From: Parietaria judaica
Taxonomy: Eukaryota; Streptophyta; Magnoliopsida; Rosales; Urticaceae
Direction of reading: 5' to 3'
Length of the DNA: 64,000 nucleotides
Assembly (NCBI GenBank): GCA_954871525.1
Contig: OX940869.1
Span: forward strand, 18,132,001 to 18,196,000
A program made the position numbers and the translations under genes. The notes beneath the pieces were generated by a model. The model ran no database searches, was not told where the DNA came from, and was given only the letters and a program-made list of their open reading frames with translations. Shown piece after piece: positions 1-64,000 of this stretch. The stretch's first letter is position 1; every line of letters begins with the position of its first letter.

Positions 1-218
1 GCCGTGAACCGGACTTCGCCACCACCAAGGAAGTTCGCCGAGGATCGTCAACGATAGTCCGGAGACTCATCCAAGACGATGGAATCGCCTCCAACTTTGT
101 CGATCAACAGTCAACCCGCGTTGACTCAGCATTCAATTATCCTTGTGTTCAGCGGGTCAATCTCGGGACCCGAACCTTGGATCCGACTCTAAGTTAAAGC
201 CATTTTTACGCATTAACA
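1..218 (+). mobile_element. 3' end of an LTR, family C (copy C0, cut by window edge)
   Basis: This stretch matches 21048-21264 closely in order and wording, including the shared end TTTTTACGCATTAACA. The C1 copy has that end followed by a clear TSD, which identifies it as an LTR terminus. Only the right end is inside the window, so neither the start nor a TSD can be verified. It contains the dyad GTCAACCCGCGTTGAC near 108-123. Confidence 0.7.
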
Positions 219-253
219 AATATATATATATAAGTATTATTATTAACAATCCT

Positions 254-295
<42 letters not shown>

Positions 296-2329
296 AATAT
301 TTTTATACGAAGGTAATATATGCTTACTTAAAGTTAGTGGTCAGATTGATTTTATAAAGGTTTTTAATTAAATATTTAACTAATAAGTATTGAGTACGTA
401 ACACTATTTTTTTTAACATCACAGAGTATATATATACATATGTCAAAGCTGGGAACGATGAAAAATAGACACTTAAGGTTAGAGAGTTCTAAGAGGTTAC
501 CGAGTCTAAGGCTCATTAGGAAAATATATAAGGGAATTTATGAAAGTTTTGGAATCTGATGTTAGAAAGTAAATAACAGGGATTTTGATCCCGTAAGCAA
601 CAACTTGCGTTGAATAGGACTACATTTGCGAGTTAAGGTATGTATAAGTACTCACTTATACCACAACAATAATATTATTTGCATAAATATTTTTAGTATA
701 CTTAATGAAGCATGTTGATAATACTTATATTATATGAATGACACATATTTTTACGATAAAATGATATATATATATGTATGTACATATCATTTTTACATGA
801 AAAGTTTTTAAGGCGTCGTACCAGAGACGATTAAGGTCTCCTTATGTTATGATACCATGGCTTGATTTGGTTTGGGTCGCTCCCCCAATCTCTCGTTGGT
901 TTGCGCGCAAGGTACGTACGCAGGGCCCAAATTATGTTAAGAATATGTTTATGTAGTATTATATATGATATAAGATATATGATATATTTTTTATATACAA
1001 CTTAATATGATGTTGTATTAAACATCATGATATAAGAATATATATGATTTTAAAGCATTTTTTCATATTGTGAGTTATATGAGCTTGTACATACTGGGCG
1101 TTAGCTCATTATAGTTGTGATGTAGATCCAGGAGAAACCAGTTGGGAGTTAGGAGCGGATGAAGCGGAACCAGCATCGTGGCATATACAGTGCATAGTAG
1201 TGGAACCGATCCTTGAGACTTCCTTTCCGCAAATTTATCATTTTCGTACTTTATTTCAAAACTTAATTATTGTATTAACGACATTTTATCGTTTGGCTTT
1301 AAGTTGTTCGTTATGTTTTATGGATCGTTACGAGATTTCGTTTTAAACATATTATAAGGTATTTCTTATTTAAAAAGAAAAAAAAATGATGACAAGTTTA
1401 GAAACTTTAATTTTCATAAACAAGATATTTTGACAATTTTAAGTATAAAAAGTAACCGCCGAAAAAGTGGGTCGTTACACAACATAACCGATACCTACCA
1501 AAAGTTTAGGGTTTATGCAGAGCACTGCTTAGAAGTTCAAAGTAAAACAAGAACAATAGTCAACCTCTTTGGGATGCTCACTCGGAGTCTCAAACAATGT
1601 GTCCAATATTGTAGGAATACAGTCAATGTACATAAAGCAACCTTTTTTTTTATATATTTATTTATTTATTTTATCACAGATGCTGGTTTTTTTTTTTTAA
1701 TGTTATTAATCATATTTATATTTATAATACACGTTTATATGCTCATCCAGTTGTATCGCGTATTTTGTAATTTAAATTTGACAGAAAAAATTAGAAAAAA
1801 AATGTATCGCTTGACATTTGTTGACTTTGGTACTTATGCGCCATATATTATTATTATTTCGGACCGCATCGTCTCAGTTCGTCAAAGTTTAAGTACGTTT
1901 TTTTTATATCAATTATCCTTATATTTTATATTATACATATAAAATGTTATTTTTTATTCTTTTTAACTCTTCAGGGTATATTAGATTAATTGCCTCATTA
2001 ACGAAGAATGGAACATATAATAATACCAAAATTAACAATTCGATTCCTGAATAGGCCACTGATCACCGATTCACCAACAATTGGCACTAAAATACACTCT
2101 AGAGATGAAAATATATGTAAAATATGCAAAGTCTTAAAATCTTGATTAGAGTTTGACTTTAAATCTGTTTCGAAGATTGGGTCAATCTTATTAGAGTTAT
2201 AGAAATTTTGGTATCTAATTCTATCCAATTTCATTTTTGAAATTTTGCAAGGTAGATGTAACATGTTTTTATAAGCATGTGTTATGTGTATATAAATAAA
2301 AAAAGATAGATGTAACATTACATGACATG
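219..2329. other. AT-rich region, no gene seen
   Basis: I see no credible coding sequence. A perfect AT microsatellite lies near 258-291. The stretch 460-1480 ends in GGGTCGTTACA, which resembles the end of many gypsy LTRs, but I found no partner copy or TSD, so I do not call an element. The open frame at 1430-1942 is low complexity (Phe/Ile/Tyr rich) and is not considered a gene. Confidence 0.5.
258..291. repeat. (AT)n microsatellite
   Basis: An uninterrupted alternating AT tract of roughly 34 bases. Confidence 0.85.
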
Positions 2330-2334
2330 AGATG

Positions 2335-2400
2335 ATAGTGATTTGGTGGTTGAGGGCTTGATGGTGGGTTTTAGATCATGGGTTCGCACCCAACTCAAAA
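2335..2400 (+). mobile_element. Possible SINE head (tRNA-like Pol III promoter)
   Basis: A box-B-like motif GGTTCGCACC lies at 2381-2390, about 35 bases after a box-A-like TGGTGGTTGAGGG. This spacing is typical of plant tRNA-derived SINEs. No TSD or tail was found, so this is a tentative call; it could be a degenerate SINE or chance. Confidence 0.35.
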
Positions 2401-3127
2401 TATGTTGTATGTATGTTGACACGTGGCAGGTCCAGAGTAGAGGAAGCAGGGCCATGTGGCAGCACGAGAATGAGCATGGAGAAGAGAGAGAGAAGGGGAC
2501 CACAAAAAAATATAAAAAATATAAAAGAAAAAGTGTGACGGCCACGTAGTCAGGTGTGTAACGGTGTAAGAAGAATTTAGTTTGCCGGCAACATAAGTGC
2601 GACGTTACGTAGTTTCGCCTACATTGTTTGAGGCTGAGCTCTGTCGGGGCAATGGCCAAAGGTTAGGTATTTTCGCCGCAGTTAACCCTTTGGAAAATTA
2701 GATTTGAACTCCAAAGTAAAAGAAAAGAAAGAATTTTAGGGCCCCAAAATACTATAAATTTTCGTGTTGATTTAAAATGGTGCAGCTGATAAGCAAGGTG
2801 GACATAAAAACGACAATAATATGAGGAACAAGGACAAGCAGAAAATGACATGAGGAACTGTTAAAATCGACCGAAATGACATGAATAGAAAACTAAAGAA
2901 AAGAAATAATAAGAGAAAATAAACAAACATGGAGTAACACGACAACTCTTTATAAACACGAGAAATTACTAGAAAAAACGACAGAGAAATAGTAAAATGA
3001 CAAAGAGACGCAAACTACTTGCAGAGAGATTCGTTAAATTTCTAATTGCAGCAATGACAGAGAGATTCGTTAAATTTCGAGTTTTGCTCGTTTGAGGATT
3101 CTCAAGCCTCTGTCCGAGAAGCTTTGT
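2401..3127. other. Intergenic, no gene seen
   Basis: This is AT-rich sequence with one ACGTGG motif near 2420-2426. The short open frames on both strands show no recognisable domain and look like chance. Confidence 0.45.
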
Positions 3128-5530
3128 TTAATGAATTTGAATGATAAACTTTGTAATAGAAAGGTGCACTCCGTGCCTTGTGGGCAAATTACCTCCTTTT
3201 GAATTTGTCATGGAAAAACATTCAACCACCTTGTCTACGTAAGATGCTTGCGATAAAGCGAGAAGCTTGTTCTTCCTATCTCGGATGATTTGTATTCCGA
3301 AAACATAACTAGCTTCTCCTAGATCCTTCATTTGGAATTGGTCTGCCAACCAAAATTTCACATTGGGCAATGTATCCCGATCGTTACCGATCAATAAAAT
3401 GTCATCCATGTATAACACAAGGAAACCCACCTTTTTTCCGTCAGAGTTTATAAATGCAAGCCTCAGTGATGTTCTCTTCGAACCCTTAGGTTTTGATGGT
3501 CTCATCAAACCATAAGTTCTAAGACCGGGATGCTTGCTTCAATCCATAAATGGACTCGATTAATCTGCAAACCTTTCCTTTCTGGTCTTTCTTCACGAAC
3601 CCTTCTGGTTTATCCATATAGATGTTTTCGTTTATGTAGTCATTCAGAAATGCGGTCTTGACATCCATCTGCCAAATCTCGTAATCGAGAATACAGAGAA
3701 TCCGGATAGACTTAAGCATAGTGACCGGAGAGAAAGTTTCTTCATAATCTATTCCCTCTTTCAGGGTATAACCCTTGGCGACTAATCTAGCTTTGAAGGT
3801 TTATACCTTCCCGTCAGCTCCTCTCTTCCTCTTGTAGATCCACTTACACCCGATGGACCTAAATCCTTCTGATAGTCTACAAGTTCGCAGACTTGATTGG
3901 AATCCATCGATTCCATCTCTTGGTTCATGGATTCCAGCCAATTTCCATTATCAAGGCCCTTCATCGCTTCCGTGAAACTAGAACAATCTTCAACTCTGCT
4001 TTCTAGGACATAAAGATTATGACCCATTAGGTGCTCGTAGCATCGATGGGCTGTCTCAGCCTCCCACTACGTCTGAGCACCCGCGGTTCCTGAATTGGAA
4101 CTGTGGTTTCAACTCCCGTTTCTCTTACAAACTCTGTCGGTGAAGCTGTGAGTCTAAGTTCCTTTACTATTAGTTTACTTCGAGGCTTATAGTTCGTCAT
4201 ATAATCTTGCTCCAAGAAAGTAGCATTTGTTGAAACAAAAACTTTCTTAACAAAATGATTATAAAACAAACCTCCTTTTGTTTCTCTTGGATATCCCACA
4301 AACACAGACGTTTGTTCGTGATTCCAACTTATTCTTTGTTCCCGATCGCACATGTGTGGGAGATCACCAAATTCTGATATGTCGAAGAGAGGGAACTCTT
4401 CCATTCCATAACTCATGAGGAGTTTTAGGTACTGACTTTGACGGTACCATATTTAGAATATTTGCTGTAGTCAACAAGGCATAACTCCAAAATGTATTCG
4501 GCAAAGTCGAATAACTTAGCATAGATCTTACCATCTCAAGTAATGTTCTGTTTCTCCGTTCTGCAACACCGTTTTGTTCTGGTGTGCCGGGAGAAGTCAG
4601 CTGAGATACGATTCCCTTTTCAATAAGGGAATAGATTATGAACGAAGGGTTTTCAACGTTAAGCTGAGCTGATTCTCAGATCCTGCAAAAAATTCCTTGA
4701 ACTTACCAAAAGTTTCTGATTTTCTTTGCATAAGATATACATATCCATATCTTAAATAATCGTCTATGAAAGTGACGAAGTATTCAGAACCTCCTCTGGC
4801 TTGTGTATTTAAAAGACCACATACATCTGTTCAAAAAAAAAAAAAAAAAGACCACATACATCAGTATGTACAAGCTCAAGAGATTTGGTGGCTCTATGAC
4901 CTTTTGCCGAAAAAGGTCTCTTATTCATTTTACCTTTTAGACAGGGTTCGCTAACAGGCAGATAACCGATTGTAAGTTCTCTAAGTTGTCCATCTTTGAC
5001 CAGCCTGTTTATCCTATCTAGACTAATATGACCCAATCTTAGATGCCAGAGATATGTTTCAATATCTTTATCTTTCTTAAACTTTTTCGTTGACTTGATT
5101 CTTGCAACATCAAACATTTATGTATGATAGCAATCCTTTCCATTCGGTCACAGTAAATACAAACAGTTTTCTTCATTCGTTGTACAAACATATTCACCTT
5201 TCATGAATATCACTAAGTCAACTCCGCGATATTTCAAAGTGTATCCTTGTTTATACAGAAGAAAAGCTGAAAGGATATTCCTACAAACTTGTGGATAATA
5301 GAATTCATTGTTAACAAAAAAGTGTTTATTACCAAAGTTTAAACGAAGATTTCCAACAGCTTTCGCTGCTATGTATTCTTCGTTTCCATCTTTAAGAGCA
5401 GGTCCATTGTTAATTTCTCTGATCGAGTCTAAAAGATCGATGTTGTTACATGCATGGTGATTTGCTCCTGAGTCTAACAATCAGTTGGATGTTAGGTCCT
5501 CCGCATAATACGCATACAAGGAAGGTAATA
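3128..5530 (-). pseudogene. Ty1/copia pol pseudogene of element A (protease, integrase, RT)
   Basis: Read on the minus strand, this is a broken copia polyprotein. The protease start LDSGANHHACN is near 5475, and the codon two before LDSG is TGA where Trp (TGG) is usual. The GAG-pre-integrase segment YLWHLRLGHISLDRINRL is near 5040, followed by the integrase start HTDVCG near 4860 and the integrase tail at 4027-4416. RT motifs are WQMDVKTAFLND near 3665 and LYMDDILLIGND near 3400. Several frameshifts and stops separate these blocks. The coding match stops near 3128 within the late RT region, so RNase H and the 3' LTR are missing. No gag is found upstream although the primer site and 5' LTR are present at 7526-12395. 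It is certainly non-functional. Confidence 0.9.
4811..4865 (+). mobile_element. Minimal retroposed poly(A) tail flanked by a ~20-bp TSD
   Basis: AAAAGACCACATACATCTGT at 4811-4830 is repeated, with one mismatch, at 4846-4865. Between them is TC plus about 13 A. The site interrupts the HTDVCG codons of the copia integrase, and the copia reading continues normally after the second copy (LLNTQARGG). The break is at TTT/AAAA, which matches the L1-type endonuclease target as seen on this strand. Best read as an extremely 5'-truncated SINE or LINE insertion. Confidence 0.7.
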
Positions 5531-7525
5531 TCTAATTTCTTCTATACTCCGACGTATTTACCTGGGGTTTTACTCCTTGACTGTCTTCGTAACATCGTTT
5601 CTTTTTCGTCAGATTGCTTATGTCTGCTCATCACAATTCATATTTGGATATTTGGGATTAAAGAATAAGGAAAATGAAAGTAACCAAAATGATTCCTAAA
5701 TACGATGATGTGTTGAGTATGACACGAGAATCTGTCGACATAAAGAAAAAACTTATCAAAATTTTGTTCAGCGAATGTTTTATTAATGATTTGAAAACAG
5801 AGTACTTTTTCATTGTACTGAAGGACAAACATGGAAAAAAATCATTATTCTCTGTTTACAAGGTAATTTAGCAACTGATACGTGGTTGCAGCTTCTCCAG
5901 CATACTAACCACGCACTACCTAAACAGAGTTTGGTCGCAACTCTTATTAATTTGCAAAAACTTACCACAAGTTATCACGCAAATTAACTACCCACTTTAA
6001 AACGGCCATGCAACGAATTTAATCATCACGTGCAAGAGTAACCCACCGATTTTTGGTTTACAGACTTAACTCAATCAATCACCGACTTTAGGAGCAGATC
6101 TAGCTTACACACGGCCGTTGAAATACATCTGCTCACCTTATCTATAAACAAACCTATACGGTGACTTATCAGTTGCATAACTCAAACCTTTCCGTAGAAG
6201 GCCAGATATAGTTGACACGAGGTGTTATACAACTTGTCATTGTACCGGCAACTAGTGGAGACCTTCTTTCGCTAACTCTTGCTATTTTAACTATAAATGG
6301 TTTCACCATCTAAAATAATCACAGTTATCTAGGCTAAACTCTAAACTAGGAACTTACATTTTAATTATCTGAATTAAAATTAATCCTATATGTTTTAAGC
6401 TCCCATTAATAAGCTTATTCCTAGGCTATCAATTAATATACCAGGTATACTAAGAACCTAAATAAAATCATATATTAATTACGGTAGTGATAGATTAAGG
6501 CGTGTTCTCCAGGCAGATGGGAAGGGCCCCTAACCGGCCATCCTAAGGGACGTATACCGGCCCCACTTTCGATTCGATCATTCTAGTCAAGAACACGGCC
6601 CTTAGAATTTCTCCATAATTAATAATGAAGTTATTTATTGATTAATTATCTATATCTAAATACTCAAAAATAAATTATCAATATATCAATGTCACTTAGC
6701 CAACTATGTGCCATAATCGTGCTTTGAAAATTGGATAATTAAATTAATCGTTTATCTATGGAAAAATAAATTAAAATGTCAAATAATTAATTCTTACTTA
6801 AAAGAACTAATTATCCATTTTAATTATTTAATTAAACAATTTAATTAAATGGATTTTATTTTTAAGGATAGGGTTTCAAATAAAATATATAAATATATTT
6901 TAATATATTTAAAACAAACTTAAATCTGGCCCAAACCCCAATCGAAACCGGGCTAGAAGCCCAGCCCGATTTGGGCTTCTCCGGGCTCACAAAACGCGGC
7001 CCAGTCCTGCTTACCGAGGCGCGGTAGCACCGGTCTAGTTCGGACCAGCTTTCCGCACCTCGCGGGATTGGTGCGCACAGCCCGTGGGCTGGACAGCTTG
7101 TTGTGAACTAGTCAAGATCGGACTGGCCGCGGTCAGGTGCGGCAGCTACGCCTAGCCCGAGGGCTGGGCAAACTGTTTGGCATAAACCGGTCCAGTTTTG
7201 GATCAGTTTCCCACCACCTACAGTTGGATCGAATGGCCCAACACCTATACCTGCCCATCCCGTGGACCGGTTCGATCGTCGTGGGTTGGGAAAAATCTCA
7301 GCCCTAAATCACGAATTCGGGAAGCCATTTCGGCTTCCCGAAACCTTAACCAGTTAGGGTTTTGAGGTCAAAACCCTAATGCGATTTAAAAAAAAAAAAT
7401 CAAAAATCAAAAATATTATTTACCAAAAATAATAATAAATATTTTCCCTAAAATCCCTTTTTCCAAAAACGAATTACCAAATAATTATCCTGGGAAATAT
7501 TAAAAATCAAATATCAAGAACTGAA
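5531..7525 (-). other. Internal region of copia element A without recognisable gag
   Basis: Between the protease remnant and the primer site a gag gene is expected, but I find no gag domain or zinc knuckle on either strand. The stretch 6900-7330 is more GC-rich with GGGC/GCCC-rich short repeats. The gag has either decayed beyond recognition or been replaced. Confidence 0.5.
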
Positions 7526-7537
7526 GCTCTGATACCA
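7526..7537 (-). promoter_or_regulatory. Primer-binding site of copia element A (tRNA-Met type)
   Basis: On the minus strand this reads TGGTATCAGAGC, the usual plant copia primer site complementary to initiator tRNA-Met. It lies two bases inside the LTR terminus at 7540. Confidence 0.9.
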
Positions 7538-9636
7538 ATTGTTGGGTGTCTGATTCTCGCGAATCACCCCTGATTAATATTCGATTACCTTAGGGGTGCG
7601 TACGGTAACCTCGAAAAATATTTTCATAGAAATTAGAGTCCCATACCAAAAATTCTCATTACCCTATCCAACTCATAAGATTCGAAATTAGTCATCTCAG
7701 TCGTGATATCTAATTTTCGAAAATTATTTCTCACATATTCAAGATTAATTGAGCCATTACGTATTAATAAATAATTGTCCTAATCAATATATACAATTGC
7801 GTACCTTTTTTTGATCCACAATTTTGTTGCGCAATTCTTATCTTCGTTTGATCTTCATTCTTCGCGTTCTTGAGCTCCTGCGAATTTGCTTGTAACAAAA
7901 TCCTCTTGATTGAATCTCGAAGATAGCACCCACGAGCCTTTCGATGTATACTCCGGATCTGGATCGCCGGGATGTGTGGGCTCCCACTAAATAGAACCCT
8001 AAAGCTCGAATTTCTCTGGTATAATTAACCTAGAGAAAATCGCAGAAACTCTAGAGAGAGAGAATTCGAAATATGAAGTGAAGTGTGAGTTATGATTTCG
8101 GGTTTCATGGCTTTCCTATTTATAGGGAAACTAGCTCAACCACTTTGAGATAATATGTTAACTACTTGGAGATAATCACGCTAAGATTTGATTTAATTAT
8201 TAAATCAAATAAAGAATAAATCCAAATCAAATCTTTTTCAGAAAATACCCTAAAAATTTAATAAACCAAATCTTTTATATTTTCAAGATTCATTATCATA
8301 AATTTGCATATATTAATAAATCTCGAATTTTATAATTAATTCTCTCTATTAAATATTTCAGGTATAAATACCAATATTTAATTTCTTTAACTTTCAAAAA
8401 AAAAAAAAACTGTGTCATATTCAGGTTTAAGATGAAAACTGTTATTATCATAAATCTCAAACCGTCTGTCAGAATGACACGATTCAAAAAGATATTTCTA
8501 CTAGAATTTAATTTCCTACAACTCTGGGGTTATCCAAAGAATAAATTCTTTATCTTTTTCCAGATTCTGTTTTGACTAAAAGTTTAGTACTTTTGCCACT
8601 TTAGGTTGATCATGATTTATGTAACCAAGTCACAAATCATATCTTATCAGTTTCATTCTATGTTCTAAAAACATAATAATTTATTGTTGCGAACTTATGG
8701 AGCTAGAAAGGGGACAAATGGACACACGTACTTAAGCTTCAGTAAAAGTGAAGAGCTTTCACCAACTTCGGTTACATTCCACTATAGCCCGAAGTTGGAC
8801 TCTTTAGTACGTGAAATTATATCTTCTTGACTCAGGAGTCCATTGATACAATCAGATTATCTGAATTCAAGTTTTTGTATTATTGTGATTCCCGTCTTAG
8901 TCGGGTTGATCTCTGTATACCCTTTAAACGACACAACCGTTGCTCTATGATTATAGCGAAATTACTCACCTAATTATTTATGAAGTCGTTAGGCTCCGGA
9001 TGAGTACTTGTTTGCTTCCCACAAATCACAACAAGGAAATCATAAAGTTATTATCCATATTTCTAGTCATGCAGTTTGCTACAGTCAACATTCCGATCCC
9101 AAAATAAAATTGTTGGGAATACTTGATTGTAAACTGAAATGATTAAATCAAAGATCGTTTAAGTTAAACCGTACAAACTCATACTATCTCAGGACTTCAA
9201 CTGATTCAATTTGATCATCGGTCGACTTCTTTACTAACTATCATTGACGGATTGATGCGTTCATAGTAAGTCTCGTCCGTCCAATATAAAGATACTTCAT
9301 ACTTGACTTTATCTCAATTTGTGCGGACCAGCACCATGATCCGTTAATAGATCACTACCAAATTGTGATTGAGTTTATCGATAGTTTTCACGATCATCAA
9401 TTCCCATTAACGATCTGAACTATGGACATGTTGTTAGTTATTATATAGTGTATGTTAAACCTCCTCACTTAGACCCAATGTGATAGCATAATACACAATT
9501 GCAAAACATTCATTATACTGATAAGAAAAACTGAAACAAGATTGTCATTGATAAGTTATAAACATAACCTTTAACTAAGGAAAAACCATGATCATATACA
9601 AGTGGAATTAGCATCTGAATTTTAGGGCATACTAAT

Positions 9637-10419
9637 TGTTAATGTCGGATTTGGTCAAATCCATCCTCAACACAAGTCGTGTCATTTTTTCCATAAACGA
9701 CATGAGGGAAGGCGAGGAAGTTCTTCGCCCGAGGGGGCAAACGAGGCGTATCCCCGAGGAGGATTATCTCCGAGGGGGTTCTACCGCGAGGAAGTATGGC
9801 CGCACAAAAGCAGATCGCGATGAAGTGTCTCATCACGTTCGACAAGGAGTTTCGTCATGATGGTTTATACAGAGACGAATGACGGCTGACAGGATGTGCA
9901 TTTAATGAAGCCGACCTACTCAGTCGATGAGAAGCACCAGTGACGAAGCTTGCAGGGCCGAATGACGGCTGACGGGATGCGCATTTAATGAGGCTCACCT
10001 ACCTGTAATGACAGTCTGCTCGGAAGTGACGTAAAGCAGGGATTAACCATGCTTCCCTCGAATCACTCTGGGAAGCGAATGATTAAAGAGAAAAAAAGGC
10101 GGGAAAGACGCGAGGGGGACATAATGTAGACTCTATAAAAGGCAAGAGAAGCCCCATTTGTAAGGGGGTTGGTTCAGAAAAGGGGAAAAATATAGAAAAA
10201 GCCCAGGAAAAAGGGAGAGATGTCCTATAATAGAAAGACTATAGAAATAGAGAAAGCCTTCGCTCACGATCCTTCATCTGTCCAGATATTCAACGAAAGA
10301 AAACCGAGCTCATATCGGAAAATATAATAAAACAAAGATATTCACTGATTGTTGTTGTTAATTTGTTATTGGTGATTATTTTTGTGACTGAAAAAGGGCG
10401 GTGAAAATCGCCCTCTACA
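9637..10419 (+). repeat. F1 5' LTR
   Basis: This is a 783-bp LTR, TG...CA. A TATA box TATAAAA lies at 10134-10140. The 3' end can form a short hairpin (AGGGCG...CGCCCT) just before the terminal CTACA. Confidence 0.9.
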
Positions 10420-10420
10420 G

Positions 10421-10438
10421 TTTGGCGCCCACCGAGGG
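10421..10438 (+). promoter_or_regulatory. F1 primer-binding site
   Basis: TTTGGCGCCCACCGAGGG directly follows the LTR end. This TGGCGCC-type site is characteristic of Tat-type gypsy elements and differs from the tRNA-Met site of the D and E elements. Confidence 0.85.
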
Positions 10439-10977
10439 GCTTTGTTTTCTTTCTAACTCACAGCCAGGAATTTGGAGGAGCATGACATTATCAAGCGACG
10501 CCATCATCAGCAACGAGGCCCGACCTCGAGGAGACCGGCGGTGGCTGCTCGAGGTGATGATTAAATGTGCGAAAACAGTGAGCAGGGCCTAAGGGATAAC
10601 TCAAAAGGCAGGAGTGACGCAAGGGGGGGGGAGACGTACGGACTCCTTGCATTGAAAAGAGGTAGACGTATAGTCGGCTAATCAGAAGAGGGAATGCATG
10701 CGCACTAATAAACCGGAGTGATTCCCGAAGCGTTGCGAAGTGACAGCGGGGTCAGAGAATACGAAGAGTCTTGCGTGCGGGGCAATCAACGGTTAAGAAT
10801 AGGAGGTTTGGGAAAGACCATGAAGACCAAGTTTGCGGAAGTGAAAAAAAAAACTCGGTTAACTCCCAGATAAATCCCAATCATTCCACCCAGAAAATAG
10901 AAAGTTCCTTTCTTACTCCAAAACAAGTATCTGTTAGTGTTTTCTCGATACAGGGGGAGAAAGCATACGAAGAAAAG

Positions 10978-11716
10978 ATGGCGCTCGGGGAAGGAATTAC
11001 TGGCCAAAGCTATACGAGCGAGTCCGGGATGGTCGTCGAAGAAGGTTGGGGACGGCCCAAGGAAGACACGGCGGAAGCACGAGAAGGAGATGATCACGCG
11101 ATGATGGACGGTTGGAAGAATGAGGAGTGGCCGGAGAGCGATGAGCCGTGTCCAATGATGGAGGACACCACGGAGAGCCAACAGGACCAGGAGGAGCCAA
11201 GGGTCTCAGGTGAACCACACCCCGCAATGGAACTTGTCCTGCTGTATCTTAGCCTTGAGGAACTCCTTGCGATGGAGACGGTGTGCACATCATTGCGCGA
11301 CGAGGTTCGGGGGAACAGCCTTCTGTGTCGCAACCTCAGTATCGACGACCCGATGAGCGAGCGGCTCGAAGATGAGAATCTTCTGAATCTGGCGAGGAGG
11401 TCTCAAGGGAGGATGGAGACCCTGACGCTGAATAGGGGCTTCGAGATCACCAACGCCGCGTTGAGGATAATTCTGTAGGATAACCCAACAATCATAAAGT
11501 TATGCCTGCCGAGATGCCACCGAATCACCACAGACGACGTGGTCAACAACCTGTCCACCATAAAGCACGGAATAAAATTCCTAAGGGTCAACAGGCTCGG
11601 GTTCAGTTACGAGGGGTTCAGTTACAAAGAGGGAGCCAGGGCCAGACTCGAGGACCTTCCCGCGCTGCTCGCGGCAGGGAGCCCGACCAACGACCTCGAG
11701 CAGCAGAAGCTCGAGG
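10978..11716 (+). pseudogene. Captured SKIP14-like F-box gene in F1 (truncated, nonsense codon)
   Basis: The frame opens at ATG 10978 (MALGEG). An F-box-like segment ELVLLYLSLEELLAMETVC lies at residues 84-102, followed by leucine-rich text of the type LTLNRGFEITNAALRIIL. That order matches the plant F-box protein SKIP14, a substrate-receptor subunit of SCF ubiquitin ligases. At 11476 TAG replaces the CAG seen in the F2 copy. The frame then continues without stops to about 11716, where it fuses to LTR sequence. About 10 residues that arise from a short tandem duplication (GFSYEGFSYK) are present here but not in F2. The Cys-rich C-terminus is lost. Upstream leader 10439-10977 holds no other gene. 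A host function was presumably lost; the family assignment rests on pattern recall. Confidence 0.75.
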
Positions 11717-12375
11717 AGGATTATCTCCGAGGGGGTTCTAGCGCGAGGAAGTATGGCCGCACAAAAGCAGATCGCGATGAAGTGTCCCATCACGTTCGAC
11801 GAGGAGTTTCGTCATGATGGTTTATACAGAGCCGAATGACGGCTGACAGGATGTGCATTTAATGAAGCCGACCTACTCACTCGATGAGAAGCACCAGCGA
11901 CGAGGCTTGCAGGGCCGAATGACGACTGACGGGATGTGCATTTAATGAGGCTCACCTACCCGTAATGACAGTCTGCTCGAAAGTGACATAAAGCAGGGAT
12001 TAACCATGCTTCCCTCAAATCACTCTGGGAAGCGAATGATTAAAGAGAAAAAAGGCGGGAAAGACGCGAGGGCGACATAATGTAGACTCTATAAAAGGCA
12101 AGAGAAGCCCCATTTGTAAGGGGGTTGGTTCAGAAAAGAGGAAAAATAGAGAAAAAGCCCAGGAAAAAGGGAGAGATATCCTGTTATAGAAAGGCTATAG
12201 AAATAGAAAAAGCCTTCGCTCATGATCCTTCATCTGTCCAGCTATTCAACGAAAGAAAACCGAGCTCATATCGGAAAATATAATAAAACAAAGATATTCA
12301 CTGATTGTTGTTGTTAATTTGTTATTGGTGATTATTTTTGTGACTGGAAAAGGGCGGTGAAAATCGCCCTCTACA
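11714..12375 (+). repeat. F1 3' LTR, 5'-truncated
   Basis: It lacks roughly the first 125 bases of the family LTR and begins inside GAGGAGGATTATCTCC. The 3' end (CCTCTACA) and TSD are intact. Confidence 0.85.
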
Positions 12376-12395
12376 CTAATCAGGTACGTCCAACA

Positions 12396-12698
12396 TGTTC
12401 GAGGCTTCGTCGGTCACCTTTTGAGGCCTTATCAAGAAGGTATTATTATAGTTCTTGTTAAGCGTATTTTTTGAACCATATAAAATTGATCCCCGTTGGA
12501 GAACTATTAGCAAAGTCAAAGACCGAGAGCCCATGACCCAACTCATTCTGCGAGGCACAGAACCCCGAAGGCCCAAAAGACGAAACCCAAGACCGAAGTC
12601 TCCATCTAAGAAGGCGATTCGGATAACTCAACGAGGTTATCATAACCCCGAGAAAGTCATTGACCAAGGAGCAAGGGGATGAAGACCATTGTTTGTCA
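12396..12698. other. Spacer between head-to-head LTRs A and B, no gene identified
   Basis: About 300 bases separate the outer ends of two divergently oriented LTRs. An open frame of 75 codons (12455-12682, plus) has no domain I recognise. Confidence 0.5.
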
Positions 12699-14214
12699 TG
12701 TTTTATAATATGCCCTCTATACATATGCTAATCCCCTTCACTGAGATTATGGACGTCTTTCCTTGTATAGATAATATAACTTATTAATGATAATCTTATA
12801 TAGTTATATCCTAGATAATATAAAATTAAATATTTCATCCCAAAGTTCTATACGATTTACAATTATGCTAAGTCATCACACAGAGTATATATGTGAGGAG
12901 GTTTGGCTTGCATAAGTTAAGAACTTGAAGTGGTATTCATGGTTAGATTAGAAAGTGGGAACTTCTAATTGGTAAACGCCATTAGTGAACTCAAAACACC
13001 GTAGCTGATGATCTATTACCGGATCAGGTGCTAGTCCCGCACTTTTGAGGGTCACTGGGTATTGGAGTTTCTCCATACCCAACGGACAGACTTAACACCT
13101 GAAATCATCAAGTAAGACCGTCACTGGTGAAAGTAAGATTAAGTCACAAGGATGATCAGATGGAATCGGTTGAAGTTCTGAGCATCATGGACTTGTACGG
13201 TTCAAGTCACATGATCTTTGATTTGATTGTTACAGTATTCCTAATCAATTTCATTTTTTGATCAGAAGGTTGACCGGGACAAGTTGCATGGATGCAGATG
13301 GATAACAAGTTTATGATTTCTTTATTATGACTCATGGGGAAAAAAATAAGTACTCATGTACATCTCATTGATTTAATAACCCAATGAGCGATTAGTTTGT
13401 AAGATTAATAGAATACAGAGCTGTCATCAAAGGGCAGTACGGCAGCTAGTACCCTTTGATAAGAATCATAATAAATACGAAAATCATGATTACCGGAATC
13501 TGATTGTATCAATGGACTCCTGTGTCAGGATTAGATTAAATATTATTACTCAAGAGTGTGTTCAACTTCGAGCTATAGTGGAATGTAATCAAAGTTGGTG
13601 AAATTTCCTCATATCACTTCAGCTTGAGTAATATGTCCATTAGTCCCCTTTGTAGCTTGACAAGAGTGACACCGCATTAAATATTAATTTGTTGAATATG
13701 GGATGGATCCAATTAGACTTTATTTGAAACCTAGGTCACGAAATGTCTATTTACCTTAAGTGGCAAAAGTACCAAAGTTTTGGTACAATCCGGGAAGTAA
13801 AAAATTAATAAATAGAATTTGACCCATGTACAAGCACAATATTGTGGGAAATCAAATTCTAGAAAGTTATCAATTTGAATCACGCCATTCTGATGAACGG
13901 AGCGAGAGTTATGCTCAAAACAGTAATCCGAGTAAAAGCCAGATTAAGGTCTGTACGGAGCTGCGAATTTAAAATAGAATTAAATATCGGATTTATTTCC
14001 TGGAATATTTAATTGATAATATAATTTTAATTATTAATAATTAATAATTTATTATAATTGTTATGTGCATTTATCGTAACATATAAAAATTGGGCCCATT
14101 TGGGCAAAAGTCAAAGCCCATTAACAAAAGTCAAAGCCCATCACCAAGGTCAAAGCCCACCAAGGAAAGTCAAAGACCCGAGGCCGACGAACCAAGACAT
14201 TGGCGAGGCCCGGA

Positions 14215-14515
14215 GTCAAAAAGACAACGAGGCGACAAGCCGACGAGGCGACACGCCGACGAGGCGACACGACGACGAGATGACACGCCGACGAGGCGAC
14301 ACGCCGACGAGGCGACAAGCCGACCAGGCGACAAGCCGACCAGGCGACGAGGCGAAAAGACGACAAGGCGACGAGGCGACAAGCCTACAAGACGATAAGG
14401 CGACAAGCCGACGAGCCGACAAGGCGATGAGGCGACAAGCCGACGAGGCGACAAGGCGACAATCCGACGAGCCGACAAGGTGATGAGGCGACAAGGCGGC
14501 AAGCTGACAAGCACC
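14215..14515 (+). repeat. Minisatellite with GACGAGGCGACA-like units
   Basis: Short units of about 10-12 bases (variants of GACGAGGCGACAAGCC) repeat some 25 times. All frames on both strands stay open because of the periodicity; the resulting Arg/Asp- or Ser/Leu-rich products are not considered genes. Confidence 0.9.
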
Positions 14516-14811
14516 CTCGTCATAACTTGTAATTATTCCACACGACGAGCAGATCCGAGACTACGAAGATCTCCGGGAGACATCAAAGACGAATTGAGAA
14601 GCATCGACGACCCTTTTTGCAAGGCTTGGGAACTCGACAACCCCCCCTGTAGCAAGGGAGAAATTCGTAGGCCCCTGGAGGTGCAATTTCAGGGAATTAG
14701 TTTTCCTATAAATAGGAGCCCTCCCCCCCTCATTTCCACACTCACTCACAGCTTTCTCCAGATCTTCTCTCTCTAGCTTTCTCTATCTAGAAAGTCGCCC
14801 CTCTCCCCCCC

Positions 14812-15541
14812 TGATGCGGATCTTGATAGCGGTATTAGACTGCCGAGCATTATCGAGCATAGCGGGATTACTTTGACTAGCGGGAGCAGAGAAACTAGCG
14901 GTATTGGAGTAACTAGCGGTAATGGAGCTCGTGAGTATAACGGGAATGGTATTTACTTGGTTTCCACATTTGAATTCGTGGTCTAAGTAAAGCCCTTGGT
15001 AATTGTGTTAGTTTTAATTATGTTAGTGGGGTGTATTTATTTTTTGAGTTGTCCAAGGGTTAAGTATGGTCATTAGTAGTGTCTTGAGTCTTGTAATAGC
15101 CTTAAATGGTAGCTATGGTCGTGGGGACGTGGTGCTCTCTTTATGGGGCTGTTTTGAGTCTTTGTGGAGAAGTTGGAAAGCCTTAGAAAGTAGCTGAAGG
15201 GACTGTACGAAAATGTAACTTATCAGCTCTATTAAAAGAGCAAGAATGCAATGAGAAAAGCATATTATGTTTGATAAAAAAAAAACTCTCAAAGTTATCT
15301 TTGTGAAAACCCTCTTATCTCTTGGTGGATTCCTTGAGTGGCGAGTGTAGAAACTTATCTTTCGGTGGATTCTGGGAGTGGCATTTCTTGTACCAGAAAC
15401 TTATCTTTCGGTGGATTCCGAGAGTGGCGTTTCTTCTATCCTAGGTTTATCTTGGTGGATTCCGAGTGGCGCCGTTGTTATCTTTACTTTTCGTCTTGCT
15501 TTGTCAATATACTAGACCCGGTTGTTACCGGTCCGGTATCA
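14812..15541 (+). repeat. Element D 5' LTR
   Basis: A 730-bp LTR. It contains a repeated phrase AAACTTATCTTTCGGTGGATT near 15350 and 15400 in its last third. Confidence 0.9.
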
Positions 15542-15543
15542 GT

Positions 15544-15556
15544 TGGTATCAGAGCC
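15544..15556 (+). promoter_or_regulatory. Element D primer-binding site
   Basis: TGGTATCAGAGCC, of tRNA-Met type, two bases after the LTR end. Confidence 0.9.
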
Positions 15557-15591
15557 AGGTTGCTTGTTCACGGTTTCTTATCATCATCCAA

Positions 15592-17163
15592 ATGGCAAGG
15601 CGTGGAAACCTTATTCCTCCAAACTTTCAGACGGCTACGGAGTATGAAAGAGAGATGGAGATGGCTACGATGAGGGAAGCGATGGCTGATCTTCAGCAAC
15701 GCTTGGCCCAAATGGAAGGACAGCAGCATCACCGTCAACAATAGCGTAACCATGGCGTTGACGTGAATCCTTTTCATGTTGAAGTCTCCAGCGATGAAGA
15801 CGATGGGCCTCAAGGGAGAAATCAGCCCTAACGTTACGAAAGTGACGTAAAGGTTGACGTACCTAAGTTTGACGGAAGATCTCATGGCGAAGCATTTCTC
15901 GATTGGCTGTATACGGTGGAGAGGATCTTTGAATTCAAGGATTATTCTGACGAGAAGCGAGTCAAACTGGTGGCTATCAAGCTAAAGGGTTATGCATCCC
16001 TTTGGTGGGAACGAGAACGACTACGAGAAGGAAGACGAGCGATCTGAACGTGGGAGAAGATGAAGAGAGAGCTCAAGAGGATGTTCATTTCAGATGGTTA
16101 CAAGCAAGACAACTATTTGAAGTTTCACAACTTCAAACAGCTCGATCTTTCTATTGAATATTATACTCGCGAGTTTGAGTATCTTATGCTTAAATGCGAC
16201 ATGGTGGAACCTGAAGAACAAACGGTGGCTCGTTACCTTGGCGGTCTCAAAAGAGATATTCCAGAAGCTGTTCGACTTCAACCATATTGGACGTTTAATG
16301 ACATTCGGAAGCTAGCGGAGAATATTAAAAGGCAGCGCAAAGAGGCAAAGAAGTACACACCAAAGAACACGGGATATGGAGTCAAGATTACCGGCGGGGC
16401 ATCTTCATCGAAGACGACCTTTGACAATGCATCAACTTCCTCGAAACCCAAACTCAAATCCGAGAAGACTTCCCCACCAATCAATTCCGGCGCTTCGAGG
16501 AAATGTTTCAAATGTCAAGGTTTTGGTCATATCGCTGCAGATTGCCCGAATCGAAGGGTAATTACCATGGTAGAAGCAACCATAGCCGACAATGAAGATG
16601 AAGAAGAAGAACAAGAACCAATCTACGACGAGGAAGAATGCGTTGAAGAACCCGATGAAGGAGATGTTCTGGTCATCCGACGACTCCTTAACTCCAACCA
16701 CATGAACAAAGACCCATGGTTGAGAGACAACATCTTCCAGACCCGGTGTACTTCAAAGGGGCATGTGTGCAATGTCATCATTGATGGAGGCAGCTGCACC
16801 AATGTTGTTGCCGAAGAAATGGTGCAAAAGCTTGGCTTGAAGACGGAGCCTCACCCTCATCCTTATCGCATTCAATGGTTCCAAAAGGGAAATGGACAGA
16901 AAGTAACAAAGAGGTGTTTGGTAGCGTTTTCCATTGGAAATAACTACAACGATGAAGTCTGGTGTGATGTTGTTACCATGGATGCTTGTCATGTGTTATT
17001 GGGAAGACCGTGGCAATACGATAGAAGAGCGATTCATGACGGATTCAACAACACTCATTCCTTTACCAAGGATGGTCGACGGATCGTGTTGGCACCCTTG
17101 AAGCCGGAGAAGATCACAGCAACCTCCGAATCGAAGAAGCACTCTTTGCTCACCGGTTCATAG
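15592..17163 (+). pseudogene. Element D gag and protease region
   Basis: The frame opens at ATG 15592 (MARRGNL). It carries a TAG at 15742, another stop near 15829 and a third near 16045. From 16060 to 17163 it stays open for 367 codons, with a gag core, a zinc knuckle CFKCQGFGHIAADC near 16504-16545, an acidic Glu-rich linker, and an aspartic protease region IIDGGSCTNVV near 16780, where the usual D-S/T-G reads D-G-G. A TAG at 17161 ends it before RT. Confidence 0.9.
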
Positions 17164-19617
17164 GTTACACAATCTTTATCCAATTGTGAAGCTGTTTTTA
17201 TTCTCTATGTGAAGGAAACATAGGACAACAAGAAGGAGTTGCCCGAAGCGGTTCAAATCCTTTTAAAGGAGTTTCAAGATTGCACACCAGAGGAGATACC
17301 GAGTGGCCTACCGTCATTGCGAGGAATTCAACACCGTATTGATTTAGTACCGAGATCTTCTCTACCCAACAAAGTAGCCTACCGGCTCAACCCGAAGCAA
17401 TAAGCCGAGTTGCAACGACAAGTCGAGGAGCTGATGGAAAAAAGGGCTGATTCGAGAGAGCTTGAGCCCTTATGTGGTTCCTGCCCTCTTAGTTCCAAAG
17501 AAGGATGAAACATAGAGACTGTGCGTGGATAGCCGAGCCATCAACAGGATAACGGTCAAGTATCGTTTTCCCATTCCAAGGTTAGATGACCTTCTTGATC
17601 AGTTTCATGGTAGCACAATATTCTCCAAGATCGATTTGCGCAGTGGTTATCATCAGATTCGTATGCAACCGGGAGATGAATGGAAGACAGCTTTCAAGAC
17701 GGGGATAGGTTTGTACGAATGGCTTGTTATGCCGTTTGGATTGTCTAACGCTCCTAGCACGTTTATGCGCCTCATGATTCATGTTTTCAAGCCATTGATA
17801 GGAATATGTGTGGTTGTCTATTTTGACGATATTTTGGTGTATAGTAAGAGCAAACATCATCACTTGAAGCATTTAAGGCAGGTCTTTGAAGTTTTGAGGA
17901 GTGAAAGCTTGTATGTCAACTTAAAGAAGTGCGAGTTTCTGGTGGAGAGCCTCATTTTTCTTGGATATGTGGTGTCCAAGGATGGAATCAAGGTGGATGA
18001 ATCGAAGATCAAAGCAATCTCCATGTGGCCAATTCCGAAGTCTCTTTTTGACATCCGAAGTTTTCATGGCATGACTTCTTTCTACCGCCGGTTCATTAGA
18101 GATTTCAGTACGGACGTTTCACCAATCACCGAGTGCATGAAAGGTGGAGTTTTCAAGTGGACAAAAGAAGCCCAAGATAGTTTTGAGCTGATAAAGAAGA
18201 AGATGACAGAGGCACCAGTTCTTGCCTTACCGGATTTCTCCAAGATGTTCGAAGTGGAGTGTGACGCTTCCAGAGTGGGCATCGGGGCTGTCCTTAGCCA
18301 AGAAGGCCGAGCTATTTCATTTTTCAGTGAGAAGCTCAATGAAGTGAAGAGGAAGTACTCGGCATACGACAAGGAGTTCTATGCCATCATCCGAGCATTG
18401 GCGAACTGGAGTCACTACCTTTACCCTAATGTTCATTACGGGAGGCGATCATAAGGGAGGCTCATGCGAGTGGACTAGCTGGTCATTTTGGTCGCGATAA
18501 AACCGTCGCGCTTATGGAAGAAGACTTCTTTTGGCCAAAGCTAACGCGGGATGTAAGGTAGATCGTTGAGCAGTGTGAGGCTTGTCGGCACGCCAAGATG
18601 TATGGGAGCAACGCTGGATTATACATGCCACTTCCAATCCTTAATGCTCCGTGGGAAGATGTGAGTATGAATTTTATTTTGGGACTTCCCAGGACCCAGC
18701 GTCACAAGGACTTAATCATGGTGGTGGTTGATCGATTCTCGAAGATGGCTCATTTTGTTTCGTGCGGCAAAACAGCGGATGCCACCAACATTGCCGATCT
18801 CTATTTTCAAGAGATTGTGAAGCTACATGGGGTTCCAAAGACAATCACGTCTGATCGGGATGCTAAGTTCCTTAGTCATTTTTGGAGAACTCTTTGGCGA
18901 AAGATGGGCACGATGCTGCAATATAGTACTTCACACCATCCGCAAACCGACGGACAAACCGAGGTGGTCAACCGATCATTGGGAGCATTGTTGAGAAGCC
19001 TTGTCAATAAGAACATAAGGGGGTGGAATTTGTCTCTTGCACATGCTGAATTTGCTTACAACCGGTCCACTCATTCAGCCACGAAGTCCAGCCCATTCGA
19101 AGTTGTCTATGGCAAGAATCTGAATTCCCCTTTGGATTTGGTTCCCTTGAAGACGGAGACGAACTTTAGTGGAGCATCAGATGAGCGAGCCAAGTTTATC
19201 AAGCAATTGCACTCTCAGGTCAGAGACAAGATCTTGAAGCAAGCGGAGAAGTATGCTCAACAAGCCAATAAGCATAGGCGGAAGGTAACTTTTCATGTTG
19301 GTGATAAGGTATGGATTCAGCTACGGAAGGAACGATTTCCAAATCGAAAGTATCCTAAGCTACAACCGAGAGCAGACGGGCCTTTCACCATTGTGGAAAA
19401 AGACAATGACAACGCATACAAGGTGGAGCTTCCTGATCACTATGGTGTTTCAGCAACTTTCAACGTTGCCGATCTATCACCGTTCGTCGATGATGAACCG
19501 CTAGACTCGAGGTCGAGTCTTTTTCAACCGGGGGAGAATGATGCAGATCCTGATAGCTGTATTGGACTGTCGAGCCTTATCGAGCATAGCGGGATTACTT
19601 TGACTAGCGGGAGCTGA
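17164..19617 (+). pseudogene. Element D reverse transcriptase, partial RNase H, integrase
   Basis: Stops and a frameshift lie at 17164-17524. RT is open at 17525-18445 with YFDDILVYS near 17818. RNase H begins ([14 protein letters not shown]) but is cut near 18430, where text from SHYLYPN jumps to the integrase zinc region [14 protein letters not shown], so a block of RNase H is deleted. A stop precedes the integrase core at 18598-19617. The core shows SMNFILGLP where SMDF is usual, so the first catalytic Asp is Asn; the later SDRDAKF and TEVVNRS are intact. No chromodomain is visible, and the frame runs 79 bases into the 3' LTR, as in Reina/CRM-like elements. Not functional. Confidence 0.9.
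19526..19538 (+). promoter_or_regulatory. Element D polypurine tract
   Basis: The purine-rich run GGGGGAGAA lies directly before LTR2, inside the integrase reading frame. Confidence 0.8.
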
Positions 19618-20260
19618 GTAACTAGCGGTATTGGAGTAACTAGCAGTATTGGAGTAACTAGCGGTAATGGAGCTCGTGAGTATAACGGGAATGGTATTTA
19701 CTTGGTTTCCACATCTGAATTCGTGGTCTAAGTAAAGCCCTAGGTAATTGTGTTAGTTTTAATTATGTTAGTGGGGTGTATTTATTTTCTGAGTAGTCCA
19801 AGTGTTAAGTATGGTCATTAGTAGTGTCTTGAGTCTTGTAATAGCCTTAAATGGTAGCTATGGTCGTGGGGACTTGGTGCTCTCTTTATGGGGCTGTTTT
19901 GAGTCTTTGTGGAGAAGTTGGAAAGCCTTAGAAAGTAGCTGAAGGGACTGTACAAAAATGTAACTTATCAGCTCTATTAAAAGAGAAAGAATGCAATGAG
20001 AAAAGCAGATTATGTTTGATAAAAAAAAACCCTCTCATCTCTTGGTGGATTCCTTGAGTGGCGAGTGTAGAAACTTATCTTTCGGTGGATTCCGGGGTGG
20101 CGTTTCTTGTACCAGAAACTTATCTTTCGGTGGATTCCGAGACTGGCGTTTCTTCTATCCTAAGCTTATCTTGGTGGATTCTGAGTGGCGCCGTTGTTAT
20201 CTTTACTTTTCGTCTTGCTTTGTCAATATACTAGACCCGGTTGTTACCGGTCCGGTATCA
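19539..20260 (+). repeat. Element D 3' LTR
   Basis: A 722-bp LTR with several substitutions and indels against LTR1, which suggests an old insertion. Confidence 0.9.
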
Positions 20261-20275
20261 CCCCCCCCCCCCCCC

Positions 20276-21264
20276 AGCAAGAATTGCAAGCTTGCTGGCT
20301 GAGGCCCGACTGAGAGGAGTTCTAGAAGAAGAGTCTTAGCTCGACAAGAGAAGTTGTTTGATGAGTCAACGAAGGCATCCATCGCCGGGTAATCAAGGCC
20401 CTCGCCGTGATACGAACTTCACCACCACGAGGGAAGTTCGACGGGGAGCTCGCCAACACCCGCGGGGTCGACAGAGATCATCCCTTAACAGGTTAGGCGC
20501 CCTCGCCAACCTCGACAAGGTCGACAAGGAACACCCCTCGTCAGGTCAAGGCTCTCGTTGTGATACGAACTTTGCCACCATAAGGGAAGTTTGACAGTGA
20601 GCCCGCCAACACCAACGAGGTCGACAAAGAACACTTCACGCGGGTAATACCTAGCCAACTGGCCAAGGGTCACCCCCGTGCCGCCAACATCGGCACTTCC
20701 GACGAGTCAAACCACATCGTCATTCACCCGCCGTTTATCACTAACCCCGAACTACGTAGGACCTGATTCTCTTAAACTGAGATACATAGGCAGCCTCGCC
20801 CAACCATAAGTGACGGGGCACGAGCCCAATCTATCCTTTTTTGCAAGTCCTCCATCGCCGTAGGAGCTCGCCAAGGAAGGAGAATCACGAAGAATCATCA
20901 AGACCAGCTCGGAGCTTCATCAAGACCGGAGTTCGCCTAGACGAGGATATCGCCAAGACAAGAACTCTACTCAGACGAGGAGCTTCACCAAGACAAGGAC
21001 CTCGTTCGAACTTCGCCACCACGAGGGAAGTCCGACGAGGAGCTTCGCCGTGATACGGACTTCGCCACCACGAGGGAAGTTCGCTGAGGATCGCCAAGGA
21101 TAGCCCGGAGACTCATCCAAGATGACGGATTCGCCTCCAGCTTTAACGATCATTAGTCAACCCGCGTTGACTCAGCATTCAATTATCCATGTGTTCAGCG
21201 GGTCACTCTCGGGACCCGAACCTTGGATCCGATTCTAAGTTAAAGCCATTTTTACGCATTAACA
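20276..21264 (+). repeat. C1 right part, with dispersed short repeats
   Basis: The phrase CCACCACGAGGGAAGTTCG and close variants recur near 20415, 20570, 21010 and 21065. No gene is seen; open frames here are by-products of the repeats. Confidence 0.7.
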
Positions 21265-22159
21265 ATAATTAAATAGATTTATATTGGATTTAAAATTACC
21301 CCTAAATTCGATTTTATTAGAATTCGAAATTGATATTATTTTCGAATTAAAATAATATTTATTGATTATATATTAATTCGAAAATATGGAGATATGAATT
21401 TGGAAGATTTGATTCCAGAAAGATTCGTTATCCTATCTTTAGATTTAAATATTTTTGGATACAGATTTAATAAGATTTGATATTATTCATATCTTTTAAA
21501 GATAATGAGATAATATCTCCAGGTGGTTAAGATTTGTTTTTTTTTTCTTTCTAAAAATAGGGAAGAGTTAAAATCAGAAATCATAACCTCAGATTTCAGA
21601 AAATGTGAGTTTCTCTTTCTCTCCTCTCTCTCTGGAATTCGAAATTCAGAGAACTCAGAGTTCCGATCCCGGTTCCAGCTTGAAGGTTTCGTGGTCATCC
21701 TTGGAGCCCACACATCCTGGTGGTCTAACTCTGGAGCATACATCGGAAGGCTTCTGGGAGAAATCAACAGACAGAAATTCGCAGAAGCTGTATCAGAGAT
21801 CAGAGAACGCATCTGGAATAAAGGTTAGTGTTATTTATTGTTTAGATAACTATCTAATTGCTCAAACCCCTAAATCGAATCATGTTAGATAATGAATTAA
21901 TTTTGATGATAAAATAAGAATAAGAATGATCAGGACCAGTTAATTAATTTTGGATTTCTTAAACTGGATAGAATAATGAGAATCGTTGTATGGGACACGA
22001 TTTCAGGTTCATCCCATATGAACAAAATTTATTCGATGCGTTTATTTAATCAGACAAATATAAATTTATTCCGCAGAAAATTTTTATAACCTCGTGGATT
22101 CGGTTTCGCTTCGACATTGATCCCAACAATTGATAACTAAGCTGATCTGAATACCAACA

Positions 22160-23213
22160 ATTGGTATCAGATCGGATATCAGTTCCGACAACGACGACTC
22201 AGAGGGGAACTCGGCAAGGCCATGGTGACCCCAGGGAGTCCCCGGTGAACCTACTGACGAAGCTCCCGACGAAGTCCCCGACAAACATCCTAACAAGTAC
22301 CCTTGTCGGGTGACGAACCCCCCTTGATAGGGCGACGAATATACTTGCCAAACGACGAACCCCTTTGTGGACGATGAAGCACCTTGACGAAGACATACCC
22401 CTCATTGATAACATCGACATGGGATATCTTGCAATGATTACACACGATGAGTATACCCGAGCTTACGATGGTCCTCAGGAGGTCCCCAGGATTCCTCCGG
22501 ACTCGACATACAAGCTCGCGGACACCCTGAAGACGCTATGGACGAGCCACAAAGCAATCGACTGACCCCTTGCCAAGACAAGGAGCCGCGGCAAGCTTCC
22601 CTGGCAAAGGGAAATGGCGCATTTTGTTGGGCCAATTAATGAGAAATATTCTTCATTAATTCCCCTTAACAAAAAAAAAAGGTTCACAATTTTCACCTAT
22701 AAATAGGAGGCTCATCTTCCTCATTTTGGAGACAAATCTCTTCCCAGAGTTTCTCTCTCTAAAACTCGACTTCTCTCTCTACAATTTCTAGTTCTCTCTC
22801 TCCTGTTGACTGATTTTCCCCCGCTCGCCAGGGAGCGACTCTCTCCTTTATCAGGAAGTCGTTCATCGGTCTTCCAGGGATCCCCCTCAAGTTGAATAGT
22901 CATACCTGCGCTGTCCAAGGCTCGATACCCTCGCTAGTTAAGACCCTCGGCATCAAAGTTAGTGAACACCCACACCGTCTACTACGACACCCTCGCCGAT
23001 AATACCTTCGTCGTCTTGAAGGTCACCCCCGCGCTGCCATTATCGATTCCAACGACTATACAAACCACCTCACCATTCCTCCACCTATCACTAACCTTGA
23101 ACTACGTGATGACTTGATCCACTCGACTACGAGTAGGTACGTAGGCAGCCTTGCTATACCAATGGGGTGTGACATCAATTATTTCATTTTTGTTGGTCCT
23201 CGCTTGCCGCCGC
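22160..23213 (+). mobile_element. C-family copy C2, left part (split by F2)
   Basis: A TATA box CTATAAATAGGAGG near 22700 is followed by a CT-rich leader, as in C1. The stretch near 23100-23160 (GAACTACGT...TAGGCAGCC) matches C1 near 20750-20800. The left boundary of C2 is not clear: 22160-22620 may instead be internal sequence of element B after its primer-like site at 22161. No coding function is seen. Confidence 0.55.
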
Positions 23214-23991
23214 TGTAGAGGGCGATTTTCACCGCCCTTTTCCAGTCACAAAAATAATCACCAATAACAAATTAACAACAACAATCAGTGAATATCTTTG
23301 TTTTATTATATTTTCTTATATGAGCTCGGTTTTCTTTCGTTGAATAGCTGGACAGATGAAGGACCATGAGCAAAGGCTTTCTCTATTTCTATAGCCTTTC
23401 TATTACAGGATATCTCTCTCTTTTTCCTGGGCTTTTTCTCTATTTTTCCCAACCTCTGCAAATGAGGCTTATCTTGCCTTTTATAGAGTTTACACTATGT
23501 CCCCCTCGCGTCTTTCCCGCCTTTTTTCTCTCTTTTTGCTTCCCAGAGTGATTTGAGGGAAGCATGGTTAATCCCTGCTTTATGTCACTTCCGAGCAGAC
23601 TGTCATTATGGGTAAGTGAGCCTCATTAAATGCGCATCCCGTCAGCCGTCATTTGGCCCTGCAAGCCTCGTCACTGGTGCTTCTCATCGAGTGAGTAGGT
23701 CGGCTTCATTAAATGCACATCCCGTCAGCCGTCATTCGGCTCTGCATAAACCATCATGACGAAATTCCTCGTTGAACGTGATGGGACACTTCATCGCAAT
23801 CTGCTTTGTGTGGCCATACCTCCTCGCGGTCGAACCTCCTCGAAGATAATCCTCCTCAAGGATAGTCCTTCTCGGGGATATGCCTTGTTTGCCCCCTCGG
23901 GCGATGAACTTCCTCGCCTTCCCTCATGTCGTTTATGGACAAAACGACCAAGTTGTGTTGAGGATGGATTTGACCAAATCTGACCTTAACA
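23214..23991 (-). repeat. F2 3' LTR
   Basis: It reads TGTAGAGGGCG...CCTTAACA on the plus strand, the reverse of the F1 and F3 LTRs. Length 778 bp, equal to the partner LTR. Confidence 0.92.
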
Positions 23992-24007
23992 GTTAGTCCC
24001 CCATTTT
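23992..24007 (-). promoter_or_regulatory. F2 polypurine tract
   Basis: On the minus strand this reads AAAATGGGGGACTAAC, next to the 3' LTR start. A GGGGGACTA-type tract is common in Tat-type elements. Confidence 0.8.
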
Positions 24008-24367
24008 ATCAAGTGTATACACTTGGTAAAATAAAGTGTAATCTTCTTGATGAACTCTTAGCGATGAGGATTCCCCAATGACGCTAAACGAGGGGTTTTC
24101 GCGAAAATCCTCGTTAATGACCGAGAAGGTCCGACTCTCTCGCTTCTCCGACCGTTGCCTGGTTCTGGGCCCCACCTTGGTTTACTTTCCCAAAATTCGT
24201 CAGCCTCGAATCTTTCACACGTCCCTTCAGCATTATATGCCACCTTTTCGTACTCAAGTACTTGTGGGGATTTATAACGGGCCCTTGACACGAGCCGTTG
24301 ATGAGTTCGCGAGCTTTGAATTTGGGTCGTTGGATCAAAACGCGCCTATCCATTCTTTTTCCCCTTC

Positions 24368-24374
24368 TATAAAT
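24368..24374 (+). promoter_or_regulatory. TATA box of the antisense gene in F2
   Basis: TATAAAT lies about 140 bases before the ATG at 24516, on the strand opposite to F2 itself. It suggests an independent promoter next to the 3' LTR. Confidence 0.6.
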
Positions 24375-25541
24375 TCAGAGTTTATACCCACCTTTCCAGA
24401 CATTTTTCGTATTTTCAAAAATTCTCTCTAAACTGCCCCTGCGACATTCACTCTCCGTTCCTACTCTTATTCCCTTGTCTTCAAGTTTCTTCTTCCTTCT
24501 CTCCTAGACGCTTTGATGGCTCCTTCCCGCTCCGGCCTGGTCTTTAAGACCCGAAGCCTTGTCTCTGTCATGACGACCGAGAGTTTGCAGTTTATAATAA
24601 ACAACTGTTCAGATTCGGAGCTCTTTTTCGCACGTCTCCCCTTCGAGGGTGAATTCGTCGATGAGCCTCAGAACGACTTTGTCTGCATCTATGAGTCGTT
24701 CTTCTGCATCGTCGGTCTTCGCTTCCCGGTACCGCTCTTGATCGTGGCGTTCCTCTACGCCTTTGGGGTTCCGATCGCCCAGGTGAGCCCCAACACACTT
24801 TGCCTCCTCCTCTGCACACTCGTTATTGCATGCGAGCAGAAATTGGAGCTTACGCTCGAGGACTTGATGCGCCTCTTCAAGGTCTCCCGGAATCCAAAGA
24901 ATTTGGGCCGCTTTGCCATCTCTCATTGCGTTCGACCGCACATTCTCAAGAATACGCCGTCGAACGAGTCCAGCTGGGAGAATAAGTATTTCTTCGTTCG
25001 GGTGGACAACTCCAACTTTGGTCCCCACCACTCTTTCCTACCGAGGGAGTTGGTACTCGAGGGAGTGGATCTCCCTCGATTTAAGCCCGAGGAGAACGAA
25101 GAGGCTGATGCGCGGTTCAAAGAGATCCACGCTGCTCTCCTTGCCAACCCTAGGCGCGATTGGAATAAGGACTTCGGGGATCGGTGGATCGAGAAGTCTG
25201 GGGTCTATCAATTGGCCCGAATTCACGGGGCGCCTCCAAACACTCTTCTCCCGGTGGAGAAAACCGAAGAAGAAATCCGAGGAGAAAACCGTCGTTGCTA
25301 GGGACGATACTCCTGTTGATAGGGATCGGGAGGTGCTGAGACCGTCGAGGTCCCAGGCAGGACCCGACGCTCCTCGCTACATGGGGCTCACCCTTCGAGA
25401 GGGTGGTCCCCCGAGTAAACGCCCTATCGAGGATACTCGCGATGAGCGGCAGACAAGATCCAATACAGATTCCGTCGCCCGCTCTCCGACGGAAGTTTCT
25501 CGCTCCTCGAGGAGATCCCCTCGAGAAGAAAGCTCGTCGGG

Positions 25542-25858
25542 TGATGTAGGGCGTTATTCAACGAGAGAAAGAACGCTAAAATTATCAAGCAAAGCTGATT
25601 TTTCTTTCCTTCCAAAAAACTGTCGATTACAATCCCAGAGGCAAAGCTCAAATAGTGCATGGAGATAACACTTAGCAGACTTAGGAAATATAACATACTA
25701 ATTATCCTAGTAAATCAAAACATGGGAAATACGATATAATAAATTATCTAGGAACTCATGCTTAGTAATTATGAAATACTACTAGGAAATGAAAACTATT
25801 AAATAGCCGTTAGTTGATAACACGGTCTTCACGATCTTCGGGATTGGTCGCTGCATCA
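25542..25858 (-). repeat. E 3' LTR
   Basis: A 317-bp LTR, termini TGATG/CATCA. The pol frame ends 49 bases inside it. Confidence 0.95.
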
Positions 25859-26879
25859 TTCTCCCCCGGGTCGAAAAAATTCGTCCTCGAAGTTGCAAGC
25901 ACAGCGTCGTCGGTGTTATCGCCGGTGTACGGAATGAGATGCTTGACGTTAAAAACATCGGCCGTACGAATGTGAGACGGAAGCTTGAGGCGGTATGCAT
26001 TTGCATTAATCTTCTCGAGAATTTCGACGGGTCCAATTGTCTTTGCTTTAAGCTTGTTGTACTCATGGGCCGGAACACGTTCTTTGGTAAGGACGGCCCA
26101 AACAAAGTCACCCACAGCAAAGTCGACCGGTCTTCTTTTCTTGTCCGCGGCTGTTTTGTAACGGAGGGTTGCTTGTTCAAGCCGAGATGATGTGGTGCGA
26201 TGAGTTGTCTGGAGCTGTTCAATGAAGGCAGTGGCTTCACCATGAAGACGTGTGTTGTCAGGGATCGGGGCAAGGTTGAGCGGGCAGCGAGGGATGATGC
26301 CGTAGACAACTTGGAATGGGCTGAAACCTGTGCTACGGTTAGTGGCGTGATTGTGTGCGAACTCGGCTTGACTGAGCTTCAAATCCCACCCTTTGATTGA
26401 TTCGCCCACAAGGCACCGAAGGAGATTCCCGAGCGAGCGATTCACGACTTCAGTTTGACCGTCAGTTTGTGGATGGTACGCGCTACTGAAATCAAGTCGA
26501 GTATCCACGAGGCGCCAAAGAGATCTCCAAAAGTGGCTTAAGAATCGTGTATCACGATCGGAGACGATCGATGTCGGGAGTCTGTGGAGGCGATATACTT
26601 CTCGAAAAAAAAGTGAGGCAACGTGTACCGCATCGGTAGTCTTGCGACATGGAATGAAATGAGCCATCTTTGAAAATCGGTCAACGACGACAAAGATAGA
26701 GTCATGGCCGCGTTGGGTGCGGGGAAGACCGAGCACAAAATCTATACTAATGTCGACCCACGGTTGTGTCGGTACCGGAAGTGGCATGTAGAGACCTGCG
26801 TTTGTTGCTTTGTCTTTGGCGAGGTGGCATGTGCGGCAACGTTCGACAAAGCGTGCGACGTCGCGTCGTAAGGAAGGCC
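25810..26879 (-). CDS. E integrase part of pol (after the frameshift)
   Basis: From the break near 26880 the reading continues in a new frame to the stop at 25810. It covers the rest of the integrase zinc region (CRTCHLAK), the catalytic core and the C-terminal domain. The DDE residues are visible in SIDFVLGLP, SDRDTRF and TEVVNRS. The C-terminal part (VGDFVWAVLTKERVP, then YRLKLPSH) is typical of gypsy integrases. There is no chromodomain. The frame overlaps the 3' LTR, as in Reina/CRM-like elements. The integrase would insert the cDNA into the genome; with a repaired frame it looks intact. Confidence 0.9.
25859..25870 (-). promoter_or_regulatory. E polypurine tract
   Basis: CCCGGGGGAGAA on the minus strand, abutting the 3' LTR. 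Confidence 0.8.
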
Positions 26880-29800
26880 AAAATAAGAAGACGCGACAAG
26901 TTGATGAGTGCGATCCCGACCAACATGGCCTTCGTTATGCAAGTCACGGATGATCTTTAGGCGGAGGCTGCCCTCGGGAATACAAAGGCGTGTGTTGTAG
27001 AATAAGAACCCATCGGACCACGAGAACTCGGGATGTATGGTCGTGTGAAGCTGTTGGACAACATTCGCAAAGAAAGGGTCTACCGCGTAGAGTTCGGTCA
27101 AAGAATCAAACCCGGGCACTTCAATGCGCATTTTAGTGAGTAAGGAGTGACGACGGCTGAGTGCATCGGCAACGCGGTTCAAGACGCCCGCTTTATGCTT
27201 GATTGAAAATGTGAATTGTTGTAAAAAGGCAATCCAAGAAGCGTGACGCGCGGAGACCTTGTCTTGAGTGCCGAGGTGTTTTAATGCATCGTGATCGGTG
27301 TAGAGAAAAAACTCTTTTTGGAATAGATAATGGCGCCAATGATGAACAGCGCGGACGATGGCGTAAAACTCGACGTCATATGTGTTGTAGCGCGACTTTG
27401 GGCCGGTGAGTTTTTCACTAAAGTAGGCGACCGGGCGATTGCCTTGGCTAAGGACGGCACCGATTCCTACTTTCGATGCGTCACAATGGAGTAAAAAGGG
27501 CTGCTCAAAGTCGGGTAAGACAAGGATCGGGGCGCTCGTGAGTAGCTCTTTGATCCGCTCGAACGATACGGTCGCTTCGGGTGACCAATGAAAACGACCA
27601 TTTTTTATGCATTCGGTAACCGGAGCCATCACGGAGCTGAAATGTGGAATGAACCGTCGGTAAAAAGACGCGAGGCCGTGAAAGCTACGCACTTCCGTTA
27701 CGTTGGTGGGTTGTGGCCACGAAGCTACGGCGTGGACCTTTGAGTCATCGACGCTAAGTCCGTCGGCGGAGATTACATAGCCCAAAAATGTGACACGGTC
27801 GGTGAGGAAAACACACTTCCCAACGGCGGCGTAAAATGAGTGGCTGCGAAAAATGTTAAGGACCTCGCGAAGATGTTGTAAGTGGATATCGGCGTTAGCG
27901 CTATATATCAAAATGTCATCAAAATAAACTACAACGAATTTACCGATGAAGGGGCGCAATGCTTGGTTCATGACACGCATAAATGTGCTCGGCGCGTTTG
28001 AAAGGCCGAAAGGCATGACGAGCCACTCGTAGAGTCCTTCGCGCGTTTTGAAAGCGGTTTTCCATTCATCGCCGGGCCGGATGCGTATTTGGTGATACCC
28101 GCTCTTCAAATCCAATTTGCTAAACACACGTGCACCACTTAATTGGTCGAGTAAGTCGTCGAGTCTTGGTATAGGAAAACGGTATCGCACCGTAATCTTA
28201 TTGATGGCGCGGCTATCGACACACATACGCCAAGTACCATCCTTCTTGGGAGTGAGCAAAGCAGGAACCGCGCATGGACTTAGACTCTCGCGGATGTGTC
28301 CTTTTTCAAGAAGCTCTTCAACTTGACGCCGAAGTTCCTCGTGTTCGGCCGGACTCATGCGGTAATGGGCTCGGTTCGGTAGCGACGCATCGGGCATAAA
28401 ATCAATCCGGTGTTGAATGTCACGAAGAGGTGGAAGCTCGGCGGGAAGATCCTGTGGAAAAACGTCCGTAAATTCCTCGAGCAGCGGCTGGACGGACGAA
28501 GGCACCGGGGATGTGTCGGGGGCTGTTTTGCCGAGAAGTGCGTATACAATTCCGGTTTCGGACATTTCGGCTTCAAACTCAACACGTGAGAGTAGTGACA
28601 TGGTCGGTCTACGAGCAGGGGTTGTAGCGGGATTCGAAGGGAGAAGCACAATTTTCTTTCCACCGAAAAAGAAACTGTAAGTGTTTGCTAGTCCGTCGTG
28701 AATTGCGTGACGATCGAATTGCCATGGGCGTCCGAGGAGTAAGTGACAAGCGTCCATTGCCACGACATCACACATAATCTGGTCTCGATACGTAGCGCCA
28801 ATGGAGAACGACACCAAAGCCCGATGAGAAATGGTCACATCGGTGCCGTTTTGGAGCCACGCCAATTTGTATGGTTTAGGATGTTTTTCCGCTTCGATCC
28901 CTAATTTCTTGAGAACGTCTTCGGCGATGACATTCTCGCAGCTCCCGGAATCAACGACAAAGCGACACACTTTCTCGTTAATGGTACATGAAGATTGGAA
29001 TATATTATTCCGAAGCCAACCGTCATCGCGGCTCGACGGTGTGAGAAAGTTCCGACGAAGGACGAGTGCATGACCAATATCGCCTGTGACTTCCTCGATT
29101 ATGTCATTCGTGTCGGCAACATCATCGAAGACAGGATCGCCAATGATTTCAATTGTCTCGTCGGCGAGGAGACCGCGACGAGGGTTTTGTGGACAATTGT
29201 TCCGGCGATGGCCTTGTGCACCACAACCGAAACACCGGACACCACCACCTACAGCCGCAAGTGGGGTGGGATTCGCACCATGTAGGGGCTGTACAGGTGC
29301 AATCGGAATGTGTGGAGCTGCAGTAGGGGATTTTTGACTCACTTGTGCAGTCACCGTGTTAAAAGAGCGGCGAGATTGTTGCTTCTCGATGGCAAGAGCA
29401 CGCTGATGTGCTTCGGCGACGGTGATGGGGTCGAACATGTTTAACACGTCTTGGATTTGGACTCGTAGGCCGCCGATGTATCGGGACACGGTTTGCTCCA
29501 CTGTTTCGGCGATGTCATTTCGTGCTAGAAGTAGAAAAAATTCAGTGGAATAATCAATGACAGACCTTGTGCCTTGGCGGAGATTCTGGAGGTTTTGATA
29601 AAGCGTGCGAGTGTAGTTGTACGGCAAAAACGCAGATCGCATATGCTTCTGCATCTTCGCCCAAGTAGCGATCTTTTGTTTTCCAGAACGAGCCCGTTGT
29701 GCTTTTGTTTGCGTCCACCAAGCGGCTGCACGACCTCGGAAGCGCGTAGCGACAAGAGATGCTCGTCGGTTCTCGGGGACCGCCTTAAAGTCTAGAACTT

Positions 29801-30152
29801 CGTCGACCGCTGCAATCCAATCGAGAAATTCCTCGGCATTAACATTGCCGTGGAATTCTGGGATTTCCATTTTAAACGCTGATTCCCATCGTGTATCGGC
29901 ATTCAAAACTTCGGCGCGCTGGCGGGCTGGAATCGGCGGAGCGACGGCGGGTGCGAACGGGTTAACTTCTTCAGGTTCGGAATCGTCTAAAGGGGCCACC
30001 GGTGTTACGGGTCGCTGTTGCATAAGCGCTTCAACGGAGCGGGTGAGGGCCTCCACTTGTTGACGAAGACCGGCGACTTCGTCACGTCTATAAACGTCAT
30101 CTAGATCAGCATCACGATCGAGAATTCCTCCACGTCGGCCACGGCGCGGCAT
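26742..30152 (-). CDS. E gag-pol polyprotein (gag, protease, RT, RNase H, start of integrase)
   Basis: An uninterrupted 1136-codon frame starts at ATG 30152 (MPRRGRRGG). Gag core is at residues about 85-260, zinc knuckle CFGCGAQGHRRNNC at 307-320, protease VVDSGSCENVI with Asp401, and RT with [10 protein letters not shown] (FDD at 744-746). RNase H shows [15 protein letters not shown] and TDHDALKHLG, and the integrase zinc region starts HNEGHVGRDRT. The text leaves the integrase frame after SSYF (near 26880): a run of four T stands where five would keep YFWPSLRRD in frame. The last 46 codons (26742-26879) are therefore out of frame. Either a real one-base deletion or a sequence error. All catalytic motifs upstream look intact. 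Confidence 0.95.
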   Translation of the reverse strand: MPRRGRRGGILDRDADLDDVYRRDEVAGLRQQVEALTRSVEALMQQRPVTPVAPLDDSEPEEVNPFAPAVAPPIPARQRAEVLNADTRWESAFKMEIPEFHGNVNAEEFLDWIAAVDEVLDFKAVPENRRASLVATRFRGRAAAWWTQTKAQRARSGKQKIATWAKMQKHMRSAFLPYNYTRTLYQNLQNLRQGTRSVIDYSTEFFLLLARNDIAETVEQTVSRYIGGLRVQIQDVLNMFDPITVAEAHQRALAIEKQQSRRSFNTVTAQVSQKSPTAAPHIPIAPVQPLHGANPTPLAAVGGGVRCFGCGAQGHRRNNCPQNPRRGLLADETIEIIGDPVFDDVADTNDIIEEVTGDIGHALVLRRNFLTPSSRDDGWLRNNIFQSSCTINEKVCRFVVDSGSCENVIAEDVLKKLGIEAEKHPKPYKLAWLQNGTDVTISHRALVSFSIGATYRDQIMCDVVAMDACHLLLGRPWQFDRHAIHDGLANTYSFFFGGKKIVLLPSNPATTPARRPTMSLLSRVEFEAEMSETGIVYALLGKTAPDTSPVPSSVQPLLEEFTDVFPQDLPAELPPLRDIQHRIDFMPDASLPNRAHYRMSPAEHEELRRQVEELLEKGHIRESLSPCAVPALLTPKKDGTWRMCVDSRAINKITVRYRFPIPRLDDLLDQLSGARVFSKLDLKSGYHQIRIRPGDEWKTAFKTREGLYEWLVMPFGLSNAPSTFMRVMNQALRPFIGKFVVVYFDDILIYSANADIHLQHLREVLNIFRSHSFYAAVGKCVFLTDRVTFLGYVISADGLSVDDSKVHAVASWPQPTNVTEVRSFHGLASFYRRFIPHFSSVMAPVTECIKNGRFHWSPEATVSFERIKELLTSAPILVLPDFEQPFLLHCDASKVGIGAVLSQGNRPVAYFSEKLTGPKSRYNTYDVEFYAIVRAVHHWRHYLFQKEFFLYTDHDALKHLGTQDKVSARHASWIAFLQQFTFSIKHKAGVLNRVADALSRRHSLLTKMRIEVPGFDSLTELYAVDPFFANVVQQLHTTIHPEFSWSDGFLFYNTRLCIPEGSLRLKIIRDLHNEGHVGRDRTHQLVASSYFGLPYDATSHALSNVAAHATSPKTKQQTQVSTCHFRYRHNRGSTLV

Positions 30153-30175
30153 GTTGATGGTGGCAGCGATCGGAA

Positions 30176-30188
30176 GGCTCTGATACCA
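30176..30188 (-). promoter_or_regulatory. E primer-binding site
   Basis: TGGTATCAGAGCC on the minus strand, two bases from the 5' LTR end; tRNA-Met type. Confidence 0.9.
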
Positions 30189-30190
30189 AC

Positions 30191-30507
30191 TGATGTAGGG
30201 CGTTATTCAACGAGAGAAAGAACGCTAAAATTATCAAGCAAAGCTGATTTTTCTTTCCTTCCAAAAAACTGTCGATTACAATCCCAGAGGCAAAGCTCAA
30301 ATAGTGCATGGAGATAACACTTAGCAGACTTAGGAAATATAACATACTAATTATCCTAGTAAATCAAAACATGGGAAATACGATATAATAAATTATCTAG
30401 GAACTCATGCTTAGTAATTATGAAATACTACTAGGAAATGAAAACTATTAAATAGCCGTTAGTTGATAACACGGTCTTCACGATCTTCGGGATTGGTCGC
30501 TGCATCA
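30191..30507 (-). repeat. E 5' LTR
   Basis: 317 bp, no difference from the 3' LTR seen by eye. Confidence 0.95.
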
Positions 30508-32264
30508 TCGGGCAAGCGGCCCGTCGAGGAGGTATGCGAGGCTTCTCCTGCGAAGAAGGCTAAGGTTCCCGCCCCGGCCCCCGAGCCCGAATCTGCTACT
30601 CCGTCTCAGGGAGTAGCGAAGGGGGAGTCGGGCACCGCGCCCGTAGAGGGCGAGGCTGAGAGGACAGGACTGGTGTCGGACAGGCGCGCACGCCCCGCCG
30701 CGAATCCACTGGAGAGATTGGACTTCGAGGATATCGAGCACCTGGTCATCGCGCCGAACGCTCCTCCTCCACCCTCTTTCGGAGTTGAAAGTTCCATACT
30801 CCCTCCCGTTACTGGGGTCGCGACCCGGCCCTCTCCGTCGTCATCTCGGGGAATCCCCGATGAAGCGACGCGGAACCTGGCCGCGGCTTCTACGTCTTCT
30901 ATTCAATCTCCGGTCAAAGAGACCCCAGTTCCGAATGAAGAAGATACGGGACCTATTGGCAAGGAGGACGCCCAAGGAGGGACATCCGCACCTGTCGGGC
31001 GCGAAGGCGACCAGGGACAGATCCCCTTTGGACGCGAGGAGGAGCAGCCCGGGGCATTCCTCGAGGTTAATCCTCCAGGCTTGAAGCCCCTTTCCGACGC
31101 GCCTGGTATCGAGGCCCTCGAGGGCTTAGGGATCCAGCCCTCTCCCGAACTTACCGGCATCTCCGGCTTACAGGTACCTCTCATCGCTCCTTCTGGCGCG
31201 CCGCCGAAATCAACGGGTGACTGGACGCAGCCCTCTGTGTCGTCCCTTGACCCCGAGGAGGCACCTACCGGGTTGCCACGGGCTCAAGCCGGCTTCCCGG
31301 CCATGCCACCTCCTGGTGCACTTCCTGAGGGTCGGGAGGTTTACTTCTCTGCCGCGTGCAAGGGCCTCACCCCGGAGGCCGAAGCTTCTCACGGGCTCGT
31401 CGATCCTCTCGACGAGTCCGTGGGATACTCGGAGCTAATTGACCATGTCCTCCGGGGGGTAGGCCGGCTGAAATATGTGATTGCCTCCGAACGGCTATCC
31501 ACCGCTAAATCCGAGAGAAAGGCCAGTGAGTTGTCGGCGGAGCTCGCGCTAATCCGGGGGCAACTTGAGGTCTCCACCCGCGACGGGCGGAAGTTCCGGG
31601 AGCAGGCCCAGAAGCTTTCTTCGGAACTCGACGAGACCAAATTTGCCTTAGAGTTGGAAATCTCGTTGCGCCGGGCCGCAGAGGCCGAGCTTGAGGAACA
31701 GAAGAACTCCTCTGCCGCTAGGGAGGCGGATCTCTCCAACATGCTCGGGCTGAAGGCTGAACGCCTCGCCCAGATCGGTGAGGCCGTCGGCGTACCGATC
31801 GAACAAGAAGATTGTCTGGTGTCCCGGGTCAACGCCGTGTTGAGGAAGTTTTCCGAGGACTTAGAGGCTGCGCGAGCCGGGACTGTTGAAGAGCGTCACG
31901 GCCGAGAGCGCCTGTTTGAAGCGGCCCAAGCCAAGCTGGAGCACCTCTCGACGAGGTTTGATTTTCTCGATCAATCCATCAACGCCCATCGCTTGGCCGC
32001 CGCGTACCAAGCCAATATTGGCTTGGCCGAGAAGGTCCTTCCTGCGACACCCATCGAGGGTCTCGAGACCCGCCTGCCTTCGTGGCGGGAAAGCCGCGAT
32101 AAGTACCGGGCTGAGGCAGACGAGCTGGACAAGAAGTCTTCCCGGGATCCCGATTCCCAGCCGCTCTCCCCTTGTAAGCCGCCGGCCCTCGACAGCCGGA
32201 GGGTTGAGAGCCTTGTCCTGGAGGGGGCTTCTCTCGGATCCTCACCGCGCCTCCGGAGCCCACG

Positions 32265-32519
32265 GTATAGGATGTTTTCTTGGAGTTTCCCTTCCAATTT
32301 CCCTCTCTTTTGTAAAATTTCGAATGTTGTGGCTCTTTCTGTAACCCAAGCGTTTAAGCGAATTATCATATAAATAAAAGAAATCATTTTCGGGTTACCT
32401 TTTCCTTTCATCGCTAAGCTTCTTCGCTATTGCCCTCGTATACTTGTTTTCCCTTTTTTTTTATCATCGGGCCTCCTTACTATTTCCTTCGCATCTCCAC
32501 TCTCTCTTCTCCTTCGCAG
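32265..32519 (+). other. Proposed intron 1 of the F2 antisense gene
   Basis: It starts GTATAGG after CCCACG, has a pyrimidine-rich end, and ends CTTCGCAG before GCCGGAGG. On the F2 genomic (minus) strand these signals are reversed, so the intron would not be spliced from the element RNA. Confidence 0.6.
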
Positions 32520-33287
32520 GCCGGAGGTGGTACCATTGTTCTTTACCCCGACGCCTCTTCCACCAGTGATGGAGGAGGTTACGAGGGGGCGGAAGGGCCT
32601 GCGTCTGCTCTCGATCTAACGAGGAGTTTATCGGGGAATGAAGTTGCTCTCCTCGAGACTACAGAAGCTAAGCTCGCCGAATGTAGGGCGGAGCGTGACG
32701 AAGATAGATGCCTCCTCGCCATTGCCGAAGAGTCCCTCCTTGAGGAATGACAGCGTTATCAGCGGTGCGAAGAGACACTCTCGGCGCAGCTCCGGCAGAA
32801 AAACGAGTCTTTCAACCGAATCGCCGACGCCATAAACCTGTTGCCCGGCCGGGAAGAGCAAATCTCTTTCCACGTCAAGGCCATGCTGAGGAAACTCGCC
32901 AAGGACCGCGACGCAGCCAGGAGTTGGACAATAGAGGAGGAATTTTCTCGCTTACGCCTTTATCATCAAGCGACCGACAAGATGAGGCACGCCTTTGAGA
33001 GGTTTGGTGATCTCGAGGAGATTGTCCTCATTCAGCGCCTGCTGGGCGGTGTGCTCTCGAATATCAAGCTCATCGAGGGGCTACCTTCTCGCTCGACCGT
33101 TGGTGAGCTTCGAGCCAAACTGCCAAGGTGGCGCAGGTTGGAGCAGGAATACCTGGCTGATTTGGCCGGACTGGAGAAGAAAATCTCCGGTGCTCCTAAC
33201 TCTCCTCCGCTTTCCCCTTGTCTCCCTCCGAGTGTCGCTAGGGCGCGTTCGCCAGGTTTTGACGTTCTTCCTTCCTCGTCGAGCACG

Positions 33288-33370
33288 GTATGGGGCATCC
33301 TAGCTTAGACATTCTACAGTTTTACCTTTTCTTTGGGGTTGGTTCCTCACTCTTGGCTTCTCCTTTGCAG
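33288..33370 (+). other. Proposed intron 2 of the F2 antisense gene
   Basis: 83 bases, GTATGG to CTTTGCAG. The flanking frames join in phase 0 (SSST / ADSKVD). Confidence 0.65.
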
Positions 33371-33687
33371 GCTGATAGTAAGGTCGATGCGAACCTCGCG
33401 GGAATTTCCTCGAGTAAGCCCCCAGGACTTCCCGCTGACGATCCTGCGTGCTTAGTTGTGGATGACATCCTTCGCCGATGCTGTGATACCATCATCGAGG
33501 AATGTGCCGACGCAGTCCTGGGTCATGATCCCCCCGATGATGTCGCTAGCCAAGAAGATCGGTCCCTGCGAGAATTATAATAGGTGTATTTTCTGGGGGT
33601 ATGGACGAATGAATTGTAAATAATACTCTGTATTTGTATTTCAAATTCAAATGAACATATGATGATTTTCTTTTATGAGTTTGCTCG

Positions 33688-34600
33688 CAATCTACGAACT
33701 TGTACGGGCTTGCTCGGCGCCCATAGCCGTAAATATATTTTCTCTTTGCTCGGCACTCTCGCCGGCTCGGGCTTGCTCGGCGCCCTTAGCCGTAAATATA
33801 TTGTTTTTTGCTCGGCACTCTCACCGTACCTCTTTTTCTCGGCACTCTCGCCGTACCTCTTTACTCGGCACTCTCGCCGTACCTATTTACTCGGCACTCT
33901 CGCCGTACCTCTTTTTCTTGGCACTCTCGCCGTACCTCTTTACTCGGCACTCTCGCCGTACCTCTTTACTCGGCACTCTCTCCGTACCTCTTTTTCTTGG
34001 CACTCACGCCGTAGTTATCAATTGCGGGTATCGCTGGGTTTCATCGGGTACGAGCCGACTAGTTTCCAGGACCCCATAGGCACTCTCGCCTTGTTTATTT
34101 CCTCGGCACTCTCGCCGGATCAGGCTTACTCGGCACCCTTAGCCGTATATATATATTTTCCGTTTGCTCGGCACTCTCGCCGGCTCGGGCTGGCTCGGCG
34201 CCCTTAGCCGTATATATATTTTCTTTATGCTCGGCACTCTCGCCAGCTCGGGCTTGCTCGGCGCCCTTAGCCGTATATATATTTTCTCTTTGCTCGGCAC
34301 TCTCGCCAGCTCGGGCTTGCTGGGTGCCCTTAGCCATATATATATTTTCTTTTTGCTCGGCACTCTCGCCGGCTTGGGCTTGCTCGGCGCCCTTAGCCGT
34401 ATATATATTTTCTTTTTGCTCGGCACTCTCGCCGGCTCGGGCTTGCTCGGCGCCATTAGCCGTATATATATTTTCTTTTTGCTCGGCACTCTCGCCGGCT
34501 CGGGCTTGCTCGGCGCCCTTAGCCGTATATATATTTTCTCTTTGCTCGGCACTCTTGCCGGCTCGGGCTTCCTCGGCGTCCTAGCCGTAAATATATACTT
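33688..34600. repeat. Tandem repeat zone in F2 with GCTCGGCACTCTCGCC units
   Basis: About eight units of ~60 bases (CTCGGCACTCTCGCCGGCTC... ending in CCGTATATATATTTTC) are accompanied by about nine shorter ~24-base units (CTCGGCACTCTCGCCGTACC) near 33800-34010. The zone lies between the two divergently encoded genes of F2. Long open frames here come from the periodicity. Confidence 0.95.
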
Positions 34601-34870
34601 TTTTTTCTTTTTTTTCTTTTTTTTGCATATGAATATCGCGAGGATACTTTTCTTTCTATTTGGCATTCTCACCGAACAGAGTTGTACACACGTTTTTGTC
34701 AACTTATACTTTCCCTCGTTTCTAAAAGTAAAAACATACATATAGACATTAAAACTGAAACAAATTTTCATCATCTAACAAGGCCGAAGAGTAATCATCA
34801 TTGAGAGGCCACGCCAAAAGGGTTCGTAGAGGCTTCTCGGTAGGTTAACCCTCCCTTCTCGTCGAGCAGC
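34601..34870 (-). other. F2 internal sequence left of the F3 insertion
   Basis: Near the insertion site (34805-34870) the minus-strand frame of the F-box tail stays open through the TSD for some 24 codons (TLLDEKGGLTYREAS...). The rest holds no recognisable gene. Confidence 0.5.
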
Positions 34871-34875
34871 GTACG

Positions 34876-35656
34876 TGTTAAGGTTGGATTTGGTCAAATC
34901 CATCCTCAACACAACTCATGTCGTTTTGTCCGTAAACGACATGAGGGAAGGTGAGGAAGTTCATCGCCCGAGGGGGCAAACAAGGCGTATCCCCGAGAAG
35001 GACTATCCTCGAGGAGGATTATCTTTGAGGAGGTTCGACCGCGAGGAGGTATGGCCACGCAAAGCAGATTGCGATGAAGTGTCCCATCACGTTCAACGAG
35101 GAATTTCGTCATGATGGTTTAAGCAGAGCCGAATGACGGCTAACGGGATGTGCATTTAATGAAGCCGGCCTACTCACTCGTTGAGAAGCACCATCGATGA
35201 GGCTTGCAGGGCCGAATGACGACTGACGGGATGCGTATTTAATGAGGCTCACCTACCCATAATGACAGTCTGCTCGGAAGTGACATAAAGCAGGGATTAA
35301 CCATGCTTCCCTCAAATCACTCTGGGAATCAAAAAGAGAGAAAAAAAAGGCGGGAAAGACGCGAGGAGGACATAGTGTAAACTCTATAAAAGGCAAGATA
35401 AGCCTCATTTGCAGAGGTTGGGAAAAATAGAGAAAAATCCCAGGAAAAAGAGAGAGATATCCTGTAATAGAAAGGCTATAGAAATAGAGAAAGCCTTTGC
35501 TCATTATCCTTCATCTGTCCAGCTATTCAACGAAAGAAAACCGAGCTCATATCGGAAAATATAATAAAACAAAGATATTCACTGATTGTTGTTGTTAATT
35601 TATTATTGGTGATTATTTTTGTGACTGGAAAAGGGCGGTGAAAATCACCCTCTACA
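34876..35656 (+). repeat. F3 5' LTR
   Basis: 781 bp, TGTTAAGG...CTCTACA, followed by the primer site TTTGGCGCCCACCGAGAG at 35658-35675. Confidence 0.9.
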
Positions 35657-35720
35657 GTTTGGCGCCCACCGAGAGGTTTGTTTTCTTTCTAACTCACAGC
35701 CAGGAATTTGAAGGAGCGAG

Positions 35721-37240
35721 ATGTCGTCGAGTGACACCATCATCAGTATAGAAGAGGACGAAGTCCCAGCCATGGAGAGACTTCAGCGGCAGTTGGCCGA
35801 GGCCACAGAAAAAGGCGATAGCAGCAACAAGGATGGCCGAGGAGGCGGCCAGGAAAGCGGAAGAACGGGATGAGAGGAACGGGCAGCTCACCGCTCTCTT
35901 AGATCACGCGATTGCGAGCCAAAGAAGGGAAGGTCCGGAGAGCACGATCGCGGGATCTTTGGCTCAAGGAGAACGGGGAGCCCCAGCCGGAATAGAGCAA
36001 GGAATCTTGACGCCGCAGGCGCCACCAATCAATCGGGATCTTTTCAACGCCGCCGGAGTGACACCGGTAACCACGACGAACCCGCAAGGGGGCTTGGCAA
36101 CCACCATAGCAGAAACAATTAAGGAGGAGGTCCGGAGAGCGATGAGGGACATATCCTCGAGCATGGAGGCAAAGATGGGGCACGTGGCTTCACAGGTGCA
36201 TAAGGCCACGAGAGCGGCACCCGAGATCGACAGATTGGTCAGGGAGGCCAGAGTAACCCCTTTCTCGGCCAGAATCTGAAGCGTGGAGCTAGGAGAATTG
36301 CCAAAGGTCAGGCTCTCGCAGTACAGAGGGACTTCAGATCCAAACACCCATGTGAAGTCATTCCGGATCGCTACGGAGCGTATAGGCGGCGAAGAGACGA
36401 AGCTAGAGGCTATCCTGTGCCATCTCTTCATCGAGAGCTTGCAAGGCCCGGCGAGCGACAGGTTCGCAAAGCTACCATCGCAGTCCATCGGCGACTCCGA
36501 TGAGCTCGTCGCATGCTTTTTGCAGCACTACTCAATGTACGTGCAGAACGAGGCAACTGTCACGACCTTGTGGAACCTCTCACAAGGACGAGAAGAAACT
36601 CTCTTACAGTACGTCGAAAAATTCAAGGATGTCATGGTCAGGATCCAGGGGCTCGATGACATCATCGCAATCCAGGCACTGAAGCATGGACTGTGGTATT
36701 TAGCTCCTTTCCGCGAGGAGTTGATAAAAATGCGCCGTCGACGATCGAGGACGCACTCCACAGGGCGACGCTCTTCATGGAAATAGAGGAAGAGACTCTA
36801 GCCTAGAAGAAGATCCACGAAGGTGGAAGCAAGGGAAAGCAGCACGGAAAAAGGGAAAACGGGGACGGAGGAGATGTCCCGTCGTCTAGAGCGAGGAAGG
36901 GAGAAGAAGATTGAAGAAGTTCCAGCGAGCGACGAGCTCGGTAAGTTCCGAGGCAAGAAGTCTATCAGGTAGACGAGAACAAGAACCACGACTACAATAG
37001 GGGAAACCAGCAGCGAGAAGGATTCTCGGAGGACCGAGGAGGATTCTCGGAGGACCGAGGAAAATTCTCTGAGGATCGAGGAGGAAACTTCGGGAACCGA
37101 GGAGGATTCTCCGAAGACCGAGTAGGATTCTCCGGAAGCCGAGGGGGCTTCTCAGGAGGCCGGGGAGGCTTCGGCAGGAAGCCTTGGCCGAAGGATATGA
37201 GTAAGTTCTGCACTTACCACAACTATAACGGCCACGCCAC
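35721..37240 (+). pseudogene. F3 gag
   Basis: ATG at 35721 (MSSSDTIISIEEDE). One extra A near 35810 breaks the frame; it resumes at 35833 (MAEEAARKAEER), a charged helical segment. A TGA lies near 36280. The gag core at 36283-36720 contains ETLLQYVEKFKDVMVRIQGL. A missing A near 36729 shifts the frame again, with stops after it. Then seven-residue GGFSEDR-like repeats (37018-37190) form an RGG-like, probably RNA-binding segment, followed by CTYHNYNGHATEDC at 37207, the knuckle-like motif of Tat elements. Not translatable as one protein. Confidence 0.88.
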
Positions 37241-37931
37241 TGAGGATTGCGCCATGCTGAAGAAGGAGCTCCAGAGGAGGTACGCGCGGGGGGAGATTAA
37301 AGACCTCACGTACAAACCATCCGTGCCTTGGAATAACAGTAACAGGGCATGGCAGAGCTGGCAAGAAGGACCGGCGCATAACGAGGGAAATGATCGAGAC
37401 GGAGCAAAGAGAAACCTAGCGATCGAATCACCGACGGCAAGGCACAATGAGGGAGAACGACCGGCCTCAAGGACGAGAATTGAGGTGATCATGGGCGGAT
37501 CGCGGTTCTGCGAAGATTCGGTCAACAGCATCAAAGTTTATCAGCGAAGGGGGAAGGAGCACGGCCAAGGAGACATAACGATGGGTGCTACGGGCGCGAA
37601 GATAGAGTTCGTGGAGAACGAGGACTGTGCTGATATGCACGATGACGCCCTAGTCCTCGAACTCAACATCGGTGGTTGCGAGGTTTGCCGTATACTCGTT
37701 GACAACGAAAGCTCGGTCGACGTCATTTTCTATGAGTGCCTGATGAAGATGGGTATCGAGGGACTCACGATCGGGGGACGTCCTCGCAAGGTGTCAGGTT
37801 TCAACGGGGACGTCGCCATCTCAATGGGGACAGTCCACCTCCCGGTCTGCGCGGGGAGTGTCAACCGGATGAAGGAGTTTATGGTGTTAAATGTCCCGTC
37901 GCATTTTAACATTATCCTTGGGAGACCTTGA
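37241..37931 (+). pseudogene. F3 aspartic protease region
   Basis: The frame continues from the knuckle to 37931. The catalytic region reads ILVDNESSVDVIFYE, where DNGSS is usual in this clade; the Gly to Glu change probably inactivates it. The strand motif IILGRP is followed by TGA at the position of a usual Trp. Confidence 0.85.
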
Positions 37932-38817
37932 ATCCACTCCATGAGAGCCGTGCCATCAACATACCACCAAAGCATAAAATTCCCGGGAAAAAGAGAAGGG
38001 GAAATCGAGGAACTCAAAGGGAGCAGGGACGCGTACCGAACCTGCTACATGATGCACCACAAGTCGATGGCTGCCGAGAAGGGAATCCAGCGGACGGAAA
38101 AAGGTGAACCGGCCGGTTTATAGCAATTAGCGGCACCCGCCCCAAGAATTCCAGGGCGAAGGAAGGGGCGGGGGAAAAGCGCCGCCAGGACGGCCAGGAT
38201 ACTTAGTACGGAAGACGTCGAGGCACAGAATGCCGAGGAAAGAAAAGGGGGAGCACAGATAGAGGAGGTAGAGCGAGTCTGCATCGACGAGTCCGACCCT
38301 ACTCGGACCATCGGTATAGGCGCAGAGCTCAATCCGGAGATCAGAGCACGAATAGTCAATTTCCTGAGGAAGAATCGGGGGAGTTTCGCTTGGTCTCATG
38401 AAGACATACCGGGGATCGACCCTTCGGTGACAGCTCATCGCTTCAACACCGATCCGAGGCATAAGCCCGTCGTGCAAAAAAGGAGAAAAATGGCCCCCGA
38501 TAGGAACAAGATCATCAATGACGAAGTAGATAAGTTGCTCTCGATGGGGACCATTCGAGAGGTAAAATATCCCGAGTGGCTGGCTAACACAGTCGTCGTA
38601 AAGAAGAAGAACGGCAAATGGCGAGTGTGCATGGACTTCACAGACCTAAACCGAGCCTGCCCGAAAGACAGTTTCCCGATGCCGCATATAGATCGCCTCG
38701 TCGAGGCCACCCACGGCTACGAACTTCTCAGCTTTATGGACGCTTACTCCGGGTACCACCAAATAAGGATGCACCCGGAAGACGAAGAGAAGACCGCCTT
38801 CATCAGCGAGAGGGGCG
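37932..38817 (+). pseudogene. F3 reverse transcriptase, N-terminal part
   Basis: After a short broken linker, the frame from about 38180 to 38817 shows FAWSHEDIPGIDP, VKKKNGKWRVCMDFTDLNRA, and [20 protein letters not shown]. It stops at TAFISERGV, before the catalytic YxDD box, where it fuses to LTR sequence at GGCGTAT. RT C-terminus, RNase H and integrase are missing. Confidence 0.9.
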
Positions 38818-39487
38818 TATCCTCGAGAAGGACTATCCTCAAGGAGGATTATCTTCGAGGAAGTTCGACCGCGAGGAGGTATGGCCACGCAAATCAGATT
38901 GCGATGAAGTGTCCCATCACGTTAAACGAGGAATTTCGTCATGATGGTTTATGCAGAGCCGAATGACGGCTGACGGGATGTGCATTTAATGAAGCCGACC
39001 TACTCACTCGATGAGAAGCACCAGCGGCGAGGCTTGCAGGGCCGAATGACGGCTGACGGGATGCGCATTTAATGAGGCTCACCTACCCATAATGACAGTC
39101 TGCTCGGAAGTGACATAAAGCAGGGATTAACCATGCTTCCCTCAAATCACTCTGGGAAGCAAAAAGAGAGAAAAAAAAAGGCGGGAAAGACGCGAGGGGG
39201 ACATGGTGTAAACTCTATAAAAGGCAAGATAAGCCTCATTTGCAGAGGTTGGGAAAAATAGAGAAAAAGCCTAGGAAAAAAAGAGAGATATCCTGTAATA
39301 GAAAGGCTATAGAAATAGAGAAAGCCTTTGCTCATGATCCTTCATCTGTCCAGCTATTCAACGAAAGAAAACTGGGCTCATATCGGAAAATATAATAAAA
39401 CAAAGATATTCACTGATTGTTGTTGTTAATTTGTTATTGGTGATTATTTTTGTGACTGGAAAAGGGCAGTGAAAATCTCCCTCTACA
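38811..39487 (+). repeat. F3 3' LTR, 5'-truncated
   Basis: It begins within GGCGTATCC, about 113 bases into the family LTR, and ends CCTCTACA before the TSD. Confidence 0.88.
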
Positions 39488-39492
39488 GTACG

Positions 39493-40497
39493 TGTCTTAC
39501 TCCGGGGCTTGTTCACTGATGATCGAGCAGGCTGAAGACACGACCTTCTGCAGAGAGTCTCTGCTGGGCGCCCATTGTTGCAGTCCGTGCAGACGTAGGT
39601 ATACCACGTGAGACCAAGGATTATGCATGATCTGCAGAAGCCACAAGCACGTCCATCTTGGCGTCGGCGAACACACGGCGGGCGGATGGTGTTCCTTTAT
39701 CCAACCTTCGTGGGCTTCTCATAAACCAGGACGTCCTTATCGCACCTCCTACAGAACTCCATGTCGAGCAGACGGTCGTGTGGTGAGGGCGTCTGCTGCT
39801 CGAGGTCGTCGGTCGGTCTCCTTGCTGCGAGCAGCGCGGGAAGGTCTTCGAGTCTGGCCCTGGCTCCTTCCTCATCGAGTCTGTTGACCCTTAGGAATTT
39901 TATCCCGTGCTTTATGGTGGACAAGTTGTTGACCACATCTTCGACGGTGATTCGGTGGTAGCTCGGCAGGCATAACTTTACGATCGTCGGGTTGTCCTGC
40001 AGAATTATCCTCAACGCGGCGTTGGTGATCTCGAAGCACCTATTCAGCGTCAGGGTCTCTATCCTCCCTTGAGACCTCCTCGCCAGTTTCAGAAGATTCT
40101 CATCTTCGAGCCGCTCGCTCATCGAGTCGTCGATAGTGAGGTTGCGCCACAGAAGGTTGTTCCCCCGAACCTCGTAGCGCAGCGACGTGCACACCATCTC
40201 CATCGCGAGGAGTTCCTCGAGGCTTAAAAACAGCAGGACCAGTTCCATCGTAGGATGCGGTTCACCTGGGACCCTTTGCTGCTCCTGGTCTTGTTGGTTC
40301 TCCGTGGTGTCCTCCATCATTGGACACGGCTCATTGCTCTCTGGCCACTCCTCATTTTTCCAGCCGTCCGTCATTACGTGATCATCTCCTCCTCGTGCCC
40401 CCGCCACGTCTTCCTTGGGCCATCCCCAACTTCCTTCTACGACCATTTCGGACTTGTCTGCATAGCTTTGGCCAGTAACTCCCTCCCCGAGCGCCAT
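39493..40497 (-). pseudogene. Captured SKIP14-like F-box gene in F2
   Basis: ATG at 40497 (MALGEGVTG), open to TAA at 39697 (267 codons). Acidic N-terminal third, then the F-box-like ELVLLFLSLEELLAMEMVC, the segment LLWRNLTIDDSMSERLEDE, leucine-rich text LTLNRCFEITNAALRIIL and VVNNLSTIKHGIKFLRV. The C-terminal DRLLDMEFCRRCDKDVLVYE starts a Cys-rich module. After one frameshift near 39700 the module goes on (ACGFCRSC, YVCTDC). This order and spacing match plant SKIP14 F-box proteins (SCF E3 ligase receptors). F3 interrupts the far C-terminus. It has no CAG-to-TAG change at the site broken in F1. If expressed, the first 267 codons would give a protein with F-box and repeats but a truncated Cys module. 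Confidence 0.75.
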
Positions 40498-40672
40498 CTT
40501 TTCTTCGTATGCTCTCTCCCCCTTGTATTGAGAAAACACTAACAGATGTTGGTTTTAAAGTAAGAAAGGAATTTTGAATTTTCTGGGTAGAGTGATTGGG
40601 ATTTATCTGGGAGTTAACCGAGTTGGTTTTCACTTCCGCAAACTTGTTCTTCATGGTCCTTCCCAAACCTCC

Positions 40673-40681
40673 TATTTATAA
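40673..40681 (-). promoter_or_regulatory. Internal TATA box upstream of the F2 F-box gene
   Basis: TTATAAATA on the minus strand, 176 bases before the F-box ATG and well inside the element. The F1 copy reads TTAAGAATA at the matching site, so the box is degraded there. Confidence 0.55.
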
Positions 40682-40987
40682 CCGTCGATTGTTCCGCACG
40701 GAACTCTTCGTATTCTCTGACCCCGCTGTCACTTCACAACGCTTCGGGAGTCACTCCGATTCATTGATGCGCGTGCGTTTCTTTTTCTGATTAGCCGACT
40801 ATACGTCTACCTCTTTTAAATGCCAAGAGTCCGTACGTCTTCCCCCCCCCCCCCCCTTGCGTCACTCCTGCCTTTTGAGTTGCTCCTTAGTCTCCTCAAG
40901 GTCGGACCTCGTTGTTGATGACGGCGTCGCTTGATAACGTCATGCTCCTCCAAATTCCTGGCTGTGAGTTAGAAAGAAAACAAAACC

Positions 40988-41005
40988 CCATGGTGGGCGC
41001 CAAAC
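40988..41005 (-). promoter_or_regulatory. F2 primer-binding site
   Basis: GTTTGGCGCCCACCATGG on the minus strand, adjoining the 5' LTR; same type as F1 and F3. Confidence 0.88.
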
Positions 41006-41783
41006 TGTAGAGGGCGATTTTCACTGCCCTTTTCCAGTCACAAAAATAATCACCAATAACAAATTAACAACAACAATCAGTGAATATCTTTGTTTTATTA
41101 TATTTTCCGATATGAGCTCGGTTTTCTTTCGTTGAATAGCTGGACAGATGAAGGATCATGAGCAAAGGCTTTCTCTATTTCTATAGTCTTTCTATTACAG
41201 GATATCTCTCTCTTTTTCCTGGGCTTTTTCTCTATTTCTCCCAACCTATGCAAATGAGGCTTATCTTGCCTTTTATAGAGTTTACACTATGTCCCCCTCG
41301 CGTCTTTCCCGCCTTTTTTTCTCTTTTTGCTTCACAGAGTGATTTGAGGGAAGCATGGTTAATCCCTGCTTTATGTCACTTCCGAGCAGACTATCATTAT
41401 GGGTAGGTGAGCCTCATTAAATGCGCATCCCGTCAGCCGTCATTCGGCCCTGCAAGTCTCGTCGCTGGTGCTTCTCATCGAGTGAGTAGGTCAGCTTCAT
41501 TAAATGCACATCCCGTCAGCCGTCATTTGGCTCTGCATAAACAATCATGACGAAATTCCTCGTTGAACGTGATGGGACACTTCATCGCAATCTGCTTTGT
41601 GTGGCCATACCTCCTCGCGCTCGAACCTCCTCGAAGATAATCCTCCTCGAGGATAGTCCTTCTCAGGGATACGCCTTGTTTGCCCCCTCGGGCGATGAAC
41701 TTCCTCGTCTTCCCTCATGTCGTTTATGGACAAAACGACACGAGTTGTGTTGAGGATGAATTTGACCAAATCCGACCTTAACA
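41006..41783 (-). repeat. F2 5' LTR
   Basis: 778 bp, same length as the left LTR, with scattered differences. Confidence 0.92.
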
Positions 41784-41970
41784 GCCGCCGACCTCAACGA
41801 GGAAGGAAAATCATCGAGGCTCGCCAACGACGAAGGATTTGCCTCTAACTTTGACGATCATCAATTAAGTCACGTTGACTCCACCTTTGACCGCCCACGC
41901 GACTACCAGGTCCGGCCTGGGGCTCGAACTGTGGTCGGGTACGACGTTAATCCATTTCCGTGCATTAATA
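41784..41970 (+). mobile_element. C-family copy C2, right end
   Basis: It repeats the TSD GCCGC and then follows the C-family end (GACGATCATCAATTAAGTC..., CCGTGCATTAATA), with CA changed to TA at the terminus. Confidence 0.65.
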
Positions 41971-43092
41971 GTTCTACCTCCTTATTGGATCAGGTCTAAC
42001 ACGATTAATAAATAGATCAGCTCTAACAGGATAAAAACCCGGCACGAACACAACACGTAACCCCAATTGCCCCTAGTTCTACCTCATTATTGCTTCAAAA
42101 TTTAAGCTCAGCTTAAATCAATGTTGTATGATGCATGCAAATATATATATATATATATATATAATTATATATTGTATGAGGCAAATGATTTTTTTTTGAG
42201 AGATTCATCTCAAGACGATAGTTGATTACATCCTCTATATGTTTATTTGGATAACAGAACACGAACAAAAGCAAGACAAGCAAATCTTTTGTGCGGGCTA
42301 CAAAATCAAAAGTAGAAGAACTGAATACAAAGCTAAAACTTGAGAGAATAAGTTGAATGCTCGAAGGCTTGTGTGCTCGTCTTAAAGCTTTATCTTAATA
42401 TTTATAGGCTCGATTCTTCCCGTTGGAGCTTGTTTGAATTCAAGAGAACGTGATCCCGGGTTGAACGCTTGACTTGGTTCCGAGCTAAATCTCTTGACTA
42501 GAGATAGCCGTTGTGAACAGTCTTCAGATCGGGATTCTTTGAATCATCTCCAGTGCCCTTGTTCCTTTGAGATCCGGGTATCTTTCCTGATGGGCTTTGG
42601 TTCACCAAGTTGACCTTATTGGGCCTTAGTTTCTAAAATCGACCTTTGTGGAGGATCTAATGACTTTAACTCATGCAATATTAATAAATGTTTATATTCA
42701 TTTTTAAAAGGTTATTACGGGAAAAATACCCAAATTATTCGGAAATAGAGTGATATAGAGCCAACTTAAAAAACAACTGTGAAAAAAGTATCTAAGTTCA
42801 CCTTTTTTTTTTAATCGATAGACCTCGTCTATTTTTATTTTTTTTTACTAATTCCGTTGTTGATGACGTCTATGTAATTAAAATAGGAGAGGTATAATTG
42901 TCCACAAATAAATTAATTGATATATTATTTATAAATTTGGGATTTTTTTATAAAAATTTGATCAAAATGGACATTTGATTCATTAACCCTAAAAAAATAT
43001 GAATTTCGACTACTTATGAGTATGACTATTATTGATAAATTATAATATAAGGTTTAGTACAATTAATTTAAGATTCATTAACCCTATTTTAA
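41971..43092. other. Intergenic, no gene seen
   Basis: An AT microsatellite lies at about 42141-42162. The stretch 42190-42690 has LTR-like text with a TATA box on the minus strand near 42400 but no partner copy. No coding sequence is recognised. Confidence 0.45.
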
Positions 43093-43101
43093 TACAATTA
43101 A

Positions 43102-43556
43102 GGGTTAATAATGGTGAAAATACCCTAAGTTTGGTCAAAGAACTCCTCGTGTACTCAAAGTCTAAAAGTGATGACAAAAGTATTCAAAGTCGTATTTGGG
43201 GTGTTGACCACTCCATTCACGTAATACATTAACTCTAGCCACATGGACAAACGTGGGTTGCTGATATATAAATTTGTTGCCACTGGTACGAGCCCACATC
43301 ACCCTCGTTTACGACAAAACAACAAATTAAACCCCTTATTAGGTATCGTGGGCTCGTATACGTGGCAAAAAATTGCTATGTTAGCAACCCTCGTTTGTCC
43401 GCGTGCCCAGAGTTAACGGGTAAGTTAACTGCGTTACGAGAATGGAGTGGTCAACGCCCTAAATGAGACTTCGAATATTTTTGCCACCACTTTTCGACTT
43501 TAGGGACACGAGGGGTTCTTTGACCAAACTTTTGATATTTTTAACGTCATTAACCC
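43102..43556. mobile_element. Foldback MITE, Mutator type (9-bp TSD TACAATTAA)
   Basis: Termini are GGGTTAAT and ATTAACCC. TACAATTAA is repeated exactly at 43093-43101 and 43557-43565. The two arms of about 210 bases are imperfect inverted repeats (for example AGTTTGGTCAAAGAAC near 43131 and its reverse complement near 43515), leaving a short centre. No coding potential. A 9-bp TSD is the mark of Mutator-like elements. Confidence 0.85.
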
Positions 43557-43565
43557 TACAATTAA

Positions 43566-44491
43566 TGTAGTCGATTAACCGCTTTAATTTAATTTGCAGT
43601 TTAATTAGTAAAGATTTAATCGATTTTTAATAAACAAGAAAAATTGAGTTTTGAGCACCTGCTCCTCTAATTTTAACTGTATATAAGTGTGTAATGTAAA
43701 CGTAAAACACTTGGAATTTGTGGCAATATAATAATACGATCTGACACGGCGCGTGCACACGACAGCATCATATAAGTCGTGGCCCAATGCAATCTGCAAC
43801 TTGCACATTTCTAAAATATCCGATTGCCTGCTCGGTGCTCGGCTGTCTCCACGCAATCACCTCTTGACACGTGTGTCCTTTGTATACGTGGCAGTCAGTC
43901 AGATCGCTACACCTCTGACAGCAACAGCTTTCACCTATAAAGTATGCGCAACTTGACCCACTTGGACTTTCATTTATTATTTATTTTATTATATTCCATG
44001 CGTGTCGTTTCCTCATTGGCTCCTCTTTTTCTGTTAATATTTTATTTCGACTAATGACCTTGTTATCAATGAGATTAGTGGGCCCAATTATAATTAAAAA
44101 GTATGGATACATATTTAATAATTATATCCCTCAAAATTATATATATATATAATTATATAAATACACCAGTACGATCGTTTGTTTCCACGTCGGATTGTTG
44201 AACGAGCTAGCTTACTCCACATTAATTTAACCAATCCACATGTCCAAGTTGTTTTGCACGTTTAAAAAAAAAAAAAAATCATAGAAAAAAAAAAACCCTC
44301 TCGATATGTAATTTTAAATCTTAATCAAAAAGAATTTGTTAAGTAATATTAAGTTCGATTCTAAATTTCATTAGCAATAAAATGAGTAAGTAGTTATGTT
44401 TATAAACATTTTTGTATTCCTATTATGTCTTGGATAATAGCTCTTATGATCTACTCATATGAAATTTGATTCTAGTATTTTGGATTAATGT
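43566..44491. other. Intergenic with a promoter-like patch
   Basis: At 43866-43895 there are ACACGTGTGTCC and TACGTGGCAG, with CCTATAAAGTA near 43935, which together look like a G-box promoter. No gene follows on either strand. Confidence 0.4.
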
Positions 44492-44499
44492 GTTGGGAG

Positions 44500-44895
44500 T
44501 ACCATGTAAATATGGTATAAAATGTAGTATTCGATTCCGTTTTGCAAAATTTTGGTAAAAATCAGAATCATAATTTTTTTCGGAACCATAAATATTAGTT
44601 CCGATTTTTATCCAGAACTCAATAACTTATTTTGGTTTCATATCGTATTTTATTTTTTTCTTAGTTTTTAAAATTGACCTTCGTATAAAAAATATCAAAG
44701 GTTCGGATTGTACAAAAGAAAAACTGAATTCAAAATTTTTTAAGGATCCAGAACCAGAAAGTTCTTGTTCTAGATTTAACTAGAACTTGAAAGTTCTGAA
44801 TCCTAAAAAATCCATATATGAACTTTCTGATTCTAGATTTTTTTTTTAACATATATCAGAATTTTTAAATTTTGAGTGCCATATTTACCGCATTA
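44500..44895. mobile_element. hAT-type MITE (8-bp TSD GTTGGGAG)
   Basis: GTTGGGAG occurs at 44492-44499 and 44896-44903. The ends TACCATGTAAATATGG and (reverse complement of the right end) TAATGCGGTAAATATGG form related terminal repeats. The inside is AT-rich with inverted short blocks (CTAGA/TCTAG with GAACTT). 396 bp, non-coding. Confidence 0.75.
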
Positions 44896-45159
44896 GTTGG
44901 GAGACAACGCAACATGATTTCTTAAATACCCGCTGCAATATCCACTTAAATGAATTTTAATACGGGATTGAGTTTTATAGAGTTTCATCTTCAAAATAAA
45001 TTTTCTATAAGGAGAGAAACTTTTCACAAACATTTGTGGAGCTCTTATATACTTTTAGGTAGAATTAGTAGTGAAATTTCGTACCTTTATCTTTACGAAT
45101 ACATTATTTGCAAGTTGAGGGAAGAAATGCAAAATATAATACTTTGGAATTCCAAAGTT

Positions 45160-45260
45160 TTATTTTTTTTGAAGGCAGCTTTGCTGCATGTAGGGATCGA
45201 ACCCACGACCTCCACTTTGGAGGTAGTGTGGAATTACCACTAGGCTATCCTAGCAACCAC
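45160..45260 (-). mobile_element. SINE, about 101 bp, with 14-bp TSD
   Basis: On the minus strand there is a box A TAGCCTAGTGG (45237-45247) and box B GGTTCGATCC (45194-45203), then a tail TTCAAAAAAAATA. The TSD GGAATTCCAAAGTT flanks it at 45146-45159 and 45261-45274. The tRNA-like head plus poly(A) tail and TSD identify a Pol III SINE; it is unusually short. Confidence 0.9.
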
Positions 45261-45903
45261 GGAATTCCAAAGTTGATGTCCAAATCTATGATGCTTTTAT
45301 GTTTATTGAATACCACAACGCCACTATTTTGGACTCTCTATTCTAGTCTAGTCAAGTTGGACCACATAAATTAAAAGCAATTTATCTAAATTCTATCAAT
45401 ATTTAGCACAAGACTCTCAAACGAGTCCATCTGCTGCTGCAGTGCAATACAACTATTTTTTCATTTCATTTGACAAATGATCCACTTGTCTTTAAAACTA
45501 TATTATTATTAGTTTCATAAAATAAAAAATAAATAAAAAACTATATTATTATTATCATTATAATTTGATCACTTCATTCATATATAATACCAATATACCA
45601 TCATCGTATAAGCGTGACGGACAATGCATTTTTATTTTGCAACGCTATTATTTCAAAGGTAAAAAAATTATTTTAGGAAAGAATAAAATGTGTTTTATGT
45701 AAGGAATTGAGTTTTTGAATTATTGTCGTTTGTAATCCACTCCCCAACCCAATTAGCTTTTCCCATATTAGAAAAGATTAGTGCGAAAAAAATACTAACT
45801 AGATATTAAATTCGTTTTTAAATTAATACGATTAAAATCAGGCAACTTATCATTGAGATTATGAATTTTATCGATGAATAATTCAATAGTGTAAATTAAA
45901 ACT

Positions 45904-46689
45904 TGAAACGTCAAGTTCTTCGGTTATGCGGAAAATAACGACAAATAAACGTACGCGAAAATAAAGAGACACACGCGATGTTTTGTTAACGCAGTTCGAT
46001 ACCTATCTACTCTGCGGGGCCCTCACCCAGATTAATCAACATGGATAATTACAAGATGGACGTTACACAATCGATTTGTTCACCGAACAACAAACTGGAA
46101 AATACACTCTAACCAGTGCGACCAGCGATGTAACCAGACTTGTACCCTGCTGATTAAGACGACGACACGGCGGCTCGGCAAGCGGGTAAGGCGACTTCCG
46201 GCGAGTGTCGATGAGTGCGTACAAGCACAGCACAGTTGACGATCACTGAAGTGCTTCAGACTTCTTCTAAGGAAGAAAACGACAACGGTGGATCCACGGA
46301 AAATATGAGAAAATGGCTTAGAAGCTCTCTGTAGCTCTCAACGTTTTTCTCTCACTTTATGGCTGAAAGGATGCACGATTTGGAAGCCTAAAATCAGTTT
46401 AAATAGAGCCCAAAAAGTCCTCAACAAGATAACCACTTCTTCCACATTTTTGGGCCTTTTACTTAGTCTTTGCTAGACTAAGTATTTTCTCAATAATTCG
46501 AATTTAAATGCTCATTCAACTCTGATATTTGACCAGCAGATAGGAGAAAACGAATTCCTTAATTATCTCAACCAAAACGGACCAATTTCGCTTTACGGAT
46601 AAGGAGATCGCACATATGACCATTCGTATGATCAACAATACTGCCAAACATATAACTGCACTAAACTGTCAAATAAAGACAGTTTTTCA
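45904..46689 (-). repeat. G 3' LTR
   Basis: 786 bp, TGAAACG...TTTTTCA. The adjacent 46690-46703 is the polypurine tract (CCAAAGGGGGAGTT on the minus strand). Confidence 0.95.
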
Positions 46690-46703
46690 AACTCCCCCTT
46701 TGG

Positions 46704-47784
46704 CATTTTTGTTGAGCAGATAATTCGGTGACCAGATTAAATATGTAGACATGTAGCGACGAACAACCGATCATGAAATAAACTTGATCTTCTGATAAAC
46801 CCAACTTAGTGACCAATGTTCCGACAACCAACAAAAGTTTAACAATAGAAAAATGGTTGGTCAGTCATGGAAATGCTCCCCCTGTCATCGATGTCTCCCC
46901 CTGTCACCTTTCTCCCCCTCTGCTGACGGAAAATGTCAAAGACTAGTCGGAGTGAGGACGAAGATCCCGCTGAATGACAAGAACTGTCTCTTGAAGAAGA
47001 GTAATCTGGTCTGAGAGAGCGTGAACCTGTGCCATAGAAGACTATGTAGTATGAACTACCAGCGCTTGAGCTTTCTGAACATTGACCAACTCGTACACGC
47101 GCGAAGAGATGCTCCCCCTAACTATCTGATATTCCTTATGTGATACTCTGAGACTGAATCTGCACTATTCTGAGACTGATTCTGTGAAGCTCCCCCTGAC
47201 TCGATGATAACGAAGAGATGCTCCCCCTGACTATCTGATAACTGAATCTGTACAATTCTGAGCCTAACTCTGTGAAACTCCCCCTGACTATGGGATAATT
47301 CTCCTGAATTTGCACAATTCTCCCCTGATGCGAAGCAAGATGCCAAAGACTCCTCTGATGATTGATTCACAAGATTGCATTTTGGCTCTTTAGTACCCTT
47401 AGCGGTAAGAGATTCTCTTGAACCGAGATACTATTTTTTAGCGCAAATTCATCAGCCTCTGTAAATTGATTTTCTTGAAGGCTTACATCAACTCTTGAGG
47501 CTTCCATCTTGTGGCATCTTCATGATTGAATATGTCTCTAGTTACATCTTTTGGAGAAGTAACAAGTACAGTTGTGTCCACATCTTTGTAGTTGGCTATC
47601 ACTCCATTTACCATGGCTTCTTGTCTGGTTGTGTTTTGCAGGAGAGACATTGTTGGTGGATCTTGTTATCGTTGGATCAACGTCTGCATCTATGAGAGGA
47701 ACTGTGTTAATGGTTGCTCCATAAGATAAACTATTCTTAGGAACCCAAGCAAGTTTTGACTTTGGAACCTTGAAGAGAAGAGAC
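46704..47784 (-). other. G internal 3' region without pol
   Basis: Where pol is expected, only short repeats of GCTCCCCCTGACTATCTGAT are seen (47110-47300). The segment 47538-47790 has VWVAKSLLFKVPKSKLAWVPKN, similar to the gag/protease junction of SIRE-like copia elements. No catalytic motif is found. Confidence 0.6.
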
Positions 47785-50700
47785 TTAGCCACCCACACTG
47801 AACGACTTTTCTTTGGTTGCATATTTGCGAAGCGGCGTCTTTTGAAGATTTTCAGAGAATTGCTTGTACATATTTCTGCACCTACCATCGTTGTGAAAAA
47901 TAGACTTGCATAATTCACATCTCTTGGTTAATTGGCTAGCAATACTGATGGTACCTTTGGTGGTTGTGATTCTTTCAATTTCGGTAATATTCTGACTGTC
48001 TGACTCTTTTCTGAAAATATGGTTGTAACTTGTACGGTCATATTCATTCTGGCTACTTTCACTAATTAATCTTTGTCCTTTTAAAAATCCAAGACTGGTA
48101 CGATTTCCCGACTGATGTCCTTGTTCAAGTATGTTATCGAGTTTGGATTTTCCAGAATTAAACTTCACAACAGCGTTTTCCATTGAGGTTATCTTCTTGT
48201 CTTTTTCAACGGCGAGACAGTTCACTTTTGAAAGAGATTCTTTCAGTTCTAGCACTTGGTCATTGAGAACCTTGTTCTGTTGTCTTAGTTCTTCTACAAC
48301 CGTGGATAAGACTTGTTTTTCAGAAATAAACTTCTCTTTTTCAGACTTAGCTTGGTCATTGAGAGTCTGATTTTTCTTCATCAGTTTCTCTATAGTTGTT
48401 GAGAGAGCTTGCTTTTCACCAATCAACTTTTCCTTATCAGAATTAAGGTTCTTGCTCAGGTTGCATAAAGATAGCCATTTTTCAAAGAGAGATTTGAATG
48501 ATGTTTGAAAGTCTTCTTCAGAAAAATCTTCATCTGAATCATCACTTGAATAATTGTTCTGATCAAGAGAGTGGTGTGATGCAGGGAACGCAACATATGT
48601 TGGGAATCACGTCTCGGATTCCTAGAAAATTATCACGAATTGTACCTCCGAACCGTCCGGGTAACATTTAAAAATTAATTTAAAGCGGAATAACTTGTTA
48701 TCCGTCCAACGGTCCGGATATCGGATAATAACCATTTCCAAGATCTGATAAATATTATGTAATTTAATATTCATATATAATTATTAATAATCTAGTCATA
48801 ATAGGAAATAAATAGAAAGCAGTAAATGGTTGCATTTATTAACCCAATGCATAAGGCCGTACCTCTGTTGACGACTTCCGGCTGCGCGTTCTGAATCAGG
48901 CAGGGCTCCGCCGATGCTGAGGGAAACTCCCGTGATCTTCCGGGATATTCTCCTGGAATCCTCGTACCGAAGCCTGGGCTTCGCCGGCAGGACTCCGTCG
49001 CAAAATTTTAACTGATGGTTCTTTTTAAGCTTCCGGAGAAATAGTCTCCTAAGCCGAACCAGAAAAGAGAGATCAGAGAGAAAATTCGCAGACCCTGAGG
49101 GAGAGGGAGAGTTCGAATTTTTCTCTGGGGAAAGGTGTGAAAAATGTGTAGAATGAGCCTCCTATTTATAGGCTCAAACCGTAACCGAATTGGAGAAATT
49201 CCCTCCCTAAATTCGAATTTCATATATTTAAATATAATTAATTATCTTAATCCAATGGTCCAGATTTAATCTCATCTAAATCCAATGGATATAATTAATT
49301 AGGGATTTAATTAAATAAGAAAGATTAGGATAAAATTAAAATCCAATCTTATCTTCTTATCTTTATAAAATTCGAATTATATATATATATATATTAAAAT
49401 TCGAATTATCATTATCTAAATCCAACGGTTGAGATAAAACTTTAAACTGATCTAATGGATCAAATTAGTTTAGGATAAAATCAAATATAAAAAGATTTAT
49501 TAAAAACAATTTCGAATTTATCCATAAACCATAATTCGAAAAATATATAAATATATATAATTAATTAATTTTCAATCCGACGGTAAGATTAAATCTTAGA
49601 CCGATCTAACGGATATAATTAATTAACCACATTCAAAAAATGAAACTTGGTCACCAAGTTATTAATTTCGAATTTATCAATATCCTAATCCAATGGTTGA
49701 TATTAAATCATAACCGATCCAATGGATAATATTGATTTTAGGGATTTGCTAAAATACCAAAACATTTGGTACTTATGCCGCAAATATGGAAAGACCAAAT
49801 CATACCATTCGAATTTAGCTAGGGTTTCATATCATGAAACCCTAATTCGAATTTACACATATAAATATATATAAATATATATTTTTATTTATTAATATAA
49901 ATCTATTAATTATTAATTAATTATTAATAAGATATTAATAATTAAATCCAAATAATTAAATTATATTAATATTTCTTGATCTCAATATCACACATTAAAA
50001 TGTCATGGTGACACACCATCATTTAAATTCGTGACATGTGATTAAATTTCAAAGTTCATCGAACCGATCACAAACTTAGAAAATCCATAAATCACTAACC
50101 GTAACTCGAAATGACTTGGTTCAAAAAGCAAAGTTGCTTAGAATTTAATTTCCAACAACATGGTGCTGATAGAAAATCTAAATTCTAACTTTCTTTTATC
50201 AGTTAATTTCGTGTACCAAAATGTGGTACTTTTGCCACGCTAACGATAAAACTATCTGACGTCTGCCACAGACCTTTCAGTTTTATAAGTCAAGCCAAAT
50301 GATTAAACATTATCCAAAATGTATTTTAATCACGTACGTATCATCCGTTACGGTGCTATCCTGGGAACCATGGACCCGTATCACTTAAGCTCCAACGAAC
50401 TGCTAGTTGTTCGTCAAACCTCGAAGTGATTCCACTATAGACCTGAGGCTGCACTCTTTAGTGATACGGTATATATTATTCCCTTTATAACAGCAGGGTG
50501 TCCATTGATACAATCAAATTCGGGTTATTGATCTTTCACTTGATGATCCACACACGAGCGGGCGGTTTCTACCGTTATGCCCCTTATTGCATTTTCATCC
50601 TTGACTCAGTCAGTAATATTATGAGTAACCCATTTATGGTTTCGATTCATAAGTTGCGCACGGGTACCTCTCACTTCTCACCACCGACAATCAAGGGAAT

Positions 50701-52435
50701 CATCATCACTCTGAAGAGAGCTGTGTGATGCCCATGTCTATGACCAAGCTACCCTTACTGCTGACTATCATGTTCCCAAAATAATAGTGATGGGAACAGC
50801 GGTAATATTTCGTGTTCTTTAACGGTTAAATCAAAGAACAATCAAGCCAGCAGCTTGGACTCAAGATCACTCAGGACTTAGATCGAATATCCATTTGATC
50901 ATCTACTAGTGACTCAACTCCAAGTTATCAGTGACGGTCTTATATGATAACTTCCGGAGTTTAAGTCAGGTCCAGTTCAGTATGAAGACACTTCATACTT
51001 AATGCACTTCTAGTGAGTATGACACACACAAAATCCAGAATAGGATTGTCACTTAGTCACATTAATGACCTTATACGATTAATGGGCTCCCACCCAGTTA
51101 ATCAGGTCACGGACATTTTAAGTTCATTTATTATGATTATTAATTCTTCTTCACATTGACTCTATTGTGATAATAATTCATAATTGCATCCTTTATGAAC
51201 TAAGGATCAAACATTCTATTTTACTCTACCAGAAACTATAATAAGATTATCATAATAAGTATCATCTTTATTCAACGACTTGTCATAATCTTTTACAAAT
51301 GGATAAAATATCTTGTTTAAGGACACATATGTCCAACAACATAATGGCTAAAAACTCCTCCGCCATCTTCTTCATCCGAGTCTTTATCACTGGAAGAAGT
51401 TTCGTAGGATCTAGTCTTTAGTTTCTTGATAGTGTTAGCACATTCTGACTGTATATGACCATATCCGTCACACTCTTGGCACTTGATTCCACTTTTTTTG
51501 ACTTTATCCTCTGTAGTACGACCATCATTATGACCACGATTGTTGTTAGTAGATCTGTATTTACTGCTCGAGTTACTGTGTGAATAACCATTTCCTCCTT
51601 CATTGAAAGGTGGTCTCTGAGTGTTAAATTTCTTCAACATTCTACCAAAAATTTTAGTAAGAAGAAAAATATCATCCATGGTTACATTACTTGTACCATC
51701 GCTAGCTACATCATTGGTAAGATCACTAGTTGCATCGTGTCTGTGATCACGTTTGGTAGAACTTTTGAATGCTACTCCTTTTTCTCTTTTTGCTTGAGAC
51801 ATATTCATCTCAAAAGTTTGAAGAGATCCTATGAGTTCATCCAAATTCAACGTGGTTATATCCTTGGCCTCTTCGATGGCTGCAACCTTGGCACTGAAGC
51901 GTTCTGGTAATGACCGGAGCGTTTTTCTAACCAATTTTAGATTAGAATACACTTTTCCAAGTGGAAAAGCTTGATTTGAGATCTCACGAAGCTTTCCATT
52001 GAAATCTGCAATGGTTTCATCTTCGGTCATACGTAGTTCCTCGAATTTTGATGCAAGCATTTGGAGTTTTGAGGTCCGAACGGCTGAGGTTCCTTCATGG
52101 AGGTTTTGCAATGCTTCCCATGCTTGTTTGGCAGTAACACAAGTAGATATGAGTCTAAATTGTCCTTCATCGACCGCAGATACGATTGCATTTAAAGCAC
52201 GACAATTTGCTAGGGATGCGGTCTCATCTTCGGTATCCCATTCACTTAGCAATTTTTCAACCATTTCCCCTGCGATATTTTTCTTCATAGGAGGACTCCA
52301 GCCATGTTTCACAGTGCTCCAAGCTTTTGTGTCAATCGATTGGATGTAAATAGTCATTCGAGCTTTCCAATACGAGTAATTTGTTCCGTCTAACACCGGT
52401 GGTCTTATAAGAACCGTATTTTCGCGTGAGCCCAT
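47785..52435 (-). CDS. G gag polyprotein, interrupted by solo LTR S
   Basis: The frame runs from ATG 52435 to 51344, is broken by S plus one TSD copy, and resumes at 48597 in the same phase to the stop at 47785, for 634 residues. Residues about 10-40 match the DUF4219 gag start (LDGTNYSYWKARM); 85-215 the UBN2 gag core (AWEALQNLHEGTSAVR, ADFNGKLREI). The zinc knuckle CQECDGYGHIQSEC is at 319-332, and an acidic stretch follows. Then comes a long coiled coil, roughly residues 395-480 (EKQVLSTVVEELRQQN), and the SIRE-type motif SGKSKLDNILEQG. It would build the particle and bind RNA. There is no stop in it except through S; today it is split and so non-functional here. Confidence 0.88.
48598..51338 (-). 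mobile_element. S: solo LTR of the long copia family (TSD ACATA)
   Basis: TGTTGGG at 48598 and GTCCAACA at 51338, flanked by ACATA at 48593-48597 and 51339-51343. It is 2741 bp and homologous to LTRs A and B, with the same termini, a TATA box CTATAAATAGGAGG on the minus strand near 49165, and shared text near 50350-50460. There is no coding region. It interrupts the G gag. Confidence 0.88.
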
Positions 52436-52502
52436 CGTGATTCAAAGAACACTAAGATCTTTCCGCTGCCTTTGAAATCAAAGAAACACTTTTGCAGCGA
52501 CA

Positions 52503-52514
52503 AGCTCTGATACC
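52503..52514 (-). promoter_or_regulatory. G primer-binding site
   Basis: TGGTATCAGAGC on the minus strand, three bases from the 5' LTR; tRNA-Met type. Confidence 0.9.
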
Positions 52515-52517
52515 AAT

Positions 52518-53303
52518 TGAAACGTCAAGTTCTTCGGTTATGCGGAAAATAACGACAAATAAACGTACGCGAAAATAAAGAGACACACGCGATGTTTTGT
52601 TAACGCAGTTCGATACCTATCTACTCTGCGGGGCCCTCACCCAGATTAATCAACATGGATAATTACAAGATGGACGTTACACAATCGATTTTTTCACCGA
52701 ACAACAAACTGGAAAATACACTCTAACCAGTGCGACCAGCGATGTAACCAGACTTGTAACCTGCTGATTAAGACGACGACACGGCGGCTCGGCAAGCGGG
52801 TAAGGCGACTTCCGGCGAGTGTCGATGAGTGCGTACAAGCACAGCACAGTTGACGATCACTGAAGTGCTTCAGACTTCTTCTAAGGAAGAAAACACCAAC
52901 GGTGGATCCACGGAAAATATGAGAAAATGGCTTAGAAGCTCTCTGTAGCTCTCAACGTTTTTCTCTCACTTTATGGCTGAAAGGATGCACGATTTGGAAG
53001 CCTAAAATCAGTTTAAATAGAGCCCAAAAAGTCCTCAACAAGATAACCACTTCTTCCACATTTTTGGGCATTTTACTTAGTCTTTGCTAGACTAAGTATT
53101 TTCTCAATAATTCGAATTTAAATGCTCATTCAACTCTGATATTTGACCAGCAGATAGGAGAAAACAAATTCCTTAAATATCTCAACCAAAACGGACCAAT
53201 TCCGCTTTACGGATAAGGAGATCGCACGTATGACCATTCGTATGATCAACAATACTGCCAAACATATAACTACACTAAACTGTCAAATAAAAACAGTTTT
53301 TCA
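52518..53303 (-). repeat. G 5' LTR
   Basis: 786 bp, partner of 45904-46689. Confidence 0.95.
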
Positions 53304-53308
53304 AAACT

Positions 53309-53949
53309 GAAATAGAACGAAATATTATTAATCAAATTATTGTTTTATTTAATATTAATTTAATAAGTTATTATGTTCATGCTAAAAACTATAAAACAAA
53401 ACAAAAAAATAAAACAGAAAACTCATCACGGAATGCAATGATGGATATATTATAATTCTATCGTAAAGTATATAAAAAAAAAGTTTAATGAAAATTTAAT
53501 ATATCGGTAACTTTCGGATTAGCGATTAACCAAAAGTTAACCACTAGTAATTCCCCAGAAGAAGAAAAAAATTTAACATTTTTCACCACCGCATATAAAT
53601 AACAGCCTTTTGATTTTGAACACGTTTCTGGACCAGAGGGCGAGTGGCGGAGACAGCTCACGCGCCACGCGTGCGGAAAATAAAGGAAGGCAATCTATAA
53701 AGAGCCGACACAAATCCCAATGACAGCGTCACGTGTCTAGATGCTGCGTCTCACCTCTCTAAATGTCCACGTGTCTGGAGAGAGACAGTCGCCGGTCTCG
53801 CAGCTCCACGAGCACGCGACACGTGGAGCTCAGTCAGGGCTCCAACGTTAGATGGAAGTAACGTGTGTCAGCGTTATCTCTCTTCACAGCCAAGCCACGT
53901 CACCACACTTGCGTTTCCTCGAGATCTGGTTCTCCTATTTTTATTTCTA
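53309..53949. other. Intergenic, with a cluster of ACGT motifs
   Basis: CACGTGTC at 53730-53737 and 53768-53775, CACGTGG at 53820-53826, ACGTGTGTC near 53861 and CCACGTCACC near 53895 lie within 180 bases, like an ABA- or light-responsive promoter. No reading frame follows; a Helitron-type end begins at 53950. Confidence 0.5.
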
Positions 53950-53982
53950 CTAGTGGAAAGGCACCGCGCTTCGCGCGGTGGC
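53950..53982 (-). mobile_element. Helitron 3' terminus
   Basis: On the minus strand a stem-loop CACCGCGCGAAGCGCGGTG is followed by CCTTTCCA and CTAG, with T next, which is the standard plant Helitron 3' end (hairpin, about ten bases, CTRR, insertion at A/T). The body extends to the right; the 5' end is not certain. Confidence 0.75.
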
Positions 53983-55037
53983 GATAAAATATCGTTTATA
54001 ATTTTAATAGAAAATTTTAATAATTGTTTTTAATTGTGAATTAACTTTACAAATTATATTATTTTAGTAATAGTTTACTTGTTTTCTTATTAACGATGAT
54101 CAAATCTATATTAAATACCGTCAAAATGATGGATCAATGAATTATTATTTGCAAAATATATATTTTTATTTTAACTTTAAAAAGTTTGTCTCAATATTAA
54201 TAAGAAAATTGTTGAACACCCATCCATCCATCTGTACAATTACTTGCTTTTGGATAACTTTAGGCTTATACTCTTTAATTTGAACGAACAATCAATGATC
54301 TATATCCAACAATCAATGATCTATATCCAATATATAAGGAAGAATTAAATGTGAGATATGGTAAGATGTAGAGAAAAGACTGAGATTTCTATTTTTTTAT
54401 ATAATAAGTGAGGTATGAGGCGCTTTCGCGGTGACGAATGAGTATTATTACAGATTTTGATGAATATGCTAAAATCTTATTTAAATTGTGTGTTATAATT
54501 GAATTACTTGCATCAAATACAACACACATTTTTTAGATATGTATAACTTGTATATCATGTCTTGATTGTACATAAATATACATTCTTCTATTTCACGACA
54601 TAATACAATAATTCAAAAAATAAATTTTAAAAGAAATCTCATTCTGTTTAAATAATCACATATAATGAAATATTAAGGAAATCAAATTTAATGTATACTA
54701 ATGCATATAGATAATGAGACATTTAGTGATATAACTTTATTTTTCTTTCTATCAATGACGTGTAAACATGTAGAATCCTTAATCATACATTTTTGTTTTA
54801 CTCTTTTGCCACCTCACACTTTCAAGACCTTCGTAAGCGCGAAGCTTTGTGCGATGGTAAAAGTGTTTGTAAAATTTAGATAAAAATATTATTAAATCAT
54901 TTTTCACAAACTCAATAATTTTTTTTTAGTTATTGACTATTCCTAAAAACCATCGTAAGTAAATTTGGATGAAATATTAATCAATTGCAAAGACCTTTAT
55001 TAACTTGCTAAATTAACAACTTTACTTCAAAACCGCA
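53983..55037. other. AT-rich, probable Helitron body, no gene
   Basis: No coding frame is supported. Degenerate hairpin-like GGCGCTTTCGCGGTG at 54420-54434 could be another worn Helitron end. Confidence 0.4.
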
Positions 55038-55038
55038 A

Positions 55039-55555
55039 GCAGTAAAGAAATAACATATTGGAACGATATAAGTAGCACTCTTTAAGAGTTCTTCGTGTAT
55101 TCCTCATTCAAAAAAAAAAATCGTGTATTAAACAAATATACAAAATTCATGACCAAAAGAATCTTAAATGTAACTACAACGATTTAATTTGATAACTTTA
55201 TTCCCCATTAAAAAAATCGTATATTAAACAAATATATAAAAATCATGACCAAAAGAATCTTAAATGTAACTATAACGATTTAATTTGGACACCTAAAGTG
55301 AAATTGTGAAGCAGTAAAGAAATAACATATTGGAACGATATAAGTAGCACTCTTTAAGAGTTCTTCGTGTATTCCCCATTCAAAAAAAAAAATCGTGTAT
55401 TAAACAAATATACAAAAGTCATGACCAAAAGAATCTTAAATGTAACTACAACGATTTAAACAAATCGTATACTAAACAAATATATAAAAATCATGACCAA
55501 AAGAATCTTAAATGTAACTATAACGATTTAATTTGGACACCTAAAGTGATCTGTA
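55039..55555. repeat. Tandem duplication, period about 272 bp, with inner 66-bp repeats
   Basis: GCAGTAAAGAAATAACATAT starts both units at 55039 and 55311. Within them the phrase CATGACCAAAAGAATCTTAA recurs four times (near 55149, 55245, 55422, 55492). Confidence 0.85.
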
Positions 55556-55629
55556 CAATTTCGATTAGGTTGAAGGAATTCACATGATAAAAGTAATTGT
55601 TACCTACTAAATTAATCAATCTTTTACGT

Positions 55630-55664
55630 CTTCACTACTGGACTGCACCGCGCTTCGCGCGGTG
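55630..55664 (-). mobile_element. Second Helitron 3'-end-like hairpin
   Basis: The same hairpin CACCGCGCGAAGCGCGGTG is followed by CAGTCCAGTAG, so CTAG is worn. Body to the right. A possible 5' end is TATACTATATAAAAATAG (minus strand) near 57890-57907. Confidence 0.55.
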
Positions 55665-58300
55665 GCAAAAAAATATCTCGCATATTACGAAAATAAGCAT
55701 ATACCTTAGAAATAAATAAAAGGGATAATAGCGACAAAAGTGATCGAAGTTAGACAAAGTGTGCAAATAAGTGGCTAAAGCTAATTTTCTAAAATATCCA
55801 CAAAATGTAAAGAACATAGTATCCACAAAATGTAAATTCTCCTAATGAAATGGGAAAAATTTTATACAATTTGACCGAAAATATCACATTCGAAATGTGA
55901 ATATAGTACTGCAAGATCCTTAAAATTCGTGAACATTATCTATAATTCAATAAAACTTGCATTAATCAATTATGTAGCACTTGAGGGTAATTTCATAATT
56001 TATATGTTTTAATATACATATATATACATATATATGACCATACTACACTAAAAGAGAAATAAAGCTATGATTTCTATGGCAGTGTTTGGAGCGTTTTTTA
56101 TTTCTATTTTGTGTTTAAATTTCTCAAAGAACTTTGTAAAAATGTTTCAAAAATTTTGATTGGTTATAATTTTGTTGCACTATTTTTTGAAAGGAAAAAA
56201 ATAATTATGTTTGGTTTAATTTTTGTATTAAATTATTTTTTTCAATATTAAAATGTGTTTAGTCGATTAATTTTTATTTTAAAAAAATGTATTAATCAAA
56301 ACTAATCTAATTTATGTTTGAAACGAAAATTTTTAATCACATAAAATGAAATCAATTAATTATATTAGTCATGCTTACATTAGATATTACAAAGTGTCAT
56401 TCAAATAATGTGCTTCAATACATGCTTATACCAATTTTAACGTGTTAGATTTTAGTAATATTGAAATTAGCTGTAAACATGATATTTTTTTGATCAAATA
56501 TACTAACTTAGGGACATAAGATATATTTTTTAATTGATATTTTAATCAACTTTGCAAATAAATAATAATAAAAAAAATGTTGCCCAGGATGTCAAGAAAT
56601 TAGTGAGTAGAGAGGGTGCAGCTTCAATTTATAACAATGAATAAAATGAAAACACCTCTTGGTGTGTTTTTGTTATTGTGTTTAAAAATAAAAACGAAAA
56701 ATACTTTTCAAAACCATTTATCAAAATGGCAACCATTGTTTTCCTTCTAGTTTAAAAGATGTTACCTTTTTTTATATATAAACATACTAATTTATATTAC
56801 TTTTATCAGATTTTCATAAGTTAGAAATTTTCAAGAGTAAAAGTTTAGAATTTAGAAAAACTTAGTACTTTGCTAATATTAATAAAATAAAATACTTTGT
56901 CAAAAGTTTTTGGATGAATATATGTATAGATTTATGACCGTCAATAGAGTGACAAACCAAACAATACATTAGTGATGGAGAAAACGAAATTAAAGAAAAA
57001 TAAAACTCAGTATGAACAGAAAAAATTAAAATATATATAGGTAAATAAAGTACTATATATAAATGAATCATTTATATTATTTTCTAATTTGTTGTGACTA
57101 AGAGCTATATATAAAACAAATCATATATTATTTTCTTATAGTTGTGGCTAAGAACAATACGAAGGGTCGTCTTGTGAAGGTGAGCGATGTTCACAAAACA
57201 ATTGAAAAAATTTAGTTATAACGTAGACATCTAATTCTTATTTAAACTCACCAAAAACATGTTTAAATAATCAAGACACCACAAATACGAAAAAAAAGAA
57301 GAAGATGAGAAATCAAATCATACCGATCGTAACATGTGCATGCTCCATTAATTTTTCCAGCTTGAGACCTCGCAGCGAAAGAAAAAAAAAGGACACATGA
57401 AGCAGATTGTAGCATATTAAAAGTTGCCAATAAATTTGATCATTAACATCGATAGGATGCATATGATTTCAACGTTATAAGCACATTGGAATATCCATAT
57501 TGGCAAAATGATCTGCCTAGCATCATCCCGTTATTAAAAATGCGTGTTGGTCTCCCATGAAAACGCACTAATGCCTGGAACTGAGAGAAAACATCGGAAA
57601 CAAATCATCAGAAATGGATTACCTCACTTTTGATACCCGTAATCTTTCTCGCCTTCGGATCCGCCGATTCATTTTGTCCATGGCCCGCTACCCAACCGGG
57701 TGTGAAATATGAAGAGTTGTAAACTTGATCAATACAGTGTGATAAGGATGAAAAACCGACCACGCGCGACTGATCTCTGAAAAATAATCTATGAGAAATG
57801 AAGAATAATTAGTGAGAGATAGTTTCGGTAAAGCAATATAAGTGACTAAAATATGTTGTAATGATCTCTATCTACATTTCCTCTATTTTTATATAGTATA
57901 CTATGCATATATATAATCATATAACCATGGAGTGGAGATCGATTCATTTGCATATAAATACGTTTTTTTTTTATTGATTGCTCAATAATTATGCTTTGTT
58001 GAGAAAGATTTATTCATGTGATCCATTCATATACAAAACCATCGACCTTTGTATACCTGATTCATTTTTAGGTAATATAAAAGCAAATGAATGGACATAA
58101 TAATTGTAAACGTTTTAAAATTATATAAATGACTAATGAATGCATTAATATATATATGTTACTATCTATAATCGATGCAAACTCAGTTTCACTCTAATAC
58201 AGATGTGGTATTAATTATTATTGTTAAAAGTAAATAAAAATTATGAGAAAATAGGAATGGAGGATTGCTTGATTTGTAGTATGCCATGTCATGTAGGTGA
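55665..58300. other. AT-rich intergenic DNA, no gene seen
   Basis: Only short chance frames occur. Possibly Helitron-derived in large part, as suggested by the terminus at 55630. Confidence 0.45.
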
Positions 58301-58511
58301 GATTTTCCTTTTATATATATATAGATTTAGGACTTAGGCCACGTGGCAGTACGAAGGCCCCGCTGCTTCCACGTGTCGCTCCCGTACGGGTCCGCCTTCT
58401 CCCCTTGAATTCCGAAGGGCTTTTCTGTCCTTTCGCAGACTGTAAAGATTTTTTATATATATATCTTGGTCGCTCTCTCCCCATTTTCTTCTTCTTTCTC
58501 TCTCTCTGGAA
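58301..58511 (+). promoter_or_regulatory. Promoter and 5' leader of the AFP-like gene
   Basis: G-box/ABRE motifs CCACGTGG at 58339-58346 and CCACGTGTCGC at 58369-58379 lie about 90-110 bases before a TATA-like TATATATATAT (58454-58464). A CT-rich leader follows. Such motifs bind bZIP factors of the ABI5/ABF type, the known partners of AFP proteins, so feedback control is plausible. Confidence 0.65.
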
Positions 58512-58592
58512 ATGGATAATTTTCTCTATGAGCTTCGTTCCGAGAAAGCTTGGGGTTTAGGTACGGTGAGAAATTACCTCTTCTTTGTGTAG
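58512..58592 (+). CDS. Upstream ORF in the AFP-like 5' leader
   Basis: ATG at 58512 opens a frame of 26 codons (MDNFLYELRSEKAW...) that stops with TAG at 58590-58592, nine bases before the main ATG. Position and short gap suggest it could reduce or tune translation of the AFP-like protein. Whether it is in the transcript is not shown. Confidence 0.5.
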   Translation: MDNFLYELRSEKAWGLGTVRNYLFFV

Positions 58593-58601
58593 GCCGATTC
58601 A

Positions 58602-59666
58602 ATGGAGGAACTCCGAGGCGCGAATCACGAGTTCGTGCGAATGCGAAGCAACAGCTTTTCGGCGGATCTGCTGCAGAGGCTGACCCCCAAGATTTTCCCC
58701 TCGCCGGAGAAAAGCGCCGGCGAGGACGGCGCCGGCGACGGAATCGAGCTCAGCCTGGGGCTGTCGCTGAACGGCCGGTTCGGTACCGACCCGAGAGCCG
58801 GCAGCGAGTGCGCGTGGCTGAAGCGGTCATCGTCGATCTCCGACTTCACGCTGACTGGGGAGAGTCCGGCTGCGGCGGCGACCCACGCGAAGGGGGAGGG
58901 CCCGCACGTGACGCTGGGACGGACCTGCTCGTTGCCGGCGGAGACGGAGGAGGAGTGGCGGCGAAGGAAGGAGCTGCAGAGCCTCCGGCGCCTGGAGGCC
59001 AAGAGGAAGCGCTCCGAGAAGCAGCGCAGCGTTTCCGCTGCCAAAGTGCCCCGAGGCGAATCTCTCCTCAGCCCCTCCAATGGCGGCGAACCGGCTCAGC
59101 CTTCGCTTCAGGGCCCGGTCGGCTCCCACGGCAGCGGATCCTCCGGGGTTTCGGAGTCTGATAGCGTCGCCCCGCAAGGTTCGATACCTAGATTATTCCA
59201 TGACTCCATTGGACTTGATTTGACCTAAATCGAGATTTGCTTTAGCTATAGAGAAACAAACTGAACGAGATGCAATGCAGGTGGCGGCGGGCACAAGTGG
59301 TCCGAAACGAGAAGCCCCACGAGCGTGCATTCCCTGCCGGAGAGCGAGCAGAAGCTCGCGAGGCTGCAGTCTGCGGACATGAACGGGTTGGCTCCCCGGA
59401 AGCCTTCGCTGGCCGAAACCGGGTCGCGCGAGGTGGGGAAGAGCGTGCTGGAGGACATGCCGTGCGTGACGACCACCGGGACGGGCCCCAACGGGAAGAG
59501 AATCGAGGGGTTTCTGTACCGGTATCGGAAAGGTGAGGAGGTGAGGATCGTGTGCGTCTGCCACGGCAGCTTCCTCTCCCCGGCGGAGTTCGTGAAGCAT
59601 GCCGGAGGCGGCGACGTCGCTCACCCTCTCAAACACATAGTGGTCACTCCTGCTCCCTTGTTGTGA
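58602..59666 (+). CDS. Ninja-family AFP-like protein (ABI5-binding protein type), 2 exons
   Basis: Exons 58602-59178 and 59281-59666; the 102-bp intron is GT...AG and joins in phase 1; 320 residues. Three family domains are visible. An EAR repression motif ELSLGLSL is at 49-56, a basic B domain TEEEWRRRKELQSLRRLEAK at 115-134 extends to 140, and the C-terminal domain runs from MPCVTTTGTGPNGKRIEGF to DVAHPLKHIVV (252-314). In this family the EAR motif recruits TOPLESS-type corepressors and the C domain binds ABI5/ABF bZIP factors in the nucleus, dampening ABA response. The start is chosen because it follows the uORF directly and gives the usual short N-terminus. AFP1-4 cannot be distinguished here; NINJA itself is less likely from the short length. 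Confidence 0.92.
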
Positions 59667-60842
59667 CGCTGTTGCGTTTGATGTATCCATGGAAGAATTA
59701 GTGTTCCTTAATTTGGGCACTTGTATCTAATTAAGCCTCTCGATACAAGAAGCCCCTCTTTGCAGACAAGGTTGATTATGATTATAGTAAATACAAGGCA
59801 CACCCTTTCTCGTTGTCTTCGCGATTTCCAATATTTAACCACATTCTCACTTTGTAATATCATAGTTTGTAAGGCAGGAGAAGCTATAAATAGGGGAAGC
59901 CATTTTCAGAATGCTATGAAATGGAAACTTTACACTCTTGAAAAGTGATAATCCGGTTGTGTCCGCGATTTTGTTAAACTTTTTTTCCTTTTTATTAAGA
60001 GTTGAGAAAGCGGTTCGATGTTGTTCTTATTGCGAATTGGATGCTCGGGCAAGCCAGCAGGTTGCGAAAATCAGCCCGATTTCCGCTACGACTTGTCTAT
60101 CTTTGCCTTCTCTCCTTCCGTTGTCAAATTTTATCATTATGCAAGTAAAGAATGAAACAGCGATGGAGATTTGAACTGAGGAGAATATTTCTTGGTGTTT
60201 GGAACACCTGCGTTTTCGTCGAGCTCATCGGCTGATCACCGGAAAATTTGGTCCACCGAGCCGCGGCTGCGTACAAGGAGAAGAATGAATCATTGCAGGA
60301 AAGAACACTTGATTGAATAGGCAACTGCCAGAATGCTAACGTGTCCGAATACAAAAGAACAGAAGCTTCCTTCCAAGTTTGTTCCTAAATTAACACAAAA
60401 TATTGGTATCCATGAAATCGATTAAATATTTTGTAAAATCCGGTAGTAGACTTACTTGATCTAGAATGAGTCAGTGCTCTTATAGTTTCTTTCCTTTCAA
60501 ACTTTACTTTATTTCTGGACTTCCCGTTTACTCGAAGAATGTTTATCTAATGCGGTCGCAATCGCTTTAAACTTCGATCAAAAATCATTAGTTTTTTTTT
60601 TTTTTTTTTTTTTTTTTTGGGGGGGGGGTTATCAATAGGTAATGGATTTTCGACGAATTCAATAATATTTACGTCATATAACTATATATTAAGTTTTAAT
60701 TTTAATTAATAAAATAATATTGATATATAGTATATAATAATTTTATTGATAGATAATATATATTAACACGATTATTAGTCTTTAAAGTTTTTTTTAGTCT
60801 CATTGATTTATAGAAAATAAAAATAAAAAAATTATCTGTAAC
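59667..60842. other. Downstream intergenic region
   Basis: 3' UTR of the AFP-like gene is presumably at its start. A T tract followed by ten G lies near 60592-60628. No gene is seen. Confidence 0.5.
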
Positions 60843-61654
60843 TAGAGGTGTCAATTGGGCCGGGCCGGGCCGGTCCAAACCCATCCGCCCCCACTCATAA
60901 ATAAATAAAAAAACGGGTTTGCACCTCCCCGTCCCTTTTTTTTTTTTTTTTTTTGCCGGGCTAGGCCTGCCCCTGTCAAAAGGGTCAGGTCGGGTTACGT
61001 TTTCATAGGCCCACCCTGCCCCATCTAAAAGCCCGCCCTTAAGCCCACATAAACCCGTCCCGTGGCCAACCCGCCCCACCCTATTTAAAAGCCCACATAA
61101 ACCATATTTTTATATAAATTATTAAGTTGTCACATTTACATCTTTTAGTGTGACGTATAAATGAAATCAATACAAATTAAAATTAATACGAACCTGGAGG
61201 ATAATGAGTAGAGTAACGAACAATAAATAACTTTGATTTTTTTGTCTTTGCTCGATATTTGAATATTTATTTTAAAAGTCGAGTAACGTAATGCAAATAA
61301 AATTCAATCACATACTTAGAAATATAAAAACATTCTTAGAGTTTTTTTTTTAATATATATTTTCATTAAATTTGCATATTGCATATTGGCCCGTAAAAAT
61401 CTAACTCGTTTCGGTTTGTGAAAGCCCACTAAATTTGACTCGTAAAAGCCCACTAAATCGACTTGTAAAAGCCCGCCCCGCCCCGTGACATTATGGGTTC
61501 GGGTTCATGGGCCGGGGTGGGCCTTGATGGCTCTTCCAAAACCCGCCCCACCCCGCACATTGAACGGGGCGGGTCAAGCCCGCCTCGTTTAGTATGCGAG
61601 CTTAACGGGTTGTGAGCCGGGCCGGTCCACCCCGGCCCACTTGACACCTCTCTA
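60843..61654. mobile_element. hAT-type non-autonomous element, GGGCC-rich (8-bp TSD TCTGTAAC)
   Basis: TCTGTAAC flanks at 60835-60842 and 61655-61662. Ends TAGAGGTGTCAA and (reverse complement) TAGAGAGGTGTCAA are inverted, followed by GGGCCGGGCCGG-rich subterminal regions that pair with each other. 812 bp, no transposase. The 8-bp TSD and TAGAG/TAGAGA end point to the hAT superfamily. Confidence 0.85.
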
Positions 61655-61662
61655 TCTGTAAC

Positions 61663-62214
61663 TCTCGATTTTTTCAAAAACAAAAAATTATCCGTCTTTA
61701 TAATTTTAAATTTGTTTAGAGTTCAATGATTTTTCATGCATTTTTCTGTTTTATAGTTATAATCAGTTGGTGAGCTACAAAATGATGCGGTTACTGAGAC
61801 TTGTTCACCGGTTACTATTGGCAAGCGGTTAACACACGATTAACCCGATATTTGAACATTGCGATGGAGAGTCCGGAGAAAACTGTACTGACTAGCTCAA
61901 AACATTTCGGCCTGTCAGTCTACGAAGACGACAGGCCGCGCAAGGTGATAGACACACAGCTTCACAAGGATCATCGTCCGCTTAATGTGGAAACAGAAAC
62001 ATTTAGGGTTCCATTTGGAAGCAAAACGAAGTGATTTACAAAACTGAAGGCCAAAATCCGCATTAAAAAATCAAGAGAAACCGACTTATATTACACTGTA
62101 CAAAAAAGTGGGAATAACTACAATTTTCATAACTCAGCCTAAAATGTCATCTTCTACAAATTACAGGGTTAACGGTAAAATAAAAACAAACCCTCCTCCC
62201 ATCTTCGGGCCCAG
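61663..62214. other. Intergenic, 3' side of the receptor kinase gene
   Basis: A frame at 61801-62034 (plus) has no recognisable domain. The stretch after it, 62040-62214, likely holds the 3' UTR of the receptor kinase gene on the minus strand. Confidence 0.5.
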
Positions 62215-64000
62215 CTAACACGACGGAGGTTGAAACTGCTTTAGCCGCCGTACAACTTGCCTCATCGTGGGCCTTGTGGAGAGCGAGTCAACCGTACACA
62301 CAACTGCCAAGTGCAGAACTTCCACCAGGTCGTCGTGTGGGCCCGCGTCCCACAACCCCGAAGTAAAGAACTCCTTGGCCCGCCCCTGCCTCAGCAGCAT
62401 ACAAGCCCACTGTACGATGTTGAACCCGTTACCGTACGGCGAGAACGACGGATCCAAAGCCTTCTTGTCCGACAGCAACTCAAGGAGGACAACGCCGTAA
62501 CTGTACACATCGGCTTTGTCCGAAACACGACACGTCATCGCGTATTCCGGTGCGACGTACCCGAAAGTCCCGGCCACTCCGGTGGTGGCGTGAGTCTCCG
62601 AGGTGCCTAGAAGCCTGGCCAGACCAAAGTCCGATAAATAAGCATTGTGATCGTCATCGAGCAAGATGTTGCTGGGCTTGACGTCGCGGTGAAGCACGCG
62701 TGGCACACATTGGTCGTGCAGGTAGGCCAGGGCCCGGGCTATGTCCAGCGCAATCTTGTGGAGAATCCTCCAGTCCACAGCTCTGGTTGACCTTTCTTGG
62801 ATAAACTTCTCCAGATTCCCGCCGGGAAGGTAATTGTAAATCAGAAACATCTCGGTTTCACTTGCATGGTAGCCAATCAGAGTGACAAGGTTCACGTGAC
62901 GGAGCCTTCCTAGGGTTTTGATCTCCGCATGGAACTGCTGGAATCCTTGGAACCTTCCGACGGCAAGCCGTTTTATAGCCACCAACACTCCGGGAGAAAT
63001 CTCGGCTTTGTATGTTGCACCAAAACCGCCATTTCCAATGCAGTTGCTGGCGTTGAAGTTTCCCGTGGCACGCACAACGGAGTCGAAATTTAACTGAACG
63101 CCAATGTCGGTAAAAAGTGTCACTTCCTTCCGGGTTGACCCATTGACTTTGGACTTCGAATTCCATTTCCGGGTATAGAAGAATAAGACGATTAGAGCTA
63201 GAAGCACAGAAAGTATGGCCGATGCAGATGTCACAGATGCGATCTCGATGGAGTTGAGGCCATTGCTTCCGCCAGCTTGAGTTGAGATTCCTGGTGGTGA
63301 AACAGAATATGGCTGGGAATAGCCGCCTCTTCCCTGAGAATCTGAAGATTCAGTGAGGGTTAACATTCTGCAAGACCGTATGAACGGGTTTCCGATGGCG
63401 TTATCGCATTTCATCAAGTTACTATTGGAAGGCAGTGACCCAGAGAGATTGTTGAAGGACACGTTGAAGGTCGAGAGAGTCGTCACATTTGCCAGCCCAG
63501 AGGGGATCTGGCCGGAGAGCTTGTTCTTATCGAGTAGGAGGACTCTGAGGCTTTTCAAGTTCACGAGATCTTCTGGAATCTCGCCGGTGAGAGAGTTGGA
63601 AGAAAGATCGAGCACTTCCAAGGAGTGAAGTTGTCCCAAACTCAACGGGATCGAACTGGTAAGCTTATTACCTGCAAGGGAAAGATACCTCATCTCCTTT
63701 ATCTGGCTGATACTCGTCGGAATCTGGCCTTGCAAAAGGTTCCAGCTCAAGTTAAGAGCAAGCAGATTTGCCGAGTCCCCGATGCTGAGAGGAACCGAGC
63801 CTGAAATCTGATTCAAAGACGCATCCAAGAACTGGAGAGATTGGCACATACTTCCAACTCCGGCCGGGATCTGACCGAATATCTTGTTACTGCTGACATT
63901 AACTAGCAAGGCATCAACACTTCCACACTTCTCAAAAAGACGACTCGGAAATGCATCGGTGAATCTGTTTTCCCCGGCAAGAAATGCATAGGCAGCCTGC
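62215..64000 (-). CDS. RPK2: RPK2/TOAD2-like LRR receptor kinase, C-terminal part (5' end beyond window)
   Basis: The minus-strand frame is open from the window edge to TAG at 62215, at least 594 codons. It begins with leucine-rich repeats ([30 protein letters not shown]), about six in view. A single membrane segment lies around [18 protein letters not shown] (near 63180-63220). Then comes a full kinase domain: G-loop [12 protein letters not shown], Lys in [25 protein letters not shown] and APEYAM. All catalytic residues are intact. Text such as [20 protein letters not shown] matches RPK2, a plasma-membrane receptor kinase acting in anther, embryo and meristem (CLE peptide) signalling. No intron is seen in this part. 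The symbol is by sequence similarity from memory; a close RPK1 relative is less likely because of the long LRR region. Confidence 0.88.

Follow-up and report, generated by a model that had tools for sequence, protein, structure and literature searches.

A gene homologous to the plant F-box gene SKIP14 is carried by a family of LTR retrotransposons in Parietaria judaica, and comparison of its copies indicates purifying selection on the encoded protein during the divergence of the family into subfamilies. SKIP14 is an adaptor in the host protein-disposal system. Two copies, F1 and F2, lie in the window, the 64-kb stretch of P. judaica DNA that was analysed and to which all coordinates refer (Table 1). 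Both are genuine insertions, and both belong to a single non-autonomous, Retand-like Gypsy family with the layout LTR, primer site, leader of ~500 bp, F-box ORF, tandem repeats, antisense ORFs and LTR. As in other LTR retrotransposons, F1 and F2 have two LTRs with TG...CA ends, a primer site and a 5-bp target-site duplication. The sequence-only reading had proposed the capture of a SKIP14-like gene by a retrotransposon family, which is supported by the homology, by LTR sequence upstream of the gene in 70 of 70 sampled copies and by the missing intron.

Both F-box copies in the window are broken. Their frames (10978-11475, plus strand, and 39697-40497, minus strand) are related, with 83% identity across the 166 aa of F1, and 24 nt present in F1 are missing from F2 as an in-frame difference; the copies differ, short indel included, as had been read earlier. 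Also as described before, each frame starts ~500 bp past an LTR, behind primer site and leader. A gene with F-box, leucine-rich repeats (LRR) and Cys tail had been claimed for both copies, but the tail is intact in neither. Homology of F1 to L031, a family member with an LTR pair, runs to ~11713 and is followed by a deletion of ~6.2 kb (size judged against L031) that takes out the Cys tail and the beginning of the 3' LTR. In F2 the tail can be read in the DNA but is absent from the 266-aa frame, due to a premature TAA and a frameshift further on. The proposed position between LTRs holds for F1, which has a true LTR pair, but not for F2: the LTR at 38814-39487 faces the opposite way to the F2 LTR at 41006-41783 and is the truncated 3' LTR of a nested gag-pol element (other LTR at 34876-35656). 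This element was inserted 9 nt beyond the homologous F-box stop of F2 and in the opposite orientation, and the true 3' LTR of F2 sits 16 kb off from the one first taken for it. That these structures arise from faulty assembly or annotation has next to no probability and nothing seen in its favour, as perfect 5-bp target-site duplications (TSDs) are found at four insertions (F1, F2 and both nested elements) and the identical layout recurs at many independent loci; an assembly artefact was rejected on the basis of the TSDs.

Table 1. Features of the two F-box elements and of the elements nested in F2 (window coordinates)
Feature	Position	Strand	Remarks
F1 target-site duplication	left 9632..9636, right 12376-12380		CTAAT
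F1 5' LTR	9637..10419	+	TG...CA; then primer site GTTTGGCGCCCACC...
F1 F-box ORF fragment	10978..11478	+	166 aa, then TAG at 11476-11478
F1 3' LTR	11710..12375	+	initial ~115-130 bp deleted; K2P 0.039 vs 5' LTR
F2 true 3' LTR	23214..23991	-	K2P 0.032 vs 5' LTR; TSD GCCGC at 23209-23213
F2 antisense ORFs, part 1	24078..25541	+	homologous to L031 antisense frames
Second nested element, Gypsy	25542..30507	-	~318-bp identical LTRs; long gag-pol frames; TSD TCGGG
F2 antisense ORFs, part 2	30513..33308	+	coiled coil; best matches are L031 antisense frames (72-91% identity)
F2 tandem-repeat array	33705..34608		homologous to L031 repeats
Nested gag-pol element	34876..39487	+	same LTR family as F2; gag, RT fragment; TSD GTACG
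F2 rest of F-box gene	39497..39696	-	Cys-rich tail to homologous stop codon, behind stop and frameshift
F2 F-box ORF	39697..40497	-	266 aa, then premature TAA 39697-39699; F-box at ~residues 80-122
F2 5' LTR	41006..41783	-	TSD GCCGC at 41784-41788

In most intact copies the element protein measures ~331-341 aa and consists of an N-terminus of its own, an F-box, an LRR part and an eight-cysteine tail. A profile comparison shows it to be a homologue of SKIP14 (E 2e-35), at ~35-37% identity to the host protein (37% across 185 columns). The homology covers F-box, LRR and the first part of the Cys tail in identical order, whereas the N-terminus and the tail end are specific to the element. No alignment was obtained to the N-terminal ~195 residues of SKIP14; the element ORF opens ~80 aa ahead of the F-box. 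An in-frame stretch ahead of the residues MALGEG was considered as coding and rejected, since its indels keep the frame in 2 cases against 18 that do not. Among the proteins compared, those of SKIP14 score 98-114 bits against the L031 protein, and matches to F-box/LRR proteins of solved structure are much weaker (FBXL2, 14 bits with the F2 protein as query). The Pfam F-box-like profile is matched at E <= 0.01 by 19 of 23 members (best 3.9e-6; the one member with a bit score shown falls below the curated cut-off). Neither a single element protein nor an alignment of 23 gave a match at the threshold used in a protein database that includes plant proteins (407 of its entries are related to a host SKIP14 exon); this search required shared 5-residue words and missed even SKIP14, so that the null result says no more than that close relatives did not turn up. 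A structure predicted from just the two window proteins was of no use (pLDDT 38). In a tree with SKIP14 genes the element sequences form one clade (n = 7, support 100), and the placement of the capture next to Coffea (support 71) was rejected as long-branch attraction (branch 2.2). An intron of the host SKIP14 gene is missing from the corresponding place in the element gene, pointing to a capture from the spliced RNA of a SKIP14-type gene.

The proposed search for further copies was productive: 144 loci in the genome match the element protein, and a SKIP14 bait adds 87, giving 231 F-box gene loci (6 of the 87 inspected and 81 counted uninspected; part of the 144 counted by match alone). Element copies filled the list obtained with the element protein. 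Primer-site junctions of the family number 1,109. Of twenty family members drawn by their primer site, nine have the F-box gene, nine have gag and none has both, the F-box form being about as common as the gag form in this sample. LTR, primer site and ~90 bp of leader are common to the F-box form and its gag-pol partner. Gag, protease and RT were not found in the internal region of any of the four F-box elements tested; a positive control was detected. The 3' half of F-box elements contains tandem repeats, and antisense ORFs are present. No Pfam match was found in the F2 antisense frames (part 1), and Transposase_28 matches in other copies are weak and below cut-off (E 0.036 in L031, in a frame homologous to those of F2, and 0.02 in L034). 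Judged by antisense ORFs and tandem repeats the family fits a Retand-like assignment, with RT found in none of the F-box forms tested. The earlier label Tat-type stands in a broad sense, both traits fitting the Retand branch of that lineage as described in the published account (PMC11963269).

The suggested dN/dS comparison between copies points to constraint. It has to be weighed against the view that the gene is a useless passenger, its apparent constraint being a product of few, young source copies and of a sample chosen by protein score. This view agrees with the broken state of F1 and F2, with stops in 29 of 70 copies (34 of 70 have intact frames) and with the mostly decaying LTR-captured genes reported for rice (PMC3726574). 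Also, the ratio of 0.395 on terminal branches is near the 0.33 on internal branches, and the neutral simulation itself already gives 0.59-0.78. Nonetheless, pN/pS lies below the value from that simulation, and dS reaches ~0.8 (0.79) between intact copies. This comparison used 23 of the uninterrupted copies and omitted L079 for its broken frame as well as L072, L073, L074 and L080, whose tails are different or truncated; L004 was dropped as the same place as L031, and the near-identical neighbours L006 and L008 were both retained. Internal branches carry no stop at all, frame-keeping indels dominate within the ORF and only there, and nearly every copy ends broken when selection is left out of the simulation. 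Nine copies drawn irrespective of their protein still give 0.385. We consider the passenger view unlikely; the sequence comparisons suggest that the F-box gene remained in working order over many cycles of transposition, perhaps for ~30-55 million years (from dS 0.79 and general substitution rates).

The best explanation, to which we give somewhat better than even chances, is a captured and selected F-box protein that acts for the element as receptor of an SCF ubiquitin ligase. A spliced SKIP14-type transcript would have been taken up by a non-autonomous Retand-like Gypsy family, replacing gag-pol, and a gag-pol partner with LTRs of the same family presumably supplies the proteins that move the F-box form. 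In the most likely mechanism the protein would bind SKP1 and serve as SCF substrate receptor, which may remove or modify a host factor that limits element expression or copying. The sequence-only reading had suggested that the element, if expressed, could compete with the host receptor. The shared order of F-box, LRR and Cys tail speaks for such a decoy or competitor of host SKIP14, but identity is only ~35%, the N-terminal region is absent and the protein ends are element-specific; the low ratio in the F-box region (0.186) suits a receptor and an SKP1 decoy equally. We regard competition with SKIP14 as quite improbable: given the low identity and the missing ~195-residue N-terminal part, the element protein could equally have substrates of its own. 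Still less probable is that host domestication of some copies, rather than element fitness, maintains the frame. The 34 intact frames do offer raw material for host genes, yet the constraint is seen on internal branches of copies that all lie behind LTR sequence, and an LTR-free copy was seen in 0 of the 70 inspected among the counted loci. As a tentative and rather doubtful extension of the SCF-receptor explanation, the family might be a two-part retrotransposon, with a gag-pol RNA form and an SCF-receptor RNA form aimed at a silencing or restriction factor, in which the non-autonomous form would be a contributor and not only a parasite.

If the SCF-receptor explanation is true, an element-borne ubiquitin-ligase receptor would make retrotransposon counter-control of the host directly testable via its substrate. 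To our knowledge, captures that are kept across a whole family and point to a single host pathway are rare. That LTR elements capture host genes was already known, as was one flax F-box Copia element; new here is the kept, family-wide F-box capture, of which we found no example in the literature searched. The results also suggest that screens based on RT as marker overlook captures in non-autonomous partners, and that annotations could count numerous F-box frames of such elements among the plant genes.

The flax Copia element likewise holds an F-box protein gene between its LTRs, termed gene capture in print. As far as the published passage goes it concerns a single insertion with RNase H retained, and SKIP14 origin, a copy family and a selection test are not mentioned there; the present family is Gypsy, with RT not found, 144-231 loci and constraint. 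The host SKIP14 gene itself shares F-box, LRR and the beginning of the Cys tail with the element gene, the ~195-aa N-terminal part and the intron being host-only. We know of no relation between SKIP14 and the viral F-box proteins P0 and Clink, which may be seen as functional analogues of the element protein, not as relatives. Polerovirus P0 (PMC6593998) and nanovirus Clink (PMC3588083) are described as parasite-encoded F-box-type proteins that meet SKP1.

Retand is described as a Tat Ty3/gypsy lineage that includes non-autonomous members, with antisense ORFs bearing Transposase_28 between the coding part and the 3' LTR; roughly half of its published clusters have tandem repeats in their 3' half (PMC11963269). 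Compared with this description the F-box family is alike in its tandem repeats and long internal region and in antisense ORFs near the 3' LTR, where a Transposase_28-like match is weak and below cut-off, and its LTR length falls inside the reported 315-1,194 bp (PMC11963269). Unlike in Retand, the F-box gene occupies the place of gag-pol, and the word F-box is absent from that text (PMC11963269). Orchid Gypsy elements with a captured AlkB/2-ODD gene also retain a host-derived gene across subfamily splits (PMC9289625). In the published account these are 25-kb elements located via reverse transcriptase, with the protein tested in vitro; F-box is not mentioned in the paper, and the 121 genomes were screened there with RT as the marker, a design that would miss RT-less elements (PMC9289625). 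Maize Bs1 and other transduced genes are reported to place host sequence between LTRs, as here (PMC7264820, PMC3726574, PMC13317346); in contrast to these, the P. judaica family has a single F-box unit that occurs in a great number of copies and whose frame is maintained.

The gene carried between the LTRs proves to be a family-wide feature. A genome search with the F2 protein, in which 144 of 642 candidates were scored, gave 144 loci. With a SKIP14 bait, one host gene matched best (C3:47418785-47419781; exons E 1e-60 and 5e-42), followed by 148 further places at 34-44% identity, 61 of them loci already found. Combined, the searches yield 231 F-box loci (clustering at 2.5 kb), which bears out the family proposed in the sequence-only reading: LTR sequence lies upstream in all 70 copies examined out of the 144 (L001-L030 minus L004, L031 and L036-L075). 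The LTR end precedes the ATG in 69 of these, at 472-536 bp in 67; the leaders of L005 and L013 are shortened, and in the 70th copy, L069, LTR body is found upstream. The frame is intact in 34 of the 70. Among the 87 bait-only loci, the six inspected (L078, L079, L081, L109, L112 and L114) all lie behind LTR or primer-site sequence. L073 and L074 carry an insert near codon 77-82 and different C-terminal ends with the frame maintained (359 and 368 aa). L006 and L008 are near-identical and 8.4 kb apart (C19:20810746-20822925), perhaps a tandem duplication.

In the reference full element, L031, the F-box ORF is followed by tandem repeats, antisense ORFs, which have a coiled coil and match Transposase_28 weakly, and the 3' LTR. 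Gag, protease and RT were sought in L031, L033, L034 and F2, all with negative results, and the positive control was detected. Relative to L031, F1 has an internal deletion of ~6.2 kb that brings the F-box gene up against the 3' LTR. F2 is interrupted by two nested insertions. One is a gag-pol element inserted 9 nt beyond the homologous F-box stop, and the right-hand LTR previously assigned to F2 belongs to this element. The other, a Gypsy element whose gag-pol occupies two frames of 1136 and 325 aa, both long, is a very recent insertion. Elsewhere in the window a 789-bp direct repeat (45903-46691 and 52517-53305, 98.6% identical), with a gag-like ORF of Copia type by eye adjoining the second copy, is perhaps a young Copia element.

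Features of the reference element (L031, own coordinates) and of the elements in the window
Feature	Position	Strand	Details
L031 5' LTR	224-1009
L031 F-box ORF	1561-2586		ATG at 1561, stop to 2586
L031 3' LTR	8414-9202
F1 element	9637-12375	+	LTRs in direct order; TSD CTAAT
F2 element	41783 to 23214	-	TSD GCCGC
Nested gag-pol element	34876-39487	opposite to F2	same LTR family; TSD GTACG
Nested Gypsy in F2	25542-30507		identical ~318-bp LTRs; TSD TCGGG

LTR K2P distances are 0.039 for F1, 0.032 for F2, 0.041 for the nested gag-pol element and 0.038 for L031, corresponding to about 1-3 million years at substitution rates of 0.7-1.3e-8. Since the nested element cannot predate F2, its excess is noise.

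A 27-base pattern spanning LTR end and primer site (up to 2 mismatches) occurs at 1,109 places in the genome; the reversed control gave 0. Twenty junctions were hand-picked down the first 100 (exact matches on C1 and C3; 14 and 6 taken). Nine carry the F-box, nine gag, two neither and none both; the family therefore has two coding forms in similar number on these contigs. Both forms share sequence in the LTR, at the primer site and over about 90 bp of the leader.

The captured gene had been read as SKIP14-like, and a profile of 23 element proteins indeed matches one of 15 SKIP14 proteins (99.9%, E 2e-35). Proteins annotated as F-box protein SKIP14, from Cannabis, Ziziphus, Quillaja and Vitis among others, appear in the 120 of 407 database matches listed for the host exon; the top match is unnamed (69%) and the top named one is from Parasponia (61%; Rosales, Cannabaceae). 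In a tree the host gene falls with its counterparts from Parasponia, Cannabis and Ulmus; these relationships point to a host within the Rosales. The seven element genes in the tree form one clade, fitting one capture. The L031 protein scores marginally higher against SKIP14 of Nelumbo (114 bits) than against the host protein (102 bits).

In host SKIP14 a phase-0 intron of 244 bp separates LVK from LSVPG; the element ORF is continuous there. The intron is probably old, because proteins P0001 and P0105 (Vitis) seem to read into the same one. The element gene thus probably derives from spliced RNA; less probably, the intron was lost after capture. Just after the intron the host gene (L077) has a serine (VPGSTRL), and Parasponia, Cannabis, Ziziphus and Nelumbo have cysteine. 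As the element gene has cysteine too, the capture may predate the host cysteine-to-serine change.

When 29 copies are compared against L031, frame-keeping to frame-breaking indels number 15:8 in the ORF and 2:18 in the in-frame stretch preceding MALGEG. In the leader the numbers are 7:39, and in the LTR 14:167. The reading frame has a pN/pS of 0.354, and the two shifted frames have 1.06 and 1.05. When noncoding sequence is treated as codons the values are 0.51-0.98, and one frame antisense to the ORF, with third positions in common, has 0.455. Across 70 copies the ratio is 0.325-0.336 on internal branches (0 stops) and 0.395 on terminal branches (35 stops), with the lowest internal value in the F-box segment (0.186). 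The dN/dS-type comparison among copies suggested earlier gives 0.418, below no-selection simulations (0.68-0.78 in four runs; 0.59-0.68 in four with ten-fold CpG decay). As simulated neutral values fall below 1, the yardstick for constraint is 0.6-0.8, not 1. Stop-carrying copies number 69/70 and 66/70 in simulation (one run each) versus 29/70 observed. Among 23 uninterrupted copies the median of 253 pairs is 0.352, and dS reaches 0.79 in the most divergent pair. Apart from L078 and L081, all of these copies were taken from a list ranked by protein match to the element query, which favours intact copies; the primer-site draw of nine copies gives 0.385, and five of these have no stop. On these comparisons constraint on the ORF looks real.

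The loci are unevenly spread: 229 of the 231 lie on seven of 13 large contigs (C1, C3, C5, C6, C8, C9 and C19; 315 Mb), with one each on C10 and C20 and none on C4, C7, C21 and C22 (about 217 Mb for these six). Either candidate picking has produced an artefact, or the chromosomes differ strongly in their load, as they might in a hybrid genome, although just one SKIP14 gene was seen.

One published case is a flax Copia element in which an F-box protein gene lies between the LTRs. In the open papers searched we found neither a family-wide, kept F-box capture nor a capture of SKIP14. 'F-box' has 0 occurrences in PMC11963269, PMC7264820, PMC3726574, PMC13317346, PMC9289625 and PMC6317226, and the F-box mentions seen in PMC7602945, PMC6135824 and PMC5664140 concern matters other than LTR-element captures.
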